Shown here piece by piece: positions 1 through 64,000 of a stretch of DNA of 64,000 nt. The DNA is from Hymenobacter volaticus. GTDB taxonomy: Bacteria > Bacteroidota > Bacteroidia > Cytophagales > Hymenobacteraceae. Positions within the stretch are counted from its first letter, which is position 1. The number at the start of each line of letters is the position of its first letter. The stretch covers positions 1-64,000 of the forward strand of contig NZ_CP095065.1 of assembly GCF_022921055.1 (NCBI RefSeq), written 5' to 3'. The notes below the pieces were generated by a model that did no database searches, was not told where the DNA came from, and saw nothing but the letters and a program-made list of their open reading frames with translations. A program made the position numbers and the translations under genes.

Positions 1-253
1 ACTGGGAAATGCTTCGCAGAGAAATCCCGCCTTCGACGCCCTGCAGACCCAGTTAATGGGCCGCGCCATCGCTGCGCAGGCTGACCGGCTGCACATGGCC
101 ATTAGTTCAACCGCCGAAGAGAAGTACCAGGTCTTCCTCCGCTCCTTTCCCGATTTTCATAATCGCGTGCCCTTGCACATGGTGGCCTCCTACCTAGGGC
201 TCTCGCGCGCGAAACGCTGAGCCGAGTCCGCAAGCACCATGAGCTACACTAGG
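1..253 (+). pseudogene. C-terminal remnant of Crp/Fnr-family regulator
   Basis: The gene enters from outside the window. Joined across two shifts, the product matches the C-terminal third of the Crp/Fnr regulators at 23900-24478 and 37758-38336 in this window (FDALQTQL, then DRLHMAIS, then VPLHMVASYLGLSR and the end of the HTH). Two indels break it: one base is missing near position 28 (CCG-GCC read as CCGCC), and two extra bases near 207 (repeated CG) bring a stop at 218-220 inside the recognition helix. It lies just upstream of a broken SDR on the same strand, the same regulator/SDR pairing seen three more times in this window. Confidence 0.75.
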
Positions 254-417
254 TAGCTAGCCACCCTTTTATTCGTACTGGCCAGCACCCTAGCCAGTGG
301 CTGTGATAAATGTCACGGTTATTTCTGTCAAATGTCCTCTTTCTAGGCCTAGCCGCGCGCTGAATTTTGCAGGGTCAGCTGAACGAACAGCTGGCGTACT
401 CAGAACCAGCGTACGCT

Positions 418-1306
418 ATGTCAAAAAACATTTTAATTACCGGACCAGCAGCGGCTTTGGCAAGCTGATGGTGCTTTCCCTGTCGGAGCAAGGCCACAGC
501 GTCATCGCCGCGATGCGCAACACCACCAGTAAAAACGCCGCGGTTGCCCAGGAGCTGGCCGCGCTGCCTAACGTGGAAGTGGTGAGATGGATATCACCCG
601 CGACGAGTCGGTTCAGCAGGCCGTCACGTCGACCCTCGAAAAGTATGGTCATTTAGACGTCCTAGTCAATAACGCGGGCATCACCGGGTTTGGGCTACTC
701 GAGGCGACCTCGATTGCCCAGATGAAAAATCTGTTTGAGGTCAATCTGTTCGGCGTGGTACGGGCCTATCAGGCAGTGTTGCCGTCGATGCGAGCACATA
801 AATCGGGGCTGATTATCAACATCTCCAGCGGGTTTGGCGTGGTGGCGACCCCCTTTGTTGTGCCCTACCAAATGACCAAGTTCGGGCTGGAAGCCCTCAC
901 AGAAGGCATCCGGCACGAAGTGAAAGGGTACGGCATCGAAACCGTATCCGTATTGCCCGGACCATTTCCGACGGAAATAGGGGCCAAAGCCGCCAGCTAT
1001 GGGCCGGACCGGCCGGAAGTAGTAGCGGCGTACGGACCGGCTATGCAAACGGCCCTGGAGCAGTTTGGCGGCATCATGGAGGGGAAAATAACCGAGTACC
1101 GCATGGATGCCCAGGAGGTAGCTGACGCGGTTTCCCGGCTTATCGCGATGAAAGATGGCACCCGTCCTTTCCAGACGACCGTTAACCGAATGACGGCCGA
1201 CTTGGAACAAGAGTACGCCGACTCCAAAAACCCTTTCAAAACCATTTGGATGGAGCGAATGGGTGGGGTGCGTATTGACCAGTGCTGGGTGAGCCTTAAG
1301 CGCTAG
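418..1306 (+). pseudogene. Short-chain dehydrogenase/reductase (SDR), two frameshifts
   Basis: Classical NAD(P)-dependent SDR of about 295 residues. The start ATG at 418 opens MSKNILITG; the Rossmann motif becomes TGASSGFGK if one G is restored near 445. A second missing G near 588 joins VEVV to MDITRDESV. After it come NNAG (about 670), the Ser of NISSGFG (about 825) and the YxxxK of YQMTK (about 868), so all catalytic parts survive. Both breaks are single-base losses in G runs, so the gene may be intact in the living cell. It sits 165 bp after the Crp/Fnr remnant. Substrate unknown. Confidence 0.8.
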
Positions 1307-1333
1307 CGGGTGCTAAGGCTTAGATGGTAAGCG

Positions 1334-1383
1334 AACAACTCATCAGACTAGGGGACCAAGTCTCCAAATTCTGATGAGTTGTT
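1334..1383 (+). terminator. Hairpin after SDR gene
   Basis: Perfect 14-bp inverted repeat, arms 1334-1347 (AACAACTCATCAGA) and 1370-1383, 22-nt loop, 28 bp after the SDR stop. There is no clear T run, so termination is inferred from position. Confidence 0.5.
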
Positions 1384-1448
1384 ATGCTTTAATCATTTTA
1401 TAGCTACATAGCTAAGCCCCATTCGCTTTTTAGCATCTAATTACCCTC

Positions 1449-1797
1449 GATAAGGGGCCCTTATCAGGCGTAGAAATTATAAGAGCTACTAAACTGGTGC
1501 GGAAACAGCAGGGCCTTTAACCCGCTTTCAGGAGGCAGAGCTCGAAAGAGGGGCGCGTCAACCCGTCCTGATTATACGCCCACCATCGCCTGCTACCCCT
1601 ACTACTCTATCTGAGTGCAGGCGCGCTGTTAGCTCCGGTGGTGACCGGTCAATTGGCTGGAAACCGCGTTTCAGTCGACCCTTACCGCTCCGCGCTTTCA
1701 GGCGCGGTAACGGATGGAAAAAGGAGTATCCCCCTCGCGCATCCGGAGCAAAAGGGAGTATCCTCGTTTCATCCGGAGTAAAAAGGAGTATCCCCGG
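1449..1797 (+). repeat. Non-coding dispersed repeat, copy 1
   Basis: About 350 bp that matches 17778-18133 in inverted orientation. It begins with the palindrome GATAAGGGGCCCTTATC (1449-1465). A well-conserved middle follows; the run around 1543-1575 is nearly identical in both copies. It ends with three GGAGTATC-type boxes at about 1723, 1755 and 1785, each after an A-rich stretch. Copies diverge immediately left of the palindrome, marking it as the element end. No reading frame is conserved across the copies. Confidence 0.75.
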
Positions 1798-1898
1798 CGT
1801 TTTTACGCCTTAAATCGCCTTTTTATATTTGAGTAAGTGTATAACTTGCTGAATATCAGTTAATTGTATACTTTCCTGCTGTAACGTCGTGCCGGCCC

Positions 1899-2320
1899 TT
1901 ACGCCAACGGGGCGTCGGCTAACGAATCCGCGGTAAGGCGGGAGTGGTCTTCCCATGCACGACGACCTGAAGTTGCGCCGCTCAACGCCTCGGCCGCGGC
2001 TTCGGCGGCCTTCGCTAGCTCGCCTTTGGCGAGATAGAACTCAATGAGCTGAAACTGCTCGCGGAAGTAGGCCTGCTGCTGCGCGAAGGACTTGGCCTGC
2101 AACGCGGCTTGAAAATACTCGTCTAGCAATTCCTGATGCACCTCCTCCCGCGCTGATAGTGCGCCTGAACGCGGCCGCCTCGGCGGCCCCGCGTCAGGAC
2201 CAGTTGGCGGGCATAGGTGTTCACCAGTACGCCGGCGCGGGCGGCTTCTTCTTTGAGCAGGGTATAGTCGGGCACCGGCAACTTGAGGCCGATCTGGGGC
2301 AGTTCTTCTTTGCGAGGCAT
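1899..2320 (-). CDS. Small ribbon-helix-helix-like protein, frameshifted
   Basis: Reads from ATG at 2320: MPRKEELPQIGLKLPVPDYT, then ARQLVLTRGRRGG. This resembles the N-terminal DNA-binding end of ribbon-helix-helix or MobC-type accessory proteins. The frame is lost near 2160 and resumes in another phase with a helical, Ala/Glu/Gln-rich tail (EEVHQELLDEYFQAALQ to DSLADAPLA) ending at 1899, about 140 residues in all. The long hairpin at 2351-2428 lies directly upstream and repeat copy 1 directly downstream. Assignment to a mobilisation or plasmid-type protein is a guess from sequence style and context. Confidence 0.5.
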
Positions 2321-2350
2321 ACACCAAAGGTCCGCACTTTCGGGCCCTTA

Positions 2351-2428
2351 CCCAACCAATACGCGCACGAGTACCCTCCGGTCTGTCCATGCGCTGACCG
2401 GAGGGTACTCGTGCGCGTATTGGTTGGG
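2351..2428. repeat. Very long perfect hairpin (33-bp arms)
   Basis: Arms 2351-2383 and 2396-2428 are perfect complements, separated by a 12-nt loop (2384-2395). It lies between the starts of divergent genes (minus gene starting at 2320, plus gene starting near 2621), so it is not a simple terminator for either. Confidence 0.9.
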
Positions 2429-2620
2429 CTTGGGTTCGGCCGGAACTAGCGCACCCATTTTTCCCTGGCGCTGTAACGAATGACGCGCTCCCCCAGTAGT
2501 CCGCTGACGAACCGAGATGCAGATACGTTCTGCTCTCGAGATAAGGCCGCGTTTCGAACGAGCTAGTAGGCCGTATCTTTCTATTCGTTCTCCTTTTCCC
2601 CGTCCTACTCGACCCACCTG

Positions 2621-4018
2621 ATGAGAATGCCTTCTCTTGCTTCTGCTCCTGCTGCCCACAAGCTGGCTCGGCGCATGCACCATCGTCTCGGGTACCGACC
2701 GCCAAGGCCAGACCTGGGCGATGAACAACGAAGACTTCTTCCATACTGCCTCCAACTATGTGAACGTCTTTCCCGCTCAGGATAAAAGACGCTGGCTATA
2801 TCACCCTTACCTACGGTTCGGCGCAGAGTAGCGTGCAAGGAGGGGTGAATGAAGCCGGCTCTTTTTCGACATCAACGCGTTGCCCCCGCCCCAGAACTAT
2901 AAGCTCAGCGTGGGCAAACAGCCCTTTCCCCACGGCAATATGCTCGAATATATGCTCGAGCACTGCCAAACGGTGCCGGAGTTTTTGGCCTTGTGGGACA
3001 CGTACTACTTGCCGGGCCTAGGCGACCAGATTCATCTGGCCGATAAGGAGGGCAATCTGGCCGTTATTACCCGGATACGATTCTGCGTGCGACCAAGCAG
3101 CTCACCTCCACCAACTTCAACGTGTGTGCCACCGGGGCGCAGAAGCAGAGCTGCTGGCGCTACCCGCTGGCGCAAGCATTGCTGGCCAAGGACGGCGTCA
3201 GCCACGCCAACTTCGTCCAGATTGCCGCTGCCACCTCCCAGCGGGAGTTTACCACGTCGGTCTACACCAACATCCACAATCTCGCCACCGGCGAAATCTG
3301 GTTTTACCTAGCGGAAGAGTACCAAACGCCTTGGCATACGAGTGTACCCGCCTTACTCAAACAAGGCCCACGCCATATCCTGTTAGCCAGCCAATTTCCC
3401 CACAATGCGAGCCGCCGCCTGGCGCAGGTGATGCAAACGACGGGTAGCGCCGCCGCGGTCCACCGCTTTTTAGAAGAAGAAGACTCCTTCAGTGCCAGTG
3501 AAAAGGAGTCGCAGTTACGCCTGGCCTTTTTAGATAACTTCTATATCGAGAAGGATTTCGCCAACGCCCGCGTTCTGTTTCCCTTTGGGAGCAGTATATG
3601 TACACCAACCAGCGCCTGGACAGCACGGAAGTGCAGTTTACCAAAGCCGAGGTTTTGGCCGTCAATGGCCAGAATCAGGCCGCGATTCAGGTGTTAGCGG
3701 CCGTGCAGAAACCGAGTTGGAAAACCACGGCCCTCTTAGCCAATCTGCGCGATACAGAAGAGGCGAACGCCGTCATTGACTTACCCGGGTATGCGCCGCC
3801 AAGCCGTGGTGGTGGAGATCAAAGGCGACTACAATTTCTTGCGCGTCATGCAGAAAACGCCCACCGGGTGGCGTTTACGGGTAAAGTCGGACCGGAAAGA
3901 AGTAAAGTATTGCTTCTACATCAAGGGCAAGCGCGTTATAAATCCAGCGCAACCCATCGTGGAGCAGCAGGAAACGGCCAAAGGGGATTTTGCTTCGTTC
4001 AACACGCTCCAGCTGTAG
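2621..4018 (+). pseudogene. Choloylglycine-hydrolase-like Ntn hydrolase, multiple frameshifts
   Basis: Secreted linear-amide C-N hydrolase family protein (penicillin V acylase/bile-salt hydrolase fold), about 460 residues. A hydrophobic signal stretch (LLLLLLPTSWLGA) leads straight to a Cys, in CTIVSGTDRQG, which would be the Ntn nucleophile, followed by WAMNNED. Later pieces in successive frames are GVNEAG..FFDINALPPPQNY, LEYMLEHCQTVPEFLALWDTY, the core NIHNLATGEIWFYL and a C-terminal extension ending VEQQETAKGDFASFNTLQL. Breaks fall near 2790, 2848, 3085, 3590 and 3780. Most look like single lost bases, but the number makes real decay possible. Substrate unknown. Confidence 0.65.
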
Positions 4019-4513
4019 GGTGGCTCTTTTCCTACCCGTCTCTCTACGGCCGCTAGGTTCGGCAGCAAGCATCTGCTAGGAGCTGTGCGCAACACCCCAG
4101 CAAAGTAAAACCCGCGCCTGATTGTAGACTGCTTGCCGGGGCAAAGCGGACAGCAAGCCAGCTCGTCTACTTGCTCCCCTCAGAGCTCTACTTCCCTTAT
4201 CTAGCAAACCCGCTTTTCAACGAAACGGCCGCTAAAGGGGAAAGAGGGCGCACCAGCTTCTGTCGTAGAGTGAACCTGAAGTAGCTAACACTGGAAGGCG
4301 AAAGGGTACACACCAGTACCTTGTGCCGTGGCCGGTAGAGTGAAGTAAAACTTGTCGCTTGATGTCCGAGAAGCAACTTTATGTAAAGCAGTTTCTTCAG
4401 AAATGTAGAAGATAGTATTTAGATGTGCTCTTCGTTCCGTCTAACTTAGGCTTATGGCAGCAAGGCTAACTTTCGTTAGGCCTGTTGTTGCAGTCGAAGC
4501 GGTACAGTTTACC
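4019..4513. other. Gene-free spacer with inverted-repeat motif
   Basis: No supportable gene. It holds TGTCCGAGAAGCAACTTTAT at 4363-4382, the same motif as the right terminal repeat of the small cassette at 16192-16607 and as 31391-31405. Confidence 0.5.
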
Positions 4514-5033
4514 ATGGCCCACGATCTTGCTACCCTCAAAGCCCATTTTCTCTCGAGCGATTGGACCATTAGTGAGCCGGCGCTCGATGCCCTGATCTCC
4601 CTGGCGAGCCGGAGGTGTTGGATTTCTTACTCGCCCTGCTCGATCAACCCGATGTGTTGGTTCGCAACCGAGCTTGTATTGCCTTGCATGAGATCGGCGA
4701 TAGCCGGGCCGTCCCGGCGCTCCTGCAGGCGATTCGCAAACCAGAGAATGAGGCATATCGCGGCAGTTTGGTGTACGCGCTGGAGTATCTGGATTGCCAG
4801 CACTTACTACCTGATCTGTTTGACTTACTGTTTTATGGCGATTCCGAGGTGCAAATGGGCGCCAAACGCATCTTAGACCACCAATCCTTTACCTTCCGGG
4901 CGATGATCTCTACGCCATAAAAAGTAAATGGGAGGCTATTCGAGGGCAGTTAGAACAACGAGTGAATCCCTTTACGACCACCGAAGAGATCCAGGCGTGT
5001 GTAAACGGCTTTCTGGCCTATTTGCGCGAGTAA
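4514..5033 (+). CDS. HEAT-repeat protein, two frameshifts
   Basis: About 170 residues starting MAHDLATLKAHFLSSDWTIS. It contains tandem HEAT-type helices: EPEVLDFLLALLDQPDVLVR, then ACIALHEIGDSRAVPALLQA, then YALEYLDCQHLLPDLFDLL. The frame changes near 4607 (one G missing in CTGGCGAG) and near 4900; the tail SKWEAIRGQLEQRVNPFTTT continues to the stop at 5033. HEAT proteins of this size are helical scaffolds and often sit among immunity-type genes; the role here is unknown. It is the first gene of the small-orphan island. Confidence 0.65.
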
Positions 5034-5089
5034 CAGAGTCCGAACTGTAAGCCGACCATCAGCCAAGACTATTACCCCCTACTTTCCTT

Positions 5090-5416
5090 ATGCATGCTTT
5101 TTTGAAGGCCAAAGAACGGGAGCTGAGCATCCTCAAAGATGATTACACGGAGCTCTGGTTTTTAGGGGCCGAAATCCATACGCTCTATCCAGAGGCGTCC
5201 TTGCCAGAATTACAGCAGGTGACGCAGCATGAGCACGTCATCCGTGACCTGATGCGCGAGCAAGCCGTCCAGCTACTTGATCCTGGCACAGAGTTACCAG
5301 TCTCTAGTAGTGAGGAGCGCGTCCGCGAGATGACCGGAACCTTGTTTCCCGGCATGAACCGACTCCCCACGATTGGCGATGGTATCTGGTTGGGAATACT
5401 CCCCACGCACGAATAG
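5090..5416 (+). CDS. Hypothetical protein (108 aa)
   Basis: Intact frame starting MHAFLKAKERELSILKDDYT, 56 bp after the HEAT gene on the same strand, so possibly co-transcribed. It is soluble, acidic and mostly helical with no signal peptide. No family recognised. Reading frame and codon use look genuine. Confidence 0.55.
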   Translation: MHAFLKAKERELSILKDDYTELWFLGAEIHTLYPEASLPELQQVTQHEHVIRDLMREQAVQLLDPGTELPVSSSEERVREMTGTLFPGMNRLPTIGDGIWLGILPTHE

Positions 5417-5439
5417 GCCATGGCGAAAGAGCCAAGTCT

Positions 5440-5466
5440 ATTAAACATAATTCGACTTATACGACA
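5440..5466 (+). repeat. AT-rich spacer motif, copy A
   Basis: ATTAAACATAATTCGACTTA followed by TACGACA. It recurs with one gap and few changes at 10879-10906. It sits about 105 bp upstream of the next plus-strand gene, so a promoter role is possible. Confidence 0.55.
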
Positions 5467-5570
5467 CTTATTATGAACTGCCCCTCCTGCTCAACGCGTG
5501 ACGCCAGCAGGCTGCCCTCACTTGAGACGCAACTTTATCTGCACTCTATCCAGCTACTTTTCTCCTCCTT

Positions 5571-6452
5571 GTGCTGCTGTTGAGTAGCTGTTCCCCTTCG
5601 GCTGCCGAACTCGAGCGGTATCGCTCCCTCGATGAAACCTTGCAACCGCTCAACGCCGCGGCCTGGCAAGCCACTTACCTGACGGTGAAGGGAATAGAGG
5701 CAAACACCGAAATGAGCCGATTTCAGCGGGCGGATGTGACCTTGCTGCAGCAGGCGCAGGCGCAACATGCCCGCACTACGCGCTCTTAGCCACCTTGGAT
5801 TCTATGCGCCACATGCTGCTGCAAGCCACCGGCAATGAGCAGGGCTTAGCGGAGTTAGATGCCCATCGTACGGTGACCCAACTCTTGTTTGCGCATGGGG
5901 CGGCGCTCGCTTTACAACAAAAGCTCACCACCTATGCCCATTCATTTCAGGTGAGCACACGGGGCTTCCAGTATTGTTTCGCACCCCGACGCAGCTGCAG
6001 CAACTTTACCACGATGCGCCCTTAGTCGCCGTGTTAGCTTGGCTTTCCCAGGCGAAAGCCGAAGTCCTGCGCGTACACGCCACGGGTCTGCAGCCCTTAG
6101 CCGCTAAAGTGGGCGCAACGCCGACTTTAGCGGCTATGACTTTGCCTCGGCCGTCGCCGAAACGCGGACCATCGCGGCCGGCGACACGTACCGAGCCACT
6201 CTGTTCTTGTCGCACTCGCTTCCTGCTGTCGTTTTAGAAGGCATGCGCGTCAATGGCCGGCCGATTGCCCTGGACCGGTTAGGACGCGGAAAGGTCTCGT
6301 TTCCAGTACCCCGTTCCGCTACCGGAAAAGCTGACAGCGTCACGGCCCATTGGACCGGTACCATCCGGGCCTTGATCGGTACGCGCTCCGACTCGTTCAC
6401 GATCCGCGTGCCGTATACCATTGTCAATCCGTTGAACCGGTCAGATAAGTGA
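5571..6452 (+). pseudogene. GldM-like lipoprotein, several frameshifts
   Basis: The frame opens with a lipobox-like LLLLSSC near 5571 and a helical N-terminal part (ELERYRSLDETLQPLNAA). It continues in shifted frames: LDSMRHMLLQATGNEQGLAE, then RTPTQLQQLYHDAPLVAVLAWL. The C-terminal part, GDTYRATLFLS..MRVNGRPIALDRLGRGKVSFPV..IRVPYTIVNP, resembles the helical domain plus first Ig-like domain of gliding-motility protein GldM. Full GldM is larger, so this is a short GldM-like relative or a degraded copy. The start is uncertain: the lipobox frame uses GTG and the true ATG may be upstream in another frame. Breaks fall near 5780, 5980 and 6130. Confidence 0.45.
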
Positions 6453-6584
6453 GTAGAGCGTAGGCTCGTCAGCAGAAGACAAGCAGGCTAAGGGGAAAAG
6501 ACACTTTATAAGAATATAATTTTACTGGTGTTAAAGTGCTAGAATGCAACCAACTCATTCCTTAGATAAGTTGCTTAACATAAT

Positions 6585-8078
6585 TGGTGTGGCTGTTGCA
6601 AAAGTCAACTCCTGGTGGGATTTAAGTGTTAGTGACTCATGCTTGGCTTTCACCCGATCCAGACGTCGCTGATCAAATTGGTCCCCGCTCACCACTTTTA
6701 CCAGCAACTACTGCAGACGGTTGATTTCAACTTTGTGCGGCCCTGTTCGCGCCTTTTTACAGCGCAGGCGGTCGGCCCTCGCTCGATCCCGTGGTGTTTG
6801 TCAAGCTGCTCTTGGTCGGCCACTTGGAGAATATCACCTCCGATCGCAAACTCCTGGAACTGGCGCAATTGCATCTGGGTATCCGTGCCTTTTTGGGCTA
6901 TGATCTGGCCCAGCCCTTGCCCTGGCATAGTACCGTCTCGCGAACGCGGCAACGCTTACCGGTCTCCGTCTTTGAAGCTTGCTTTACGCACATTGTCGGG
7001 TTGTGCATTCAGCAGGGCCTGGTCAGCGGCCATACTCAAGCCGTTGATTCCGCTTACATTAAAGCCAATGCCTCCATGAGCCGGCTCCAGTCCAAGCGTT
7101 CAAGGACCTCCACGCAGGCGACAACCAACGCAGCCCCGCCAACGCCCCATGCATCACCGCTTCGGTGGACCGCTTGCAGCATATCCAACGCTTTCATGCC
7201 GCCATCCGCAAGGCTGCCCCGACCAAAAGCGGACGACTCGTTAGCAACCTGACCCACTACAGTCCGGCGGATCCAGAGGCCCGCATTTGCTTCAAAACGG
7301 GCAAGGTTCGCCAGTTGGCCTACACGGCTAGCGTGAGCGTCGATGTGGCCAGCACGTGATCACGCACATTCACGCAGACTTGGCTGACTGGCGCGACAGC
7401 CGGTATTTGCTGGCCATTGTAGACGCTACGCAGCAACGGTTAAACGGCTTCGCGCTGGCCATGACTACTGTTATCGCGGATGCCGGCTACAGCTCAGGGG
7501 AGAACTACGAGCAGCTGGAGGAACGTGGTCTGACCGGCTATATTCCGGCCCATGGCAAATACAAAGTCGAGCACGCCGGCTTTACTTACGATGCGGCCCG
7601 TGACCGCTATACCTGCAGCCAGAGTAAGCAGCTGACGTTTGACAAGGTGTTCGTCGATGCGCAGGGTAATCCTAAGAAACGCTACATGGCCAAGGCCGCC
7701 GAGTGCAAGGTCTGTCCGCTGGCGGCACAATGCAAAGGCAAGAAGGCCCGCGAGAAACGGCTACATCATACCCCTACAAAGCTCATTATGAGCGCATGCT
7801 CGCGCGGTTGGCCACGCGGGTTGGTCAACGGATGCGGCGACTACGCGCGTCAACCGTCGAACCCGTACTGGGCAGTTTGATCACCTACTATGGCTTGCGC
7901 CACCTCAGCAAGAAGGGCCAAGCAGGAGCCGCCAAAGTCCTGTACATAGCCGCGATGGCCTATAACTTGAAGAAGTGCCTGCGCTTTCACGCCTGCCAGC
8001 CGGGCAATAGCGTGATCTCCCTACCAGCACCCGGGCCCGTTCGTTGGCTCATACTCTACTTTTGCAACAGCCACTGGT
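6585..8078 (+). mobile_element. IS1182-type insertion sequence, complete ends
   Basis: Bounded by 17-bp inverted repeats GTGGCTGTTGCAAAAGT (6589-6605 and complement 8058-8074) and flanked by a 4-bp target duplication TGGT (6585-6588, 8075-8078). Removing the element and one TGGT restores ACATAATTGGTGTTATAA, which is found uninterrupted, on the other strand, at 14911-14932. It carries one transposase gene, which is frameshifted. Confidence 0.85.
6639..8057 (+). pseudogene. IS1182-family transposase, frameshifted
   Basis: DDE transposase. The N-terminal domain reads MLGFHPIQTSLIKLVP, then SLDPVVFVKLLLVGHLENIT and LPWHSTVSRTRQR. The catalytic half has AVDSAYIKANAS (first Asp), ADAGYSSGENY (second Asp) and a zinc-like CKVCPLAAQC before RARLATRVGQRMRRLRAS-type helices and GLRHLSKKGQAGAAKVLYIAA. 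The frame is lost near 6748, 7110, 7353 and 7770. Each break is restorable by one base in a C or G run except the ambiguous stretch at 7090-7170. The exact stop is unclear because the last open frame runs through the right inverted repeat. Residues match the truncated copy at 41 kb closely. Confidence 0.8.
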
Positions 8079-8254
8079 GTTATAACCGACACTCAGGAAA
8101 AATAATAAAATGGTTGCCGATTTTAGAGTGCGTTGATTTTGTGTCTTGCTAATTTCTAAGCTGACACTTATGCTCGTGATGAGGCGCTATGAATGATGCT
8201 CTTTCCTCATCATCTCCATCGAATCTATGATCGTAAAACTGCGGGCATCAACCG

Positions 8255-8992
8255 TCACAAACTTGCCAGCCCAATGCCCCATAGGTACCTAGCAGGCCAG
8301 TGCCCAAACCGCTTCACTTTTCGCTTTCGATCCCACCAGAAGAAGCTGGTCTTATCCTGGTAGGAAGCGTAAAAAATAAGATTGCCGTAACTCGGAGACA
8401 GGGCGTGCGACCCTTCAAAGTCTCGGGGTGTGGGCTGTTGTAAGACTCGAAAGTCGGTCAAGCGCACCTCCAGCAACGGAAAGTCGGTGTAGCTATAGGC
8501 CAGGATGCTATCCTTGCCCAGTTTACAAAGCGCATAACAATGCAACATCCAGTAGGAATACTGCGAGTTAAGGCCGTAAACCCGTTCGCCATCCAGCCCA
8601 AACACGGCGACGCCATCACTGCTCGGCTTTTTCCCACTGACTATGCCGGAGTCCTGATAGGAAATCACAATCCGATCGGCGTGAACCAGCACCTGCTCGA
8701 TGTAGTCACCTGCATCAAAGCAGCGCACCAACTCACCGAACGGGTTGAAAATATAGCCGTTACTGGGGGAGTAAGCCCCGGCATCAATGACGACGAAGTG
8801 TCCGGCCTTTAGGTCTCGAATGCGTGGCGCTTTAAACGTTCGTGGCAGCGGCAGACGGGACAGGTTTCCCCCCACGTTTTGCCACACTTCTCCATTGCTG
8901 AGCAAAGCAATATAGTTGCCGTCTTCGTCGGCATCTAGATAGAGAATCTCATGCTTGCCACAGTCGAGCGGATAGGTGGTAGAGAAGGCCAT
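8255..8992 (-). CDS. Hypothetical beta-propeller-like protein (245 aa)
   Basis: I take the internal ATG at 8992 (MAFSTTYPLDCGKHEILYLD) because the upstream 47 codons are Arg/Ser-rich, unlike the rest, and would overlap the divergent gene at 9132. The body is a run of short beta-strand blocks with Asp/Gly turns (DADEDGNYIALLSNGEVW, FVVIDAGAYSPSNGYIF, GVAVFGLDGERVYG), suggesting WD- or NHL-like blades. No signal peptide. Possibly an immunity-type or cytosolic sensor protein; function unknown. Confidence 0.6.
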   Translation of the reverse strand: MAFSTTYPLDCGKHEILYLDADEDGNYIALLSNGEVWQNVGGNLSRLPLPRTFKAPRIRDLKAGHFVVIDAGAYSPSNGYIFNPFGELVRCFDAGDYIEQVLVHADRIVISYQDSGIVSGKKPSSDGVAVFGLDGERVYGLNSQYSYWMLHCYALCKLGKDSILAYSYTDFPLLEVRLTDFRVLQQPTPRDFEGSHALSPSYGNLIFYASYQDKTSFFWWDRKRKVKRFGHWPARYLWGIGLASL

Positions 8993-9131
8993 CAGCTGAA
9001 AGATACTACGGCAGCTGGAAACGGAATAAGGTGCACGACGGCTAGTATATCTAAACCGTAACGTTTGTTGAACGGTGCTCGAAAAGACGTTACGAGCTAT
9101 GTATCCTCTACAACCATCTTCTTTATAGTCC

Positions 9132-9528
9132 ATGCCGGATCATCTACAAGCGTTTCTGACCGCGTTTCTGGCCAAACGCTACCAACAGCGTACGGAAGCG
9201 AACCAAAAGCCTCAAAAAGGCAACCCATGCTTGGCTTGGATAACTTGTCCGCCGCTTAGATCTGCGCTACTGTACTCAACTGCCTAAAGGCAGTAAGCAA
9301 GACGATATAGCCTTCGTGCGGCAAGCGCTCAACCCCTATCACGTAACCACGTGTTATGTGCTTTCTGCTTACGAGCCGTTCCATGCGCGCACCATGCGCC
9401 TGGACGAGGCGCTCGAAGTCATTGTGGGCGAGAGCAACACGACCATCCTTTCCTTCTTACCCGGCAAGGTAGCCTACTTCGAAGGGCACGCGGTTGGTGA
9501 CCGGTACCTGTGTGTACGCCAAGACTAG
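9132..9528 (+). CDS. Hypothetical protein, frameshifted
   Basis: Starts MPDHLQAFLTAFLAKRYQQR at 9132 and ends in another frame with FHARTMRLDEALEVIVGESN and VAYFEGHAVGDRYLCVRQD at 9528, about 130 residues. Frames change in the poorly defined stretch 9170-9250. The clean end of the frame and the divergent layout with the gene at 8992 suggest a real gene. Family not recognised. Confidence 0.4.
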
Positions 9529-9740
9529 GGCCATCGAATGCTTTGCTTTTTTGACCGCACAATGCTTCTAACCTTAACCATAAATGAGCACCAGCTCTGT
9601 TACTTGCTTGGATAGCTCGCGTTCCAAGAGATTTTAGTCATTTGGCATTTTACAAACGTGCGTTGAACAACTGTCCAATTAAAGGGGAGCGTCTTCGCCG
9701 CTATTTAAGTAAGCCCACACCGGTTTAGGGCCGCGTTACC

Positions 9741-10253
9741 TCAGGGAGTAGCGCGGGGCTGCTCAGCCAGAAATTGGTCGATGCTCGTGCCGGTTCGTTT
9801 ACTGCCTGCCAGCCACTCGGGCCGCCATTCGGTTAGGCGCTCACTGCGCACGCGCAAGAACACGTCCTGTTGCGGTTCGTCCACATACTCTTGTTGCCGC
9901 ACGAGCACACAGGGCGCTTGCGCGCCGGCGGTCCGGGTGGAAAAACTGCATGCACTTGGGTAGTCCGCAAATGCGCGGTAGTATTCTCCCTCCTGTCGGG
10001 TAGACACCCACACGCGGTATTCCAGCACATCATCATAAAAATACCCCCCGCCGGAGCAGGTGCGGGCGGGGTAGGTACCGAGCCGAGAAACGTCCACGGC
10101 CTGGGGGAAGCTGTTTGTCGAGTTGGCACCCCATTGCACTTGCAGGGCGGAATCTGGAGGGGACGTACAGCTCGTGCCTAGGGTCGTGAAGCTGAGCAGC
10201 ACAGTTACTAGCTGGTTGCTCAGCTTCTGTCCTAGTGGAATTGCCCGTATCAT
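9741..10253 (-). CDS. Putative lipoprotein (170 aa)
   Basis: An N-terminal hydrophobic stretch (NQLVTVLLSFTTLGTSC) ends in a lipobox-like LGTSC near residue 29, so the protein is predicted to be lipid-anchored. The mature part has further Cys residues (TCSGGGYFYDD, SACSFSTR, APCVLV) that could form disulfides, and beta-rich segments. The C-terminus is TSIDQFLAEQPRATP. No family recognised. Confidence 0.55.
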   Translation of the reverse strand: MIRAIPLGQKLSNQLVTVLLSFTTLGTSCTSPPDSALQVQWGANSTNSFPQAVDVSRLGTYPARTCSGGGYFYDDVLEYRVWVSTRQEGEYYRAFADYPSACSFSTRTAGAQAPCVLVRQQEYVDEPQQDVFLRVRSERLTEWRPEWLAGSKRTGTSIDQFLAEQPRATP

Positions 10254-10349
10254 CGGCTCAAGATAGAAAACGAAATCGCTTTCCGCTCGCTATGCGCACT
10301 AGCAAGGCTTGATAAGGGGTTCACTAGTGATTCGAACGCAATACAGCCT

Positions 10350-10374
10350 GTTCGAAATGATCTCTATTTCGAAC
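10350..10374 (-). terminator. Hairpin between two minus-strand genes
   Basis: Arms GTTCGAAAT (10350-10358) and ATTTCGAAC (10366-10374) with a 7-nt loop, followed by a second weaker stem near 10398-10420. Position downstream of the gene ending at 10517 fits a terminator. Confidence 0.35.
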
Positions 10375-10516
10375 ACCTTTACTACCCCCTTCAACGCCCC
10401 TGAAAACGCGGGTTTTCGAGGGCATTTTTCACTAGGTAATCCGAACACCAGTTGCCAGAGGTCCTTTGTCTGCCCCGGAATCCTGTTGTGCCCCCACGAT
10501 AGCAACTAGAAAGCCG

Positions 10517-10822
10517 TTAGAAGAAGACGGCGACTACAGCCGGGATGAAGAGAAGAGCCACAATTCCGAGATTGAGCAAAAACAGGCGTCGGTAGCGCCG
10601 GGCTTGAGCGAGGCGTGGCCGCGTAAAGGTACCCGATGGCGCACCCCACAGAGTCAGGATAAACAACGGAACACCTAGCCACAGCGCCGCGTAGAGATAG
10701 TAGGCGATGGCCGCACAGGACCAGTGCAGGATATTGCAGCTAATAATGGTGAGTAGGCCGAAGAGATTCAACCCTAAGTTCAGGTACAACGCCAGCCAGG
10801 CGAAGGGCGCTAGGTTAGCCAT
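10517..10822 (-). CDS. Small integral membrane protein (101 aa)
   Basis: Starts MANLAPFAWLALYLNLGLNL. Three or four hydrophobic helices are visible: residues about 5-28, 33-47, 49-63 and 80-101. A positively charged loop (RPRLAQARRYRR) precedes the last, giving a cytoplasmic loop by the positive-inside rule. No family recognised. Confidence 0.55.
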   Translation of the reverse strand: MANLAPFAWLALYLNLGLNLFGLLTIISCNILHWSCAAIAYYLYAALWLGVPLFILTLWGAPSGTFTRPRLAQARRYRRLFLLNLGIVALLFIPAVVAVFF

Positions 10823-10878
10823 AAGACCAAAGCAGGAAGAGTGGACGGGAATGGCCTAGTATAAGCGCCTGCATTCCT

Positions 10879-10906
10879 ATTAAATATAATTGGTACTTAT
10901 ACGACA
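10879..10906 (+). repeat. AT-rich spacer motif, copy B
   Basis: Matches 5440-5466 over almost its full length (ATTAAATATAATTGG then ACTTATACGACA). It lies in the spacer before the plus-strand gene at 11103. Confidence 0.55.
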
Positions 10907-11102
10907 TCATGGAAAGCCTTGGGGTAATATGATTCCTAGCTTCCTGTTCTGTCAATTCAGAAACAAGGCACTTGCTGTGAACCCCTCAGGCTATAGGAGC
11001 TTTCAGCCTACATACAAGACTCCTCTGTAGACCTAGGTTTGATATTTGCGAGGCTATGCTTCGAATAATAGTCAAGAGCACTTACCTCTTCTATCTTAGT
11101 TT

Positions 11103-11840
11103 ATGCCAATAGGCTGCTTTCTGCTCCTGCTTTTTTCCGGGATCCTAACGGCTTCTCGTGCGCAGGGACAAGTTCAAGAATATATTATTAATGGGGACTT
11201 TGAAACGATGAGTTCTTGTCCCATCGAACCGGGCGAAATTCGCTTAGCAACCGGTTGGCAGGGCAATGAAGGCACACCGGATTACCTGCACACCTGTTCG
11301 GAACAGCGGCGAGATTCGGTGGATGTGCTCCGTAATTTTAGCGGGTACCGGAAAGCGTACGAGGGCGAAGGACAGGCGGGTTTGTACTTGCTTCATTATA
11401 ATACCACTCGGGGAGCGAAAGAGAACTATGCTTCCCATGAAGTCATCTACACCAAGCTGAGTCGACCTCTGACGGTGGGCAAGACATACCATATTCGCTT
11501 TTTCCTGTCGTTAGCTGATTCATCCGGTATTGCGAGCGACTCGATCTATGTCTCCTTCTCGAGGAGTCCTTCGTTCACGAAACACTATGAGTTGGTGGAG
11601 CCCGACGTTTCTAAAGGAATTGCCGTGGCCCGTCAGCACACCTGGCAAGTAGTGGAAGCTGACTTTACTGCTACCGAACCCTTTTCCTACTGTTACCTTG
11701 GTCTTCCGCGAAGAAAGGTAAGCCGCCTAGCCTATCGGACGATTATTGGTCAAGGGCTACAAGCAGGCAGACTGCAAGGCCGTTTTGTTCTCAACGCCTA
11801 TTATTTTATCGACAATGTTTCGCTAACAGAGCGAGAATAA
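11103..11840 (+). CDS. Secreted protein with carbohydrate-binding-like N-domain (245 aa)
   Basis: Signal peptide at residues 1-20 (MPIGCFLLLLFSGILTASRA). The mature part follows the pattern of the galactose-binding-like domain found before OmpA modules in Bacteroidota: NGDFE near the start, CPIEPGEI, then TPDYLHTC, YEGEGQAGLYLLHY, LSRPLTVGKTYHIRFFLSLAD and a final YYFIDNVSLTE. No OmpA peptidoglycan-binding domain follows, so this is the stand-alone form or a natural truncation. Complete frame. Confidence 0.65.
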   Translation: MPIGCFLLLLFSGILTASRAQGQVQEYIINGDFETMSSCPIEPGEIRLATGWQGNEGTPDYLHTCSEQRRDSVDVLRNFSGYRKAYEGEGQAGLYLLHYNTTRGAKENYASHEVIYTKLSRPLTVGKTYHIRFFLSLADSSGIASDSIYVSFSRSPSFTKHYELVEPDVSKGIAVARQHTWQVVEADFTATEPFSYCYLGLPRRKVSRLAYRTIIGQGLQAGRLQGRFVLNAYYFIDNVSLTERE

Positions 11841-12075
11841 GAACTTTTCAAGCAAGGGAAACAAATCCCTGGATATAAGTAAAAAAACGATTTGGAAATT
11901 GAATTTTTCTGTTGCTAGGAACGAAGCAATCATCCGCTTAATTTCTTGATAAAGTTGCTTAACGTAATGTTTTTTATAAGCTCTCTCCCGGAATAGTGAC
12001 GACTTTTGCCCTTAATGCCCTCCCTCTAAATCGTAGTACTTTAATGATAACCTCTATCCTCGGCCCTTCAGCATT

Positions 12076-12672
12076 ATGGGACTTAATTTTCGATATGTGA
12101 TGCTTGTTAAGCAAGCAGATGAGCAACGTCTACTAGCTCACATCTTGCAAGCAGGATCCATCCAGCAGCTACCAGAGCCATTCGGCACTTGTCTTACGCT
12201 CACTTTCCCGCTTGATGACGCGTTACTGTGGTATTTGCAGGGCTCAATTGATGGTGCCTATAATGCGTACACGGATAATAGGAAGCCGAAATACTTCCTC
12301 AATAAAAGCGAATACCGCGACCACTTCCCTACCGACACGAGTGGACGCGTTGGGTGTATTTATTTAGAGTCCAAGCAAATACAGGCAAGCGACTACTCTT
12401 TTTTCAGTTTTGATGCCGCCACTTCGGCCATGAGCCGGCTGTTTCAACACTCGCTTAGTATTAGAAACTGGTTTCTAGACTTAAGTGGCATTCTAGAGGC
12501 AGAGGCTACCTTCTTGGATTTAGAGGCGGAGGGGTACGAATTCATTTACCGGCAGGGACAACCAATCGGAGCGACGCTCACGCAGGACCTGGAAGTGAAG
12601 ATAGCCGCAGAGATAGACCAGCAAGCCGTGGTGGCCATCTGCCGTGACTACGACAACCTATTTCTATTATAG
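12076..12672 (+). CDS. Hypothetical protein (198 aa)
   Basis: Complete frame starting MGLNFRYVMLVKQADEQRLL, no signal peptide, mixed alpha/beta with many aromatic residues and a C-terminus VVAICRDYDNLFLL. The sequence style resembles single-gene immunity-type proteins in such islands, but no family is recognised. The next gene begins 88 bp later on the same strand. Confidence 0.55.
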   Translation: MGLNFRYVMLVKQADEQRLLAHILQAGSIQQLPEPFGTCLTLTFPLDDALLWYLQGSIDGAYNAYTDNRKPKYFLNKSEYRDHFPTDTSGRVGCIYLESKQIQASDYSFFSFDAATSAMSRLFQHSLSIRNWFLDLSGILEAEATFLDLEAEGYEFIYRQGQPIGATLTQDLEVKIAAEIDQQAVVAICRDYDNLFLL

Positions 12673-12760
12673 GGAGCTCCTAACAGCCAAAGAACAGTGC
12701 TCAAGCAAGCATTATAAGCCATTTGTCATTTTACAGAGGGTCCGTCAAAGAAAACAAGCC

Positions 12761-13117
12761 ATGAAAAGAAAAGCAGTTTTCTTCGTTGCCTCGCTCCTCG
12801 TTCTCTTGGGCTTACTCGTCTACCAGCTGGCCACTTTTTCCATTTTTGATACCAACCCTCCGCAGTTGCTGAGGCAGGTCGATCCTCCCAAGACACAGCA
12901 GCGCTTCACCCTCTATACGATTGCCTCAAACGCCACCGTGCCAAACGGCATTCAAGTCCGCGAAGTGCGAGCGGGCCAAGAAGTAGTAGTCGGGTTCTTT
13001 CCCGGCTATACCAAGCTGGTAGCATCTAGCACCACCGACCAGCACGTACGCCTTCACTTGCGGGATACGCTAGGCAACCGAAAAGACAGCCTCATAACGC
13101 TGACTTTACGGCACTAG
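12761..13117 (+). CDS. Small membrane-anchored protein (118 aa)
   Basis: I place the start at ATG 12761 (MKRKAVFFVASLLVLLGLLV), which gives a charged N-terminus and a single hydrophobic segment at residues 5-25, a signal anchor or uncleaved signal. The rest is a small beta-rich domain (FTLYTIASNATVPNGIQVRE, LHLRDTLGNRKDSLITLTLR) facing the periplasm. Upstream codons of the longer frame overlap the preceding gene and are unlikely. Confidence 0.5.
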   Translation: MKRKAVFFVASLLVLLGLLVYQLATFSIFDTNPPQLLRQVDPPKTQQRFTLYTIASNATVPNGIQVREVRAGQEVVVGFFPGYTKLVASSTTDQHVRLHLRDTLGNRKDSLITLTLRH

Positions 13118-13178
13118 GGACCTCTTTGCTTAGGGGAAGACTTGGTTTACAGACTATATATTAAACATATAATATTTT

Positions 13179-13217
13179 AATTGTCATTTTACAAACGACC
13201 CTCATAAAGTGACAATT
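13179..13217. terminator. Inverted repeat between convergent genes
   Basis: AATTGTCA (13179-13186) and TGACAATT (13210-13217) flank 23 nt in an AT-rich gap between convergent gene ends at 13117 and 13251. It could terminate both; it also contains the spacer motif CATTTTACAAACG shared with 9646-9658. Confidence 0.35.
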
Positions 13218-13250
13218 GGCCTACTCGCTCGCGTAATGCTTTTATTTGCC

Positions 13251-13631
13251 TCAGCGTTTGCGCCAAGCCGCCCGGTTCTTTCCCACCTGATAAGGCTCAT
13301 AATAGTAGAGTCTGCGGCCTCGGCGGTTGAAGTAGATCGGTTGATGAGGTAAATCGCCCGCCGTTACGGTGAGTAGAAGCTGCTGCTTCCGCAGAGAGTA
13401 CGAACCGCTTTGGGTTTCCTTGCCGATCGGAACCGCGTGCTTGCTCGGGGGAGTGGCAAACGTGAACCGTGTCAAGACAAAGGTAGAGTCACACGAGTTA
13501 AGGGAGAGAGTACCGACAAAGAAGAGAAGACGGTGAGGGGACTCGCTCACACGCTGGATAGAGTAGCGTTCAGCACACAGCGGCCAGGGCAGTAGGCGTA
13601 GGGCAAAGCAAAGAGACAGGAGCATCATCAA
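13251..13631 (-). CDS. Small secreted hypothetical protein (126 aa)
   Basis: The N-terminus MMMLLSLCFALRLLPWPLCA is a plausible signal peptide. The mature part is basic and beta-rich (LLFFVGTLSLNSCDSTFVLT, KQQLLLTVTAGDLPHQPIYF) and ends YQVGKNRAAWRKR. No family recognised. Complete frame, convergent with the gene at 12761. Confidence 0.45.
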   Translation of the reverse strand: MMMLLSLCFALRLLPWPLCAERYSIQRVSESPHRLLFFVGTLSLNSCDSTFVLTRFTFATPPSKHAVPIGKETQSGSYSLRKQQLLLTVTAGDLPHQPIYFNRRGRRLYYYEPYQVGKNRAAWRKR

Positions 13632-13747
13632 ACACTGAATAGGATGGGCCAGGTACGGGTACGGGTACTGGTCTTGGACTGATTTGTCCGCTTTCTTGGC
13701 CGTTGTTCAGAAAAGGGGATGTAGTGCTGTGAGGAAGTCAAGCCATG

Positions 13748-14200
13748 CTATGGCCAATACCTTTTAAGCCTGCTCCAAGTAGCAGGAGAGTGGACGTCAT
13801 GCCATGGTTTTCCTGCCCAGTTTGGAAGCGGGTTGGAATCCTCTAGCAACCCGTCACAGCGTTGTAAAACGACCAACAGGGACGTTTCCAAGTACCGATA
13901 GCTGAGCGTGGTGCGTGGCGCTGATTCCAGGCTAATGCAGTGGGGCATAGCAGGAAAGGGGAGCCAGTGGGAGTTGAACCCTGCTGTCTCCTTCAGCAGC
14001 GCTATCTTCTGTAAGCGATCGGTCGACCAGCTTAAGGAAAGGAGCTGTTCAGGATGGGCGGGATGAAAAACTGTTAAGTGGGTCTCGTCTTGTGAAGCCA
14101 CGCCAATCGCGATTCTGGTCAAGCTCCTTACCTGAGTTACTACTTGCGCAGGTGTCGGCGGAGTGACAAAGCAGACGTAGCGAATTCGAAGGCTTCCCAT
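13748..14200 (-). CDS. Hypothetical protein (150 aa)
   Basis: Starts MGSLRIRYVCFVTPPTPAQV and ends ATWSRLKRYWP. No signal peptide or membrane segment. Alternating beta/alpha pattern with an ESAPRTTLSYRYLETSLLVV core. No family recognised. Complete frame. Confidence 0.5.
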   Translation of the reverse strand: MGSLRIRYVCFVTPPTPAQVVTQVRSLTRIAIGVASQDETHLTVFHPAHPEQLLSLSWSTDRLQKIALLKETAGFNSHWLPFPAMPHCISLESAPRTTLSYRYLETSLLVVLQRCDGLLEDSNPLPNWAGKPWHDVHSPATWSRLKRYWP

Positions 14201-14363
14201 CGGCGAAAGCTACGTTGTTCAGGCTTGTAGACCAAGTGTGGAAGACCGCGCGCTGTCATTAAACGGCTCTCCATCTCTAGCCTGTAACATCTTCTCGAGC
14301 CGTTCAACAAACGTTACGGCTGTTTGGTTGGTGAGTAGCAGGCGCTATGAAAAGGAGTTCTGT

Positions 14364-14792
14364 TTAGCCATTAAACCGTCTGTTTAGGAACATGTGTTTG
14401 TGACCAGGCTGAATAGGAAAAGCTTGATCAATAAACGTGGTTAGTTCTTGGCTAGCCTTGCCTTCGATGATAGTGGAATATACTTCCACCCCACTCACCA
14501 GGGTCTGTCCCTCTTCTAGGTCTACTTGATAACAATCCAGTGCGTCGTATAAACGGACGAGGACCTGTTGGCCATACGTATTGCTGTAGTCCGTTTCGCG
14601 TTGCTTGGCCCACTGGTCGGCCAGTTCATACGCCCTGTCCGCTGATTCAGCTTGCAATAGCACAATGCTTTCTTCGTAGGCTCTCACGTCCGGCTCAAAG
14701 AGCGCATCCACTAGAGCTGGAATAGGCTCGCCAACCAAGGTATAGGTAAACAGTAACTTAACGCCATACCATTCCTTAGTTTCATGTGTCAT
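14364..14792 (-). CDS. DUF4288 domain protein (142 aa)
   Basis: Starts MTHETKEWYGVKLLFTYTLV. The signature of the small DUF4288 family is visible: WYGVKLLF at the start, YEESIVLLQAESADRAYELA in the middle, a DYSNTYGQQVLVRLYDALDCY core and GVEVYSTI near the end. The family is cytosolic and is common beside polymorphic-toxin immunity genes in Bacteroidota; its molecular role is not established. This is the clearest hint that the surrounding orphans are an immunity-type island. Confidence 0.65.
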   Translation of the reverse strand: MTHETKEWYGVKLLFTYTLVGEPIPALVDALFEPDVRAYEESIVLLQAESADRAYELADQWAKQRETDYSNTYGQQVLVRLYDALDCYQVDLEEGQTLVSGVEVYSTIIEGKASQELTTFIDQAFPIQPGHKHMFLNRRFNG

Positions 14793-14910
14793 GTTGCGAT
14801 TGATGCAGATGTTGTTAGCCTTGATAGTGAGCGACCATAGTTCCTAGAAAAGTACCTAACTAAACAAAGATGAGAACAGCTGGAAATGTATAACAAATCA
14901 TAGGTTCCGT

Positions 14911-14932
14911 TTATAACACCAATTATGTTAAG
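14911..14932 (-). repeat. Uninterrupted copy of the IS1182-type target site
   Basis: On the minus strand it reads ACATAATTGGTGTTATAA within a 22-bp match to the sequence rebuilt by excising the element at 6585-8078. It lies about 120 bp upstream of the DUF4288 start. The rest of the gap 14793-15255 shows no gene. Confidence 0.7.
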
Positions 14933-15255
14933 AAATTTTTCCGGGGAATAGCACAGGCCAGCCAGTCGCCTATTTCTCGTTTCTGTCTAACTAGAGTGGT
15001 ATCGGCATTTGCAAACCCGGCCAATAGTGCGCCTCGTAAGCATTGTTAATTGCAAGGGTGTGCGGCCTGTTGTTGTCTGTTGTTTGCGACACAATAGGCC
15101 ACAAAGACACGCTGGATAGAGTTTAGGAAACTCACTACCTCGCAGAGTTTCCTGAACGTTGATTGGTAAACTAGCTTCTTAAGCTCGAATAGGGCCACCG
15201 TACGAGAATAGAAGCCTTACGAGCCCCACCAGTTGCTGTTCAGGGAAAGGAGAGC

Positions 15256-15843
15256 TTAATAGGTCACATCAAACCGCCCATTGCGAATCGTTATGAAGGT
15301 GCCCGGAGTAAAGCCCTCTTCGAGCCGGCCCTCAAAAGTGCCGGAGACAATACGTCGAACCGTATCGACGCGCGTAAGGACAATGCGCGTCGACTTTGCG
15401 CGGCTGACGAAAAGCTGTCGGAGGCGCCCCTCCGTTAGCATTAAGCCGGTCGCCCCGGTGGCCACTCCCCCCGGCATCGAGGAGGCCGGGGGCCGCCCCG
15501 CCCAGTATGTACCGGTTCCCCGCAACGTATCGATGCGTAAGCCAAAACTTTCCTGATGGCGGGCTGTCGCTAATCCGGCCGATAGCGACAGCGAACGCAC
15601 GCCGTTGAAGGTGCTCAAATCTGCCTGCAACTTGTTCTCGAAACAGCCGCCGCCCCCGAAGCCAAAGCAGCCCCGGCCGTAGTTGACCCAGACGCGCTCG
15701 TCGATCTCAAAACCCAGGGTATTGGCCCCCTCGGACGTAACCGCTGGCAGTTTCAACCGGGGTTCGGGCTCGGTGGTGTCGCACCCGAGAAGCAAAAACA
15801 GCCCCGGCAGCCAGCCGAACGAACGATACGGGGAAGTTTTCAT
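15256..15843 (-). CDS. DUF6252-like lipoprotein (195 aa)
   Basis: Start at ATG 15843 (MKTSPYRSFGWLPGLFLLLG) gives a lipoprotein signal with Cys near residue 21 (LLLGCDTT). The mature part has the pattern of a Bacteroidota lipoprotein family: a GFEIDERVWVNYG block, a glycine/cysteine turn (GRGCFGFGGGGCFE), a beta-strand series, and a closing IVSGTFEGRLEE...ITIRNGRFDVTY as in DUF6252 proteins. Likely periplasmic face of the outer membrane; function unknown. Confidence 0.6.
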   Translation of the reverse strand: MKTSPYRSFGWLPGLFLLLGCDTTEPEPRLKLPAVTSEGANTLGFEIDERVWVNYGRGCFGFGGGGCFENKLQADLSTFNGVRSLSLSAGLATARHQESFGLRIDTLRGTGTYWAGRPPASSMPGGVATGATGLMLTEGRLRQLFVSRAKSTRIVLTRVDTVRRIVSGTFEGRLEEGFTPGTFITIRNGRFDVTY

Positions 15844-16011
15844 GGTAGACCAGTTAAATAGGAATGCGCGCAAACCTAGTCGCTGTGTCAGTGCTGCCCA
15901 ACCTCATGTACTGATTAAGTAGGCGTTGCTGCTACCCTTGGCTTCCTAAATATGCAGTGAACCTCAGTAAGTTACTGTAGAAAAAAAGGACTTTTCATTT
16001 GGCATAAGGCG

Positions 16012-16057
16012 AAGCGTTGGCCACCTTGTGCGCCGAAACACAAGGTGGCCAACGCTT
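16012..16057. terminator. 19-bp-arm hairpin
   Basis: Arms 16012-16030 and 16039-16057 (AAGCGTTGGCCACCTTGTG and complement) with loop CGCCGAAA. It lies 170 bp upstream of the lipoprotein start and 180 bp left of the cassette, so which gene it serves is unclear. Confidence 0.5.
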
Positions 16058-16191
16058 GATTCGTACACGGAAACGGTGATTTAAGTACTTACCGTCTTTC
16101 AGTTAGGGATCTGATAGGGGCCCGTGATCAGGCCGTATGTCTGCCAGGTATCAAATTGGTGCGAATAGGGAGCGGAAAGCAGGCTCGCCAA

Positions 16192-16607
16192 TGTCCGAGA
16201 AGTCTTTTTTATGTTAATCACCGAATAAAACTAGAAGGCCATCCGTTTTACTAGCCTGGACGGCCGTCTGAATTGCTTGTAGTTTTGCTGTTGGATACCC
16301 CTGCTTTTCCGCCAGTTCTATCAGCTTTTGCCACTGCGAGCGATATAACCGGGAGATGCCCCCATAGGGGTCGACCGGAATACCAGCCGTTTGGCTGAAA
16401 GCATAAAGCAATTCTTCTAAAGGCGTATCAATGGGTAGGCTGCCTAGCCACTCTCTTGCTTGTCCTTCCTGCCAGTATATATCAAGCGGCATTGAGCTGG
16501 GAGTTGTTTATTAAAGTCATTAGATAAACAAAGTATAGGAAGTGCCTACTTAGTGGGGTGTTAACAAGTTAGAATAAGCTGGTTATCATAAAGTTGCTTC
16601 TCGGACA
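16192..16607. mobile_element. 416-bp inverted-repeat-bounded gene cassette
   Basis: Left end TGTCCGAGAAG followed by a T-rich TTTATG (16192-16213). The right end is the complement of TGTCCGAGAAGCAACTTTAT (16588-16607). The 11 terminal bases are identical and similarity continues inward. The one small minus-strand gene inside ends against the left repeat. No target duplication is obvious. The same end motif occurs alone at 4363 and 31391. Confidence 0.5.
16214..16492 (-). CDS. Small hypothetical protein inside the cassette (92 aa)
   Basis: Starts MPLDIYWQEGQAREWLGSLP and ends SKTDGLLVLFGD; its stop codon abuts the left terminal repeat. Acidic, helical and cytosolic, reminiscent of small immunity-type proteins. 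No family recognised. The only gene between the two inverted repeats. Confidence 0.55.
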   Translation of the reverse strand: MPLDIYWQEGQAREWLGSLPIDTPLEELLYAFSQTAGIPVDPYGGISRLYRSQWQKLIELAEKQGYPTAKLQAIQTAVQASKTDGLLVLFGD

Positions 16608-16871
16608 GTTACAACTACTTAGATACAACTCTTTCCCTTCCTTCAGGCGTTCGACAAAACGCGCTAGGACCTACCATTCATCCGAAGAAGAAGGAAGCAA
16701 GAATATATCCGGGGTGTTCTCAGCAGGCAGAAAACAGAGCGTGTTGCTTTCCGCTACCGGACCTTCTTGGCCCGGAAAGGGCAGTAAGGGAATAGCAGGG
16801 AAGCCCTAGCGGGTGTAGCGACCTTCGATCAAGGCGATAGCACCGATGGAAGCGCGTAAGCGGGCCCTACG

Positions 16872-17486
16872 CTACTGTAACTGGCTCTGCAAACGCGCTA
16901 GATCCGGTTGCATTTTCGTTTTGATCTGCTCGAGGCACTGCCGCACCGCCTGCAGGTACACGACCCGGCCCGGTTCGGCATAGTTGGTGGCGCTAAACAG
17001 ACCCCACACGGCCTTGGCTTCGCCCTCAGCCCGGTAGGTGGCCACGAGTCGCCGTTGGCTATCGAGCACATCGAGCTGGGTGGAAACCGTGGTTTTCCAC
17101 GCCGAGAGGGGCATGCCCACGGCGTTGGGAATGAACAGCGTCAGCCCCGATACCAGCAGCCACGCAGAACCACGGGTCGTGAGGGGCGTGACCTTGAGTT
17201 CTAAGAAGCCTTTCTTATCGCCGTACGGCGCCGTGAGGGCTTCCCTCGTCTCGCGCTCAAATAAGGTAGCCACATCGCGGGAACGAGTGGCTACCACACT
17301 CCCATCGCCATCGGGCCCGACCACCACCGTGACCTCGTCCAGCTCATCCCGAACGTGGTTCTCCAGGGCCGGCAGCTTCGGGCTAAGGGTGACCGCGGTA
17401 GGGTTTAACAGACCAGGGTCGAATGACTTACAGCTGACGCAAAAGAGTAAGGTGATTAGGCTGCTAGAGCGGAGCAAGGGCGACAT
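16872..17486 (-). CDS. Putative lipoprotein (204 aa)
   Basis: Start at ATG 17486 (MSPLLRSSSLITLLFCVSCK) yields a lipoprotein signal with lipobox CVSC near residue 19; the 54 upstream codons lack protein character. The body reads LPALENHVRDELDEVTVVVG, then an ATLFERETREAL helix, then a hydrophobic segment GSAWLLVSGLTLFIPNAVGM that could dip into a membrane, then STQLDVLDSQRRLVATYRAE and a helical tail VYLQAVRQCLEQIK. No named family recognised. Confidence 0.55.
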   Translation of the reverse strand: MSPLLRSSSLITLLFCVSCKSFDPGLLNPTAVTLSPKLPALENHVRDELDEVTVVVGPDGDGSVVATRSRDVATLFERETREALTAPYGDKKGFLELKVTPLTTRGSAWLLVSGLTLFIPNAVGMPLSAWKTTVSTQLDVLDSQRRLVATYRAEGEAKAVWGLFSATNYAEPGRVVYLQAVRQCLEQIKTKMQPDLARLQSQLQ

Positions 17487-17777
17487 GGGTGGAGAGTAGA
17501 GGTGGGCGTTAGGGAATAGGAACCGAGAGGAGGGCACGTCGGCTCCAGCCTTCCCGTCGGTCGTGAAGGAGGCAAAAAGTCGGAATTCCTCCTGCGGGCA
17601 CGGGAAAGGACCTGCTGCGAGAAGCAGACAGCACAAGGAGCAGGCCAAGGGGCGAAAGGTTGTAGCAGGGCGGCTTTGAGGGTGCTACACAACCGGCGAA
17701 AATGCGATAAATGCTTGGCTTCTAGTATTTTGTTCGCTTTCGCAAGAGGAAAACAGCAGCTTTTAGGTCGAAAATCC

Positions 17778-18133
17778 CTGGAGATACTCCCTTTTTTGTC
17801 CGGATAGCGACTGGGGATACTCCCTTTTTGCTCCGGTTGGCGAAGGAGATACTCCTTTTTTCATTCGGTTACCGCGCCCAAAAGCTCCGGAGCCGCAAGA
17901 GGCCAGACAAAAACGCGGTTTGCAGCGAATTGACCGGATCACCACCGGAGCCAACAGCGTGCCTCCGGCCAGACGAAGCAGTAGGTGTAGCGGGCGATGG
18001 TGGGCGGATAATCAGGACGGGTTGACGCGCCCCTCTTTCGAGCCCCGCCTCCTGTAAGAGGGTAAAAGGCCGCGCTGTTTCCGCACTGCTTCAGTGATCG
18101 ACATTTTTCTACGCCTGATAAGGGGCCCTTATC
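17778..18133 (-). repeat. Non-coding dispersed repeat, copy 2 (inverted)
   Basis: Read on the minus strand it starts with GATAAGGGGCCCTTATC (18117-18133), follows copy 1 (1449-1797) with small gaps, and ends in three GGAGTATC-type boxes (about 17848, 17815 and 17785). Short open frames inside differ between the copies. Confidence 0.75.
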
Positions 18134-18251
18134 ATGACTATACACAGTTGCTATAGGCACCTTGCTAGGGACGTTTAGAAAAGAGCCAAGCTGTTTACCC
18201 TGCCGCCTGCTGGTCCACTACCTAACTACCTCCTGTCATAAGAGACCCGAA

Positions 18252-18287
18252 AAAAAGCGTCTTCCACCATGGTGGAAGACGCTTTTT
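18252..18287 (-). terminator. Terminator after the T9SS gene fragment
   Basis: Perfect 36-bp palindrome (arm AAAAAGCGTCTTCCACCA) with an A run on the left that is a U tract on the minus transcript. It lies 24 bp downstream of the stop at 18311. Confidence 0.75.
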
Positions 18288-18310
18288 GTAGATTTAAGAC
18301 CGGTCAGAGC

Positions 18311-18814
18311 TTAATGGGTCACGACGAGGCGCACTGATTCGCGCTGGCCGCTAACGAGCAGCGAACAGGTGTACAAACCCGCTGGTAACTGTTCGCTACG
18401 CAACGACAACTCGTAGGAATGCCCTTGCCGCACGGGCCCGTCGTACAAGGTGGCTACCTGCTGGCCCAGTTGATTGTAGACAAGCACCTGCGCGGGCCCA
18501 TCGAGCACGGGCCGGAAGCGAATGGTGGTGGGGCCCGTTGCGGGGTTTGGATACACGGCCAACTGCTGCCCGCTTGCTGGCGAAGCAGACGCCGTTGGCT
18601 GGGTTGTTGCACTCAAGACCTTCGCCGTCGCTTGGGAGGCTTGCGTGTACGCAACGGTCGCAAATTGCTGGCTGGAACCAAGGCCGCTTTCCGAGCGTCC
18701 CGTTACCAGCACTCGGCCGAGGGCATCCACGGCGAGGGCCGTGACCTGGTCATAGCCGTTGGCCGGGCCGTTATAGCGCGCGACCCACTGTTGCTCTCCA
18801 CTGCTGCCCGCTGT
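18311..18814 (-). pseudogene. C-terminal fragment of a T9SS-secreted beta-propeller protein
   Basis: An open frame with no start enters from 18814 (GEQQWVARYNGPANGYDQVT, then ALAVDALGRVLVTGRSE, an SBBP-type repeat). It ends with a Por-type sorting domain: LAVYPNPATGPTTIRF, then VYNQLGQQVATLYDG, LPAGLYTCSLLVSGQRE and SVRLVVTH. The protein is cut at its N-terminal side exactly where the palindrome 18815-18832 begins, so most of the gene is missing. Confidence 0.75.
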
Positions 18815-18832
18815 GATAAGGGCCCCTTATCG
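18815..18832. repeat. Solo palindrome GATAAGGGG/CCCCTTATC
   Basis: Perfect 18-bp palindrome. On the minus strand it is preceded by CCCCTC, as at 1449 and 29591. It forms the break point of the truncated T9SS gene. Confidence 0.8.
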
Positions 18833-18990
18833 AGGGGAATGCTAGGGCTATGCTGGCTTGTCTTTCGCCTTGGTCGATAAGAAGCAATAAGCACCGAAAC
18901 CTACCCTCAACCAAGCCCAGTTTGTAGAAGCTTTGACCGAGCGGTTTCTCTAGGTTTTGGTGGTGAACCCCTGATATGGGGAACTGACTA

Positions 18991-20175
18991 TTATTCTCGT
19001 ATCAGCTGGATTACCTGGTGATGGGTCCCTTGTTGTATTCGTACTAGGTAGACGCCGGGTGGTAAGCCGTTGGCGGGGCCGAGAGGCAATACATTGGTCC
19101 CAGGAAGCAAGGGGGCGGTCTGGCTCCTCAGTGTACGCCCCAGCGCATCAGTCAGCTGCCAGCTGAGGGGGCCGGCGTCGGCAATGTACACCAGCAGGGT
19201 CGGCACTTCGCTGCCGCGCACTGGATTAGGGTAGAGCTGCGCGGTAAAGCCGACGGAGCGGCTCTCTGGCGTCAGGGGCCGCGAGGTGCTCGAGTTGCTG
19301 ATCGTTAGCACCCCGAGTTGCGTCACGATGGCTGTGAAGCGGCGGGCGCTGCTGGTGGCCGGGGCGCCCTGCCGGGTCCAGGGGCCGCTGGCTTGGTCGG
19401 CCTGCCAGAGCTGGGCGGATGTCGTGAAGTCGAGGCCATTATCGTCGTCGCTGATCCAACTCACGGTGGCCGAAACGGGAGCACTGAGCGGCTGGCGAGC
19501 CGCCACCTGCCAGAGCCGGTCGATACCCCGGGTGCCGCCCACAGTGGTGCCGTAGCTTATCCCTGCGGCGTGCAGGCCCGCCGTGCGCGTGACCGTGACG
19601 GGTCCTAGGTTCTGCTCGTTTGAATCAAGCACCAGCCCATTGCTGAAGTCGACCGGACCCGTAGCGGCACTCACGCTTGCGCGCGTCAAAGCCAGGCGGC
19701 CCTGCACGTACTGGCCGGGACCTTCGCCCACGATCCGTCCCCCGTCAGGCAGGCTTAGCGTGGCCAGCGGGGCACCCGTCTCCATCCCCTGCGTGCGCAC
19801 CAGACCCCGGGTCAGGGTAAGCAAGGAGGTGATCACTAGGTCCTGAGTGACCAGCAAGCGGTTGGCGCCCGCCGCGCCCGTGTTGCGGAGGGTGATAGCC
19901 GATACGGCGGCCGTGCCGGGGCGGAAGACTTGGGTGCGGGTACCCGCGAACAGCAGCAGGCCCGGCGAGGTGAAGGTACCCGCGTTAGTCAGGTCGCCCT
20001 CGAGGTGCAGCGTGCCGGCGTTGGTCAGGGTGCTACCGGCCTGGTTGAGCACGCCCCCGGCCACGTAGAGCGTGGCACCGGCTTCGACCGTGAGGATGGC
20101 CCCCTGGTTGGTCAGGGTTTGGGAGAAGCCGGGGAGGGCGGGCAGCGCGAGGATCAGGGGAAGGAAAAGTTTCAT
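18991..20175 (-). CDS. T9SS-sorted cell-surface protein (394 aa)
   Basis: Start at ATG 20175 (MKLFLPLILALPALPGFSQ) gives a clean signal peptide. The next 130 residues are a repetitive beta-helix-like stretch of Asn/Gly/Thr turns (TLTNQGAILTVEAGATLYVA, LTNAGTLHLEGDLTNAG). A beta-sandwich follows, then a Por secretion sorting domain at about 325-394 (AQLYPNPVRGSEVPTLLVYI, LTDALGRTLRSQ, LPPGVYLVRIQQG, VIQLIRE). Exported by the type IX system to the cell surface. It is 61 bp downstream of the fibre gene on the same strand, so probably co-transcribed. Confidence 0.8.
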   Translation of the reverse strand: MKLFLPLILALPALPGFSQTLTNQGAILTVEAGATLYVAGGVLNQAGSTLTNAGTLHLEGDLTNAGTFTSPGLLLFAGTRTQVFRPGTAAVSAITLRNTGAAGANRLLVTQDLVITSLLTLTRGLVRTQGMETGAPLATLSLPDGGRIVGEGPGQYVQGRLALTRASVSAATGPVDFSNGLVLDSNEQNLGPVTVTRTAGLHAAGISYGTTVGGTRGIDRLWQVAARQPLSAPVSATVSWISDDDNGLDFTTSAQLWQADQASGPWTRQGAPATSSARRFTAIVTQLGVLTISNSSTSRPLTPESRSVGFTAQLYPNPVRGSEVPTLLVYIADAGPLSWQLTDALGRTLRSQTAPLLPGTNVLPLGPANGLPPGVYLVRIQQGTHHQVIQLIRE

Positions 20176-20236
20176 AACTAGGCAGGGGGAAGCAGGCAGA
20201 GGAAAGAGGGCTAAAGCAGCGATAGCACCAGGGCGG

Positions 20237-22918
20237 TTAGCGCTGGGCTTGCCCACTGCCGGCTTCCAGGGCCCGTAGCCGCGTCTCGAAGGCGGCAGTG
20301 GTGGCCGTGGCCTGGGCTGCTTTGGCTTCGGCCGTGGCGGTGCGCGCTTGCAGCGCGGCATTTTGGGCTGCTAGTTCTTTGAGGGCCTCGATGAGCACGG
20401 GCGTCAGCTGGGCATAGTTGATCGCTTTGTAGCCTTCTTTGTCGGTGCTCACTAGCTCAGGGTAGATTTTTTCCACCTCCTGCGCCAGCAGACCCACCTG
20501 CTCGGTGCCGACCGTACCGCCGTGGGCCACGCCCAGGGTGTTCCAGGTGTAGCGCACGCCGCGTAGCTGCAGCACCGCGGCCAGCGCGCCGGCCAGTGGA
20601 CGCACCTGCTGCTTGAAGCGGGCATCGGAGGTGTAGACGGTCGCGTTCACCCGGATATCGCCCGCTACATCGAGCAGGTAGCCCGGCGCTTCCGTCCCGA
20701 TGCCAACGCGCACGGCAGAAGCCCCGGTGCCACCGAGCACGAGGGAATTGCTTTGGCTCACCCGGGCTTGGTAGCCCAGAGCCGTGGCGTTGGTCAGCGC
20801 ACCGGAAGTGGGGCCGGCGCCTTGGCCCAGGGCGGTGTTGTTGCTGCCCGTGGTATTGCTGCGGCCGCTGTCGGTGCCGTTGAACACATTGCCACTGCCC
20901 GTCGTGTTGCTGCGGCCGCTGTTGGCGCCGCTGAACACGTTGTTGCTGCCCGTGCGGTTGACGAAGCCGCTGAAACTGCCGCTGAACAGGTTCTCGCTGC
21001 CCGTCGTGTTGTCGAAGCCGCTTTGATAGCCGCTGAACACGTTCAAGTTACCGCTCGTGTTGCTGCGGCCGCTGTTGGTGCCGCTGAATACGCTGCCGAA
21101 GCCGATCGTGTTGCTGAGGCCGCTTAGATAACCGCTGAACACGTTATTGCTGCCCGTGCTATTGTTGAGGCCACTTTCATACCCGTTGAACACGTTGAAG
21201 CTGCCCTCGGTATTGCTGCGGCCGCTTAAACCACCGCTGAATGTGTTGTAGATGCCCGTCGTATTGTTGTAGCCGCTGTTGGTGCCACTAAACACGTTGC
21301 CGCTGCCCGTATTGTTCCGATAGCCGCTTTGAAAGCCAGTGAACACGTTGTCACTACCGGTGATATTATCGACGCCACTATAGGTGCCGCTGAACACGTT
21401 GTGGCTACCCGTGCGGTTATTGAGGCCGCTTCCATACCCGTTGAACACGTTAAAGCTGCCCTCGGTATTGCTGAGGCCGCTATCGGTGCCACTGAACAGG
21501 TTGCCGGTGCCCGTCGTGTTAGCAATACCACTGTTCGTACCATTGAACACATTGAAGTTGCCGGTGGTATTACTGCGGCCGCTGTTAGCGCCACTGAACA
21601 CATTGTTATAGCCCGTCGTGTTGCTGGCCCCACTGCCGGAGCCGCTGAACACGTTATCCGTGCCGGTGGTATTGCTGCGGCCACTGCTGGTGCCACTAAA
21701 CACGTTGTTGCTACCGGTCGTGTTGCTGTAGCCACTGAGATAGCCGCTGAACACGTTGAAGTTGCCCGTGGTGTTGGCTTCCCCGGCCCGGTCGCCGCTA
21801 AATACGTTGCCCGTGCCGGTGGTGGTATTGAAGCCACTGTTAGTGCCACTAAACACGTTGCCGGTGCCGGTGGTGTTGCTACGGCCGCTGTTGGCGCCGC
21901 TAAATACGTTGTCGCGGCCCGTCGTATTGCTCAGACCGCTGTTGGTACCGTTGAACACGTTATCCGTACCCGTGGTGTTGCTTCTGCCGCTGCTGGTACC
22001 GCTGAACACGTTGTTGCTGCCCGTCGTGTTATTGAAGCCGCTTTGATTGCCGCTAAACACGTTATCGCGGCCTGTGGTATTACTGCGGCCGCTTTGATAG
22101 CCACTAAACACGTTGAAGTTGCCCGTGGTATTGTTGAAGCCGCTTTGAAAACCAGTGAACACGTTGTCACTGCCCGTGGTGTTGGCCTGCCCGGCCCGGT
22201 CGCCGCTGAACACGTTGCCGGTACCCGTCGTGTTGCTGATGCCGCTGCTGTTGCCGCTAAACACGTTGAAGCTGCCCGTCGTGGTGTTATAGCCACTGTA
22301 AGCCCCGCTGAACACATTGAAGTTGCCCGTGGTATTGCTGCGGCCACTTTGATAGCCACTGAACACATTGTTGTAGCCCGTCGTGTTGTTTTCGCCGCTT
22401 TGAAAACCACTGAACACGTTACCACTACCCGTCGTGTTGGCTTGCCCGGCCTGGAAACCGAGGTAGAGGTTGTTGCCAACGGTATTCTGGCCCAGGTTCA
22501 AGCCACCATCGGCGCGTACGCCCAGGCCCACGGCCGTGCCGACGCTGGCTCCCGTGCCCGTTAAGGCATTACCTTGCAATTGCAGCGCTTGGGTGGCGGT
22601 ATGGTTGCCCAGGTTGTCGCCGCCGCCGGCACCCATTGGCTGCCAGTCCGGGGCCGCGGGGGTGCCCCGGTTGAAGTAGAAGCCGGCCGGCCCATCGGTT
22701 TGAAACACGAGCAGGCCCGTGGCCGGGCGGGTGATGGCCGTGCGCTGGGCTGCGGTCAGGCGCGGCAGCAATGCCCCCTTGGCTGACGAGACGATATCGA
22801 GGGCCGCCGAGGCATCAGGGGCGGTGGTGCCAATGCCGACGCCGTTCTGAGCTTGGGCAGCAAGGGGGAAGGCCAGCAGCAGCAGCAGGCCCCATGAGGG
22901 GGAAAAGTTTACCATCAT
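20237..22918 (-). CDS. Repeat fibre protein with C-terminal S74 chaperone domain (893 aa)
   Basis: Start at ATG 22918 ([10 protein letters not shown]), signal peptide ending AQA. Residues 25-145 form an N-terminal head ([30 protein letters not shown]), as in Bacteroidota tail-fibre-like proteins. Residues about 148-692 are about 32 tandem 17-residue repeats of consensus NxNVFSGxxSGxSNTTG, giving a trimeric beta-solenoid-type shaft. Residues about 775-893 are an intramolecular chaperone/Peptidase_S74 domain ([45 protein letters not shown]) and a terminal coiled coil. A cell-surface or phage-derived fibre; ligand unknown. Confidence 0.85.
20842..22477 (-). repeat. About 32 tandem 51-bp coding repeats
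   Basis: The DNA behind the 17-residue fibre repeats. Units share GTGTTC-AGCGGC and AACACC-ACGGGC cores but differ at the variable positions. The period is a multiple of three, so unit gain or loss keeps frame. Confidence 0.85.
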
Positions 22919-23768
22919 GCAAGGGGATAAGGGAAGGAAGAGATGCCGCCTGCCAGGGCCCAAAGGGTTTCCAGCGTTCTTAGCGCGAACTTTTGGCCGA
23001 GAGAGGAATAGCCTAAGACGAGAAAGGGTACCTGGATCACCAGCAGCGACCAAAACGCTCCGCTTACCGAACTACTCACCCACGAGAGCCCCGTTATTTC
23101 GCCGCCGATCAAGCCCTTGGGGAGCCGGAATCCTTTCAAGCCCAAAGCGGCCGAAAACATGCCTGCCACTGATAACTGGCCTTGCCGCCACTGACGAACT
23201 GCGGGCGGCCGAAGGTGAGAAGTAATTGTCGGTGCCGGGGCCTCTGCTTTCCCCATAGGGGTAGCACTCCCTGACCGGGCGAAATTCTTCGCCCGGATGC
23301 GCGCTAGAATAAGGAGAGCCCACCACATCATAACCAGCACAAGCTAGGTGCCATTCCATTAAGATCCCGGGTAGGTGCCGCGGGTCAGTCGCTGGCTATT
23401 TCAAGCCCATAATAGTCAGTCGTTGGAACTGACACCGAAGGTCAAACACCCTGTTTTTTGCTGGTCTTATAGAGGTATTAGGCGCTTATCTATTCTCCTA
23501 GCCCTTTCGGCGAGTGGCGCCAAACCGAACAATATCCCTCTAAGGGACAACTGCATACATAATATATGATTTTTATATATAGTTAACTTGATAGCACCGA
23601 AATAACTACGGTTTCCCTTTTGGGCTGATGGGTAAATTGACAGTGGACGCAGATAAAGATCTTGTTGACTCGCTACGCTCAGCGTCATTTCTGGTGCTGG
23701 ATTAGAGGCGATCGGATCAGGCAACGATCAACCTTTCCAGATGGCATACAGTGTCTTGACCGTTCGAT
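22919..23768. other. Gene-free region upstream of the fibre operon
   Basis: About 850 bp with no supportable gene. Minus-strand open frames at 22915-23340 and 23072-23359 have no protein-like composition. It probably holds the fibre promoter. Confidence 0.4.
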
Positions 23769-23827
23769 TATTGGAGGGTTATTTTAGACGATACAATAGC
23801 TGTACCGTCTAAAATAACCCTCCAATA
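23769..23827 (-). terminator. 22-bp-arm hairpin after Crp/Fnr gene
   Basis: Arms 23769-23790 and 23806-23827 are perfect complements (TATTGGAGGGTTATTTTAGA...), 15-nt loop, about 73 bp beyond the stop of the minus-strand regulator. Confidence 0.6.
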
Positions 23828-23899
23828 GTGGGGCAGTGTGTGGTCCTGAGTCGTCCGGAACAGTTCATTCAAGGACAAAACAGTCCGCAAACGAGGTAG

Positions 23900-24478
23900 T
23901 TAACCGGAGCTAGCCTGCTTGCGGATACGGCCCAAGGTTTTGCGGGATACCCCTAAATAGGAAGCAATCATATGTAAGGGTACGCGTTGATAAAAGCCGG
24001 GAAAGGCTTTTACAAACGCGTGGTACCGCTCTTCCGGACTGCGGCTGATGGCCGCGTAGAGTCGGTCAACCTGCGCATCAAACGTGCGGCTTATCAACTG
24101 GGTTTGCAGGGCGTTGAAGGCGGGGATTTCTTTTTTGAGCAGGTCCCAGTTTTCTCGCGACCACAGCAACAACTGGCTGTCTTCCAGCGCATCAACTGCC
24201 CCTTTTGCTGGTTGCCCGTTGTGAAAACTTTCGTGGTCGCTAATCCACCAGTTCTCCGTGGCAAAGCGGATAATGTGTTCTACCGCATACTCATCGGTGC
24301 GGTAGAGCCGCATGGAACCGCTCACGACAAAGGCCATGTGGCGGCAGACCTCGCCTTCCCGCAGTAAAAATTGCCGGCGCTTTAGGTTCTTGACCATCGC
24401 AACAGCTTCTATCTGCTCGAGTTCGGCCTCGGTAAAGGAGCCTCTCGCGGTTACATACTTTCGAAACGTTTCAACCAT
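23900..24478 (-). CDS. Crp/Fnr-family transcriptional regulator (192 aa)
   Basis: Starts MVETFRKYVTARGSFTEAEL. The cyclic-nucleotide-binding-like beta-roll spans about 20-115 (LLREGEVCRHMAFVVSGSMR, TENWWISDHESF, LLLWSRENWDLL); no canonical cAMP phosphate cassette is seen, as usual for Bacteroidota members. The C-terminal winged helix reads HMIASYLGVSRKTLGRIRKQ. One-component regulator; ligand unknown. It is paralogous to 37758-38336 and the remnant at 1-253. It is divergent from an SDR at 25470 across about 1 kb, suggesting the SDR as target. Confidence 0.85.
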   Translation of the reverse strand: MVETFRKYVTARGSFTEAELEQIEAVAMVKNLKRRQFLLREGEVCRHMAFVVSGSMRLYRTDEYAVEHIIRFATENWWISDHESFHNGQPAKGAVDALEDSQLLLWSRENWDLLKKEIPAFNALQTQLISRTFDAQVDRLYAAISRSPEERYHAFVKAFPGFYQRVPLHMIASYLGVSRKTLGRIRKQASSG

Positions 24479-25469
24479 GGCGATGCACGTAGGTGAACGA
24501 TATGGACCAAGCCGCTAAACAGCCGCGTTGCGGGGGCGGGTAGAAAGTTAGGTAAATCAGTCGTCTCAATCCGGCTTGGTATACCTCAACATTTAGGCCG
24601 GTGTTTAGGGGGCCGTTGTTTTTGCGCATTAAGCAGTAAGCCTGCCCGAGGCAGGGTTCCGGCTTGCTCGCTGCGGCTACCAGAAGCACGCACCTCGGCA
24701 ACAGCCTAGCCGATCGGCTCGCCAGGGAGCGGAAGCGAGGAAAACGGGGACAAATGTCTCCGTTTTCGTTTCCCCACAACGCTACTATTGCCAAGGCAAA
24801 CGGCACCCGAAGTACCCTAATTCTTTAGTAAAATGGCAAACCGTGCAGCAGTCCACCTGGCGCGTAGTACAAGCGGCATCAGGACCCAAACTGATCCTGC
24901 GTTCAATGAGAAGTACGCCTGGTCTTGCAGGGATTGGCTACTAGAGATCTAAGATGTCCTCAGCAGTAGGCCGCTTGTCTTAAGCAACTCAAGGAAGGCC
25001 ACAGGCTACCTCATGATGAAGCTATTCGTTGCTTGCGCGCTAGTCAAGGCCGCGCTCGGCGCTGAATTAGTTTCTTTGCCAGTGGCCAGCGGCCGAAGCA
25101 CGCCTACCGCACCGCGCTCAAGTTCACCTTCCCCACGCTTAACCGGCCGGTAAGTCAAAAGGGGGTAGCCTACCGCACGGCGTCAAACACCGCTGGGTAA
25201 GCACCAAAGCAACTTGGCAAAGGCACCCGTAAGGGGAAAGCGGCCGCTTCTTAGCATTCCCAGCCAAGCACCGTGCGAAGTTGGGGAAGGGGGCACCCGG
25301 CGAGCCATCCCTCTGGTTTACAGCAGCCTTTTATCCGCCGCCTTTGGCGACTACCCCTTTCTCTGAAACCCCGCGCGGTTCACTTTAACGCGACTGGCCT
25401 ACCGGTTACGGGACGAGCCGGCTGGCTTCGTACGTCCCATTTTTCCACTTCTTTTTCCCTTTCCATCCT
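24479..25469. other. Long intergenic region between divergent Crp/Fnr and SDR genes
   Basis: No supportable gene. Just upstream of the regulator, AACAGCCGCGTTGC is shared with the same position of the paralogue (about 38370); further up, a CCGTTGTTT box is also shared (24610, 38470). These are candidate promoter or operator elements. The rest looks like decayed DNA. Confidence 0.45.
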
Positions 25470-26249
25470 ATGAAACTACAGGACAAAGTTGCCGTTATCA
25501 CGGGCGGCAACAGTGGCATTGGCTTCGGCATTGCCCAGGAATTTAAGCGCGAAGGCGCTAAGGGCGCTATCGTGGGTCGCAACCCGGAAACGCTGGCTGC
25601 TTCGGCCCACGAATTGGGCGATGATTTCTTGGCCCTCCGCGCCGACGTGACGCAGCTCGCGGACTTGGAGCGCGTGTTCCAGACCGTGGTCGACACGTTT
25701 GGCAAGCTTGATACGCTGGTCGTCAATGCGGGAGGCGCAACGGCCAAGGGCACGGTCAGTTCCGTCATCAGCACGACGGAGGAGGAATTTCAACAGGCGA
25801 TCGATCTCAACCTGAAAAGCTTCTTTTTTACCGTCCAAAAAGCCCTGCCGTATCTGCAGGATGAGGCCTCCATCGTGCTGGTGGCTTCCATGGGGGCGCA
25901 TAAGGCGTTTGCGGGGCTGACGCTCTATACCGCCGCGAAAGCCGCCATCGTGTCGTTTGCCCGCTCGTTTTCGCAGGACTTACTGGCGCGGAATATTCGG
26001 GTTAACGTGGTCAGTCCGGGCATTATCGATACCCCGGTGTATGATAAATTTGGGTTGTCAGAGGAAGAAGCAACGCAACAAAAAATAGATCTGGCGGCGG
26101 TGGCGGCGCTTAAACGTATGGGAACGCCGAGCGAGATCGGCCGCGTCGCGGTGTTTCTCGCTTCCGAGGATTCTTCTTTTATGCTCGGGTCGGAAGTGTT
26201 AGCGGATGGGGGGCCATTAACTTGTAAGGGAGTCCCGTTGCCGGCTTGA
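25470..26249 (+). CDS. SDR family oxidoreductase (259 aa)
   Basis: Intact classical SDR. Cofactor motif TGGNSGIG at residues 11-18, NAG at 86-88, catalytic Ser140, Tyr153 and Lys157 (YTAAK), and the C-terminal substrate segment ending LGSEVLADGGPL. No basic residue follows the glycine motif clearly enough to choose NAD or NADP. Substrate unknown. Divergent from the Crp/Fnr gene and followed by a strong hairpin 22 bp after the stop. Confidence 0.85.
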   Translation: MKLQDKVAVITGGNSGIGFGIAQEFKREGAKGAIVGRNPETLAASAHELGDDFLALRADVTQLADLERVFQTVVDTFGKLDTLVVNAGGATAKGTVSSVISTTEEEFQQAIDLNLKSFFFTVQKALPYLQDEASIVLVASMGAHKAFAGLTLYTAAKAAIVSFARSFSQDLLARNIRVNVVSPGIIDTPVYDKFGLSEEEATQQKIDLAAVAALKRMGTPSEIGRVAVFLASEDSSFMLGSEVLADGGPLTCKGVPLPA

Positions 26250-26270
26250 ATTGCGTACGGTATCCCTGCT

Positions 26271-26329
26271 AAAATCTAGTATCAAACGGTTCGTTCGTAG
26301 CGCGAGCGAACCGGTTGATACTAGATTTT
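26271..26329 (+). terminator. 23-bp-arm hairpin after SDR
   Basis: Arms 26271-26293 and 26307-26329 (AAAATCTAGTATCAA...) pair with one mismatch. The right arm ends GATTTT. Position 22 bp after the stop supports a terminator. Confidence 0.7.
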
Positions 26330-26459
26330 GCTAGTGGTCGCCTGGTCCGCCACCGCGGAGTAGGTCCATTCTTACTATTATGCAGTTGCTTATGTTCCGC
26401 CTCACACACTAGCCGGCCAGAAGGTAGCGTTGCCCGCTTCGCCTTACCCCGCGTTCCTC

Positions 26460-27702
26460 ATGCCTCACGCCCAGCACTATTACCCGGCCGATCTGGCGCT
26501 GGCCCTGCACCAGCACTGGCCCCTGGCTGCCCCGCCGCTGCCGGCTCCGGCGGTACTCACCGCCTTTCTCTCCACGCTCTACCAGGCGAGTCTGCTGGCC
26601 GAAGAGGGCCGCCCCGTCGTCTGCCACCTCGTGCTGGCCACCCAGGCCGAGCTGGAAGCTCAGGCCGGGACGCTCACCGATTTTCACCTGCTGCGCTTTG
26701 CCGAGCCCCGCACCTACTCCGAGCAGGAGTTGCGCCGGCTCAGCCCGGCCGTGCAGCAGGCCAGCAGCCTGCTGGTCGTAGCCCCTACCCCGGAGGGAGA
26801 CTTACACCTGTGGGGAATGCTCTTCAGTGAGCACCAGTGGGACCAACTCGTCGACCAACCGCGCCTGAGTACGGCGCAACCGCCGCGCGCGCTGCTGGTG
26901 CAGGTCAGTGGGCCGGGCAGCCTCGTTTTCTATCATGGCGCCCAGCGCGTGCTCACCCTGCAGCGGGGCCGCATCGAGGGCCACGGCTTCGTGTCGTTTC
27001 CCCAAGCCTGGGCCGAGGGGCGCTTTGTCGAGAATCGGCAATTAGCTGGCGAAGCCTTGCCCGGCACTGACCTGACACCCGAGCAGTTGGACCTGCTCGT
27101 GCGCCTGACCTTGCAGATGCAGCGGCGGGCGCTGACCCGTATTCGCACCAGCGGCCACGGCGCGCTGATCGTGTTGCTGCCTACGGACCGGGTCGCCGCC
27201 CTGCTGGCCCCGGCGGCGTGCTCCGCCCCAAATACCGGGTGCTGCCCGGCGCGGCGGGCCCGCGCTTCCCGGCCTTGGCGCAGGCGGTGTTGCGCCGCTT
27301 GGCGGCGTTGGGCGACGTGAGCTGGGCCCACTACCAGCAAGCCCATGACGCCGAACTGCTGGCCTTGACGGCGGAAATCGAGCACTTGGCCGACTACCTG
27401 GCCGGGCTCGCCGCCGTCGATGGGCCTTGGTGCTCACCCAACAGCTGGCGCTGGTTGGCTTTGGGGTCGAAATTCAAGCCACGCAAGTGCCGCTGGAGCG
27501 GGTCTACCGCGCGCTCGACCTGGAGGCCCGCCAGCGCCAGCCCCTGGCCGTCGACCATGGCGGCACCCGCCACCGCGCCGCCTACCGCCTCTGTCTGGCC
27601 GCGCCCGAGTGTTTGGCCATTGTCGTCTCGCAGGACGGCGGGGTGCAGTTTGTGCACGAGCAGGCCGGGCAGGTCATCGTCTGGGACCAACTCACCTACT
27701 AA
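26460..27702 (+). CDS. Diadenylate-cyclase (DAC) domain protein, two frameshifts
   Basis: About 410 residues when corrected. Start ATG 26460 (MPHAQHYYPADLALALHQHW). The N-terminal 270 residues look like the sensor (DACNV-type) region found before DAC domains. After single G losses near 27215 and 27421 are restored, the C-terminus has both DisA_N/DAC signatures: DGA in VDGALVLTQQLALVGFG, and the nucleotide-binding GGTRHRAAYRLCLA, followed by CLAIVVSQDGGVQFVHE. Known DAC enzymes convert two ATP into cyclic di-AMP. Both motifs are present, so activity is plausible. It starts 130 bp after the SDR terminator. Confidence 0.65.
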
Positions 27703-27892
27703 TTACTTCCCCGACGGCGGGCTGTTCCGGCTTGTTCACCAAGTAACAAGCGGTTTGATGGAAGTAAGTTTCTGTTTGAGGAGCGCAAGCAAGGGGGTGG
27801 CCGGTTCTCCGATCTTTGTTACCCGCAAAGCCACGGGCCACCGCTCTAGGTAAGCTCACTTGTTGCTATTCACGCCCTAATTTGCGAATACC

Positions 27893-28081
27893 ATGGACAT
27901 TGAAAAGGCGAAAGTTTTCCTAACCGGCGGCAACAGGGGTAGTGGCGACGAAACGGCCAAGCTACGGAAAGCCAATGGGCCCCAAGTGGCTATTGGCAGA
28001 ACCCATGTTGAGGTAACGGGGCGGGCGGCGAAGGAATGGGAGGTGACCGGCTTCCGAGCCGACGTACGCAATCCAAGCTAA
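27893..28081 (+). pseudogene. N-terminal scrap of an SDR gene
   Basis: MDIEKAKVFLTGGNRGSGDE followed by TAKLRKANGPQVAIGRTHVE matches an SDR cofactor-binding start (TGGNRGIG-like with Ile changed to Ser). The frame ends after 62 codons; no catalytic part follows. A Crp/Fnr regulator starts 20 bp later. Confidence 0.65.
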
Positions 28082-28101
28082 GCAAAGTGGTTCTTTCGGC
28101 C

Positions 28102-28674
28102 ATGCATGACAGTATTCTGGCGAATGTCGCGCGCCACATCCACCTTACCGCCGAGGAGGCCACCCTCTTTACCGGTTTACTCGTGCCGCAGCACATAGCC
28201 CGCGACGGCCAGCTGCTGGGGGCCGGCCAGCGAGCGCTCTACCTCACGTTTGTGGTGCGCGGCTGCGTGCGCACCTATGCGACGGATGCCTTCGACAAAG
28301 AACACATTCTAGCTTTCGCGACCGAAGGCTGGTGGTGCACGGACAGCGCGGCCTTCTTCCACCGTACGCCGGCCACCCTCGCCCTACAGGCCCTGGAAGC
28401 CACCGACTTGTTGCACCTGAGCCTCGACCACCTGGAACAGCTTTGCCAGCAGGTCCCTAAGTTCGAGCGCTTCTTCCGCATCCTCAGCCAAAACGGCTTT
28501 CAGCTCTTACAGCGCCGCCTCGAAGCGCACCTGAAGCTGACGGCCCAGGCGCGCTTTGCGCGTTTTCATCGGCAGTCCCCGCGGCTGCACCAACGGGTGG
28601 CGCAGAAGCACATTGCCGCCTACCTGGGCGTCACCCCCGAGTTCTTAAGTATGCTGCGCAAAAAGAAAGCTTAA
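28102..28674 (+). CDS. Crp/Fnr-family transcriptional regulator (190 aa)
   Basis: Start ATG 28102 (MHDSILANVARHIHLTAEEA) chosen over the longer frame, whose upstream codons run into the SDR scrap. Beta-roll with LYLTFVVRGCVRTYATDAFD and FATEGWWCTDSAAF, then LQALEATDLLHLSLDHLEQL. C-terminal HTH reads HIAAYLGVTPEFLSMLRKKK. It belongs to a different subgroup from the 23.9 and 37.8 kb paralogues. It again follows an SDR remnant. Confidence 0.8.
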   Translation: MHDSILANVARHIHLTAEEATLFTGLLVPQHIARDGQLLGAGQRALYLTFVVRGCVRTYATDAFDKEHILAFATEGWWCTDSAAFFHRTPATLALQALEATDLLHLSLDHLEQLCQQVPKFERFFRILSQNGFQLLQRRLEAHLKLTAQARFARFHRQSPRLHQRVAQKHIAAYLGVTPEFLSMLRKKKA

Positions 28675-28753
28675 CCCGCCGTTCTTAAATTAGTTTAAGG
28701 TGAACTGGCCGGGTTGAGGACGTGCTTTGTAAAGAACTCTAAGCCCTCTTGTA

Positions 28754-29209
28754 TGACGTCCGCCAACCCCTCCCCGGTCCTAACCGGCCCGGGGGCTGAC
28801 CAGCCCTGGAAGTCAACTTTGAAGTTTTGTTGGCCGCCACGCGCGAGCTGGCCGCCGACCAACCCGTCTTGATGCTGAACCTGTTGCGATATCGGGAACA
28901 GGCCGATTACGGCCCCCACTCAACCAAGGCGCCGCGCTCGGGACGGGAAGCGTACCAGGACTATATCCAGGCTTTCCTGGCCCATAATTCGCCCCAGGAA
29001 GCCAAAGTCTTCTTTCAAGGCCCCGCGCTGGCGGCCTTGGTGGCCCGCGCGGGGAGCGTTGGGACGAGCTTGCGCTGGTCGAATACCGCAACCTAGCGGT
29101 ATTCCGCCGCTGGATCGAAAACCCAATCTATACCGCGGAAGCTGCCCCCATTCGGCGAGCCGCTTTAGCTGACTGGCGGCTGCTAATGACCCTGCCGCCA
29201 GTTGGGTAA
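28754..29209 (+). pseudogene. Small DUF1330-like protein, two frameshifts
   Basis: ATG at 28754 opens MTSANPSPVLTGPGADQPW. After a shift near 28808 comes VNFEVLLAATRELAADQPVL and MLNLLRYREQADYG, with AYQDYIQAF. After another shift near 29055 comes WDELALVEYRNLAVFRRWIE, ending RLLMTLPPVG. The MLNLLRYR motif and layout resemble DUF1330 or related dimeric ferredoxin-like proteins. Function unknown. A small hairpin (29214-29220/29229-29235) follows the stop. Confidence 0.5.
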
Positions 29210-29240
29210 AAAAAGGGAAGGCTGCGCGCTTCCCTGAACT

Positions 29241-29282
29241 GTAAGCTCCTTATCGGCGGCTAGCCGCCGATAAGGAGCTTAC
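29241..29282. repeat. 42-bp perfect palindrome
   Basis: GTAAGCTCCTTATCGGCGGC, then TA, then the exact complement of the first 20 bases. No unpaired loop. It lies 32 bp after the DUF1330-like gene and may act as a bidirectional terminator. Confidence 0.8.
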
Positions 29283-30299
29283 TCCGTTCTTCCTCTCCTG
29301 CGCGTCTGATGCCTGGCCCTGGTCCCTCTTATCATTATTCCAACTGATTTAGTCTTAGTCCTGCACGAGCCCTGGCCCGTCGCGGCCTGTCCACCAACGG
29401 ATATCCCTCGGATTTTGTGCGACACGTCAACAGCAGTTCTTCTGTCCACTTTTGCGCTTGGCCCTTCCTTTGTCTGGCCCTAGAATGAGTTGGCACCAAA
29501 AAGAAATTGCGGCGCTGTCGTACCGTTCCTACTGCCGGTTGGCGTGCAATTACTGTTTCAACTGCGAATCCCTATGTATCAATTCCCCTCGATAAGGGGC
29601 CCTTATCAAGACTTTATGGCGTTGGAGCGTGCTTTACAGGGCGCCCTTATAAAGTATGCTCCCACGCCGACTATCCGCTCTCGGCAAGTTCCTCTTTACT
29701 CACTTGACAACTTTCTAATAGCCCACCTCCTTCTCTGATGCCAGCAAAATAAAATGGAGCTTTCCAATAAGCGACTAATCGAGGAGCGGACGCACGGCCA
29801 TTGTGGGACTAGTTTAATCAGTTGCGCCTCTCTATTGAGCGATGCCGCAGCTACCCTAAACGGGCCTTCCACAACGAAGGAAGGTTGCTTTTAAACGGCC
29901 CTGCGCTGGAAGCAACCTGTAGCGAGCAGGTAGTGGCGTTCTAGCGACTCATTTAGCAACAGGGCGGATTCACCCGGCAAATCATTACCGCATCGTTTTC
30001 ATTTTGTGAAGCAACTACTTGGCAGCCAGTCACCCATCAGAGAGGGATTTCATTTTGATAGGAACGTCTTACCCGCTAGATTGCTTGGAGTCGCCCTTTT
30101 CGTAAGCCTTTTAGAACTCTCCCGTTGGATAAAGTGCTGTCCGAGGACTCAGCGTGTAAATCCGCCCTGTTGCTAAAAGAACCCCTACATGAACTACGCT
30201 ATATAGTAGCGAGCCACCCGTATTTTCTCGCGTACCAAAAGGACCCACTCACGCCCGGTTCCCGTCTTTGCCGCCGCCACCTTTGTCTAAGCCGCCCCC
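29283..30299. other. Gene-free region with a dispersed palindrome
   Basis: About 1 kb without a supportable gene. It contains GATAAGGGGCCCTTATC at 29591-29607, preceded by CCCCTC as in the other oriented copies. Confidence 0.5.
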
Positions 30300-30904
30300 A
30301 TGCTACACGCTCGCGCATTTCCCCCTCAGCTGGTGTTACCGTGCTCTGGGGAGCGCTGCTGCTCGGCGGCAGTTCCCTCGCCCGCGCGCAAACGCCCCGT
30401 CCCGGGACGAGCGTCGGGCGCCCGGAGGCCCCGCTGGTCCACCGGGCCGGCGAACCGGCGGCCTTGGCGTACGATTTCGGCCACGCGCGGTTTTTGGTCG
30501 ACAGCGCCGCCACGCGCGGGGCCTGGTCGCTGGTGGAAATCACCGAACAGCCCGGCTACCAAACCCCGTGGCACCGACACGGCACCTGGGACGAGTCGTT
30601 TTACGTGCTGGCCGGCACGCTGACAGCGAAGGTGAGGGACACTGTGTACACACTGCCGGCCGGTTCTTATCTGTTGATTCCCCGGGGCACGCCGCACCGG
30701 CAAGCCAATCGCGGGACGGTGCCGGTCACGCTGCTGCTCACCCTGCACCCAAGCGGCTTCGAACGCCACCTAAAGGACCGGGTGGAACTCTTCAAAACCA
30801 GCCCGCCGGGCAGCCCGTCGTTTCCCGCGAAAATGGCTGCCTTGCGCCAAAAGAATGCGCAATACATTGAAATTCTGGGCACGTGGGAAATGCCCAAACA
30901 CTGA
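30300..30904 (+). CDS. Secreted cupin-domain protein, N-terminus unclear
   Basis: From about 30340 the frame reads TVLWGALLLGGSSLARAQ, a signal-peptide-like segment. A cupin barrel follows: WHRHGTWDESFYVLAGTLTA is motif 1 with His/His/Glu metal ligands, and YLLIPRGTPHRQANRGT is motif 2. The C-terminal tail is KMAALRQKNAQYIEILGTW. A fitting start, ATG 30300 (MLHARAFPPQLV), lies in another frame, so one base may be missing near 30345. The frame upstream of 30300 is open but not protein-like. Small secreted cupin, ligand unknown. Confidence 0.6.
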
Positions 30905-31244
30905 ACAGGCGCACAACGACTGCCGTCGGCACGAATGGAAAAAGCCTCGATTCGTTACCCTATGACGGCTAAGCCCCCGAGGGTGGTGAGCGTAAAGCGC
31001 CTCAAGGCCAAGTGATTTGCCCGCTTGCGGCACTGCGGGGAGCGGGGACGTTCATCCAATAAGAGAGGGAAAGCAAAGGGCATCATGGCGAAAGAAGCAA
31101 TCAAAGGAAGATAGAGGCTGTATCGCGAGGGCCGCGGGCGCATTACAACTACTCACCGCCCGGCCCTTATGGTGAACCCTGCTTTCGGGGAACGCTTGGC
31201 AGTTGACCTGCGCTAGGTGCCAACAGGCCGCTGTAGCACGGTAC

Positions 31245-31307
31245 GCGTTTACGAACCTCATCCCCCTAGTCTACGAAACGTGCCGAGGGGATGAGGTTCG
31301 TAAACGC
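31245..31307. repeat. 21-bp-arm hairpin
   Basis: Arms 31245-31265 (GCGTTTACGAACCTCATCCC...) and 31287-31307 are perfect complements with a 21-nt loop. It lies 340 bp past the cupin gene with no gene adjacent. Confidence 0.75.
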
Positions 31308-31405
31308 CTAAAAGGGAGCCTAGCCCCCGCCAAAATTCTACGCCGGTGGGGACGGCACGGTCGACCGAAGCGCGCACGGATTCCGGGACGTGTCCGAGAA
31401 GCAAC

Positions 31406-31555
31406 GTGGCTGTTGCAGAATCCTAACTATACCATGATAACGGTATATCCAAGCTGGTACAAGCTGTAAAATAGGCGTTAAGCAGGTAGTTAAGACTCTC
31501 AGGAGGTGGTGAGACAACCGGTCAAACAGACAGCCGAGAGTTCTGCAACAGCCAC
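31406..31555. mobile_element. 150-bp MITE with IS1182-type ends
   Basis: Terminal inverted repeats GTGGCTGTTGCAGAA (31406-31420) and its complement (31541-31555) share GTGGCTGTTGCA with the IS at 6.6 kb. There is no coding capacity inside, and no target duplication is visible. The left end abuts TGTCCGAGAAGCAAC (31391-31405), the cassette end motif. Confidence 0.7.
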
Positions 31556-31647
31556 GAGGGTTTACCCAAACAGGCCCGCGCCATGGTTTACCACGCCCTG
31601 GCCCTGGAATCCAGCGCCCCCCTGCCCCCGGACGCGACTCGTCCGGC

Positions 31648-32406
31648 TCACGCCCGCTCCGCGACTAGCCGCTGCAGGTCTTGGGCATTGTCAAACGCGG
31701 CGCCCATGGTATTGTTGAAGTAGGCATATACGTCTTTCCCCTCGTGGAGGTAGTCGTGGATCTGCTCGGCCTGGTCGTGCAGAAAGTCGCGCTCGTAGGA
31801 CTCGCGGTAGTTGCCCTGCGGGCCGTGGAAGCGCAGATACACAAAGTCTGCCCCCTCGTTGAGTTGGGCGTTTCGGGCGGGGCCTTTGTCGTGCAGCACG
31901 AGGCTGGCGCCGTGCTGGTCCAGCAGTTCAAACGTATCCTCGGCATACCAGCTGGGGTGGCGAAATTCCACCGCTTTGCGCCACTCGTGGGCGGGGTCTG
32001 CCGCGGCCAGCGCCTGCAAGAGGGCCCGGACCGCGTGTAGCTGGCGAAGGGTGTTACTGGGCGGGAACTGCAGGAGCAGGCAGCCCTTTTTGGGGCCCAA
32101 CTCCCGGGCAGCATCCATAAAGCGGACCACGCCGGAGAGGTCCTCGGCCAGCGCGGTGGTGTGCGTAATATCGCGCCACAGCTTGAGGGTAAAGTCAAAC
32201 GCCGGGCCGGTTTCCGCGGCCCAGGCCGCAAACGTTTTGGGCTGGGGGATGCGGTAGAAGGTGCTGTTAATCTCCACCGAGTTAAACAGGGTGGCATAGT
32301 AGGTGAGGCGGCTGGTAGCCTGGTAGGCCTCGGGAAAGGTGGCCTTCGGGCCGGGCACGACGATGCCGCTGGTGCCAGTGCGCAGGGTGCCAAGGAGGGC
32401 AGGCAT
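31648..32406 (-). CDS. DUF72 family protein (252 aa)
   Basis: Intact. Starts MPALLGTLRTGTSGIVVPGP. Family marks: the GTSG start, YYATLFNSVEINSTFYRIP, FDFTLKLWRDITH, LLQFPPSN, AVEFRHPSWY, LHDKGPARNAQL, FVYLRFHGPQGNY and the end DVYAYFNNTMGAAFDNAQDL. DUF72/YecE proteins have a TIM-barrel-like fold; their biochemical role is unsettled. Stands alone between the MITE and the GAF scrap. Confidence 0.9.
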   Translation of the reverse strand: MPALLGTLRTGTSGIVVPGPKATFPEAYQATSRLTYYATLFNSVEINSTFYRIPQPKTFAAWAAETGPAFDFTLKLWRDITHTTALAEDLSGVVRFMDAARELGPKKGCLLLQFPPSNTLRQLHAVRALLQALAAADPAHEWRKAVEFRHPSWYAEDTFELLDQHGASLVLHDKGPARNAQLNEGADFVYLRFHGPQGNYRESYERDFLHDQAEQIHDYLHEGKDVYAYFNNTMGAAFDNAQDLQRLVAERA

Positions 32407-32499
32407 GGGAAGGAGGTATACGGGAGGTTCGGGGTAGTACGTGCCACGCTGCCTCGGTGTTTTACCCCCTGCGCCTCTTCACGGGGTCCCAACGGATCA

Positions 32500-32850
32500 G
32501 CTGCTTGTCAGAGTAGCTCTCTTTATAGGCCAGGCAGGGGCATGCTGCTCGAAGGCCCGGCACGCCGCCGAAGGCAACGAGTTGCGCTTCTACGCCGGGT
32601 CGCTGCTGCGCCTGCCCGACCAGCGCCCCCTAGGCACGCGCTGCCTCATCGACCGCCGCCCGCGTCGCCCTCCCCGCCGCCACGCAACGGGTGCTCGACC
32701 TGCTGGCCGCCCTGGTCAGCCAGGCCATTGCCCTGCGCCTCCCCTCCCTGGCCCAGCCCCGGGCAGCGCCGAGCAGTACCCCGCCCCATCCCACAAGCTA
32801 CCCAATTGCGCGGGGAGACAACACAAGGGCGAGCTGCTTAACGGGCGCTG
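32500..32850 (+). pseudogene. C-terminal GAF-domain scrap
   Basis: A start-less frame reads GNELRFYAGSLLRLPDQRPL then GTRCLIDRRPR, the end of a GAF domain (RFYAGxPL...GTLCVID). After a shift near 32668 comes ATQRVLDLLAALVSQAIALR. Probably the tail of a signalling protein left after deletion. The palindrome at 32888 follows 38 bp later. Confidence 0.6.
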
Positions 32851-32885
32851 AAGGGACAAAATGCCCACCTCAAGTACGTATAGTT

Positions 32886-32906
32886 GTGATAAGGGGCTCT
32901 TATCAC
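32886..32906. repeat. Dispersed palindrome, diverged copy
   Basis: GTGATAAGGGGCTCTTATCAC: 8-bp arms around GGGCT. The following 32907-33751 contains no supportable gene. At 33074 a CTCTGCAACAGCCC stretch recalls an IS1182-type end. Confidence 0.65.
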
Positions 32907-33751
32907 ACTATATGGAGTTGTTTTTGGCACTTTAAAAGGATCGTGGCTATCGCGGAACTTCTGTAGCAATTTGCTCCCTATCTCTCTACTGCATTTAGCG
33001 AAGAGAAACGCTCCTTCCGATTACGATTTCGCCTCCCATTATGGTCAGCCCGTTTCCGACTGGTCCGCTGGTCTGACTCTGCAACAGCCCGTGAGCTAGT
33101 TCGAACCGAATAAACGTTTTCTACTCCTCCATTCCCGTCATTCTGCTGTTAAAAGCCTTTCCAACTCGACCCAAAACTGTATGGGTAGCCTTCTCGCTTT
33201 CATAGTTCACACGGCATTGATATTTACCTTATACAAAAACTAATACGGGCTACGAGCCATTGAACTGGTACTCTCTGCCGAAGATAAAACCATGGCTTCG
33301 CAGAGCCCCGTCGTTGCCGGGTGACCCCGACTTATAGGGGTCCCACTAGAGTAGGAACAGAAAACCACCACGGAATTTCGGTCAGTACCACTTACCAGGT
33401 AGCTGGGTTACGCAGCAGGTTCTGGGGCTCTATAGTGAGTTGAGGGCTGTTAAATAAATAGACGAAAATCTCCAACTCGGCGCGCCACCGGCTTGCTAGG
33501 TGGCTGCTAGGCTGCCATTAGGTTCATCTCAACCGGGACTGTGGCGGGTAGAAACTGGTCGGAAAGACGTATTCGCTGGGCAGGCTCAGGTGGCAGCAGG
33601 AAAGCGCGAGCGCGGGCAGCCCGGGTTATTCTTCTCTGCGCGCCTGTTCGAACTGGTCCTTTAAACAAACAAAATAGGTCTTTTAAACAAAGTCCACCGG
33701 TGCCACGCCCTCGACCTTTGTCTCAACGCAAACCACTACTTCTCCTTCGCC

Positions 33752-34771
33752 ATGAGACAAGTTAATTTTCAAGGAGCCCGGCAGCAGCCCTTGGGCTCGG
33801 GCTTTAACGCCGCTTCCACCGCCACCGACGTCATCCACGGCGTCGACCTGACCGGCAGAATTGCCATTGTAACCGGCGGCAATGCGGGCATCGGGCTGGA
33901 AACCACCCGGGTGCTAGCCGCGGCCGGTGCTACGGTCATTGTGCCGGCCCGCGACACGGCAAAAGCGAAGCGCAATCTGCACGGCATCGCCAACGTGGAG
34001 CTGGAAACGATGAATTTGGTGGACCCCGCATCCATTGATGCGTTTGCCGAACGGTTTCTGGCCTCGGGCCGGCCCCTGCATTTGCTGATCAACAACGCTG
34101 GCATCATGTGGGTGCCCTTGCGGCGCGACCCCCGGGGCATCGAGTCGCAGCTAGCGACGAATTACCTGGGGCAGTTCCAGCTGGTAGCGCGCCTGTGGCC
34201 AGCCCTCAAACAGGCCCAGGGTGCCCGGGTCATCAACGTATCGTCGTTTGGGCACCAGATGGCGCCCTTCAACTTCGAGGACCCTAATTTCCAGCACCGG
34301 GAATACCACACGCTCGAGGGCTACGGGCAATCCAAGACGGCCAGCAATCTGTTCACCGTGGCGTTAAACCAGCGCGCCCAAGCCGCCCACGTCCGCGCGT
34401 ATGCGGTGCACCCCGGCTCCATCAACGGCACCGAGCTTGGGCGTGAAGCCCCCCTCGAGTTATTCCAGCAGATGGGTTTTTGTGATGCGCAGGGCACTAT
34501 CCTGCCCGAGGTGGCGGCCAAGCTGAAGACCATTGCCCAAGGAGCGGCAACGACGGTGTGGTGCGCGACCAGCCCGCTGCTCGACTCCCTGGGCGGGGTA
34601 TATTGCGAAGATGGCGACGTGGCCGAATTGGACGAAGGGCAAATCGAGCACCGCCCCGATGATCCGTCCACGGCCCGGGGCGTACAGCCCTATTCGTTGG
34701 ATGAGAGTAGTGCCCAGCGGTTGTGGACCCTGAGTGAGCAACTGACCGGTATCGCCTTCGCGGCCAACTGA
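33752..34771 (+). CDS. SDR family oxidoreductase, WW-oxidoreductase/retinol-dehydrogenase-like (339 aa)
   Basis: Intact. N-terminal extension (QQPLGSGFNAASTATDVIHG) before the Rossmann fold; TGGNAGIG at 41-48, NNAG at 114-117, Ser164/165, Tyr191 and Lys195 (YGQSK), and a long C-terminal part with VWCATSPLLDSLGGVYCEDG. This is the retinol-dehydrogenase-like subgroup, larger than typical SDRs. It has a close paralogue at 39695-40708. The substrate is not predictable. An AraC-family regulator lies downstream on the same strand. Confidence 0.85.
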   Translation: MRQVNFQGARQQPLGSGFNAASTATDVIHGVDLTGRIAIVTGGNAGIGLETTRVLAAAGATVIVPARDTAKAKRNLHGIANVELETMNLVDPASIDAFAERFLASGRPLHLLINNAGIMWVPLRRDPRGIESQLATNYLGQFQLVARLWPALKQAQGARVINVSSFGHQMAPFNFEDPNFQHREYHTLEGYGQSKTASNLFTVALNQRAQAAHVRAYAVHPGSINGTELGREAPLELFQQMGFCDAQGTILPEVAAKLKTIAQGAATTVWCATSPLLDSLGGVYCEDGDVAELDEGQIEHRPDDPSTARGVQPYSLDESSAQRLWTLSEQLTGIAFAAN

Positions 34772-34815
34772 AGTTTAGCTCCGCCTACTGCTACCCCCTC
34801 TTTCTTATTTTCCGC

Positions 34816-34884
34816 GAAGAGGCAACCTGTATCACGGGTGCCAATATGCTGATTGACGTTGAGCAAGTAATAGCGTGTTTACAT
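34816..34884 (+). pseudogene. C-terminal scrap of an SDR
   Basis: EEATCITGANMLIDVEQ is the characteristic SDR ending (xxxYITGANLxVDGG) with no gene in front of it. It is the trace of a deleted SDR between the complete SDR and the AraC gene. Only about 20 residues, so the call rests on the motif. Confidence 0.5.
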
Positions 34885-35036
34885 TAACCGAAGTTTATCT
34901 TGGTTACAAACACCCCGCGTGAGCGGAACGGGTTGGCAGAGTGCTGGACTTAACCAGGCTCGCAGCCGCCTGCCCGGGCATTCATTCGCAAGCGGGACCC
35001 GTCAGCAACCGAACCCCGAACCCGATGAAATGAGCC

Positions 35037-35897
35037 ATGGAACACGTATCCACCTACCTGACGCCGGAAATCAAGCTGTCCTGTTACGAAGACCATTTCT
35101 TTAAATCGGACGTGGTCTTCGACCACCACCTGCTGATCTGGTTCATTTCCGGGCGAACCCGGATTGTGCAGGCCGATGGGGTGCACGACTTTCAAACCGG
35201 CGATATCTTTCTGATTCCCCGCAATCAGCCGGCCACCATCCTCAATTACCCCCAAGACGGGTTGCCCCACAAAACCGTGGTTATGTCGCTGACCACGGAC
35301 ATCCTCCGCGCTTTTTACAGCGGCCACCCGGTGAAAGCGGTGAGTGCGCCCGTGCCCAAAATCCGTAGCTTTCGCCGGCATCCGCTCCTGGAGAGTTGCC
35401 TGGCTTCCCTGGTGCCCTACTTTGCTTTGGAAGGTCCTTTTTTGCCGGAATTAGCCACCTTGAAGCTGACGGAGGCCATCAGCATCCTGCGCCTGATCGA
35501 GCCGGACTTGGACGGCCTGCTGGCCAATTTCGATGACCCGCATAAAGTGGACCTCATCCGCTTTATGGAAAAGAACTACATGTTCAACCTGCCAGCGGAA
35601 ACCTTCGGCCAGCTCACGGGCCGCAGCCTGACCACATTCAAACGGGACTTCAAAAAAGTTTTCGACACGACCCCGCAGCGGTGGCTCACGCACAAACGGC
35701 TGGAATTAGCGCATTACCAACTGGCCGAGCAGCGGAAGAAACCCACCGACGTGTGCTACGAATCGGGCTTTGAAAACCTCTCGCACTTTTCGCACGCCTT
35801 CAAAAAACAGTTCGGCTATTCTCCCACGCGCTTGCCCGCCCCACCGGCCGGCCGCAACTCAGCTAGCGAGCGCGAAGCAGGGCGGAATCACGGCTGA
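35037..35897 (+). CDS. AraC-family transcriptional regulator (286 aa)
   Basis: Starts MEHVSTYLTPEIKLSCYEDH. The N-terminal 170 residues form an ExsA-like cupin sensor (HHLLIWFISGRTRIVQADGV, FQTGDIFLIPRNQPATI). The C-terminal double HTH is at about 170-270: LPAETFGQLTGRSLTTFKRD, KVFDTTPQRWLTHKRLELA, then VCYESGFENLSHFSHAFKKQ and FGYSPTR. Likely regulates the neighbouring SDR genes, an inference from position only. Complete. Confidence 0.9.
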   Translation: MEHVSTYLTPEIKLSCYEDHFFKSDVVFDHHLLIWFISGRTRIVQADGVHDFQTGDIFLIPRNQPATILNYPQDGLPHKTVVMSLTTDILRAFYSGHPVKAVSAPVPKIRSFRRHPLLESCLASLVPYFALEGPFLPELATLKLTEAISILRLIEPDLDGLLANFDDPHKVDLIRFMEKNYMFNLPAETFGQLTGRSLTTFKRDFKKVFDTTPQRWLTHKRLELAHYQLAEQRKKPTDVCYESGFENLSHFSHAFKKQFGYSPTRLPAPPAGRNSASEREAGRNHG

Positions 35898-36287
35898 ATC
35901 CGGTTTTTCTTCGCCTGTAAAAACCAGTTCCGGGAGCGCGCAGCCTACTACCGGTCCACCGATGGCTGCCGGCCGCACTGTAAGGCCGTAGTGCACGTGG
36001 GGCAAGTATCGGCGGTGGAGATAGGCAAATGCGAAAAGAACCTTGCCTACCACGGCGATACCCAGAACACCGCCGCTCAAATCCAGCGCGGGTGCAAGCA
36101 CCACCAGGCCAATTTCCTTGCTTCCAAGCACGTATTGGGTGCAATGGCCGCAGACCCGCGAACGAAAACGGAGCCCCGGGAGACGGTTCAGTTGCCAGCA
36201 AAGACCGAAAAGGCGGCTTGGTACGCGTGGACTGGGGGAATAAGTAAGCGCGAATGACTTGGGCACACTCCATTCAACCTCAATCTT

Positions 36288-37324
36288 ATGTACGTCAAAA
36301 AGAATTACAGCCTGACGGAAACGGCCTTCTTTAATTCCGGCAAACATTTAACCTGGTTGGTTCCCTACACGCTGCTGGTCGCGGGGCTCTACCGCTACAC
36401 CGCGTTGCACCAGTTTAGTTTCCCCTGGCTGCCCCTGTCCTTGATTGGTACGGCCGTGACGTTTTACGTGGGCTTTAAAAACAACCAGGCGTACGATCGT
36501 CTCTGGGAAGCCCGTACCATCTGGGGCGGCATTGTCAACAGTTCGCGCATCTGGGGGTCTAACATCAGAGCGTTGGTGGCACCGGCCCCTTCGGAACCAC
36601 GACCGAAGAAGTGTTGGCTGAGACCCACCAGGCGCTGATTTACCGGCACATTGCCTGGCTCTACCAGCTGCGGCGGCAGTTGCTGGAGCCCACCGCGTGG
36701 GAACACGTCAGCCAGCCCGGCTTATATGGGCAAGACGCCCAACAAAAGCGGCAAACCATCGGGCTCGGGTTGTTCGGGGAAGACCTCACGCAGGAGCAAC
36801 TGCACCGATACCTAGCGCCGGCAGAGCGGGAAGCCCTGCCCGCCTACCACAATGCGGCCGCCCAGCTACTGGACCAGCAATCCCAGCAGGTGGCGCGCCT
36901 GCGAAAAGCCGGCTGCGTGGGCGATGTGGAGCACATGGCCTTACAAGGTATTCTCAATGAGTTCTACGAGCACCAAGGCAAAGCCGAGCGAATCAAAAAA
37001 ACGCCGTTTCCGCGCCAGTTCGCTAGCGTCGGGTTTATGATGGTCTGCATCTTCATCGCCATGCTCCCGTTTGGGTTGTTCGCGGAATTCAGCAAACTAG
37101 GTGACCACGGCCTGTGGGTGGCGATACCCTTGGTGGTCTTGATTAGCTGGGTGTACGTGGTCATGGAACTGGTCGGCGACTATTCAGAAAATCCTTTTGA
37201 AGGGCTCTCCAACGATGTGCCCATGCTGGCCTTGAGCCGCAGCATTGAAATCGACTTGCTGCAACAACTGGGCAAAACGGATTTGCCGGCTCCTATTCAG
37301 CCCGTTGCCCATGTGCTGTTGTAA
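36288..37324 (+). CDS. Bestrophin-family membrane channel protein, one frameshift
   Basis: About 345 residues. Starts MYVKKNYSLTETAFFNSGKH. Membrane helices: LTWLVPYTLLVAGLYRY, FPWLPLSLIGTAVTFYVGFK, and near the end FASVGFMMVCIFIAMLPFGL and LWVAIPLVVLISWVYVVMEL. Family marks are NNQAYDRLWEARTIWGGIVN and YSENPFEGLSNDVPMLALSR. The frame breaks near 36572, where GTGGCACC should read GTGGGCACC; that one G restores the whole gene. Bacterial homologues are pentameric ion channels in the inner membrane. Confidence 0.8.
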
Positions 37325-37757
37325 CCCAAGTACCCGTTCGGCTATGCACCTTGAAGAGGTGGTGGACCGCCCGGATGCTGTCCTCTCGAGTTAGGACCAG
37401 TGCCAGCGCCGGGCGGCCCGGGTAGTAGAGTCGGCCGCGGTTTGCCCGTGCAGGGTAAAGGCGAGCAGACACTCAAGAGCCCCCGACCAGAAGCAGGGGA
37501 TAGCGCATCGAAGCAACAGGTAGCTGAGTTATATACAATATATCACTTATAAAATATGATAATTGACGGCTGCGACTGGCTTCACACGACCCCATCCACG
37601 CCCGTCCCACCGACGTCGGAGTACCCGATCTGGTTTTGATAACAGCCCCGCTACCGCCATGTTGTTGTAGCAGAACCCAGCTGTGGCGTGTCAACCGCCG
37701 GCAGCCGATCTTTTAAGCATCATCTAAGCTTCAACTCAGCAAGTGTGCTCGGGCTAC

Positions 37758-38336
37758 TCAGTGAAAACCGGCCTGCTTACGGATGCGGCTGAGGGTCTCG
37801 CGTGAGACCCCCAAGTAGGAGGCAATCATGTGCAAGGGTATGCGTTGGTAAAAATCGGGAAATGCCTTCACAAATTCCTGATAGCGCACTTCGGCGCTGT
37901 GGCTGATGGCCGTATAGAGTCGGTTAACTTGGGCATCCAAATAGTGACCTGCTAATTGATTCTCTAGGGCGTGGAAGGCTGGTACTTCTCTTTTCACTAG
38001 CTCCCAGTTTTCTCGTGACCACAGCAGCACTTGCGTGTCCTCCAGCGCCTCAATGGCCCCTTGTGCCGGCAGGCCGGTGCGAAAGCTTTCGGGGTCAGTC
38101 ATCCACCAGTTCTCGATGGCAAAGCGCAGAATGTGCTCCTCTGCCTCCTCGTCGGTGCGGTAGAGGCGCAACGAGCCACTGACGACGAAGGCCATGTAGC
38201 GGCATACGTCCCCTTTGTGCAACAAATGCTCTCGTCGCTTCAGCTTTTTAACTATCGCCGCCGCTTCTAACTGCTCTAACTCGGCGTCTGTAAAAGCGGC
38301 TTTGGAAGTTAGGTAGTGTCGGAACGTTTCAACCAT
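37758..38336 (-). CDS. Crp/Fnr-family transcriptional regulator (192 aa)
   Basis: Starts MVETFRHYLTSKAAFTDAEL. Same length and layout as its paralogue at 23900-24478: LLHKGDVCRYMAFVVSGSLR, IENWWMTDPESF, LLWSRENWELV, and HTH HMIASYLGVSRETLSRIRKQ. Divergent from two SDR genes (38911, 39695) across 574 bp, repeating the regulator/SDR module at 23.9-26.2 kb. Confidence 0.85.
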   Translation of the reverse strand: MVETFRHYLTSKAAFTDAELEQLEAAAIVKKLKRREHLLHKGDVCRYMAFVVSGSLRLYRTDEEAEEHILRFAIENWWMTDPESFRTGLPAQGAIEALEDTQVLLWSRENWELVKREVPAFHALENQLAGHYLDAQVNRLYTAISHSAEVRYQEFVKAFPDFYQRIPLHMIASYLGVSRETLSRIRKQAGFH

Positions 38337-38910
38337 GGTGACGCACGTCGTTTGATTGAGCTAACTACGGTAGCTGAACAGCCGCGTTGCCCGACGCGAT
38401 AGGTAGGTAAAGCCGGTACCCTTCAATTCATATAAGTAAACCCTAGCCCCGGGCTGGGGTTTGGTGCCCCGTTGTTTGGTGAATACGACAACTTTTGTCA
38501 AGCAAACCAATGCTGGGGCCCACTCGCCCCATTTGCAGCGGCGCTTAAAAATTGCGCAAACTTCCCAAGGGGATGGGGCTGGCGTAGGGGTCGCCCCCAG
38601 TCCTTGGCGGTTGGACGACCCTTAGAACTTGTTTAAGGCCGACCTGTGGCCGGTTAGCCTGAATACTAGGTATGCTAGGTCCCTAAAGCTACCGTGGCGA
38701 TTCATGCGCAGGCCTTGAAGGCGCTGAATTTGGTGATAAATGTCCTCGTTTCGCCCCGGGCAACTTCCCAATTTTGCTTAACCAAACAGCATAGCCTAGT
38801 GCCTTGCTGCCCGACGCTGTGTCAATCACGGGCCCTTCTAAAGCTCAATGACTGTCTAGACGCCTCCCGGCCCGGCGAACAGGCGGTGGATTTTAAAATT
38901 CAAACTGAAC
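38337..38910. other. Intergenic region between divergent Crp/Fnr and SDR genes
   Basis: No supportable gene. It shares AACAGCCGCGTTGC (about 38373) and CCGTTGTTTGG (about 38470) with the region upstream of the paralogous regulator, candidate promoter or autoregulatory sites. Confidence 0.45.
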
Positions 38911-39666
38911 ATGAATAAGCTAACCAACAAAGTCGCCCTAGTTACGGGTGCATCTAAAGGCATAGGCGTTGCCATCGCCACCTATTTCGCCGCCGAAGGG
39001 GCCAAAGTGGTAGTGAACTACGCCTCCAGTAAGGACGGGGCCGACCAAGTGGTGCAAGCCATTACGGAGGCTGGCGGCACGGCTATTTCGGTGCAGGGAA
39101 ACGTGTCGGACGAAGTTGATGTAGCCCGACTGTTTGCCGAAGCCAACGCGGCCTTCGGACCCGTCGATATTTTGGTTAACAACGCGGGAATTTATCAATA
39201 CGCCCCGATTGAAGAAGTTACGATAGACGCATTTCACCAGCACTTCAACATCAATGTGTTGGGCTCCCTGCTCACTATCCAAGCGGCGGTAAAGCAGTTC
39301 GGGCCCGCCGGGGGCAACATCATTAATATCAGCTCGGAGGCCGGCCGAACGCCGTTGCCCACCGGGGCGGTGTATTCGGCTTCCAAAGCCGCCTTGGATG
39401 CCATGACGACGGCCTTATCCAAGGAATTCAGCGGCCGCAACGTCCGCATCAATTCCATTTTGCCGGGCGGCGTGGAAACGGAAGGCTCGCACACGCTCGG
39501 CTTCATCGGCAGTGAGGCGGAAACCCGCTTGGTGTCTACTACCGCCCTGGGCCGGACGGGGCAGCCCGCAGACATTGCCAAAGTAGCCGTCTTTCTGGCC
39601 TCAGATGATGCCGGCTGGATTACGGGGGAAAAGATAGCCGCTTCTGGTGGGCTATACGGTCTATAA
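38911..39666 (+). CDS. SDR family oxidoreductase, FabG-like (251 aa)
   Basis: Intact. TGASKGIG at 12-19, NNAG at 90-93, Ser141/142, Tyr155 and Lys159 (YSASK), ending DAGWITGEKIAASGGLYGL. Classical 250-residue SDR similar to 3-oxoacyl-ACP reductase or glucose 1-dehydrogenase types; family similarity does not fix the substrate. It is 28 bp upstream of a second SDR on the same strand, so the two are likely an operon. Confidence 0.85.
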   Translation: MNKLTNKVALVTGASKGIGVAIATYFAAEGAKVVVNYASSKDGADQVVQAITEAGGTAISVQGNVSDEVDVARLFAEANAAFGPVDILVNNAGIYQYAPIEEVTIDAFHQHFNINVLGSLLTIQAAVKQFGPAGGNIINISSEAGRTPLPTGAVYSASKAALDAMTTALSKEFSGRNVRINSILPGGVETEGSHTLGFIGSEAETRLVSTTALGRTGQPADIAKVAVFLASDDAGWITGEKIAASGGLYGL

Positions 39667-39694
39667 ACTAGCGCAACCCTAAACTGTAAATATC

Positions 39695-40708
39695 ATGGAA
39701 CAGAATAATAATAACGGCGCCTTGCAAACGCCACTAGGTTCAGGCTTTACGGCCACGTCCACGGCCAGTGAGGTCATCAAGGGAATCAGTCTGGTCGGCA
39801 AAGTGGCTATCGTGACGGGCGGCTACACCGGCATTGGCTTGGAAACCACCAAAACCCTAGCCGCGGCGGGTGCCACCGTCGTTGTCCCCGCGCGAACCCT
39901 GGCCAAGGCGCGGGAAAATCTAGCGGGCGTGGTCAATGTCGAGGTAGTGGAAATGGATTTGATGAATCCGGACTCCGTTGACGCCTTTGCCGCCGCGTTT
40001 TTGGCTTCTGGCCGGCCGCTGCATCTACTCATTCATAACGCCGGCATCATGTTCGTGCCCTTGCGCCGCAACAGCCGCGGGATAGAGTCGCAACTAGCCA
40101 CCAACTATGTAGCGCCTTTCCAGCTCACGGCCCGGTTGTGGCCGGCCTTGAAACAAGCGCAAGGCGCCCGAGTAGTCAACGTATCTTCTCTTGGGCACCA
40201 GTTTGCCCCCTTTGATTTCGAGGACCCGAATTTCAAGCACCGAGAGTACGATACCATGGTTGCGTATGGGCAATCAAAAACCGCGCTCAACCTGTTTTCC
40301 TTGGAGTTAGATAATCAGGCCCAAGCGTTCGGCGTGCGAGCGTATGCAATACACCCCGGCAATATTTGGGGAACCGAACTCCTGCGCGAAGCGCCCCTGG
40401 AAATACTGCAGCAATTCGGCTTCTATGACGAGCAAGGAAAGGAAGTACCGGAAGTTATTGCCTCGCTCAAAACTATTCCGCAAGGAGCCGCCACCACTAT
40501 TTGGTGCGCCACGAGTCCGTTGCTAAACAACATTGGTGGGGTGTACTGTGAGGATGGGGATGTTGCTAGCTTAGCGCTTGGCTCGGGATTTTCAGAAGGC
40601 GTCAAGTCCGCCGGGGTTATGGCGTATTCCGTTGATGCCACCGCTGCCCAACGCTTGTGGAGATTGACCGAAGAACTGACCGGCGTCACCTTTGCTACTG
40701 CAGAATAG
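39695..40708 (+). CDS. SDR family oxidoreductase, paralogue of 33752 (337 aa)
   Basis: Intact. TGGYTGIG at 41-48 (the fourth residue is Tyr instead of Asn), the NNAG position is HNAG, Ser/Tyr/Lys present with YGQSK. Close paralogue of 33752-34771 throughout (PLGSGFxAxSTAxxVIxGI, EDPNFxHREY, GGVYCEDGDVA). Second gene of an SDR pair. It overlaps the end of a convergent small gene by 14 bp. Confidence 0.85.
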   Translation: MEQNNNNGALQTPLGSGFTATSTASEVIKGISLVGKVAIVTGGYTGIGLETTKTLAAAGATVVVPARTLAKARENLAGVVNVEVVEMDLMNPDSVDAFAAAFLASGRPLHLLIHNAGIMFVPLRRNSRGIESQLATNYVAPFQLTARLWPALKQAQGARVVNVSSLGHQFAPFDFEDPNFKHREYDTMVAYGQSKTALNLFSLELDNQAQAFGVRAYAIHPGNIWGTELLREAPLEILQQFGFYDEQGKEVPEVIASLKTIPQGAATTIWCATSPLLNNIGGVYCEDGDVASLALGSGFSEGVKSAGVMAYSVDATAAQRLWRLTEELTGVTFATAE

Positions 40709-40934
40709 TTCTTTGTTTGGTGTAATCTGATTGCCTGCTGTTACGCATCATCTGCGCCAGTTCACCGGATGTATCCGGCTCGGATAAGGAGGCAAAACGT
40801 TGATGGAACCGGGCTTGTGGGGCGATATGCGGGACATAGCCCACAAGTTCGGTTCCATTGGGCAAAACGCGGTAGCCAAAAGCCCGGGCTACGTCGGTGA
40901 TCCGATAGACTTCTTGTAAGTACGCGGGTAGCAT
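40695..40934 (-). CDS. Small hypothetical protein (79 aa)
   Basis: Starts MLPAYLQEVYRITDVARAFG and contains YRVLPNGTELVGYVPHIAPQ, a beta-hairpin-like core. Cytosolic. No family recognised. Convergent with, and slightly overlapping, the SDR at 39695; codon use looks protein-like. Confidence 0.4.
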   Translation of the reverse strand: MLPAYLQEVYRITDVARAFGYRVLPNGTELVGYVPHIAPQARFHQRFASLSEPDTSGELAQMMRNSRQSDYTKQRTILQ

Positions 40935-41034
40935 CAGGCAACAGGGAGCAGGTGCTCGGCAGGAAGATCTAACCGTTGAAAGTACCTACGCTTGGCTTAT
41001 CTAGAGCCTTTGAAAGCTGTTAACAGAAGATGGA

Positions 41035-41690
41035 TGGCTGTTGCAAAAGTAAAGCAGGAGCCACCGAAAGGGAGCAGGTGCTGGTAGCACTATCCCCAAC
41101 TCATCTGGCTGGCAGGGGTGAAGCGCAGGTACTTCTTCAGATTGTAGGCCATGGCCACTATATACAGGCCTTTGGCCGCCCCTGCTTGACGCTTCTTGCT
41201 GAGGTGGCCCAAGCCATAGTACGTGATCAAACTACCCAGGACGGGTTCGACGGGTGAAGCCCGTAGTCGCCGCATGCGTTGGCCGACCCGCGTGGCCAAG
41301 CGCGCCAGCATGCGGTCATACTGGACTTTGTAAGGCGTGTGATGCCGTCGCTTTTCCCGCGCCTTTTTGCCCTTGCACTGCTCGGCCAGCGGCCCGCGCT
41401 TGCCCTCCCTGGCTTTGGCTATGTAGCGTTTCTTGGCGTTGCCTTGGGCATCGACGTATACCTGATCAAATACGAGCAGTTTACCCTGTTCGCAGGTATA
41501 GCTGTCCGTGACGGCATCGTAGATAAAGCCCGGGTGCTCGCCTTTGTACCCGCCCTGGGCCGGAATATAGCCCGTCAGGCCCCGCTCTTCCCGCTGTTCG
41601 TAGTTCTCTCCCGAGCAATAGTCAGCATCGGCCACGACGTTCGTGATGAATAGACGAAAGGTATTCAACCGCTGCTGCGTAGCGTCTTGC
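41035..41690 (-). mobile_element. Truncated IS1182-type element (right end only)
   Basis: TGGCTGTTGCAAAAGT (41035-41050) is the right terminal repeat. The minus-strand frame from about 41690 to 41090 encodes only the transposase C-terminal half: DATQQRLNTF, ADADYCSGENYEQREERGLT, QCKGKKAREKRRHHTPYK, LARLATRVGQRMRRLRASPV. The left end and the N-terminal half are missing, and the first Asp region with them, so it is inactive. Very close to the 6.6-kb copy. Confidence 0.8.
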
Positions 41691-41831
41691 CTGCTCCTTA
41701 CGGACTTGCTGCTCGCCCAAGGCTGTGCGAACAAGGCCGCTGGCATCCTCACTCCCGCTCTGTCAAATCCGAGCTGCAACGCTTAGGCGGTATGCTCAAA
41801 GCTGCTCGCTAAAGTAAACAGCTTCTAAGAC

Positions 41832-42593
41832 TTACTCCGGGCCGGGGCTAATGCTCGTCCAGCCGCCGTCCACTACCAAGCTCTGACCCGTGATGTGGCG
41901 GGCGTCGTCGGATACCAAAAACAAGGCAGCCTGGGCGATGTCCGCCACGGTCGCGGGTCGGCCCATCGGGGTGAGCTTTTGCCAGGTAGCTTCGTACGTC
42001 GGCTCTTGTTGCGTGCGGGCGGTAAGGGTAGCGCCGGGCGCCACCGTATTCACGGTAATGCCGTAGGCGGAAAGCTCGATGACCAGGCTTTTGGCCAGCA
42101 TCTCCAGCGCCGCCTTGCTCATGCCGTAGGCAGCTAGCTGCTTGTGCGCTTGGTGCCCGGTCACGGAGGAAGTGAACAGCAGGGCCCCACCACTGCCTTG
42201 CTGCTGGAGCTGCCGGGCGGCGGCCTGCGCCAAGAAGAAAGTGCCCCCTAGATTGACCTGCATTACCCTGAAAAACGATTCGGGTGGGTAAGTCAGAAAA
42301 TCGCCGAACAGCGTGATGCCGGCGTTGGCCACCACGATGTCCAAGCGGCCAAAGCGGGCCACTGCCTCCCCCACCAGTGCCTGGCAGAAAGCTACATCGC
42401 CCGAGTCGCCGGCCAGCGGCTGGCAGGTGCCGGGCCCTTGGTCCCGGATGCGGGCACTGGCCTCGTCGGCCAAGCGGGTATCCACATCGTTGAGGAGCAC
42501 TTGGGCTCCTTCGCTGGCCAGCCGCCGGGCTATCTCAAAGCCAATGCCCTGACCAGCTCCCGTGACAATGGCCACCTTTTCTGCAAAACGCAT
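41832..42593 (-). CDS. SDR family oxidoreductase, sugar-dehydrogenase-like (253 aa)
   Basis: Intact. TGAGQGIG at 11-18, an Asp near the end of strand 2 (LLNDVDTR) favouring NAD, NAG at 90-92, Ser142/143, Tyr156 and Lys160 (YGMSK), ending HITGQSLVVDGGWTSISPG. It lies downstream of an IlvD/EDD-type sugar-acid dehydratase on the same strand. By context it could oxidise an aldose to the lactone whose acid the dehydratase uses; this is inference. Confidence 0.8.
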   Translation of the reverse strand: MRFAEKVAIVTGAGQGIGFEIARRLASEGAQVLLNDVDTRLADEASARIRDQGPGTCQPLAGDSGDVAFCQALVGEAVARFGRLDIVVANAGITLFGDFLTYPPESFFRVMQVNLGGTFFLAQAAARQLQQQGSGGALLFTSSVTGHQAHKQLAAYGMSKAALEMLAKSLVIELSAYGITVNTVAPGATLTARTQQEPTYEATWQKLTPMGRPATVADIAQAALFLVSDDARHITGQSLVVDGGWTSISPGPE

Positions 42594-42598
42594 AAGTC

Positions 42599-42826
42599 TT
42601 ATCGTTTAGGCCGTTGATTATTGCGTGATAAAGGCGGGGCGGGCGATGGGTAAGCCGAGCCGGGTACCGGGCGGTACGCCGGGCTGGCGGCCAACTCAGC
42701 CTGGAGCATGGTCAGGCCACCGTTGGCAAAAAAGGCCGCGTCGCGCACGCAGGCCGACACGTCCCGCTGCTGCTCGTCATGGATGATGCTGGGCTGCTGG
42801 TAATCGGCCTCGCCAAATCGAATTAG
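42599..42826 (-). pseudogene. C-terminal fragment of an unrecognised gene
   Basis: An open minus-strand frame without a start reads FGEADYQQPSIIHDEQQRDV then SACVRDAAFFANGGLTMLQA and ends NNQRPKR at 42599. Composition is protein-like. It lies in the gap between the dehydratase and the SDR and so may be a lost member of that operon. Family not recognised. Confidence 0.4.
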
Positions 42827-42974
42827 ATTTCAAGGGTAGAATTGAAAACGTAGATGCTGAGCGTGCTGCTGCTGCCGCTACCTGTTACAACCGCTACTTT
42901 AGAAACCGATGAAAACATATTGCGGAACAACAAAGCTGCTTTAACCCTTGTAAAAGCCCTTGACAAGCAGCAGG

Positions 42975-44689
42975 TTAGTGAGAGTCACGAACCACTTCGC
43001 TGCCCGAGCCCCCGCGCAGGAAGTCGAAGTCGGCTCCCAAGTGAGCTTGCTGGACGTGCTGCTGAAACAGGCGCACGTAGCCCCGGCTCACGAGCTGCTC
43101 AGTTGCGGGCCACTGTCCTCTACGCCGCTGTAGTTCTTCGTCCGTTAGGTTTACGTGCAGGGTGCGGTTGGGCACGTCCAGGGTGATGAGGTCGCCCGGC
43201 TGAATGAGGGCCAGCGTGCCCCGACGGCCGCTTCGGGGGCGACGTGGAGCACCACGGTACCGAACGCGGTGCCGCTCATGCGCCCGTCTGAAATGCGCAC
43301 CATGTCGGTAACGCCCTGCGCCAGCAGCTTGCCCGGAATGGCCATGTTGCCCACTTCCGGCATGCCGGGGTATCCTTTAGGGCCCACGTTTTTCAGCACG
43401 AGCACGCTGTCGGCCGTCACGTCAAGGTTGGCGTCGTCGATGCGGGCCTTGAAATCCTCGATGTTCTCGAAGACCACGGCGGGACCCGTGTGCTGAAGCA
43501 ATTCGGGGCTGGCCGCGGAGGGCTTAATTACGGCCCCGTTTTCGCACAGATTGCCTTTCAATACCACCACCCCGGCCACAGGGTTGAAGGGCTTGGCGAT
43601 GGGAGCCACCACCGCGCGGTTGTAGCACTCACTCGTCTCGTAGTTCTGTCGGATGGTGTGGCCGTTCACCGTCACGCAGTCGTTGTGCAGGAAGGCGGCC
43701 AGCTCTTTGAGCACGGCGGGCAAGCCCCCAGCGTAGTAGAGATCCTCCATGAAGAACTGCCCGGAGGGCTGCAAATTAGCCAGCAGCGGAATGCCTGCCG
43801 TGACGTGGTTGAAGTCGTCCAGGCTCAACTCCACGCCGATGCGCCCGGCAATGGCCAGCAAATGAATTACAAAATTGGTCGAGCCGCCAACGGCCGCATT
43901 CACCATCATGGCGTTTTCAAAGGCCGGCCGCGTCAGAATCTTCGACAGCTTCAGGTCTTCGCGCACCATGTTGACAATGCGCATGCCCGAGAGGTGGGAG
44001 AGTACTTTGCGGCGCGCGTCGGCGGCCGGAATCGCTGCGTTTTGGGGCAGGGACAGGCCGAGGGCTTCTACCATGCACGCCATGGACGAAGCGGTGCCCA
44101 TCACGGCGCAGTGCCCCTGGCTGCGGCACATGCTGGCCTCAATGCTTTCAAACTGATCGAGGGGCAACTGCCCCGCCCGGCTGGCTTCGCTGAGCCGCCA
44201 CAAGTCCGTGGTGCCAATGGCTTTGCCCTGGTAGTTGCCCGTCAGCATCGGGCCGCCGGATACCACCAGCGTCGGCAGGTCCACGCTGCACGCGCCCATG
44301 ACCAGCGCGGGGGTGGTTTTGTCGCAGCCGCAGAGCAGCACCACTCCATCCACCGGGTTGGCCCGAATGGACTCCTCGACGTCCATGCTCACCAAGTTGC
44401 GGTAGAGCATCGCCGTGGGCTTCATCAGGGTTTCGCCCAGCGACATCACGGGAAATTCGACGGGGAAACCTCCGGCCTCGTACACGCCCCGCTTCACCGA
44501 TTCAGCCAGGTCGCGGAAGTGGGCGTTGCACGGCGTCAGTTCCGACCACGTATTGCAGATGCCGATGACCGGCCGGCCGTCGAACTCGTGGGCTGGGGTG
44601 CCCTGGTTTTTCATCCAGGCCCGGTAAATGAAGCCGTCCTTGCCGGTGCGGCCAAACCAGTTGCGGCTTCTAAGAGGTTGTTTTTCCAC
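42975..44689 (-). CDS. IlvD/EDD-family sugar-acid dehydratase, one frameshift
   Basis: About 571 residues. The start RSRNWFGRTGKDGFIYRAWM and NQGTPAHEFDGRPVIGICNT are typical of pentonate (arabonate/xylonate) dehydratases rather than branched-chain IlvD. Fe-S and active-site motifs: GICNTWSELTPCN, LLCGCDKTTPA (Cys and the modified Lys), SQGHCAVMGTASSMA, and GRMSGTAFGTVVLHVAPEA. One G is missing near 43222 (GGGGCACG should have five G); after it the frame gives GTLALIQPGDLITLDVPNRT and ends SEVVRDSH. The likely reaction is sugar acid to 2-keto-3-deoxy acid. Confidence 0.8.
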
Positions 44690-45008
44690 GGGCTAGTTTC
44701 GGCAAAGGGCCCCAGGGGCGGGTAGAAAAAGGGAGTGCTTACTGCTTTTGCTTGGCAGCACAGACAATAAGCAGCACAGACAATAATACGTGGGAAAGGC
44801 ATACGCCGCACGCAGCAGGGCGCCGAGCAGTAGCAGAACGGATTTGGTGAGCCCCACCCTGGACGCTGTTTAGGGTGAAAAAAAGTCAACTTGCTCTGGA
44901 TCAAGACCTAATTAACTCGAACTGCCGGTATACACAGTAAAATCAGCAGAGGGAGGGCATAGCGTGTAGATCCGCTCTTTGGGCAGAAGTACCCCTAACT
45001 GGTTATTT

Positions 45009-45200
45009 GGGCTGCAACAGCCACAAACCGTCGCCCGTTGAGCGAACACGTCGTGCACATACAAGCCCATGGCGTGAAAGCGTTGTTGTAATTGCGCCAG
45101 CAAGCTGGGCAAGTGCCCGCTATCGCGGCTGTCAGCAAAATCGGCCTGCACCTGGCTGATTACCCCGTTGGTGGTGTCTACGGCCCTACTGCACAACTAA
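45009..45200 (-). pseudogene. Transposase scrap of a second IS1182-type element
   Basis: The minus-strand frame reads VDTTNGVISQVQADFADSRD then SGHLPSLLAQLQQRFHAMGL, the middle of an IS1182-family transposase (cf. SHVITHIHADLADWRDSRYL in the 6.6-kb copy) but from a different element. It stops at GTGGCTGTTGCAG (complement at 45012-45024), an inverted-repeat end, so another element or an end fragment joined there. Confidence 0.6.
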
Positions 45201-45426
45201 TTCAGCGCGCGGGCTTTCCCCGGCTTGATAGAAATGCGGGCTTCCGGGTCGGTGGCACTATAATGCGTTTTATTGCTCAGCAGCTGCGCCTTCGCGTGTC
45301 GAGATCCAACAAAATGCCGCGGCTTGGCCAACGAGCCCACCTGTTTTTTCCCTTGTCTTCGCTATTTAAGCCTAGCCTCCGTATGCCTATGCCTATCCTT
45401 ACGCATATCCTTATGCTACTCCTATC

Positions 45427-48400
45427 TTGATGCCCTCGGCCTCGCCCCCGCTCGACTTGCTGCCCGTTTTCAACGCCCAGCCCGGCGCCACCCTGTTGCT
45501 CTCGCCCGAGTGGGTGATCGTGGGCGCCAGCGACGACTACCTAGCCGCCACCCTCACCGAGCGGGCCACCCTCGTCGGGCAGCACATCTTTGCGGCCTTC
45601 CCCGATAACCCCGATACGCCCGAGGCCAACGCCGTGGCCAACGTACGCGCCTCGCTCGCGCAGGTGATGGCTACTAAGCAGTTCCACGAGATGGCCCCGC
45701 AGCACTACGACGTGCCTGACCCCGCCCAGCCCGGCCGGTTTGTGGAGCGCCACTGGCAGCCGCGCCACACGCCCGTGCTCGACGCGCAGGGGCAGGTGCA
45801 GTTCATCATCCAATCCGTGCAGGACATCACCGCCCGCCGTCTGGCCGAGCGGCAGCTGCGCGAAAGCCAGGCCCGCGAGCAAGCCGCTCGGGCCGAGGCC
45901 GAACGGGAGCGGGCCGAGTTGCGGCGCGTCTTTGCCGAGGCGCCCATAGCGATGGGCGTGTTGCGCGGCCCCGACTTCGTCGTAGAGTGGGCCAATCCCC
46001 GCATGGGGCAGATCTGGGGTCGCCCTCTCGACCAAATTGTAGGCCGCCCCCACTTCGCGGCCCTACCCGACTTGGCGGGGCAAGGCTTTGAGGCCGTGTT
46101 TGCCGGCGTGCTGCAGACCGGGGAGCCCTGCTACTTCCGCGAACTGCTCGTGACCATCGCGCAGGCGCAGCAGTCCTATCAGGGCTACTTCAACATCACC
46201 TACCAGCCTACGTACGATGAGGCGGGCCATATTACCGGCCTGATATGCTCCGCAGTTGAAGTAACCGACCAAGTACGTGCCCGGCAGCAGGTGCAAACCC
46301 TCAACGAGGAACTGGCCGCTATCAACGAAGAACTGCGCGCCAGCAACGAGGAATACTTGGCGACCAACGCCGCCCTGAGCCAGACCCAGCAGCAGCTGGA
46401 AGCCGCCCGCGCGGAAACGGAAGGTGAGCGCCAGCGCCTGTACCAAGTGCTCATGCGCATGCCCGCTAACATTGCCCTGCTGCGCGGCCCCGAGCATATC
46501 TACGACCTAGTGAATGCCGAATATGAGCGGCTGTTTCCGGCACGTACTACCCTAGGCCGCACCATCCGCGAGGTCATTCCCGATATTGAAGGCCAAGGCT
46601 TTTACGAGCTGTTCGACCGAGTATACGAGACGGGCGAGCCCTTCTACGACGCCGAAACCGAAGTCTGGGCGGACTTTGCCGGCACCGGCGAGCCCCAACG
46701 CCGCTACTACCGCACTACCTTCGAGCCCATCCGCGACGCGCAGGGGCAGGTGACGGAAGTCCTCAACTTTGCCGTCGACATCACGGCCCAGGTGGAAGCC
46801 CGCCAGCAAGTCGAGCAGCTCAACCAGGAGCTGGAAGCTCGGGTGCAGGCGCGCACCCAGGAGGCCCTCGCTCTGCAAGCCGACCTGCTAGAAGCGGCCC
46901 AGCGCCAGGTGCAGGTGCGCGAGTCCTTCTACCAAGTCTTCGAGCAAACCCCGGCGGCCGTGTCGCTGCTGCGCGGGCCGACGTATCGCTTCGAGTACGT
47001 CAACCCAGTTTACCAGCAAGTCTTTGCCGGCCGCCAGCTGGTAGGGCACGACTTTGCTGACGCCCTGCCCGATGCCACCGCGCAAGGCTACCTGGCCATG
47101 CTCGAGGGCGTGTACCACACAGGCGAAACGTTCTTTGGAGCTGAAGTGCCCTTCGTGTCCGAGCAGCCCGACACCTCGCCCCACACGGTCTACTTCAACT
47201 TCACGTACCAGGCGTACCGGGAAAACGGCGAGATAGTGGGCATTTCCACTTTTGCCCTCGATGTGACGGAGCAGGTGCTGGCCCGCCAGGAGCGCGAAGC
47301 CCAGCGCCAGCAGCTCTACACGGTGTTTGAGCAAGCCCCCATTGGCATCGCCATTCAGGCGGGGCCCGACCTGGTGTACGAGTTTCACAACCCTGGCTAC
47401 CTGTGGATGGTGCCTGACCGGCAGCTAGTGGGGAAACGCTTTTTTGATGTCTTTCCCGAAATGGCCGGCACCAACGTGGAAACGCTGCTCCGGCACGTGT
47501 ACGAGACGGGCGAAACGCAGCAGGAGCACGAGCTGCTCATTCCCGTGGCCCGCGCCGACGGCAGCGCCGAATTGGAGGACCGTTACTTCACCGTCGTTTA
47601 CCAGGCCCGGCGCGACGAGCAAGGCCACATCAACGGCATTTTGGCGTTTGTGATGGAAGTAACCGAGCAGGTACACGCCCGCCAGCAGGTGCAGGACTTG
47701 AATGAAGAGTTAGCGGCCATTAATGAGGAACTGACGGCCGCCAACGAGGAGCTGCACCAGAGCAACACCCAACTCACGCGTACCAACGTGGATTTGGATA
47801 CGTTCGTGTACACGGCCTCGCACGACCTCAAGGCCCCGATTACCAACATTGAAAGCATCGTGCTGGCCCTGCGCGATACGCTGCCCACAGCCGTGCAGCA
47901 GGACGACGTGGTGGCGCACCTGCTGGAGCTGCTCGACACGACGGTGACCCGTTTCCGGCTGACCATCGGCCAACTCACCGACATCTCTAAGCTGCAACTG
48001 GCCCACGCCGGGCCGACCGAACCAGTACGACTGGCGCAAGCCATCGAAAACGTGCGGCTGGACCTGCTGCCCACTATCGCCGCGGCCGATACGCAACTCA
48101 CGGTCGAGGTCGACCCCGAACTGGTCGTGTTGTTCTCCCCCGCTAACCTGCGCAGCATCGTCTATAACCTACTCGGCAATGCCATCAAGTACCGCGCCGC
48201 CGACCGGCCCAATGTGGTGCAGGTGCGGGCCACCCCCGAGCCGAACGCCGTGGTGCTCACGGTGCAAGACAATGGGCTGGGCATGAGCGCAGTGCAGCAG
48301 CGCCAGCTGTTCGGGCTTTTCCAGCGCCTGCACACGCACGTGGAAGGCACCGGCGTGGGCCTCTACATCACCAAGCGCCTGGTAGAAAATGCCGGGGGCA

Positions 48401-48462
48401 TTATCACCGTCCAGAGCCAGCCAGGTGCGGGCACGACCTTTACCATTATGTTTCCGGCCTAA
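45427..48462 (+). CDS. Multi-PAS sensor histidine kinase (1011 aa)
   Basis: Five PAS-type units in order: about 5-135 (divergent, LLLSPEWVIVGASDDYLAAT), 170-285, 335-455, 500-620 and 625-755. Each later unit opens like YQVFEQTPAAVSLLRGPTYR. Coiled coils (QQVQDLNEELAAINEELTA) precede HisKA with the phospho-His near residue 799 (SHDLKAPITN). The HATPase has NLLGNAIKY near 914, DNGLGM near 948 and GTGVGLYITKRLVENAGG near 974. No membrane segment is visible, so it is probably cytoplasmic. A response regulator follows after 19 bp, and a paralogous kinase after that. Signal unknown. Confidence 0.9.
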   Translation: MMPSASPPLDLLPVFNAQPGATLLLSPEWVIVGASDDYLAATLTERATLVGQHIFAAFPDNPDTPEANAVANVRASLAQVMATKQFHEMAPQHYDVPDPAQPGRFVERHWQPRHTPVLDAQGQVQFIIQSVQDITARRLAERQLRESQAREQAARAEAERERAELRRVFAEAPIAMGVLRGPDFVVEWANPRMGQIWGRPLDQIVGRPHFAALPDLAGQGFEAVFAGVLQTGEPCYFRELLVTIAQAQQSYQGYFNITYQPTYDEAGHITGLICSAVEVTDQVRARQQVQTLNEELAAINEELRASNEEYLATNAALSQTQQQLEAARAETEGERQRLYQVLMRMPANIALLRGPEHIYDLVNAEYERLFPARTTLGRTIREVIPDIEGQGFYELFDRVYETGEPFYDAETEVWADFAGTGEPQRRYYRTTFEPIRDAQGQVTEVLNFAVDITAQVEARQQVEQLNQELEARVQARTQEALALQADLLEAAQRQVQVRESFYQVFEQTPAAVSLLRGPTYRFEYVNPVYQQVFAGRQLVGHDFADALPDATAQGYLAMLEGVYHTGETFFGAEVPFVSEQPDTSPHTVYFNFTYQAYRENGEIVGISTFALDVTEQVLARQEREAQRQQLYTVFEQAPIGIAIQAGPDLVYEFHNPGYLWMVPDRQLVGKRFFDVFPEMAGTNVETLLRHVYETGETQQEHELLIPVARADGSAELEDRYFTVVYQARRDEQGHINGILAFVMEVTEQVHARQQVQDLNEELAAINEELTAANEELHQSNTQLTRTNVDLDTFVYTASHDLKAPITNIESIVLALRDTLPTAVQQDDVVAHLLELLDTTVTRFRLTIGQLTDISKLQLAHAGPTEPVRLAQAIENVRLDLLPTIAAADTQLTVEVDPELVVLFSPANLRSIVYNLLGNAIKYRAADRPNVVQVRATPEPNAVVLTVQDNGLGMSAVQQRQLFGLFQRLHTHVEGTGVGLYITKRLVENAGGIITVQSQPGAGTTFTIMFPA

Positions 48463-48481
48463 GCGCCCGATAGTAGTTGCC

Positions 48482-48889
48482 ATGCCCCATTTAACGAGTG
48501 TGCTGCTGGTCGATGACGACCCCACCACCAATTACCTTAACAAACTCCTGCTCACGCGCCTAAAGGTGGCCGAGCAGGTGCTCGTGGTTGAAAACGGCGA
48601 GCAGGCCCTGCGCACGCTCGTGCAGACCTGTAGGGCCGAAAATGCGCTGTGTCCTCAACTCATTCTGCTGGACATGAACATGCCCGTGCTCAACGGGGTA
48701 GCCTTTCTGGAAGCCTACGTGCAGCTGCCGCTGGCCCAGCAGCAGGCCATTGTCATCGTCATGCTCACCACCTCGCTGCACCCCGTGGATATGGCCCGCG
48801 CCGAGAAGCTGCCCATCGCCGGCTTTCTCAACAAGCCGCTGACCCAGGAAAAAGTAACGGACTTGTTGGCGCAGCACTTTGCGCGCTAG
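48482..48889 (+). CDS. Single-domain response regulator (135 aa)
   Basis: Start ATG 48482 (MPHLTSVLLVDDDPTTNYLN) chosen because it gives the standard receiver start; the longer frame overlaps the kinase. Acidic triad Asp11-13, phospho-acceptor Asp64 (ILLDMNMPVLNG), the Thr of MLTTSLH and the Lys of GFLNKPLT. No output domain. Bracketed by two histidine kinases, so it is likely phosphorylated by one or both and acts by protein contact. Confidence 0.9.
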   Translation: MPHLTSVLLVDDDPTTNYLNKLLLTRLKVAEQVLVVENGEQALRTLVQTCRAENALCPQLILLDMNMPVLNGVAFLEAYVQLPLAQQQAIVIVMLTTSLHPVDMARAEKLPIAGFLNKPLTQEKVTDLLAQHFAR

Positions 48890-49045
48890 CCCGTCCAATG
48901 GCCCGGTAGCAGCAAGAATCCTCGTCACGAACCAGCCCACTGGCCCCAAGGAATCTAACTGCCGCTAGGCTTACCAGAAGTTCAAAAGCAATTCAAGCCG
49001 GGCCTTTGTGCGGCCGCTTACTCGCCGGTTCCGTTCTCCTTTTGT

Positions 49046-50616
49046 ATGTCTGCTACCAACCCTGACGCTACTCTTACCCAGCAGTTACGCGCGCTGGAAA
49101 CGGTTCCCGATTCCTACATCGTGGTTTCGCCCGAGCTGGTGATTCTCGCGGCCAGCAACGCCTATCTGGCCGACACGCTGAAACAGCGCGAGGAGTTGGT
49201 GGGGCGCTATTTGTTCGACGCTTTCCCTGATAATCCAGTCGCACCCCAGGCGCATGCCGTGCGCAACTGGCGCGCCTCACTCAAGCACGTTATTGCTACG
49301 GGCCAGCCCCATCAGATGGCGCTGCAACACTATGATGTGCTCGACCCCGAACGGCCAGGCCACTTTGTGGAACGCCACTGGAAGCCGCGCAATACGCCCG
49401 TGTTCAACGCGCAGGGCCAGTTGCACTACATCATTCACAGCTCGGTCAACGTCACGCAGGAGGTGCAAGCACGGCAGGCGCAAGACCGGGAGCAGGAGGC
49501 TCTGCTGGCAGCCGAGCGGGAACGGCAGCAACTTAGTCAGCTCGTGCTGCACGCGCCAGCCGCCATGTGCCTGCTGCAGGGCCCCGGGTTGGTGTATGGA
49601 CTCGTCAACCCCAGCTACCAGCAGCTGTTCCCGGACCGGGTGCTGCTGGGCAAGCCACTACTGGAAGCGCTGCCCGAGTTTCAGGGTAGCACCGTGTGGG
49701 AGCGCTTGCAGCAAGTCTACCGCACGGGACAGACTAACCAGGACCAAGAAGTGCCGGTAACCCTGGCGCGCACGGCGGATAGCAAGCCAGAACAACACTA
49801 CTTCAACCACACGTTTCAGGCGCGCTACAACGCCCAGCAGCAGGTGGATGGCGTGTATGTGTTTGCCTTCGATGTGAGCGAGCAAGTACAGGCGCGCCAG
49901 CAGGTGCAAGCCCTGAACCAGCAACTCACGCGCGTGAATGCCGACCTGGACAGCTTCGTGTACATGGCTGCGCACGACCTGCGCGCGCCGATCAACAACC
50001 TAGCGGTGCTCATGCAAGTGCTAGGCGAGGAATTGACGGATCGCCCTGGTATGGCCACCAACCCACTGCTGGAGATGATGCAGGAAGCCGTGACACGCTT
50101 TCAGCGGACCCTCGGGCAGCTCAGCGAGATGCTGCCGCTTCACCAAGCTCCGGACTCAACTGCCACTCCTGTAGAGTTGGCGGCTGTCGTAGCGGACGTG
50201 CGCCAGGATTTACGGCCTGCTTTGCAGCAAACGGGGGCCAGCTGGTGGTGGATAACGCCGCCTGTCCGGTGGTCGCTATGCCCGCCAAGAGCCTGCGCTC
50301 CGTGCTTTACAATCTGCTCAGCAATGCCTTCAAATACCACCATCCCACCCGGCAGCCGGTGGTACACCTGAGCTGTCACGACCAGGACGGGTGGTGGTGC
50401 CTGCGGGTAGAGGACAATGGGCTGGGATTGACGGCAGACCAGCAGGCTGCCTTATTTACCTTGTTCCGTCGGTTCCACGACCATGTGGAAGGCTCCGGCC
50501 TGGGGCTGTACACCGTCAAGAAACTGGTGGAAAACCTAGGCGGCCGGGTCGAGGTACAAAGTGAGTTGGGTTTCGGGTCCACTTTCCAGGTATTTATACC
50601 CCATCACGCGCGGTAA
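49046..50616 (+). CDS. PAS sensor histidine kinase, one frameshift
   Basis: About 523 residues. The first PAS-like unit (5-140; IVVSPELVILAASNAYLADT, FPDNPVAPQAHAV, QHYDVLDPERPGHFVERHWK) is a clear paralogue of the first unit of the kinase at 45427. A second PAS (160-285) follows, then HisKA with His near 310 (AHDLRAPINN) and HATPase (NLLSNAFKY, DNGLGL, GSGLGLYTVKKLVENLGG). One G is lost near 50239: ACGGGGGCCAG should have one more G, joining QTG to GQLVVDNA. Looks like a gene duplication with loss of three PAS units. Confidence 0.8.
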
Positions 50617-50625
50617 AAAAGGAGG

Positions 50626-51063
50626 CTCCGTACTGCCCCTTCTTAATGCTTATATCCTGCGCAATCTGTTGCTGGTCCTTCTGATTGCATTAGTGGCCTG
50701 CTCCGCCGCTACGATTCCGGTTGGGATCTTACCGGCAACACCTACCTCGCCTGCTGCCATTGTTGTAACGGGTAAGTTGCTGAATGCCACGCAGGGTAAC
50801 TCTGTATGGATCGCCTACAACAACGACGCACTCCATCATCGGGTCAAAGCACTAACCAGCCGGACTTATCGTGTACTGGCTGCCCGATTTAACCAACTGC
50901 GCACCTGCTACAGGGCCCAGCAGAGCATGAGCCGGCGTGGCAACTGCTACAACAACGCCACCCCCGCTCTTGGCTATCAATCCCCCAACCTCTTCGAAAC
51001 CCACCTTTCAACAAAGTCTCAATTGTGTCCGGTATTGCTTGACCAGCTGGGATACGGCCCTTA
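50626..51063 (+). pseudogene. Lipoprotein-like start fused to a deleted IS3-type transposase tail
   Basis: The frame starts with a lipoprotein-like signal (LLLVLLIALVACSAAT). From about 50905 it reads CYRAQQSMSRRGNCYNNA, then jumps to PALGYQSPNLFETHL and LSTKSQLCP. QSMSRRGNCYDNA and LGYxSPxxFE...LST are the two conserved ends of the IS3-family catalytic C-terminus, normally separated by about 60 residues. This is an internally deleted IS3-type remnant in frame with a small lipoprotein start. Confidence 0.55.
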
Positions 51064-51103
51064 AAAAAAACGGGGCGCGGTAGCTGCTTGCTACTGCGCC
51101 CCG
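51062..51103 (-). terminator. Rho-independent terminator of the GHMP/uridylyltransferase operon
   Basis: Stem arms 51071-51084 (CGGGGCGCGGTAGC) and 51090-51103, one mismatch, 5-nt loop. An A run at 51063-51070 becomes a U tract on the minus transcript. It lies 24 bp past the gene end at 51127. Confidence 0.85.
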
Positions 51104-51126
51104 GACTGAGAATTGCTCTTTTTCCC

Positions 51127-54100
51127 TTAAAAAGCCGCCAGCCCCGCCACGTAATCTTTGCTGCCGTCAGTCACCCAGGCATCCAGCTGGGCGGGGTCTT
51201 TCATTTGCTGGCCGCGGGGCGGGGCACCACCAGGTAGCCGCAGGGGACCTCGGGCAGGGCCGACATATCGCTCCAGAGCTTTTCGATTTGGGCGACGGGG
51301 TAAATGTCTTCCTGGCCGTGGCCCCAACGGTACTTCACCTCCTTGATGGTGACGTAGGTGGGGATGCGCTGGGCCACGCTGCGCACGGCGCGGGCCAGGC
51401 GCGCCTCGTCGGCGGTTTGCAGCTCGGCGCGGGTGAGGCCGAAGAGGGCCAGCAGCGGGTCGATTTGCACCCAGGTGGTCATGGTGTTGTAGTAGCTCAG
51501 GCCAAGCTCGTCTTCTTCGCGGGGCTGGGCCAGGCCTTCGAGCAGGCGCAGTTGGCCGTTGACGCGGGCCAGGCCGCCGCCGCGGTCCTCGATGCGGCGG
51601 GCCACTACCTCGAAGGTCAGCACGTTGGCCGAGGCTAAGTGGTAGCCTAAGGCCGCCGCGTCGAGGTCGACGCCAAGGGTGTCGATGTTGTGCAGCATCA
51701 GGGTTTCTACCTGCGGCTGCTCGCGCAGCAAGCGGGCCAGGGTGCCGTTGCGCAGCAGGTTCGATACCTCGTACCAGTGGCCGAGCGGCGAGAAGCGCTG
51801 GGCCGCAATATTATCCACGTAGTCGGTGCCTTCGCCTTTGCTGCTGGCCCACCCTATCATGGTATTGCGCACGGCGTCGCGCACTTTCTGCTTGTTTTCG
51901 TCGAGCGTTTCCTGGGGCATTTCCTCCCACAGAAAGCGCAGGTCGCGGGCCATAGGCACGAAGCGCTGGCCGATGGAGCGGCCCTCCGAGAGATACACCG
52001 GCCCGGCGTAGCCTAGGTTGCCGGTCCGGGCCAGGTGCGCCTGGATGGGGGCGTGCGTGAGGTAGCTCGTGGCCACCAGGTGCGGAATCACGGCCTCGTA
52101 GCGCGCGGCCGTGTGGCGGGTTTTGGCCAGGTGAATCTCGAGGAAGCTCCGCATCCGGCCTTCCAGCTCGACAAAGGGATTCAGGGCCTTGATGACGCCC
52201 GCGCCCTTGGTCCAGCGGCTGCCCACGCCGGCCGCCAAACTCAATACGCCCACTTTGCCGGCCCGGATGGCGGCCTCGCCTGCTGGCGCATAGGCCCGCA
52301 ACTCGTCGAGCACCGCCGCGTCGCCGGGTAGCACGTCGGCAATGGTGGTTTCGAGCGGCAACTGGTTGCGGGAGAGGCCAATGCGGCCCTTCTGCAAGTC
52401 CGTTCGGATGTCCTCGTGCTGAATGTAGTCGAAGCCGTTTTCCTGTTTGATGCGCTCGGCCTTTTCGTTTTCAACGCTGCGGTTGCCTTGCGCGCCGGGG
52501 TCCGATACCTGGAACAGGTTGCTGACGATGGTGCGCAGCAGCGGGTACGCCAGGTTGTTTTGCTCGCAGTGGGTGGTGAAGAAATCGACCTCCGCCCGGC
52601 GCAGATACGAGATAGTAGCCGGGTCTTGCTTCACGAGTTGCGAGACGTGAATGGCGTAGTATTGCTCGGGCATGAGCGCCTGAGCGCCCTCGTGCAGCGT
52701 GGCCCAGCTGCCCTGGTAGTTGATGTCCCAGTTGTAGACCACCGGCTCCATGGCGAAGGGCAGCGCCGCCGACAGCTCCTGCTTGGTCGAGCGCAGCAAT
52801 TCCAGCACGCGCACCTTGTAGTCCTCGTAGCGGTCGGGGTTCACAAACATGCCCATGCCGCCGCCCGACATGCCGCCCAGCATCAGAAAGCCGTAGTAAT
52901 CGGCCCGAACTGCTGCTTGGCGCGGGCAATAATCTCCTCCGTGAAGTGGGTCGAGGCCCAGGGAATAATCGTCTTAATCGGGTACTCCCAGTTGCGGGCG
53001 GTGTTGGCGGCCAGCTTGCGCACGTCGCCTTCTTTGAGCGCGCCCAAGATGTTGTCAAACACCTGGTTGGTGAACTGCCGGGCAACCCATTCCTTCTCGC
53101 CCCGCAGCAGGTATTTCTCGCTCACCATCTCCAGAATCGGGCCCACGTTGGAGGCCATGCCGCCGTGAAACAGCACGAGTGAGTTGCGGATGCGCTCGCC
53201 CATTTCGGGGTGAATGTCGTCCCCGGCCAGCACGCGGTGGCGGGCAGCAGCGTGCCCCGGCTGATGCCAAACTCGGGGTCGTCGGCCTGGGCAAAGGTGC
53301 CCTGAATGGCCTTGATGCCCGGCCACACGCCGCCCGAATCCTGCCAACCGCCGCCCGAGCCGCCAATCCACTCGCCCAAAATGGCCCGCGAGGCCACTAG
53401 GCGGCGCTCGTCTTCGGTGAGGCCGTTGGTAAGGCTTTTGGTTTGGCCGGTAGCGCGCATCAGCAAACTGATAATGCAGCCCAGCAGGTTGGTGGACACG
53501 GCAAAGCGCGAGCCTTTCGGAATGTCGTTGACCTTGGTAACGAGCTCGATGCCCATGCCCGGGGCCACGATGCGGGCCAGCAGTTGCGGCAACGATTGAC
53601 CAGTGCCCTCAAAGGAGGGCGGAATCAGGCCCGAGGCAATGACGCCCGCTTTCACCAAGCTCAGGTAATCGTTGCCGAAGTTAAACAAGTCGGTTAAATC
53701 GGCCACGTCCTTGGTCGTGTTCAAGTCGATGCTGGTCAGGCGCAGCACCGGCTCGGGAATGACGCGCACGTAGGCGTGCAGCGGCGGCCGGATGTCTTTG
53801 TCGCGCCCAAACATGCCCAGGTTTATCGACAAGTTGACCACCCGCGCGCCCTCAGGGTAGTCCATGCCCAGAAAGAAAATATCCGACCAGCCGCTGTGCG
53901 TCAAATCCATGCGCACGGCCGTGTGCTCGTGCAGCACCGGGTAGAAGAGCGCGCCTTCCTGCTTCTGCAACAAGGCTTTATGGATATGAATGGGGTGCTC
54001 GTCCTGGTGGCCTACCCGGAACATCCACTGGTTGCCCTTGGTCGAGCGCACGCTCTTGCGCACTTGGTTGGCTAGGGTTTGAAAGGACAGTTGGTGGTAA

Positions 54101-54456
54101 CTGTCGGCCAGCGCGCTGAAGAGCATGGCGTTCGGTCCGTGCGCGTCCACTTCGGTTAGGAACGTGCTGATGGCTTGCTCGAAGCGCCGCGCCAGCAAGT
54201 CCTCGAAGCCGGCGTAGGGAATCTTGCCCACCCCCGGCGTGGCCGGCGATTCCTGCAGAAAAAACCGGAACCCCGCGTACAAAAACAGGATGGCCCGCAC
54301 CTTGTCGTAGAGGCTCGGCGTGGCCTTGCGAAAGTTGTCCAGCTCGCGCAGGCTTTTCAACAAGTCCTTCGCGGAGAGGGATTTGGCCAGCTCGTAAAAC
54401 GACCGGTCCCGTTTGGTGGGGTCGGTCGAGGTTATCGTCTCAATGAGTATATTCAT
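51127..54456 (-). CDS. GHMP-kinase/uridylyltransferase-like fusion protein (about 1110 aa), frameshifted
   Basis: Starts [20 protein letters not shown]. The N-terminal 340 residues are of unclear family. At about 370-385, [16 protein letters not shown] is the ATP-binding motif of fucokinase-type GHMP kinases; [12 protein letters not shown] near 525 fits the C-terminal GHMP half. At about 745, [20 protein letters not shown] is a UDP-sugar pyrophosphorylase-type nucleotide loop, with [13 protein letters not shown] further on. Single G or C losses near 53245, 52885 and 51216 break the frame; correcting the last adds [20 protein letters not shown] and ends at 51127. Likely phosphorylates a sugar and makes its UDP form; the substrate is not known. 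Confidence 0.65.
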
Positions 54457-54480
54457 GGGAAATGCAGAAGGCCTCCGTGC

Positions 54481-55422
54481 TTAGCGGCCATTGGCTTCGG
54501 CCAAGAGTTCGACCATGGTGCTGAGCGTTTCCCCGCGAGCTTCGCCGGCCAAACCCAGGGCGAGTTGGGCCCGCAACAGGCCGTGGCGGCGGCTCAAGTC
54601 GTAGCGCGTGCCTTGAATTTCGAGGGCCAGGTATTTTTCGGTCTCGGCTAGTTCCTGCAGGGCTGGCGTGAGCAAAAGGTTGCCGCTACTGCTTGCTTGG
54701 TGGCGCGCTAGAATAGCAAAAATGTTGGGCGTGAGCACGTGCATGCCGAAAAAGCATAGGTAGTAACCCGCCCTCAGGCCCGGCGTGGGCAGCTCGAGCT
54801 CGGCGGTGCTCAGCGAAGGCTTTTCGATGATTTTCTCGATCTCATAGGTGCCCGCCCGCCCGCTCACGAGCCGGCCGGTGAGGGTGCCGTAGCGCCCAAT
54901 CTGGTGTTCAATCGTGGGGTTGACGGCCGACACGGCGCAGTCCTCCTGCGCGGCCAGGGCTAGCAGCTGCGCCGCGCAGCGTTGCCCCGGCCGGGCCGAT
55001 ACGTAGAGGTAGTCGCCGAGCAACAGCAAAAACGGCTCATTCTGCACAAAATCGCGGGCGCAAGCCACGGCGTGGCCGTAGCCCAATGGCTCGACCTGCT
55101 CGGCAAAGTGCAGCCGGCTCAGCAGAAAGTCGATTTTATCGGCCTGCTGGGTGGCCCAGTCGCTACCTTGGTACGAACGCACCAGGTTGTCGCGCAGGGA
55201 AGCAAAGGCGCTGAGGTAACGCTCGCCGTCGCCGGGGGCGCAAACCACGCACAGCTCTTCGATGCCGCTGTTGAAAGCTTCTTCGGCAATGATTTGAATA
55301 ACGGGCTTGTGCAGGCCATCGAGGTCGATAACGGGCAGCATCGCCTTCTGAATGGTATCGGCCACGGGGTAGAGCCGCTCGCCGCGGGCGGCCGCCGTAA
55401 TGACGGCTTTTTTAACTTTCAT
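54481..55422 (-). CDS. GalU-like nucleotidyltransferase (313 aa)
   Basis: Start ATG 55422 (MKVKKAVITAAARGERLYPV). The fold is that of UTP-glucose-1-phosphate uridylyltransferase: KAMLPVIDLDGLHKPVIQII, YGHAVACARDFV, FLLLLGDYLYVS, EIEKIIEKPSLSTA and LLTPALQELAETEKYLALEI. The nucleotide loop reads AAARGERLYP where GalU has AAGLGTRFLP, so glycine, leucine and threonine positions differ. It precedes the fusion gene by 24 bp on the same strand, a two-gene operon for sugar-nucleotide metabolism. The substrate may differ from glucose 1-phosphate. Confidence 0.75.
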   Translation of the reverse strand: MKVKKAVITAAARGERLYPVADTIQKAMLPVIDLDGLHKPVIQIIAEEAFNSGIEELCVVCAPGDGERYLSAFASLRDNLVRSYQGSDWATQQADKIDFLLSRLHFAEQVEPLGYGHAVACARDFVQNEPFLLLLGDYLYVSARPGQRCAAQLLALAAQEDCAVSAVNPTIEHQIGRYGTLTGRLVSGRAGTYEIEKIIEKPSLSTAELELPTPGLRAGYYLCFFGMHVLTPNIFAILARHQASSSGNLLLTPALQELAETEKYLALEIQGTRYDLSRRHGLLRAQLALGLAGEARGETLSTMVELLAEANGR

Positions 55423-55559
55423 AGTGGGGCTTCGAAGGGAAACGACTGGCAAGATACACTAGGCTGCAGGCAGCGCAATAAAGCAAGCCCCTCAGAGATA
55501 GGAGAGAAAGAAAAGAGGCATGACTTTATCGTAGCCATGGCTACCCTATCCGACTGATT

Positions 55560-55790
55560 GGAAAGATACTGAGTCTTTATTGGTTGAGCTCAGTGTGCGC
55601 ACCAACGACTACGGTCGGCTTCCGTTGCCTAACGCGAGTTACTCGATGCCGTTTTTTCCGCTTGCGGGCCAACAGCGCCTAGTACCATCTGCCCTACGAT
55701 GTACCTCCTTCGCGCACGGTCTACAAACAATTCGAGGCCTGACGCTACTTAACTATCAGCCCAAGCAGCCTCCCAAGTTAGGCCTGGCGC
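55560..55790 (+). pseudogene. N-terminal scrap of an IS5-type transposase
   Basis: In mixed frames: LRELLDAVF- followed by LPYDVPPSRTVYKQFEA and RYLTIS. This is the conserved N-terminal zone of IS5-group transposases (LREVLNAIFYLLRTGCQWR.LPxDFPPWxTVYxxFxxW). Several frame changes and a stop after FEA. No ends found. Confidence 0.5.
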
Positions 55791-55937
55791 TAGTTCTACC
55801 TGTGCTGCCACCAGGCCCTATCTGCTGGCTTTGCCTGCAGCGTTAACGGGTTGCGCCGAAGAGAATCGAACGCCCTACCAGAACAAGATCAGAGTTCTAC
55901 TACAGCCACGACCGTTTATTCATCGCTTTTGCGTAGC

Positions 55938-56695
55938 TCACAGCTGGATAGCGAAATGCTCTAGCAAGGCCTGGGCAAAGGCTTCTTCCGAGTCGAGCGT
56001 CGTTTCTTCCCGCAACGGCCCCGGGTGACGATCAGGCGCCGGTCACGCAGCGTCAGGCGCCCGTCCGCCGTGGCCCGGGAGCAGACCCGCTTTTGGCTAA
56101 AGTGCGACTCGGGCGAGGTCTGGTGGTACACGCACATGTCGTTGAACTCCGCCAGCTTATGCGCCTGCCGCCTGAACCGGTACACGATTTCTCCCGGGGC
56201 ATTCGGCACGTGCTGGTTTTGCTGCTGGAGCTTGTAGTACTCCCCTTCCTGGTGAATGCGATACGCGGTAAGGCCCTGCACCTGCGGGCCTCGGTCATGC
56301 AGGCGCAGCGGCCGGCGAAAGGAATCGCCAAAGCCGACGTCCACCAGGAACACGTCGTCGAGTTCCACTGCGAGCGCCAGGTGGTCAAAGGCAGGGCCGA
56401 ACGTGCCGTCCGGTTTGCCCACTTCCGCCGCAATCAGCGTTACGCGAAACCCGATTTCCTGCAGCAGGTGGGCAAACAACCCGTTCAACTCGTAGCAAAA
56501 GCCGCCGCGCCGGTGCTCGACCACCTTGGCAAACAGCTGCCGCTCGTCCAGCACGATGGGCTGCCGGGCGTGAATGCTCAAGTTTTCAAACGGCACGGCC
56601 CGCAGGTGGGCCTCCTGCAGCTCGGCCAACGTATGTGCGTCGATTTGCAGGGGACCGTGGTACTGAATCCGCGCGAGGTAGTGGTTTACATTCAT
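55938..56695 (-). CDS. nat: Arylamine N-acetyltransferase, C-terminal frameshift
   Basis: Start ATG 56695 (MNVNHYLARIQYHGPLQIDA). Catalytic triad visible: Cys67 in RRGGFCYELN, His105 in FDHLALAV, Asp119 in FLVDVGFGDSF. Also FENLSIHARQPIVLD and NQHVPNAPGEIVYRFRRQAH. About 250 residues when one missing G near 56022 is restored, which changes the tail to GPLREETTLDSEEAFAQALL and moves the stop to 55938. Transfers acetyl groups from acetyl-CoA to arylamines or hydrazines; cytosolic. Confidence 0.8.
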
Positions 56696-56846
56696 TGGTT
56701 GCCGGGCGGCACCGCCCGCTCGCTCTGTGGTGCTGAAAGGTTCGGGCGTACCCCGCCGCTGCCGGTGGGCCAAACCGGCGTGCGGCGGTAACGGCCCTCC
56801 GGTAAGAATCCCAAAACTACGGTTCGGTTTGGCGAGAGTAAGAAGC

Positions 56847-57029
56847 TCAAAAAGGCATTTGGGTATAAGCAGCCCGCGGCGTGGCCTTAGGATCCCAGAA
56901 CTCGAACAGGGTAATCGTGTGGCTATTGCCTTCATCTTCAGACAAAAAGAAGTAGTCGGCCTCTTCGCTTGATTCAAACTCATCTTCGCATAACCATTTG
57001 GTTGATGCTATTAGCTGCCGCTGAAGCAA
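56847..57029 (-). CDS. Small acidic hypothetical protein (60 aa)
   Basis: Starts MLQRQLIASTKWLCEDEFES, then SEEADYFFLSEDEGNSHTIT and ends AAYTQMPF. Strongly acidic and short; no family recognised. Protein-like composition is the only support. Confidence 0.3.
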   Translation of the reverse strand: MLQRQLIASTKWLCEDEFESSEEADYFFLSEDEGNSHTITLFEFWDPKATPRAAYTQMPF

Positions 57030-57238
57030 CCTAGAAACAGTACTCCTCGGCGCTTTTCAAGAGTTGCTTATCGTAGATGTTACTGCCTCAGGGAGAACGG
57101 CACAACTATTCTAAGTTCTTCTTGTACGAAATTGCGTATAATCCGAAGTTCAGTTTTCGTATAATCCGAAGTGGGTTGCGGTTTTTCTACCTGCACCTTT
57201 GGCGTAGCGTATCTCTGCGCTCCTTATCGGTTCTTTGT

Positions 57239-57451
57239 ATGGTACATGATGCCCGCTTTGGCTCGCATGCCCAAACGCCCGTCCAGCGACAGTGGGTGTT
57301 GGCCCAGATGCAAGCCTTCCTACCCCGCTTAAAAGCTAGAAATTCCCCTTCCGCGCAGCAGCTCTACGCCCGCTACGTGGCGGGCGAGCTAAGCTGGGCG
57401 GCTATGCGCCAAGCCCTCGACGCGGCTACCGAAGCCGGCCGAGTCGGCTAG
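57239..57451 (+). CDS. Small helical protein, antitoxin-like (70 aa)
   Basis: Start ATG 57239 (MVHDARFGSHAQTPVQRQWV); upstream codons of the longer frame look non-coding. The end, QQLYARYVAGELSWAAMRQA, recalls small antitoxin proteins with a short helical bundle, but no partner toxin is adjacent. Function uncertain. Confidence 0.4.
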   Translation: MVHDARFGSHAQTPVQRQWVLAQMQAFLPRLKARNSPSAQQLYARYVAGELSWAAMRQALDAATEAGRVG

Positions 57452-57668
57452 CTGCGCCGCCTCTTTATCTCTCCGTTGTTTGTTTGCCCGTAGCTGGAAA
57501 CGGCCTTGCCGCCGTGGCTCCGCGGCCCGAGGGCGACGCTCCTGGGGCTACGGAGCCTTGCCGGAGGTAACAATGGATTAAGCGTTTCGCGTTTCGCCAC
57601 CCCTTTGGCTAGACTGATGCGGGACCAGCAAATCGCAATTTTTTAGAAGTTCTTTTTCCTTATTGGGC

Positions 57669-58060
57669 ATGAATAGTTTCACCCCGGTCCCCACGTACTT
57701 GCTGCTGAAGCTGTGCAGCTACGACGAACAGCCCCTGGTTGTCGTGCACGTTGTACTGGCTTGGCACCAGGCACTGCTGAGCTTGCCCCTGTTAGGCCGG
57801 GTAGATCTGGCCGTGCCCGACCTCGGTTCGCGCCGGCTGGTTCTGTTATCGATCAAGCCTGCTCCAGAAGAGCACTCCCCCGTCTCATCGTATTCGACGA
57901 GGCAGACGGGCCTGGATGTAGGACTGGGCGGGAGTTACCAGTGGATCTGACGTGCTCGTTCGAGCAAGCGCCCATGGTGGCCGCCGAAGCCCGCCAGCAC
58001 CTGCTGGCCGTGGCTTCCGTTATTTTGGCCGCGGGTCACGAGCGCCGCTCCTTGAATTGA
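57669..58060 (+). CDS. Unrecognised protein, possibly frameshifted
   Basis: Begins MNSFTPVPTYLLLKLCSYDE, then VVVHVVLAWHQALLSLPLLG; the frame changes near 57850-57900 and ends AEARQHLLAVASVILAAGHE at 58060. Composition is protein-like in both parts but no family is recognised and continuity is not proven. Confidence 0.3.
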
Positions 58061-58242
58061 CGCCGTTAGCCAAGCAGTGGCATGGCTGGTAATCGACCTA
58101 CCCGGAAGCGCTGCTGGCCGCAACCAGTATAAGGCCAGGTAGTGCTTTGCTCTGGCGTACACTTTCTCGCTTAGCTAAAACGTATACGCTTGCGTAAACC
58201 TTGGTAACAGGCCACTAACTGCTTCCTGTTGGCACCTCTCGT

Positions 58243-61200
58243 GCATGCGCAAAACCACCTCCCGTAACGATGCTCCGCCGGGCGGCCCGCTACCCCAGCC
58301 CCCGTGGGTGATGCTGCGGGGGTGGACCAGACGCGGAATCTTTGCTCGAGACCCTGCCCTGGGGCGTGGTGGTTCTGGACGCGCACGGGACGGTGCTGCG
58401 CCTCAATCAGCTGGCCGCCCATTGGTGGGGCGTTCCGCAACCGGACCTGCTGGGCAAGCCCGTGGGGCAACTGCCGGGTGGTACGCTACCAGGTGACCTC
58501 CAACAGGCCTTGCAACAGGTAACGAGCAGCCCGCAGCCCCTGAGCGAGTTTTTTTTGCCTCACCACCAGCAATGGATTACCATGGCCACGGCCCAGCAAG
58601 CCGACGCTTGGGTGGTATACTGGCAGGACATCACCGCGCAGAAGGAGGGGGAACAGCAGCACCAGGTCCAACAAACTGCCAGCGATACCTTGCTCCGGCG
58701 CACCGAAGCCGTGGCCCACACCGGCAGCTACGAGCTGGAACTAGCCACGGGCTACCTGCATTTTTCCGATGGCCTGTTCCGCTTGTTTGGCGAAAAGCCC
58801 GGCGCCTTTACGCCCAGCTCATCGTTCATTGATTCACGTTCCCACCCCGACGACATCCAGCTGATAGAGCAGGTACTGACCCAAGCCATTGCGGGCCGCC
58901 AGCCCTACTCCTACCGGCGCCGCATCTACCACCCCGACGGCCACCTGCGCCTACTCGAAGCCCACGGCCGGGTGGAGTGCGACGCCGCGGGCCAGCCCGT
59001 GAAGCTCCTCGGCCTGATCCAGGATATCACCGAGCGCCAGCAGGCCGCCGAGGAACTACTGCAAGTGAAAGACGAGTTAACCCAGCGCGCCACCGATAGC
59101 TACGCCGCGCTCTACAACTCGATGGACGAAGGCTTCTGCGTGCTGGAAGTTCTCTTCGACGAAGCGCAACGTCCCGTCGACTACCGCTTCCTGGACGTCA
59201 ACCCGGCGTTTGAAAAGCATACCGGCCTGCGCGTGGCCCTAGGGCAAACCATGAACGAGTTGGTGCCCGCCAGCGCGCCCTTCGCCGCTGACCTGTACGG
59301 CCGGGTGGCCCGCACCGGGGAGCCCACGCGCTTTGAAGGCTACGCCGAATCAGTGCACCGCTGGTTTGACGTGAATGCCTTTGCCGTGGGGTTCCCGCCC
59401 GACCAGCACGTGGCCGTGCTTTTTAGCGACATCACGGCCCGCAAGCAAACCGAGCAAGCCCTGCGCGAATCCGACGACCGCCTGCGGCAGGCCATCGGGC
59501 TGGCCCACCTGGGCATTTGTACCTGGGACTACCGGCAGGACGTGATGTGGGGCAACGACGAGCGGTTTCTGATGCTGGGCCTCGACCCCGCGCAGGGCGT
59601 GCTACCCGTGGCGCAGGCCATAGCCCTAACGCACCCCGAGGACCGCGACGCGACGTGGTCGGGTATTCGCCAACAGGTGGAGGCGCACGGGGAATTCCAA
59701 GCCGACTACCGCATCGTACGCCCCGATGACGGGGCGGTCCGCTGGCTGTCCGAAGTCGGCCGGGTGGTGGAATGGGAGCGGAAAAAGCCGGTGCGCGTCA
59801 GCAGTGTACTCCTCGACGTTACGGCCCACCACGAAGCTGCAGAAGCCCTGCGCCAGAGCGAGGAGCAGTTCCGCTTGCTGGTCACGGCTACGTCGGATAC
59901 CGTGTACCGGGTGAGCGCCGACTGGACGCGCATGGAACTGCTGATTGGCAAGGATTTTCTGGCTGATGCCTTGCGCCCGACCCCCACTTGGTCCGAAGAA
60001 TACATCCCGGCAACGGACCGGCCCCGGGTGCAGGCGGCCATCGCCGAGGCCATTGGCCGCAAACTTCCCTTTGAACTAGAGCACCGCGTGCGGCGGGTTG
60101 ACGGCACCGAAGGCTGGACGCACTCGCGGGCCATTCCGGTGCTCGACGCGCAGGGCAGGCTCACGAGCTGGTTGGGCGCTGCCAGCGACGTGAGCGTCCG
60201 CAAGCAGGCCGAACAAGTGCTGCTCGAGTTCAATGCCGGGTTGGAGCAGCAAGTCGCGGAGCGCACCCGGGCCCTTGGCGACAGCCAGGACCGGCTGCAA
60301 TCGGTGTTTAATTCCAGCACCAATGCCGTCATGCTGCTGCAAGCCGTACGCGACGCCGAGGGCCGCATCCTGGATTTCGAGTACGTGCTGGTCAACCCCG
60401 TCACGCAAGCGTACCACCGCGGTCAATCCCTGATTGGCCAGCGCCACAACGAATTGCACCCGGGGGCTCTAAGCACGGGGATTTTCGAGCAGTTCAAGGC
60501 CGTCGTGGAAACCGGCCGGCGAGCTGACTTCGAGGTGTATTACAACCACGAAGGGTACAACCACTGGTTTCGGCTGGTAGGAGTGAAGCTAAACGACGGA
60601 TTGCTGTACAGCGCCGAAGACATTACGGCGCGCAAGCTGCTCGAGCAGGCGCAAATAAAGAGTTTGACGCTGCTGCAGGAGTCCGAGGCAGTAGCTGGTA
60701 TGGGTAGTTGGGACTACGACTTGGGCACTCGAGTCCTTACCTGGTCCGACGGCTTGTACCGCCTCTTGGGCCGTCCGGTAGGCAGCACTGTCAGTCTCCA
60801 GCACTTTCTCGATGCCGTGCTCGACGACGACCGGGGCACAGCGGCGCGGCTACTGCGTATTATAGGGGCCGGCACGAGCAACTTTGACGCTCGATTGCGG
60901 CTGCGCGTGGGCGACGCAGTAAGGACCGTGGACTTTAAAGCCGTGCTGCTTCCCGCCGCGCCGGGGACGCCGGAACGGGTGCTCGGCGTATGCCTGGACG
61001 TGAGCGACGTCGAGCGGCTGGAAGCCGAGAACCTAGCCCTGAAGCTGGACCGGCACAAAGAATTGCTACTAGCCATTCTGCAAGCGCAAGAAAACGAGCG
61101 GCAACGCCTGGCGGAAGTGCTGCACAACGGCTTAGGCCAAGTGCTGTACGCCACCAAGCTGCACCTCGATCAGCTGGACACGCCCGCGTTGCAGGCCTTG

Positions 61201-61694
61201 CCCGCTCTGGCCGGCTTGCACCAGCAAACCGCCCGCCTGCTGGCCGACGCCATGCACCAGACCCGCACGCTGGCCCACGAGCTGGTGCCCACCTCCCTCA
61301 CCGAGTTTGGCTTGGCGGCCGCCGTGCGCGATGTCTGCCGGGATTTATCGACGCCGCAGTTGCGCGTGGATTGCCAGATTTGGGGCGAGGAACGGGAGCT
61401 GCCGGCGCCCATCCAAGTGACCCTCTTCCGCCTGGCCCAGGAGCTGGCCCACAACATCGTGCGGCACGCCGGCGCCACGCAGGCGACGTTGGAGCTGGAA
61501 ACCTTGCCGAACTGGGTTAGCTTGCGGGCCGAAGACAATGGCCATGGGTTCGATACGCAGACCGCCGCCGAAGGCCTGGGTCTGCGCACCGTGCGCGACG
61601 CCGTGGCGCTGCTCGGCGGCACCGTTGCCATCGACTCCTCCCCGAATTCGGCACGCACGTCCGTCTGCGCATTCCCCTGCCCTTATTTTCCTAG
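58243..61694 (+). CDS. Seven-PAS HisKA_3 sensor histidine kinase, frameshifted at both ends
   Basis: The main frame from 58342 has seven PAS units at about (counted from 58342) 1-110, 125-235, 250-370, 375-500, 505-630, 650-770 and 785-890. The HisKA_3 phospho-His is near 927 (ENERQRLAEVLHNGLGQVLY). The HATPase_c spans about 1005-1115 (LAHNIVRHAG, DNGHGFD, GLGLRTVRDAVALLGG). One missing G near 61645 changes the tail to EFGTHVRLRIPLPLFS with stop at 61694. A fitting ATG start at 58243 (MRKTTSRNDAPPGG) is separated from the main frame by shifts near 58322 and 58344. Followed after 2 bp by its NarL-type regulator. Confidence 0.85.
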
Positions 61695-61696
61695 TT

Positions 61697-62344
61697 ATGA
61701 TTCGCGTTTTTATCGTCGACGACCACGTCCTGATCCGCGACGGCCTCCGCACGCTGCTCACCGACAATCCCCTCTTTGAAGTGGTGGGGGAAGCGGCCAA
61801 CGGGCAAGAATTGCTCGATCAACTGCCGAACGTGGCCGCCGACGTCGTGCTACTGGACTTGAACATGCCGGTACTGGACGGGCTGGCCACCACCCATCGC
61901 CTGCGGGAAGAGCACCCGCACCTGCGCATCCTGCTGCTCTCGATGATGACCCACGAGCGGACCATCGGGGAAATCCTGGCGGCCGGGGCGCACGGGTACG
62001 TGCTCAAAAACGCGGCGAAGCACGAAGTAGTCGCGGCCTTGCAGAGCGTGGCGGCGGGCCAGCGTTTTTTGTGCTCGGAAATCGGGTTGGGCCTGCTTGA
62101 TAAACTCCTGCTGCTCGAGCCTAGCCAACCTAAGGCGGCCGCGGGCGCCGGGGCGCTCCTCACGCACCGAGAGCGCGAAATACTCCAACTGGTGGCCGCC
62201 GGGCTCACCAACCAACAGATTGCCGACAAGCTCTTTACCAGCCGGCGCACGGTCGAGTCGCACCGGCAGAACCTGCTGGAAAAAACCGGGGTCAGCAATA
62301 CCCCGGCTCTGGTTAAGTATGCCATCGAGCAAGGCTTGCTCTAG
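61697..62344 (+). CDS. NarL/LuxR-type response regulator (215 aa)
   Basis: Start ATG 61697, 2 bp after the kinase stop. Receiver domain with Asp8-9 (FIVDDHVLIRDG), phospho-acceptor Asp54 (VVLLDLNMPVLDG) and Lys of GYVLKNAAK. C-terminal LuxR HTH at about 150-215: LTHREREILQLVAAGLTNQQ, IADKLFTSRRTVESHRQNLL, EKTGVSNTPALVKYAIEQG. Cognate partner of the HisKA_3 kinase; targets unknown. Confidence 0.95.
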   Translation: MIRVFIVDDHVLIRDGLRTLLTDNPLFEVVGEAANGQELLDQLPNVAADVVLLDLNMPVLDGLATTHRLREEHPHLRILLLSMMTHERTIGEILAAGAHGYVLKNAAKHEVVAALQSVAAGQRFLCSEIGLGLLDKLLLLEPSQPKAAAGAGALLTHREREILQLVAAGLTNQQIADKLFTSRRTVESHRQNLLEKTGVSNTPALVKYAIEQGLL

Positions 62345-62678
62345 CCAGAAAAGGCTCGACTCCCGGCCGGGTTCTCGGCTTTAAGACTGGCACCCAACCT
62401 CTTGCTACGCTAAGCGGGCTCAACGCCCGGCGAGGGCGTCACCGTATGAATACGGAGCTATAATTTGGTAGTTACCCCCGACAATCCCGTAAATGTGCGG
62501 GGCTGGCGAGGCGAAAGAAACGGTTCCTTTGTACACCTATTCGTAGGCCTACTTTAATTCTGGAAGCTGCTGAAAAAGCCTATTTGCTTTTAAAGCTAGC
62601 TTCCAGCCATTAGCAACTGCCTAGAGCGTCCACTGGTTTGTCGTTTCGGGGTTTCCCTCGTGCTTTTCCTCCGTAATT
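62345..62678. other. Gene-free spacer
   Basis: About 330 bp after the response regulator with no supportable gene; probably holds the promoter for the STAS-like gene. Confidence 0.4.
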
Positions 62679-62981
62679 ATGTTAGAGTACTTTCCTGTTT
62701 CGCTTGCCGGACCGGGTGGAGCCGCCGCGCTAACGCCCGTGAATCTGGCGGGCTTGGATGCCAAGCAGCTAGCTTCCCTGCTGGTAGAGCCGCCGGCCCA
62801 ACTACTCGTTGACTGCGGCAGCCTCTTTGCGCCGCACCCGCTGGGCATTGGCCACTTTGTGTCACTGCTCTTGAATATGCGACGGCGGCGGACTGACATC
62901 TGGTTGTGCAACGTAGATCCGGTACTGCACGAGTGCCTGCACCAGTTAAAATTAGGCGCCTTATTTCACTTACCTGCGTAA
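62679..62981 (+). CDS. STAS-like protein (100 aa)
   Basis: Starts MLEYFPVSLAGPGGAAALTP; the middle AQLLVDCGSLFAPHPLGIGH followed by FVSLLLNMRRR..IWLCNVDP and LHQLKLGALFHLP follows the beta-alpha layout of STAS/anti-sigma-antagonist domains, though the usual phosphorylatable Ser motif (DxSxxxxxDSxG) is not matched. Small cytosolic signalling partner, perhaps of the neighbouring kinases; moderate certainty. Confidence 0.55.
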   Translation: MLEYFPVSLAGPGGAAALTPVNLAGLDAKQLASLLVEPPAQLLVDCGSLFAPHPLGIGHFVSLLLNMRRRRTDIWLCNVDPVLHECLHQLKLGALFHLPA

Positions 62982-63167
62982 GAGAGTCAAGCAGGTAGAG
63001 CTGCTACTCAACAGGACCCGGATTTACGGGGCTTACTTTCCTGCTCCTGCTTGCGCTAGGGTCGTGTGGGCTGAGCACGGCCGGTAAGTGGCAGTTAGCC
63101 AGGCCGGCGACCGTAGCTGGCGCAACTGCTATTCTGCCTGCCTTTCACTTTGTTCTAGAAAACGCCA

Positions 63168-64000
63168 TGACTACGTCGCCCCCGTGAAAAGCCGAAAGTT
63201 TTATCGGGACATTATCGTCATCGGCGCTTCGGCCGGCGGGGTAGCGGCGTTGCTTGAGCTCGTTAAATCTTTGCCGCCTGACTTTCCGGCCCCGATTTTC
63301 GTGGTGCAACACTTACCCCCGATTCTCCCAGTATACTGCCGGAGTTGCTTAGCTCGGTGTCGGCGCTGCCCGCCCGGCACCCGCAGGACGAGGAAATAGT
63401 TGAAGCCGGTGTCATCTACGTGGCCCGCCCCGACCACCACTTGCTGCTCGAAGACAACCGGGTGTTGAGCACGCGAGGCCCGAAAGAAAACCGGTTTCGC
63501 CCCTCCATTGACGCGCTGTTTCGTTCGGCGGCTTACACCTACGGCCCCCGGGTAATTGGGGTCGTGCTCACCGGCTACCTCGACGACGGCACCTCGGGCC
63601 TGTGGTCGGTGCAGCGGATGGGTGGGTATGCCATTGTTCAAGAGCCACTAGATGCCGAGCAGCCCTCGATGCCCGCCAACGCCCTCGAATTCGTCGTGGC
63701 CGATTTTGTCGTGCCACTCGCCCAATTAGGGGCGCTGCTAGGGCGGCTGACGCAGGAGCGGGCGCCCGCCAAAACTCGTCTGTCCGCTGCCGAATTGGAT
63801 TTGCTGAAAATCGAGTTCACTATTGCCAAGCAGGGCGGCGGCTTCGAATTAGGTATCATCGAGAAAGGCAAGCTCACCCCCTTCACCTGCCCCGATTGTC
63901 ACGGCGCGCTCACCCAACTAGTGGAAGGCAACTTGATTCGCTACCGCTGCCACACGGGACATGCGTATACCGTCAGCGCCTTGCTCAGCGAAGTCACTCA
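63168..64000 (+). CDS. cheB: CheB-type methylesterase, frameshifted, incomplete at window end
   Basis: No receiver domain in front: the gene starts near ATG 63168 ([20 protein letters not shown] after adding one C; otherwise GTG 63184). CheB catalytic motifs: IGASAGG with the nucleophile Ser, [12 protein letters not shown] with its His (one C is missing near 63313), [33 protein letters not shown] and [15 protein letters not shown] with the Asp. A C-terminal extension after about residue 200 has [20 protein letters not shown] and CHTGHAYT, a zinc-type Cys/His cluster seen in CheB/CheR-like two-module proteins. Removes methyl groups from chemoreceptor-like proteins. Continues beyond 64000. Confidence 0.8.

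Follow-up and report, generated by a model that had tools for sequence, protein, structure and literature searches.

The 17-bp palindrome at the outer edge of each copy of a 350-bp repeat in the 64,000-nucleotide stretch analysed here (the window) is probably the core of a Cre/lox-like site at which unrelated plasmid blocks were joined, as judged from sequence comparison; the segment 1449-18133 would be one such block, with the repeat as its E-type end. The palindrome would form the inner 17 bp (GATAA, a 7-bp spacer and TTATC) of a recombination site of about 37 bp, recognised by plasmid-borne Cre-like tyrosine recombinases that each read their own 10-bp outer arms, and partner sites would have to share the spacer. 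Sites with the GC-rich spacer GGGGCCC might constitute a dispersed class whose two arms are often unlike (types L, R and E), and crossover at identical spacers would have joined unrelated gene blocks of different plasmids at the core. The 16.7-kb block 1449-18133 would carry E arms at both ends, within an L/E and an E/R site. We infer the recombination itself, the role of these recombinases in the joining and the need for spacer identity, as well as recombinases for two of the arm types and a function of the repeat's own. Among the explanations that the earlier note had offered for the repeat, a recombination site is the one supported here, with the palindrome as lox-like core and crossover point.

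Copies, anatomy and gene content of the repeat-bounded segment

Both window copies of the repeat are carried by a plasmid-like, circular contig of about 219 kb from a Hymenobacter-type genome. The last ~23 kb of this contig repeat the first 23 kb of the window, with gaps and 0 mismatches in the two main local alignments (a quicker alignment of the same overlap also placed 17 mismatches), and on this basis we treat the contig as a circle that was left untrimmed. Single bases that the second reading has are missing from the first ~10 kb of the window.

The two inverted copies described earlier were recovered at 1449-1797 (+) and 17780-18133 (-); they are about 355 bp long and match over their whole length at 82% identity. 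As had been claimed, each starts with the 17-bp palindrome, where the similarity ends, and each carries three GGAGTATC boxes. This motif was found 7 times in the 64 kb, six of them inside the repeats, with 0.75 expected; the boxes are spaced 32/30 in copy a of the window (33/33 in the second reading) and 33/32 in copy b. Substitutions between the copies are spread evenly over the three phases (23/19/20), in agreement with the non-coding character proposed for the repeat. The palindrome does end the repeat in both copies, but it is not specific to it, with five occurrences in the window. An E-type end would comprise the E arm, about 170 bp, a T-run segment and, at 33-bp intervals, three boxes.

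1449..1797, + strand: putative E-type module end, copy a, which measures 358 bp in the second reading
1723..1792, + strand: three GGAGTATC boxes of copy a (1723, 1755, 1785)
17780..18133, - strand: putative E-type module end, copy b
17783..17855, - strand: three GGAGTATC boxes of copy b

The search of other genomes that the earlier note had suggested yielded further copies in the relative G101 (two, among the best 6 candidates scored per genome), and aligning the copies showed that sharing goes beyond the palindrome and boxes. Two of the five genomic matches to the repeat are the window copies read twice, and a third copy in the same genome lies on another contig (C4:175244-175586). Only the inner half of the repeat was detected in G050, G026 and G070, and no match was obtained with copy b in a plasmid collection. 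A structured RNA, also considered earlier, is not favoured: the covariation term was unfavourable (+3.45) for five copies, a sample of little power, and 9 of 91 predicted pairs had changed on both sides. Rfam returned five matches for positions 1-20000, all below gathering scores and all outside the repeat. The idea of a MITE-like element did not hold either, because many sites have the 17-bp core but no repeat, and the core is hence not a target duplication made by the repeat.

The copies do bracket the 16-kb island reported before, and they are now read as the two ends of one module with the following content.

1466..18116, no strand assigned: module cargo, with genes for a HEAT-repeat protein, a GldM-like protein, a DDE-domain transposase, a DUF4288 protein and many unknowns
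1899..2744, - strand: remnant of a NikA/MbpA-like ribbon-helix-helix gene, 3' end towards the boxes
16872..17648, - strand: putative lipoprotein gene beside copy b ('lipoprotein' judged by eye)

The reading frame of the NikA/MbpA-like remnant is broken in both readings of the assembly. It is homologous to open frames of 146-173 aa in G101, G050, G026 and G070, and one homologue carries the source name plasmid mobilization protein. Because the inner half of the repeat adjoins such a gene on other plasmid-like contigs too, the boxed half is probably a mobilization- or partition-type protein-binding region at the module end, with a role for the boxes suggested by this neighbourhood. Homologues of the putative lipoprotein gene (84-94% identity) also adjoin the repeat on C4 and in G101 C5; its product had no match in Pfam, PHROGs or NCBIfam.

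Candidate lox-like sites and homology breaks at the core

The sequence GATAA-GGGGCCC-TTATC was found exactly at 13 distinct places in the genome, 12 on plasmid-like contigs and 1 on the chromosome, and 25 of the 26 distinct GATAA-N7-TTATC sites are located off the chromosome contig. The five palindromes of the window start at 1449, 18117, 18815, 29591 and 32888 (0.08 matches expected); the first four are exact but for the orientation of the central base, the fifth has one mismatch, and an additional match with three mismatches lies at 16113. Arm types were assigned by thresholds that we set.

1439..1475, + strand: candidate hybrid lox-like site, L arm aattaccctc, core GATAA-GGGGCCC-TTATC at 1449-1465, E arm aggcgtagaa
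18107..18143, + strand: candidate hybrid lox-like site, E arm, core 18117-18133, R arm atgactatac
18805..18841, - strand: candidate lox-like site, L arm (right side on +), core 18815-18831
29581..29617, + strand: candidate lox-like site, L arm, core 29591-29607, R-like arm
32878..32914, + strand: candidate lox-like site, core with one mismatch and spacer GGGGCTC, left arm of R type, right arm unassigned

The two equal arms of a Cre/lox-type site were not found in the window's sites (L/E and E/R). Right arms are conserved beyond 15 bp. Relative to C4, the site at 18805..18841 lacks 3.1 kb plus the other arm, up to the core. By our reading, module-end arm types agree in only 9 of 12 assignable neighbouring pairs, with about 6 expected. 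An assignment of both G101 C5 module ends to type E was dropped, because the right end extends like an R arm.

A chromosomal dif was also tried as the identity of the core and rejected. The exact core is present in only 2 of 204 family genomes and GATAA-N7-TTATC occurs once on the 5.3-Mb chromosome contig, so the core is not a genus-wide chromosomal dif. GC skew at 21 points was too noisy to place the C1 terminus.

Junctions were compared at 28 sites, taken from G000, G101 and one of G117, some with two core mismatches. Several flank pairs were homologous outward from the core on one side and unrelated on the other, for example the left flanks of L058 and L059 (92% over 1.2 kb), the right flanks of L051, L058 and L061 (83-90% over 3 kb), and the right flank of L050 with the left flank of window site 18117 (87% over 1.45 kb). 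Homology blocks ended at the core in both sequences in 19 of 1108 cases, with about 0.02 expected, the 19 not being independent; blocks under 300 bp and self-matches had been dropped and tandem-repeat blocks kept. The same one-sided junctions were observed at CGGGCCC or TGGGCCC sites of other genomes. In some pairs the flank homology sets in only 7-54 bp away from the core, and in one site pair both flanks match. Since one-sided homology between otherwise unrelated blocks starts at the core, the core is taken as the crossover point. As in the dif modules of Acinetobacter, the same module was found in different contexts with its junction at the site.

No empty site was found. In one named plasmid, NZ_CP095047, a 90% match to the left flank runs until about 30 bp before the core at 1449, and no GATAA-N7-TTATC with up to one mismatch lies in the ~5.9 kb around this match; for the right flank of the module there was no more than a 70-base match.

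Plasmid Cre-like recombinases and their own sites

Twenty of 24 plasmid Cre-like recombinases, which we chose by size and score with fragments (C4, C6 duplicates) and Xer-type genes excluded, have an exact GATAA-N7-TTATC near the gene start, between 300 bp upstream and 60 bp inside the gene. Spacers of 4-6 or 8-10 were found beside none of the 24, shuffled sequences gave 0.010, and downstream regions gave no exact match and one with one mismatch. In a set from named plasmids, 18 recombinases fetched down the ranking from the best 40 of 998 matching records, an exact upstream site was present in 13 (shuffles 0.000, downstream 0); for H1 the gene start was set at the start of the match. Many members of the two sets are related, so the sets are not independent. 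The exact site is absent in 4 of the 24 and 5 of the 18, and absent even at one mismatch in 3 and 4, respectively. Five further tyrosine recombinases, comprising a pair of Xer genes in G000, another pair in G101 and one gene on C1, showed no site with up to one mismatch.

The more alike two proteins are, the more alike are their outer 10-bp arms (Mantel r 0.63, p 0.0001), which does not hold for the spacers (r 0.09, p 0.07); this was calculated for 21 of the 24 recombinases, with the three lacking a site even at one mismatch omitted and one of two G034 sites chosen. The recombinases' own sites have a mean arm symmetry of 8.3 of 10, and for 33 of the 42 recombinases examined the outer arms can be deduced from the DNA preceding the gene. 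All nine aligned plasmid recombinases keep the catalytic residues R165, K192, H271, R274 and Y306, with H or Q at position 297. Against solved structures, phmmer scored Cre at 4e-9 and a XerC-like protein at 0.005, and Foldseek ranks 1-30 were Cre or its variants (TM about 0.4-0.5, model pLDDT 79.5). NCBIfam gave no Cre model, and its Xer models also match these recombinases, far below cut-off.

The L arm of the window's first site matches an arm of the own sites of the G0_C2 and G1_C14 recombinases at 10 of 10 positions; 1449-18133 is on this ground most likely a gene module between hybrid lox-like sites, with the 350-bp repeat as its end. The recombinases' own sites mostly have AT-rich spacers, and direct exchange with GGGGCCC sites is therefore not expected. 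E/E and R/R patterns had no exact match in the genome contigs, an E/E site with up to three mismatches was absent from 120 genus genomes, and no recombinase with E or R arms was found. The recombinase on the window's own contig (C5:181508) has other arms, as does the one common to both genomes with GGGGCCC sites (C6/C16, 98.8%). A tblastn search of the window and the other fetched site loci, in which the positive control worked, detected no recombinase of this family. For serine recombinases, six genomes had between 1 and 14 matches each.

Competing explanations and comparison with known systems

The GGGGCCC sites might instead be used by host chromosomal XerC/XerD, like pdif sites in Acinetobacter, with the plasmid Cre-like enzymes doing no more than resolve plasmid dimers at the AT-spacer sites of their own. 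The hybrid two-arm sites and the exchange of modules do resemble the pdif modules described in PMC13141974, the G000 XerD gene exceeds the NCBIfam cut-off with a XerC-like gene slightly below it (G101 homologues 96-98% identical), and the failure to find an E- or R-arm recombinase in the genome contigs and 120 genus genomes would fit. We nevertheless regard this as unlikely, given a spacer of 7 bp rather than the 6 bp between XerC and XerD arms in Acinetobacter, the rarity of the core on chromosomes and the full match of the L arm to the site of a Cre-like enzyme.

Less probable still is that a transposon whose terminal inverted repeats are long makes up 1449-18133, inserted in a 17-bp target, with the palindrome as a preferred target or its duplication. 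The inverted pair of ends, the identical 17 bp at the outer edge of each and a transposase gene inside could suggest this, but the core recurs without the repeat and with many different flanks, no second copy was found on C4 or, among the best 6 candidates per genome, on G101 C16, and the sole recognised transposase has a DDE domain and lies in mid-module. We give equally little credence to the palindrome and arms being a conserved operator of some regulator, with module boundaries coinciding as genes move with their promoters by other means. Homology breaks off at the core whichever flank it comes from, E ends are seen to the left as well as to the right of the core, and cores of this form precede tyrosine recombinase genes, with arms following the enzyme; these features outweigh the conservation of right arms past 15 bp and the orientation of the nearest ORF (mechanical call, ORFs of 80 aa or more), which reads outward in 20 of the 28 right flanks and inward, to the core, in 18 of the 28 left ones.

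Beyond the preferred lox-like reading of this locus, we lean slightly towards a broader view in which Hymenobacter plasmids have a dif-module-like system of their own, served by diverse plasmid Cre-like recombinases and not host Xer, in which hybrid sites, each pairing half-sites of two different recombinases around a common GC-rich spacer, serve as universal joints between plasmids, and a 350-bp end with a mobilization-like binding region is part of some modules. If true, site-specific recombination gave rise to modular plasmid assembly on more than one occasion, here in another phylum than that of Acinetobacter, and the natural series of enzyme-site pairs could help in learning how tyrosine recombinases choose DNA. 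In open-licence literature, nothing was found on tyrosine recombinases of Hymenobacter plasmids or lox-like plasmid modules in Bacteroidota, and a search for Hymenobacter plasmid site-specific recombination gave only off-topic titles.

The box-adjoining gene in four relatives is weakly similar to the relaxosome accessory proteins NikA/MbpA, with scores below curated cut-offs. Unlike NikA/MbpA systems, no PF03432 relaxase was found close to the boxes in 6 genomes searched, and an oriT role is only putative. The loxP site is laid out as 13+8+13. As with Cre/loxP, the tyrosine recombinase here has Cre as its closest solved structure, in sequence and in fold, and inverted arms flank a short spacer beside the gene, the arms following the protein and the spacer being free. 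The differences are a 7-bp spacer, GATAA/TTATC inner ends, arms of about 15 bp, modules joined across plasmids and a second, dispersed class of sites that have a GC spacer and dissimilar arms and next to which no recombinase was found. Other Cre-type systems besides Cre/loxP of phage P1 are Nigri/nox and Panto/pox (PMC4957104). PMC13141974 calls dif modules unique to Acinetobacter and describes pdif sites as a XerC arm and a XerD arm around a 6-bp spacer. Compared with that system, dispersed plasmid sites, two unlike arms, junctions at the site and accessory genes shuffled between plasmids are common to both; the Hymenobacter sites differ in their 7-bp spacer, in an arm that fits a plasmid recombinase of the Cre-like kind, in phylum, and in having a third arm type, E, that goes with a 350-bp end.

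The 350-bp repeat and its contig

The earlier note's non-coding repeat in two inverted copies was borne out: copies a and b share 82% identity, and each carries the palindrome at its outer edge and three short repeated motifs (boxes) at its inner edge. The palindrome (GATAA, the 7-bp spacer GGGGCCC and TTATC) is read as the core of a lox-like site, flanked by 10-bp outer arms of type L, R or E. The window contains five palindromes; the copies and the arms of its sites are as follows.

1449-1797, + strand: repeat copy a
17780-18133, - strand: repeat copy b
1449: site with L arm, core and E arm
18117: site with E arm, core and R arm
18815: site with L arm, core and a lost arm
29591: site with L arm, core and R-like arm
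32888: site with R arm and mutated core

Searching the genome with the repeat gave five matches, which counted once each are two copies on C5, the contig of the window, and one on contig C4. Two further copies were found in a relative, G101, when other Hymenobacter-type genomes were searched. The inner half occurs without the rest in G050, G026 and G070, where the boxes also show the 33-bp spacing. Within the 350-bp end, the first 27 bp, comprising core and E arm, are conserved; a variable stretch, a conserved T-run block and the boxes follow. A block resembling this T-run block (TTCGCTGGAAAACAGCCTTTTT in locus L030) directly adjoins TGGGCCC/CGGGCCC sites at three loci of G004 and G023 (L030, L041 and L042), in the opposite orientation.

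G101 (C16), G050, G026 and G070 have a 146-173-aa gene, weakly similar to NikA/MbpA, that is oriented towards the boxes and stops close to them; the window holds a broken relative of it. At copy b, the C4 copy and the G101 C5 copy, a putative lipoprotein gene takes its place. We suggest that the 350-bp end is a putative mobilization- or partition-type binding region, which is the weakest part of our account. Additionally, an inverted repeat with ~34-bp arms lies at 2351-2428, just upstream of the mobilization-like gene; its inner sequence is box-like by eye, and its Rfam miRNA matches were all below cut-offs.

The best reading of C5 (242,618 bp) is a circle that was left untrimmed: C5:219290-242618, at its end, repeats the first ~23.3 kb of the window. 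The two main local alignments of these readings show gaps but no mismatches; a quicker one counted 49 gaps on the window side, 82 on the end-copy side and 17 mismatches. Single bases missing from the first ~10 kb of the window are present in the second reading, and their loss breaks reading frames there.

Distribution of the sites and junctions at the core

The genome contains 16 exact palindromes, or 13 once three read twice are removed: one on the chromosome contig C1, four each on C4 and C5, three on C6 and one on C10. Among 204 family genomes, only the source genome and G101 carried the exact palindrome. With at most one mismatch, it occurred in 12 of 120 genus genomes, nine of which had a CGGGCCC or TGGGCCC spacer. 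The general pattern GATAA-N7-TTATC was found at 29 places in the genome (26 distinct, 25 of these off C1), and a reversed control pattern gave 6 matches.

The only chromosomal copy lies within C1:3393001-3432999 (GC 0.47; other C1 samples, 0.44-0.57), flanked by tyrosine recombinase matches at 3391103 and, below cut-off, at 3448820; this region is perhaps an integrated island. At C5:202475-202543 (2476-2544 of locus L157) there is a 69-bp palindrome, perfect except at the central base; it has the spacer GGAGTCC between two R-like arms and may have arisen by an inverted exchange.

The flanks of 28 sites, oriented by the central base, were compared outward from the core. Several pairs share 0.4-3 kb from the core on one side, the other side being unrelated; some homologies start 7-54 bp off the core, and one pair, a C4 site (10571 in locus L008) and window site 18117, matches on either side. 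Relative to the core, the E end (the 350-bp repeat) is on the right at two sites, 1449 and the one in G101 C5, and on the left at 18117, on C4 and in G101 C16. Of 1108 homology-block ends, 19 fell at a core in both sequences, compared with ~0.02 expected if ends were random. The CGGGCCC sites of G035, G059 and G080 have left flanks that match at 92-93% across the 1.5 kb adjoining the core, with no right-flank match, and two G004 sites and one G023 site show the same one-sided pattern (81-94% over 0.7 kb). Moreover, the C4 counterpart of 18117-18815 is longer by 3.1 kb, and the difference ends at a core.

Window positions 18311-23053 encode sorting domains for Type IX secretion and a long tandem-repeat protein, and several sites on other contigs are adjoined by related repetitive proteins.

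Cre-like recombinases and their upstream sites

Tyrosine recombinases of ~320-390 aa are encoded on plasmid-like contigs (any contig other than the 5.3-Mb C1) of the genus. GATAA-N7-TTATC, a pattern derived from the dispersed sites before the recombinase genes were inspected, starts near their start codons, between 148 bp upstream of the start used and 12 bp within the gene. An exact match lies beside 20 of 24 recombinases (shuffles, 0.010), and spacers of 4-6 or 8-10 bp gave none; downstream of the 24 genes there were no exact matches and one with one mismatch. The 18 records fetched from a named plasmid collection, a Runella plasmid included, gave 13 exact matches and 14 with at most one mismatch (shuffles, 0.000 and 0.275; downstream, 0 and 0).

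The outer 10-bp arms of these sites are mutually inverted (mean 8.3/10 vs 4.8 between different sites) and track protein identity (Mantel r 0.63, p 0.0001), whereas the 7-bp spacer does not clearly do so (r 0.09, p 0.07). Cre ranked first in sequence and fold searches, which covered solved structures only; the recombinase model had a mean pLDDT of 79.5, and its fold matches reached TM ~0.4-0.5. Alignment position 297 (numbered by locus L102) is His or Gln in the family, Gln in 22/22 sequences of alignment A5 and His in both aligned Xer genes; the corresponding Cre residue is Trp.

The L arm agrees at 10/10 bases with one of the outer arms in the sites upstream of the C2 and G101 C14 recombinases. 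At C4:203371, ~2 kb away from a recombinase fragment, both arms of a site with spacer GTAAACG are of L type. Searches turned up neither a recombinase whose own site carries E or R arms nor a member of the Cre-like family in the window. Spacers are mostly AT-rich in the recombinases' own sites and GC-rich in the dispersed class; judging from this difference, recombination between the two classes is unlikely.

Relation to known systems

The combination seen in Hymenobacter was not met in the open-licence papers searched. Cre-type systems are already known and in use as tools (PMC4957104). Acinetobacter dif modules are stated to be unique to that genus (PMC13141974). These modules work in a way similar to the Hymenobacter modules as we read them, but their sites have XerC/XerD arms around a 6-bp spacer, whereas the Hymenobacter spacer is 7 bp.
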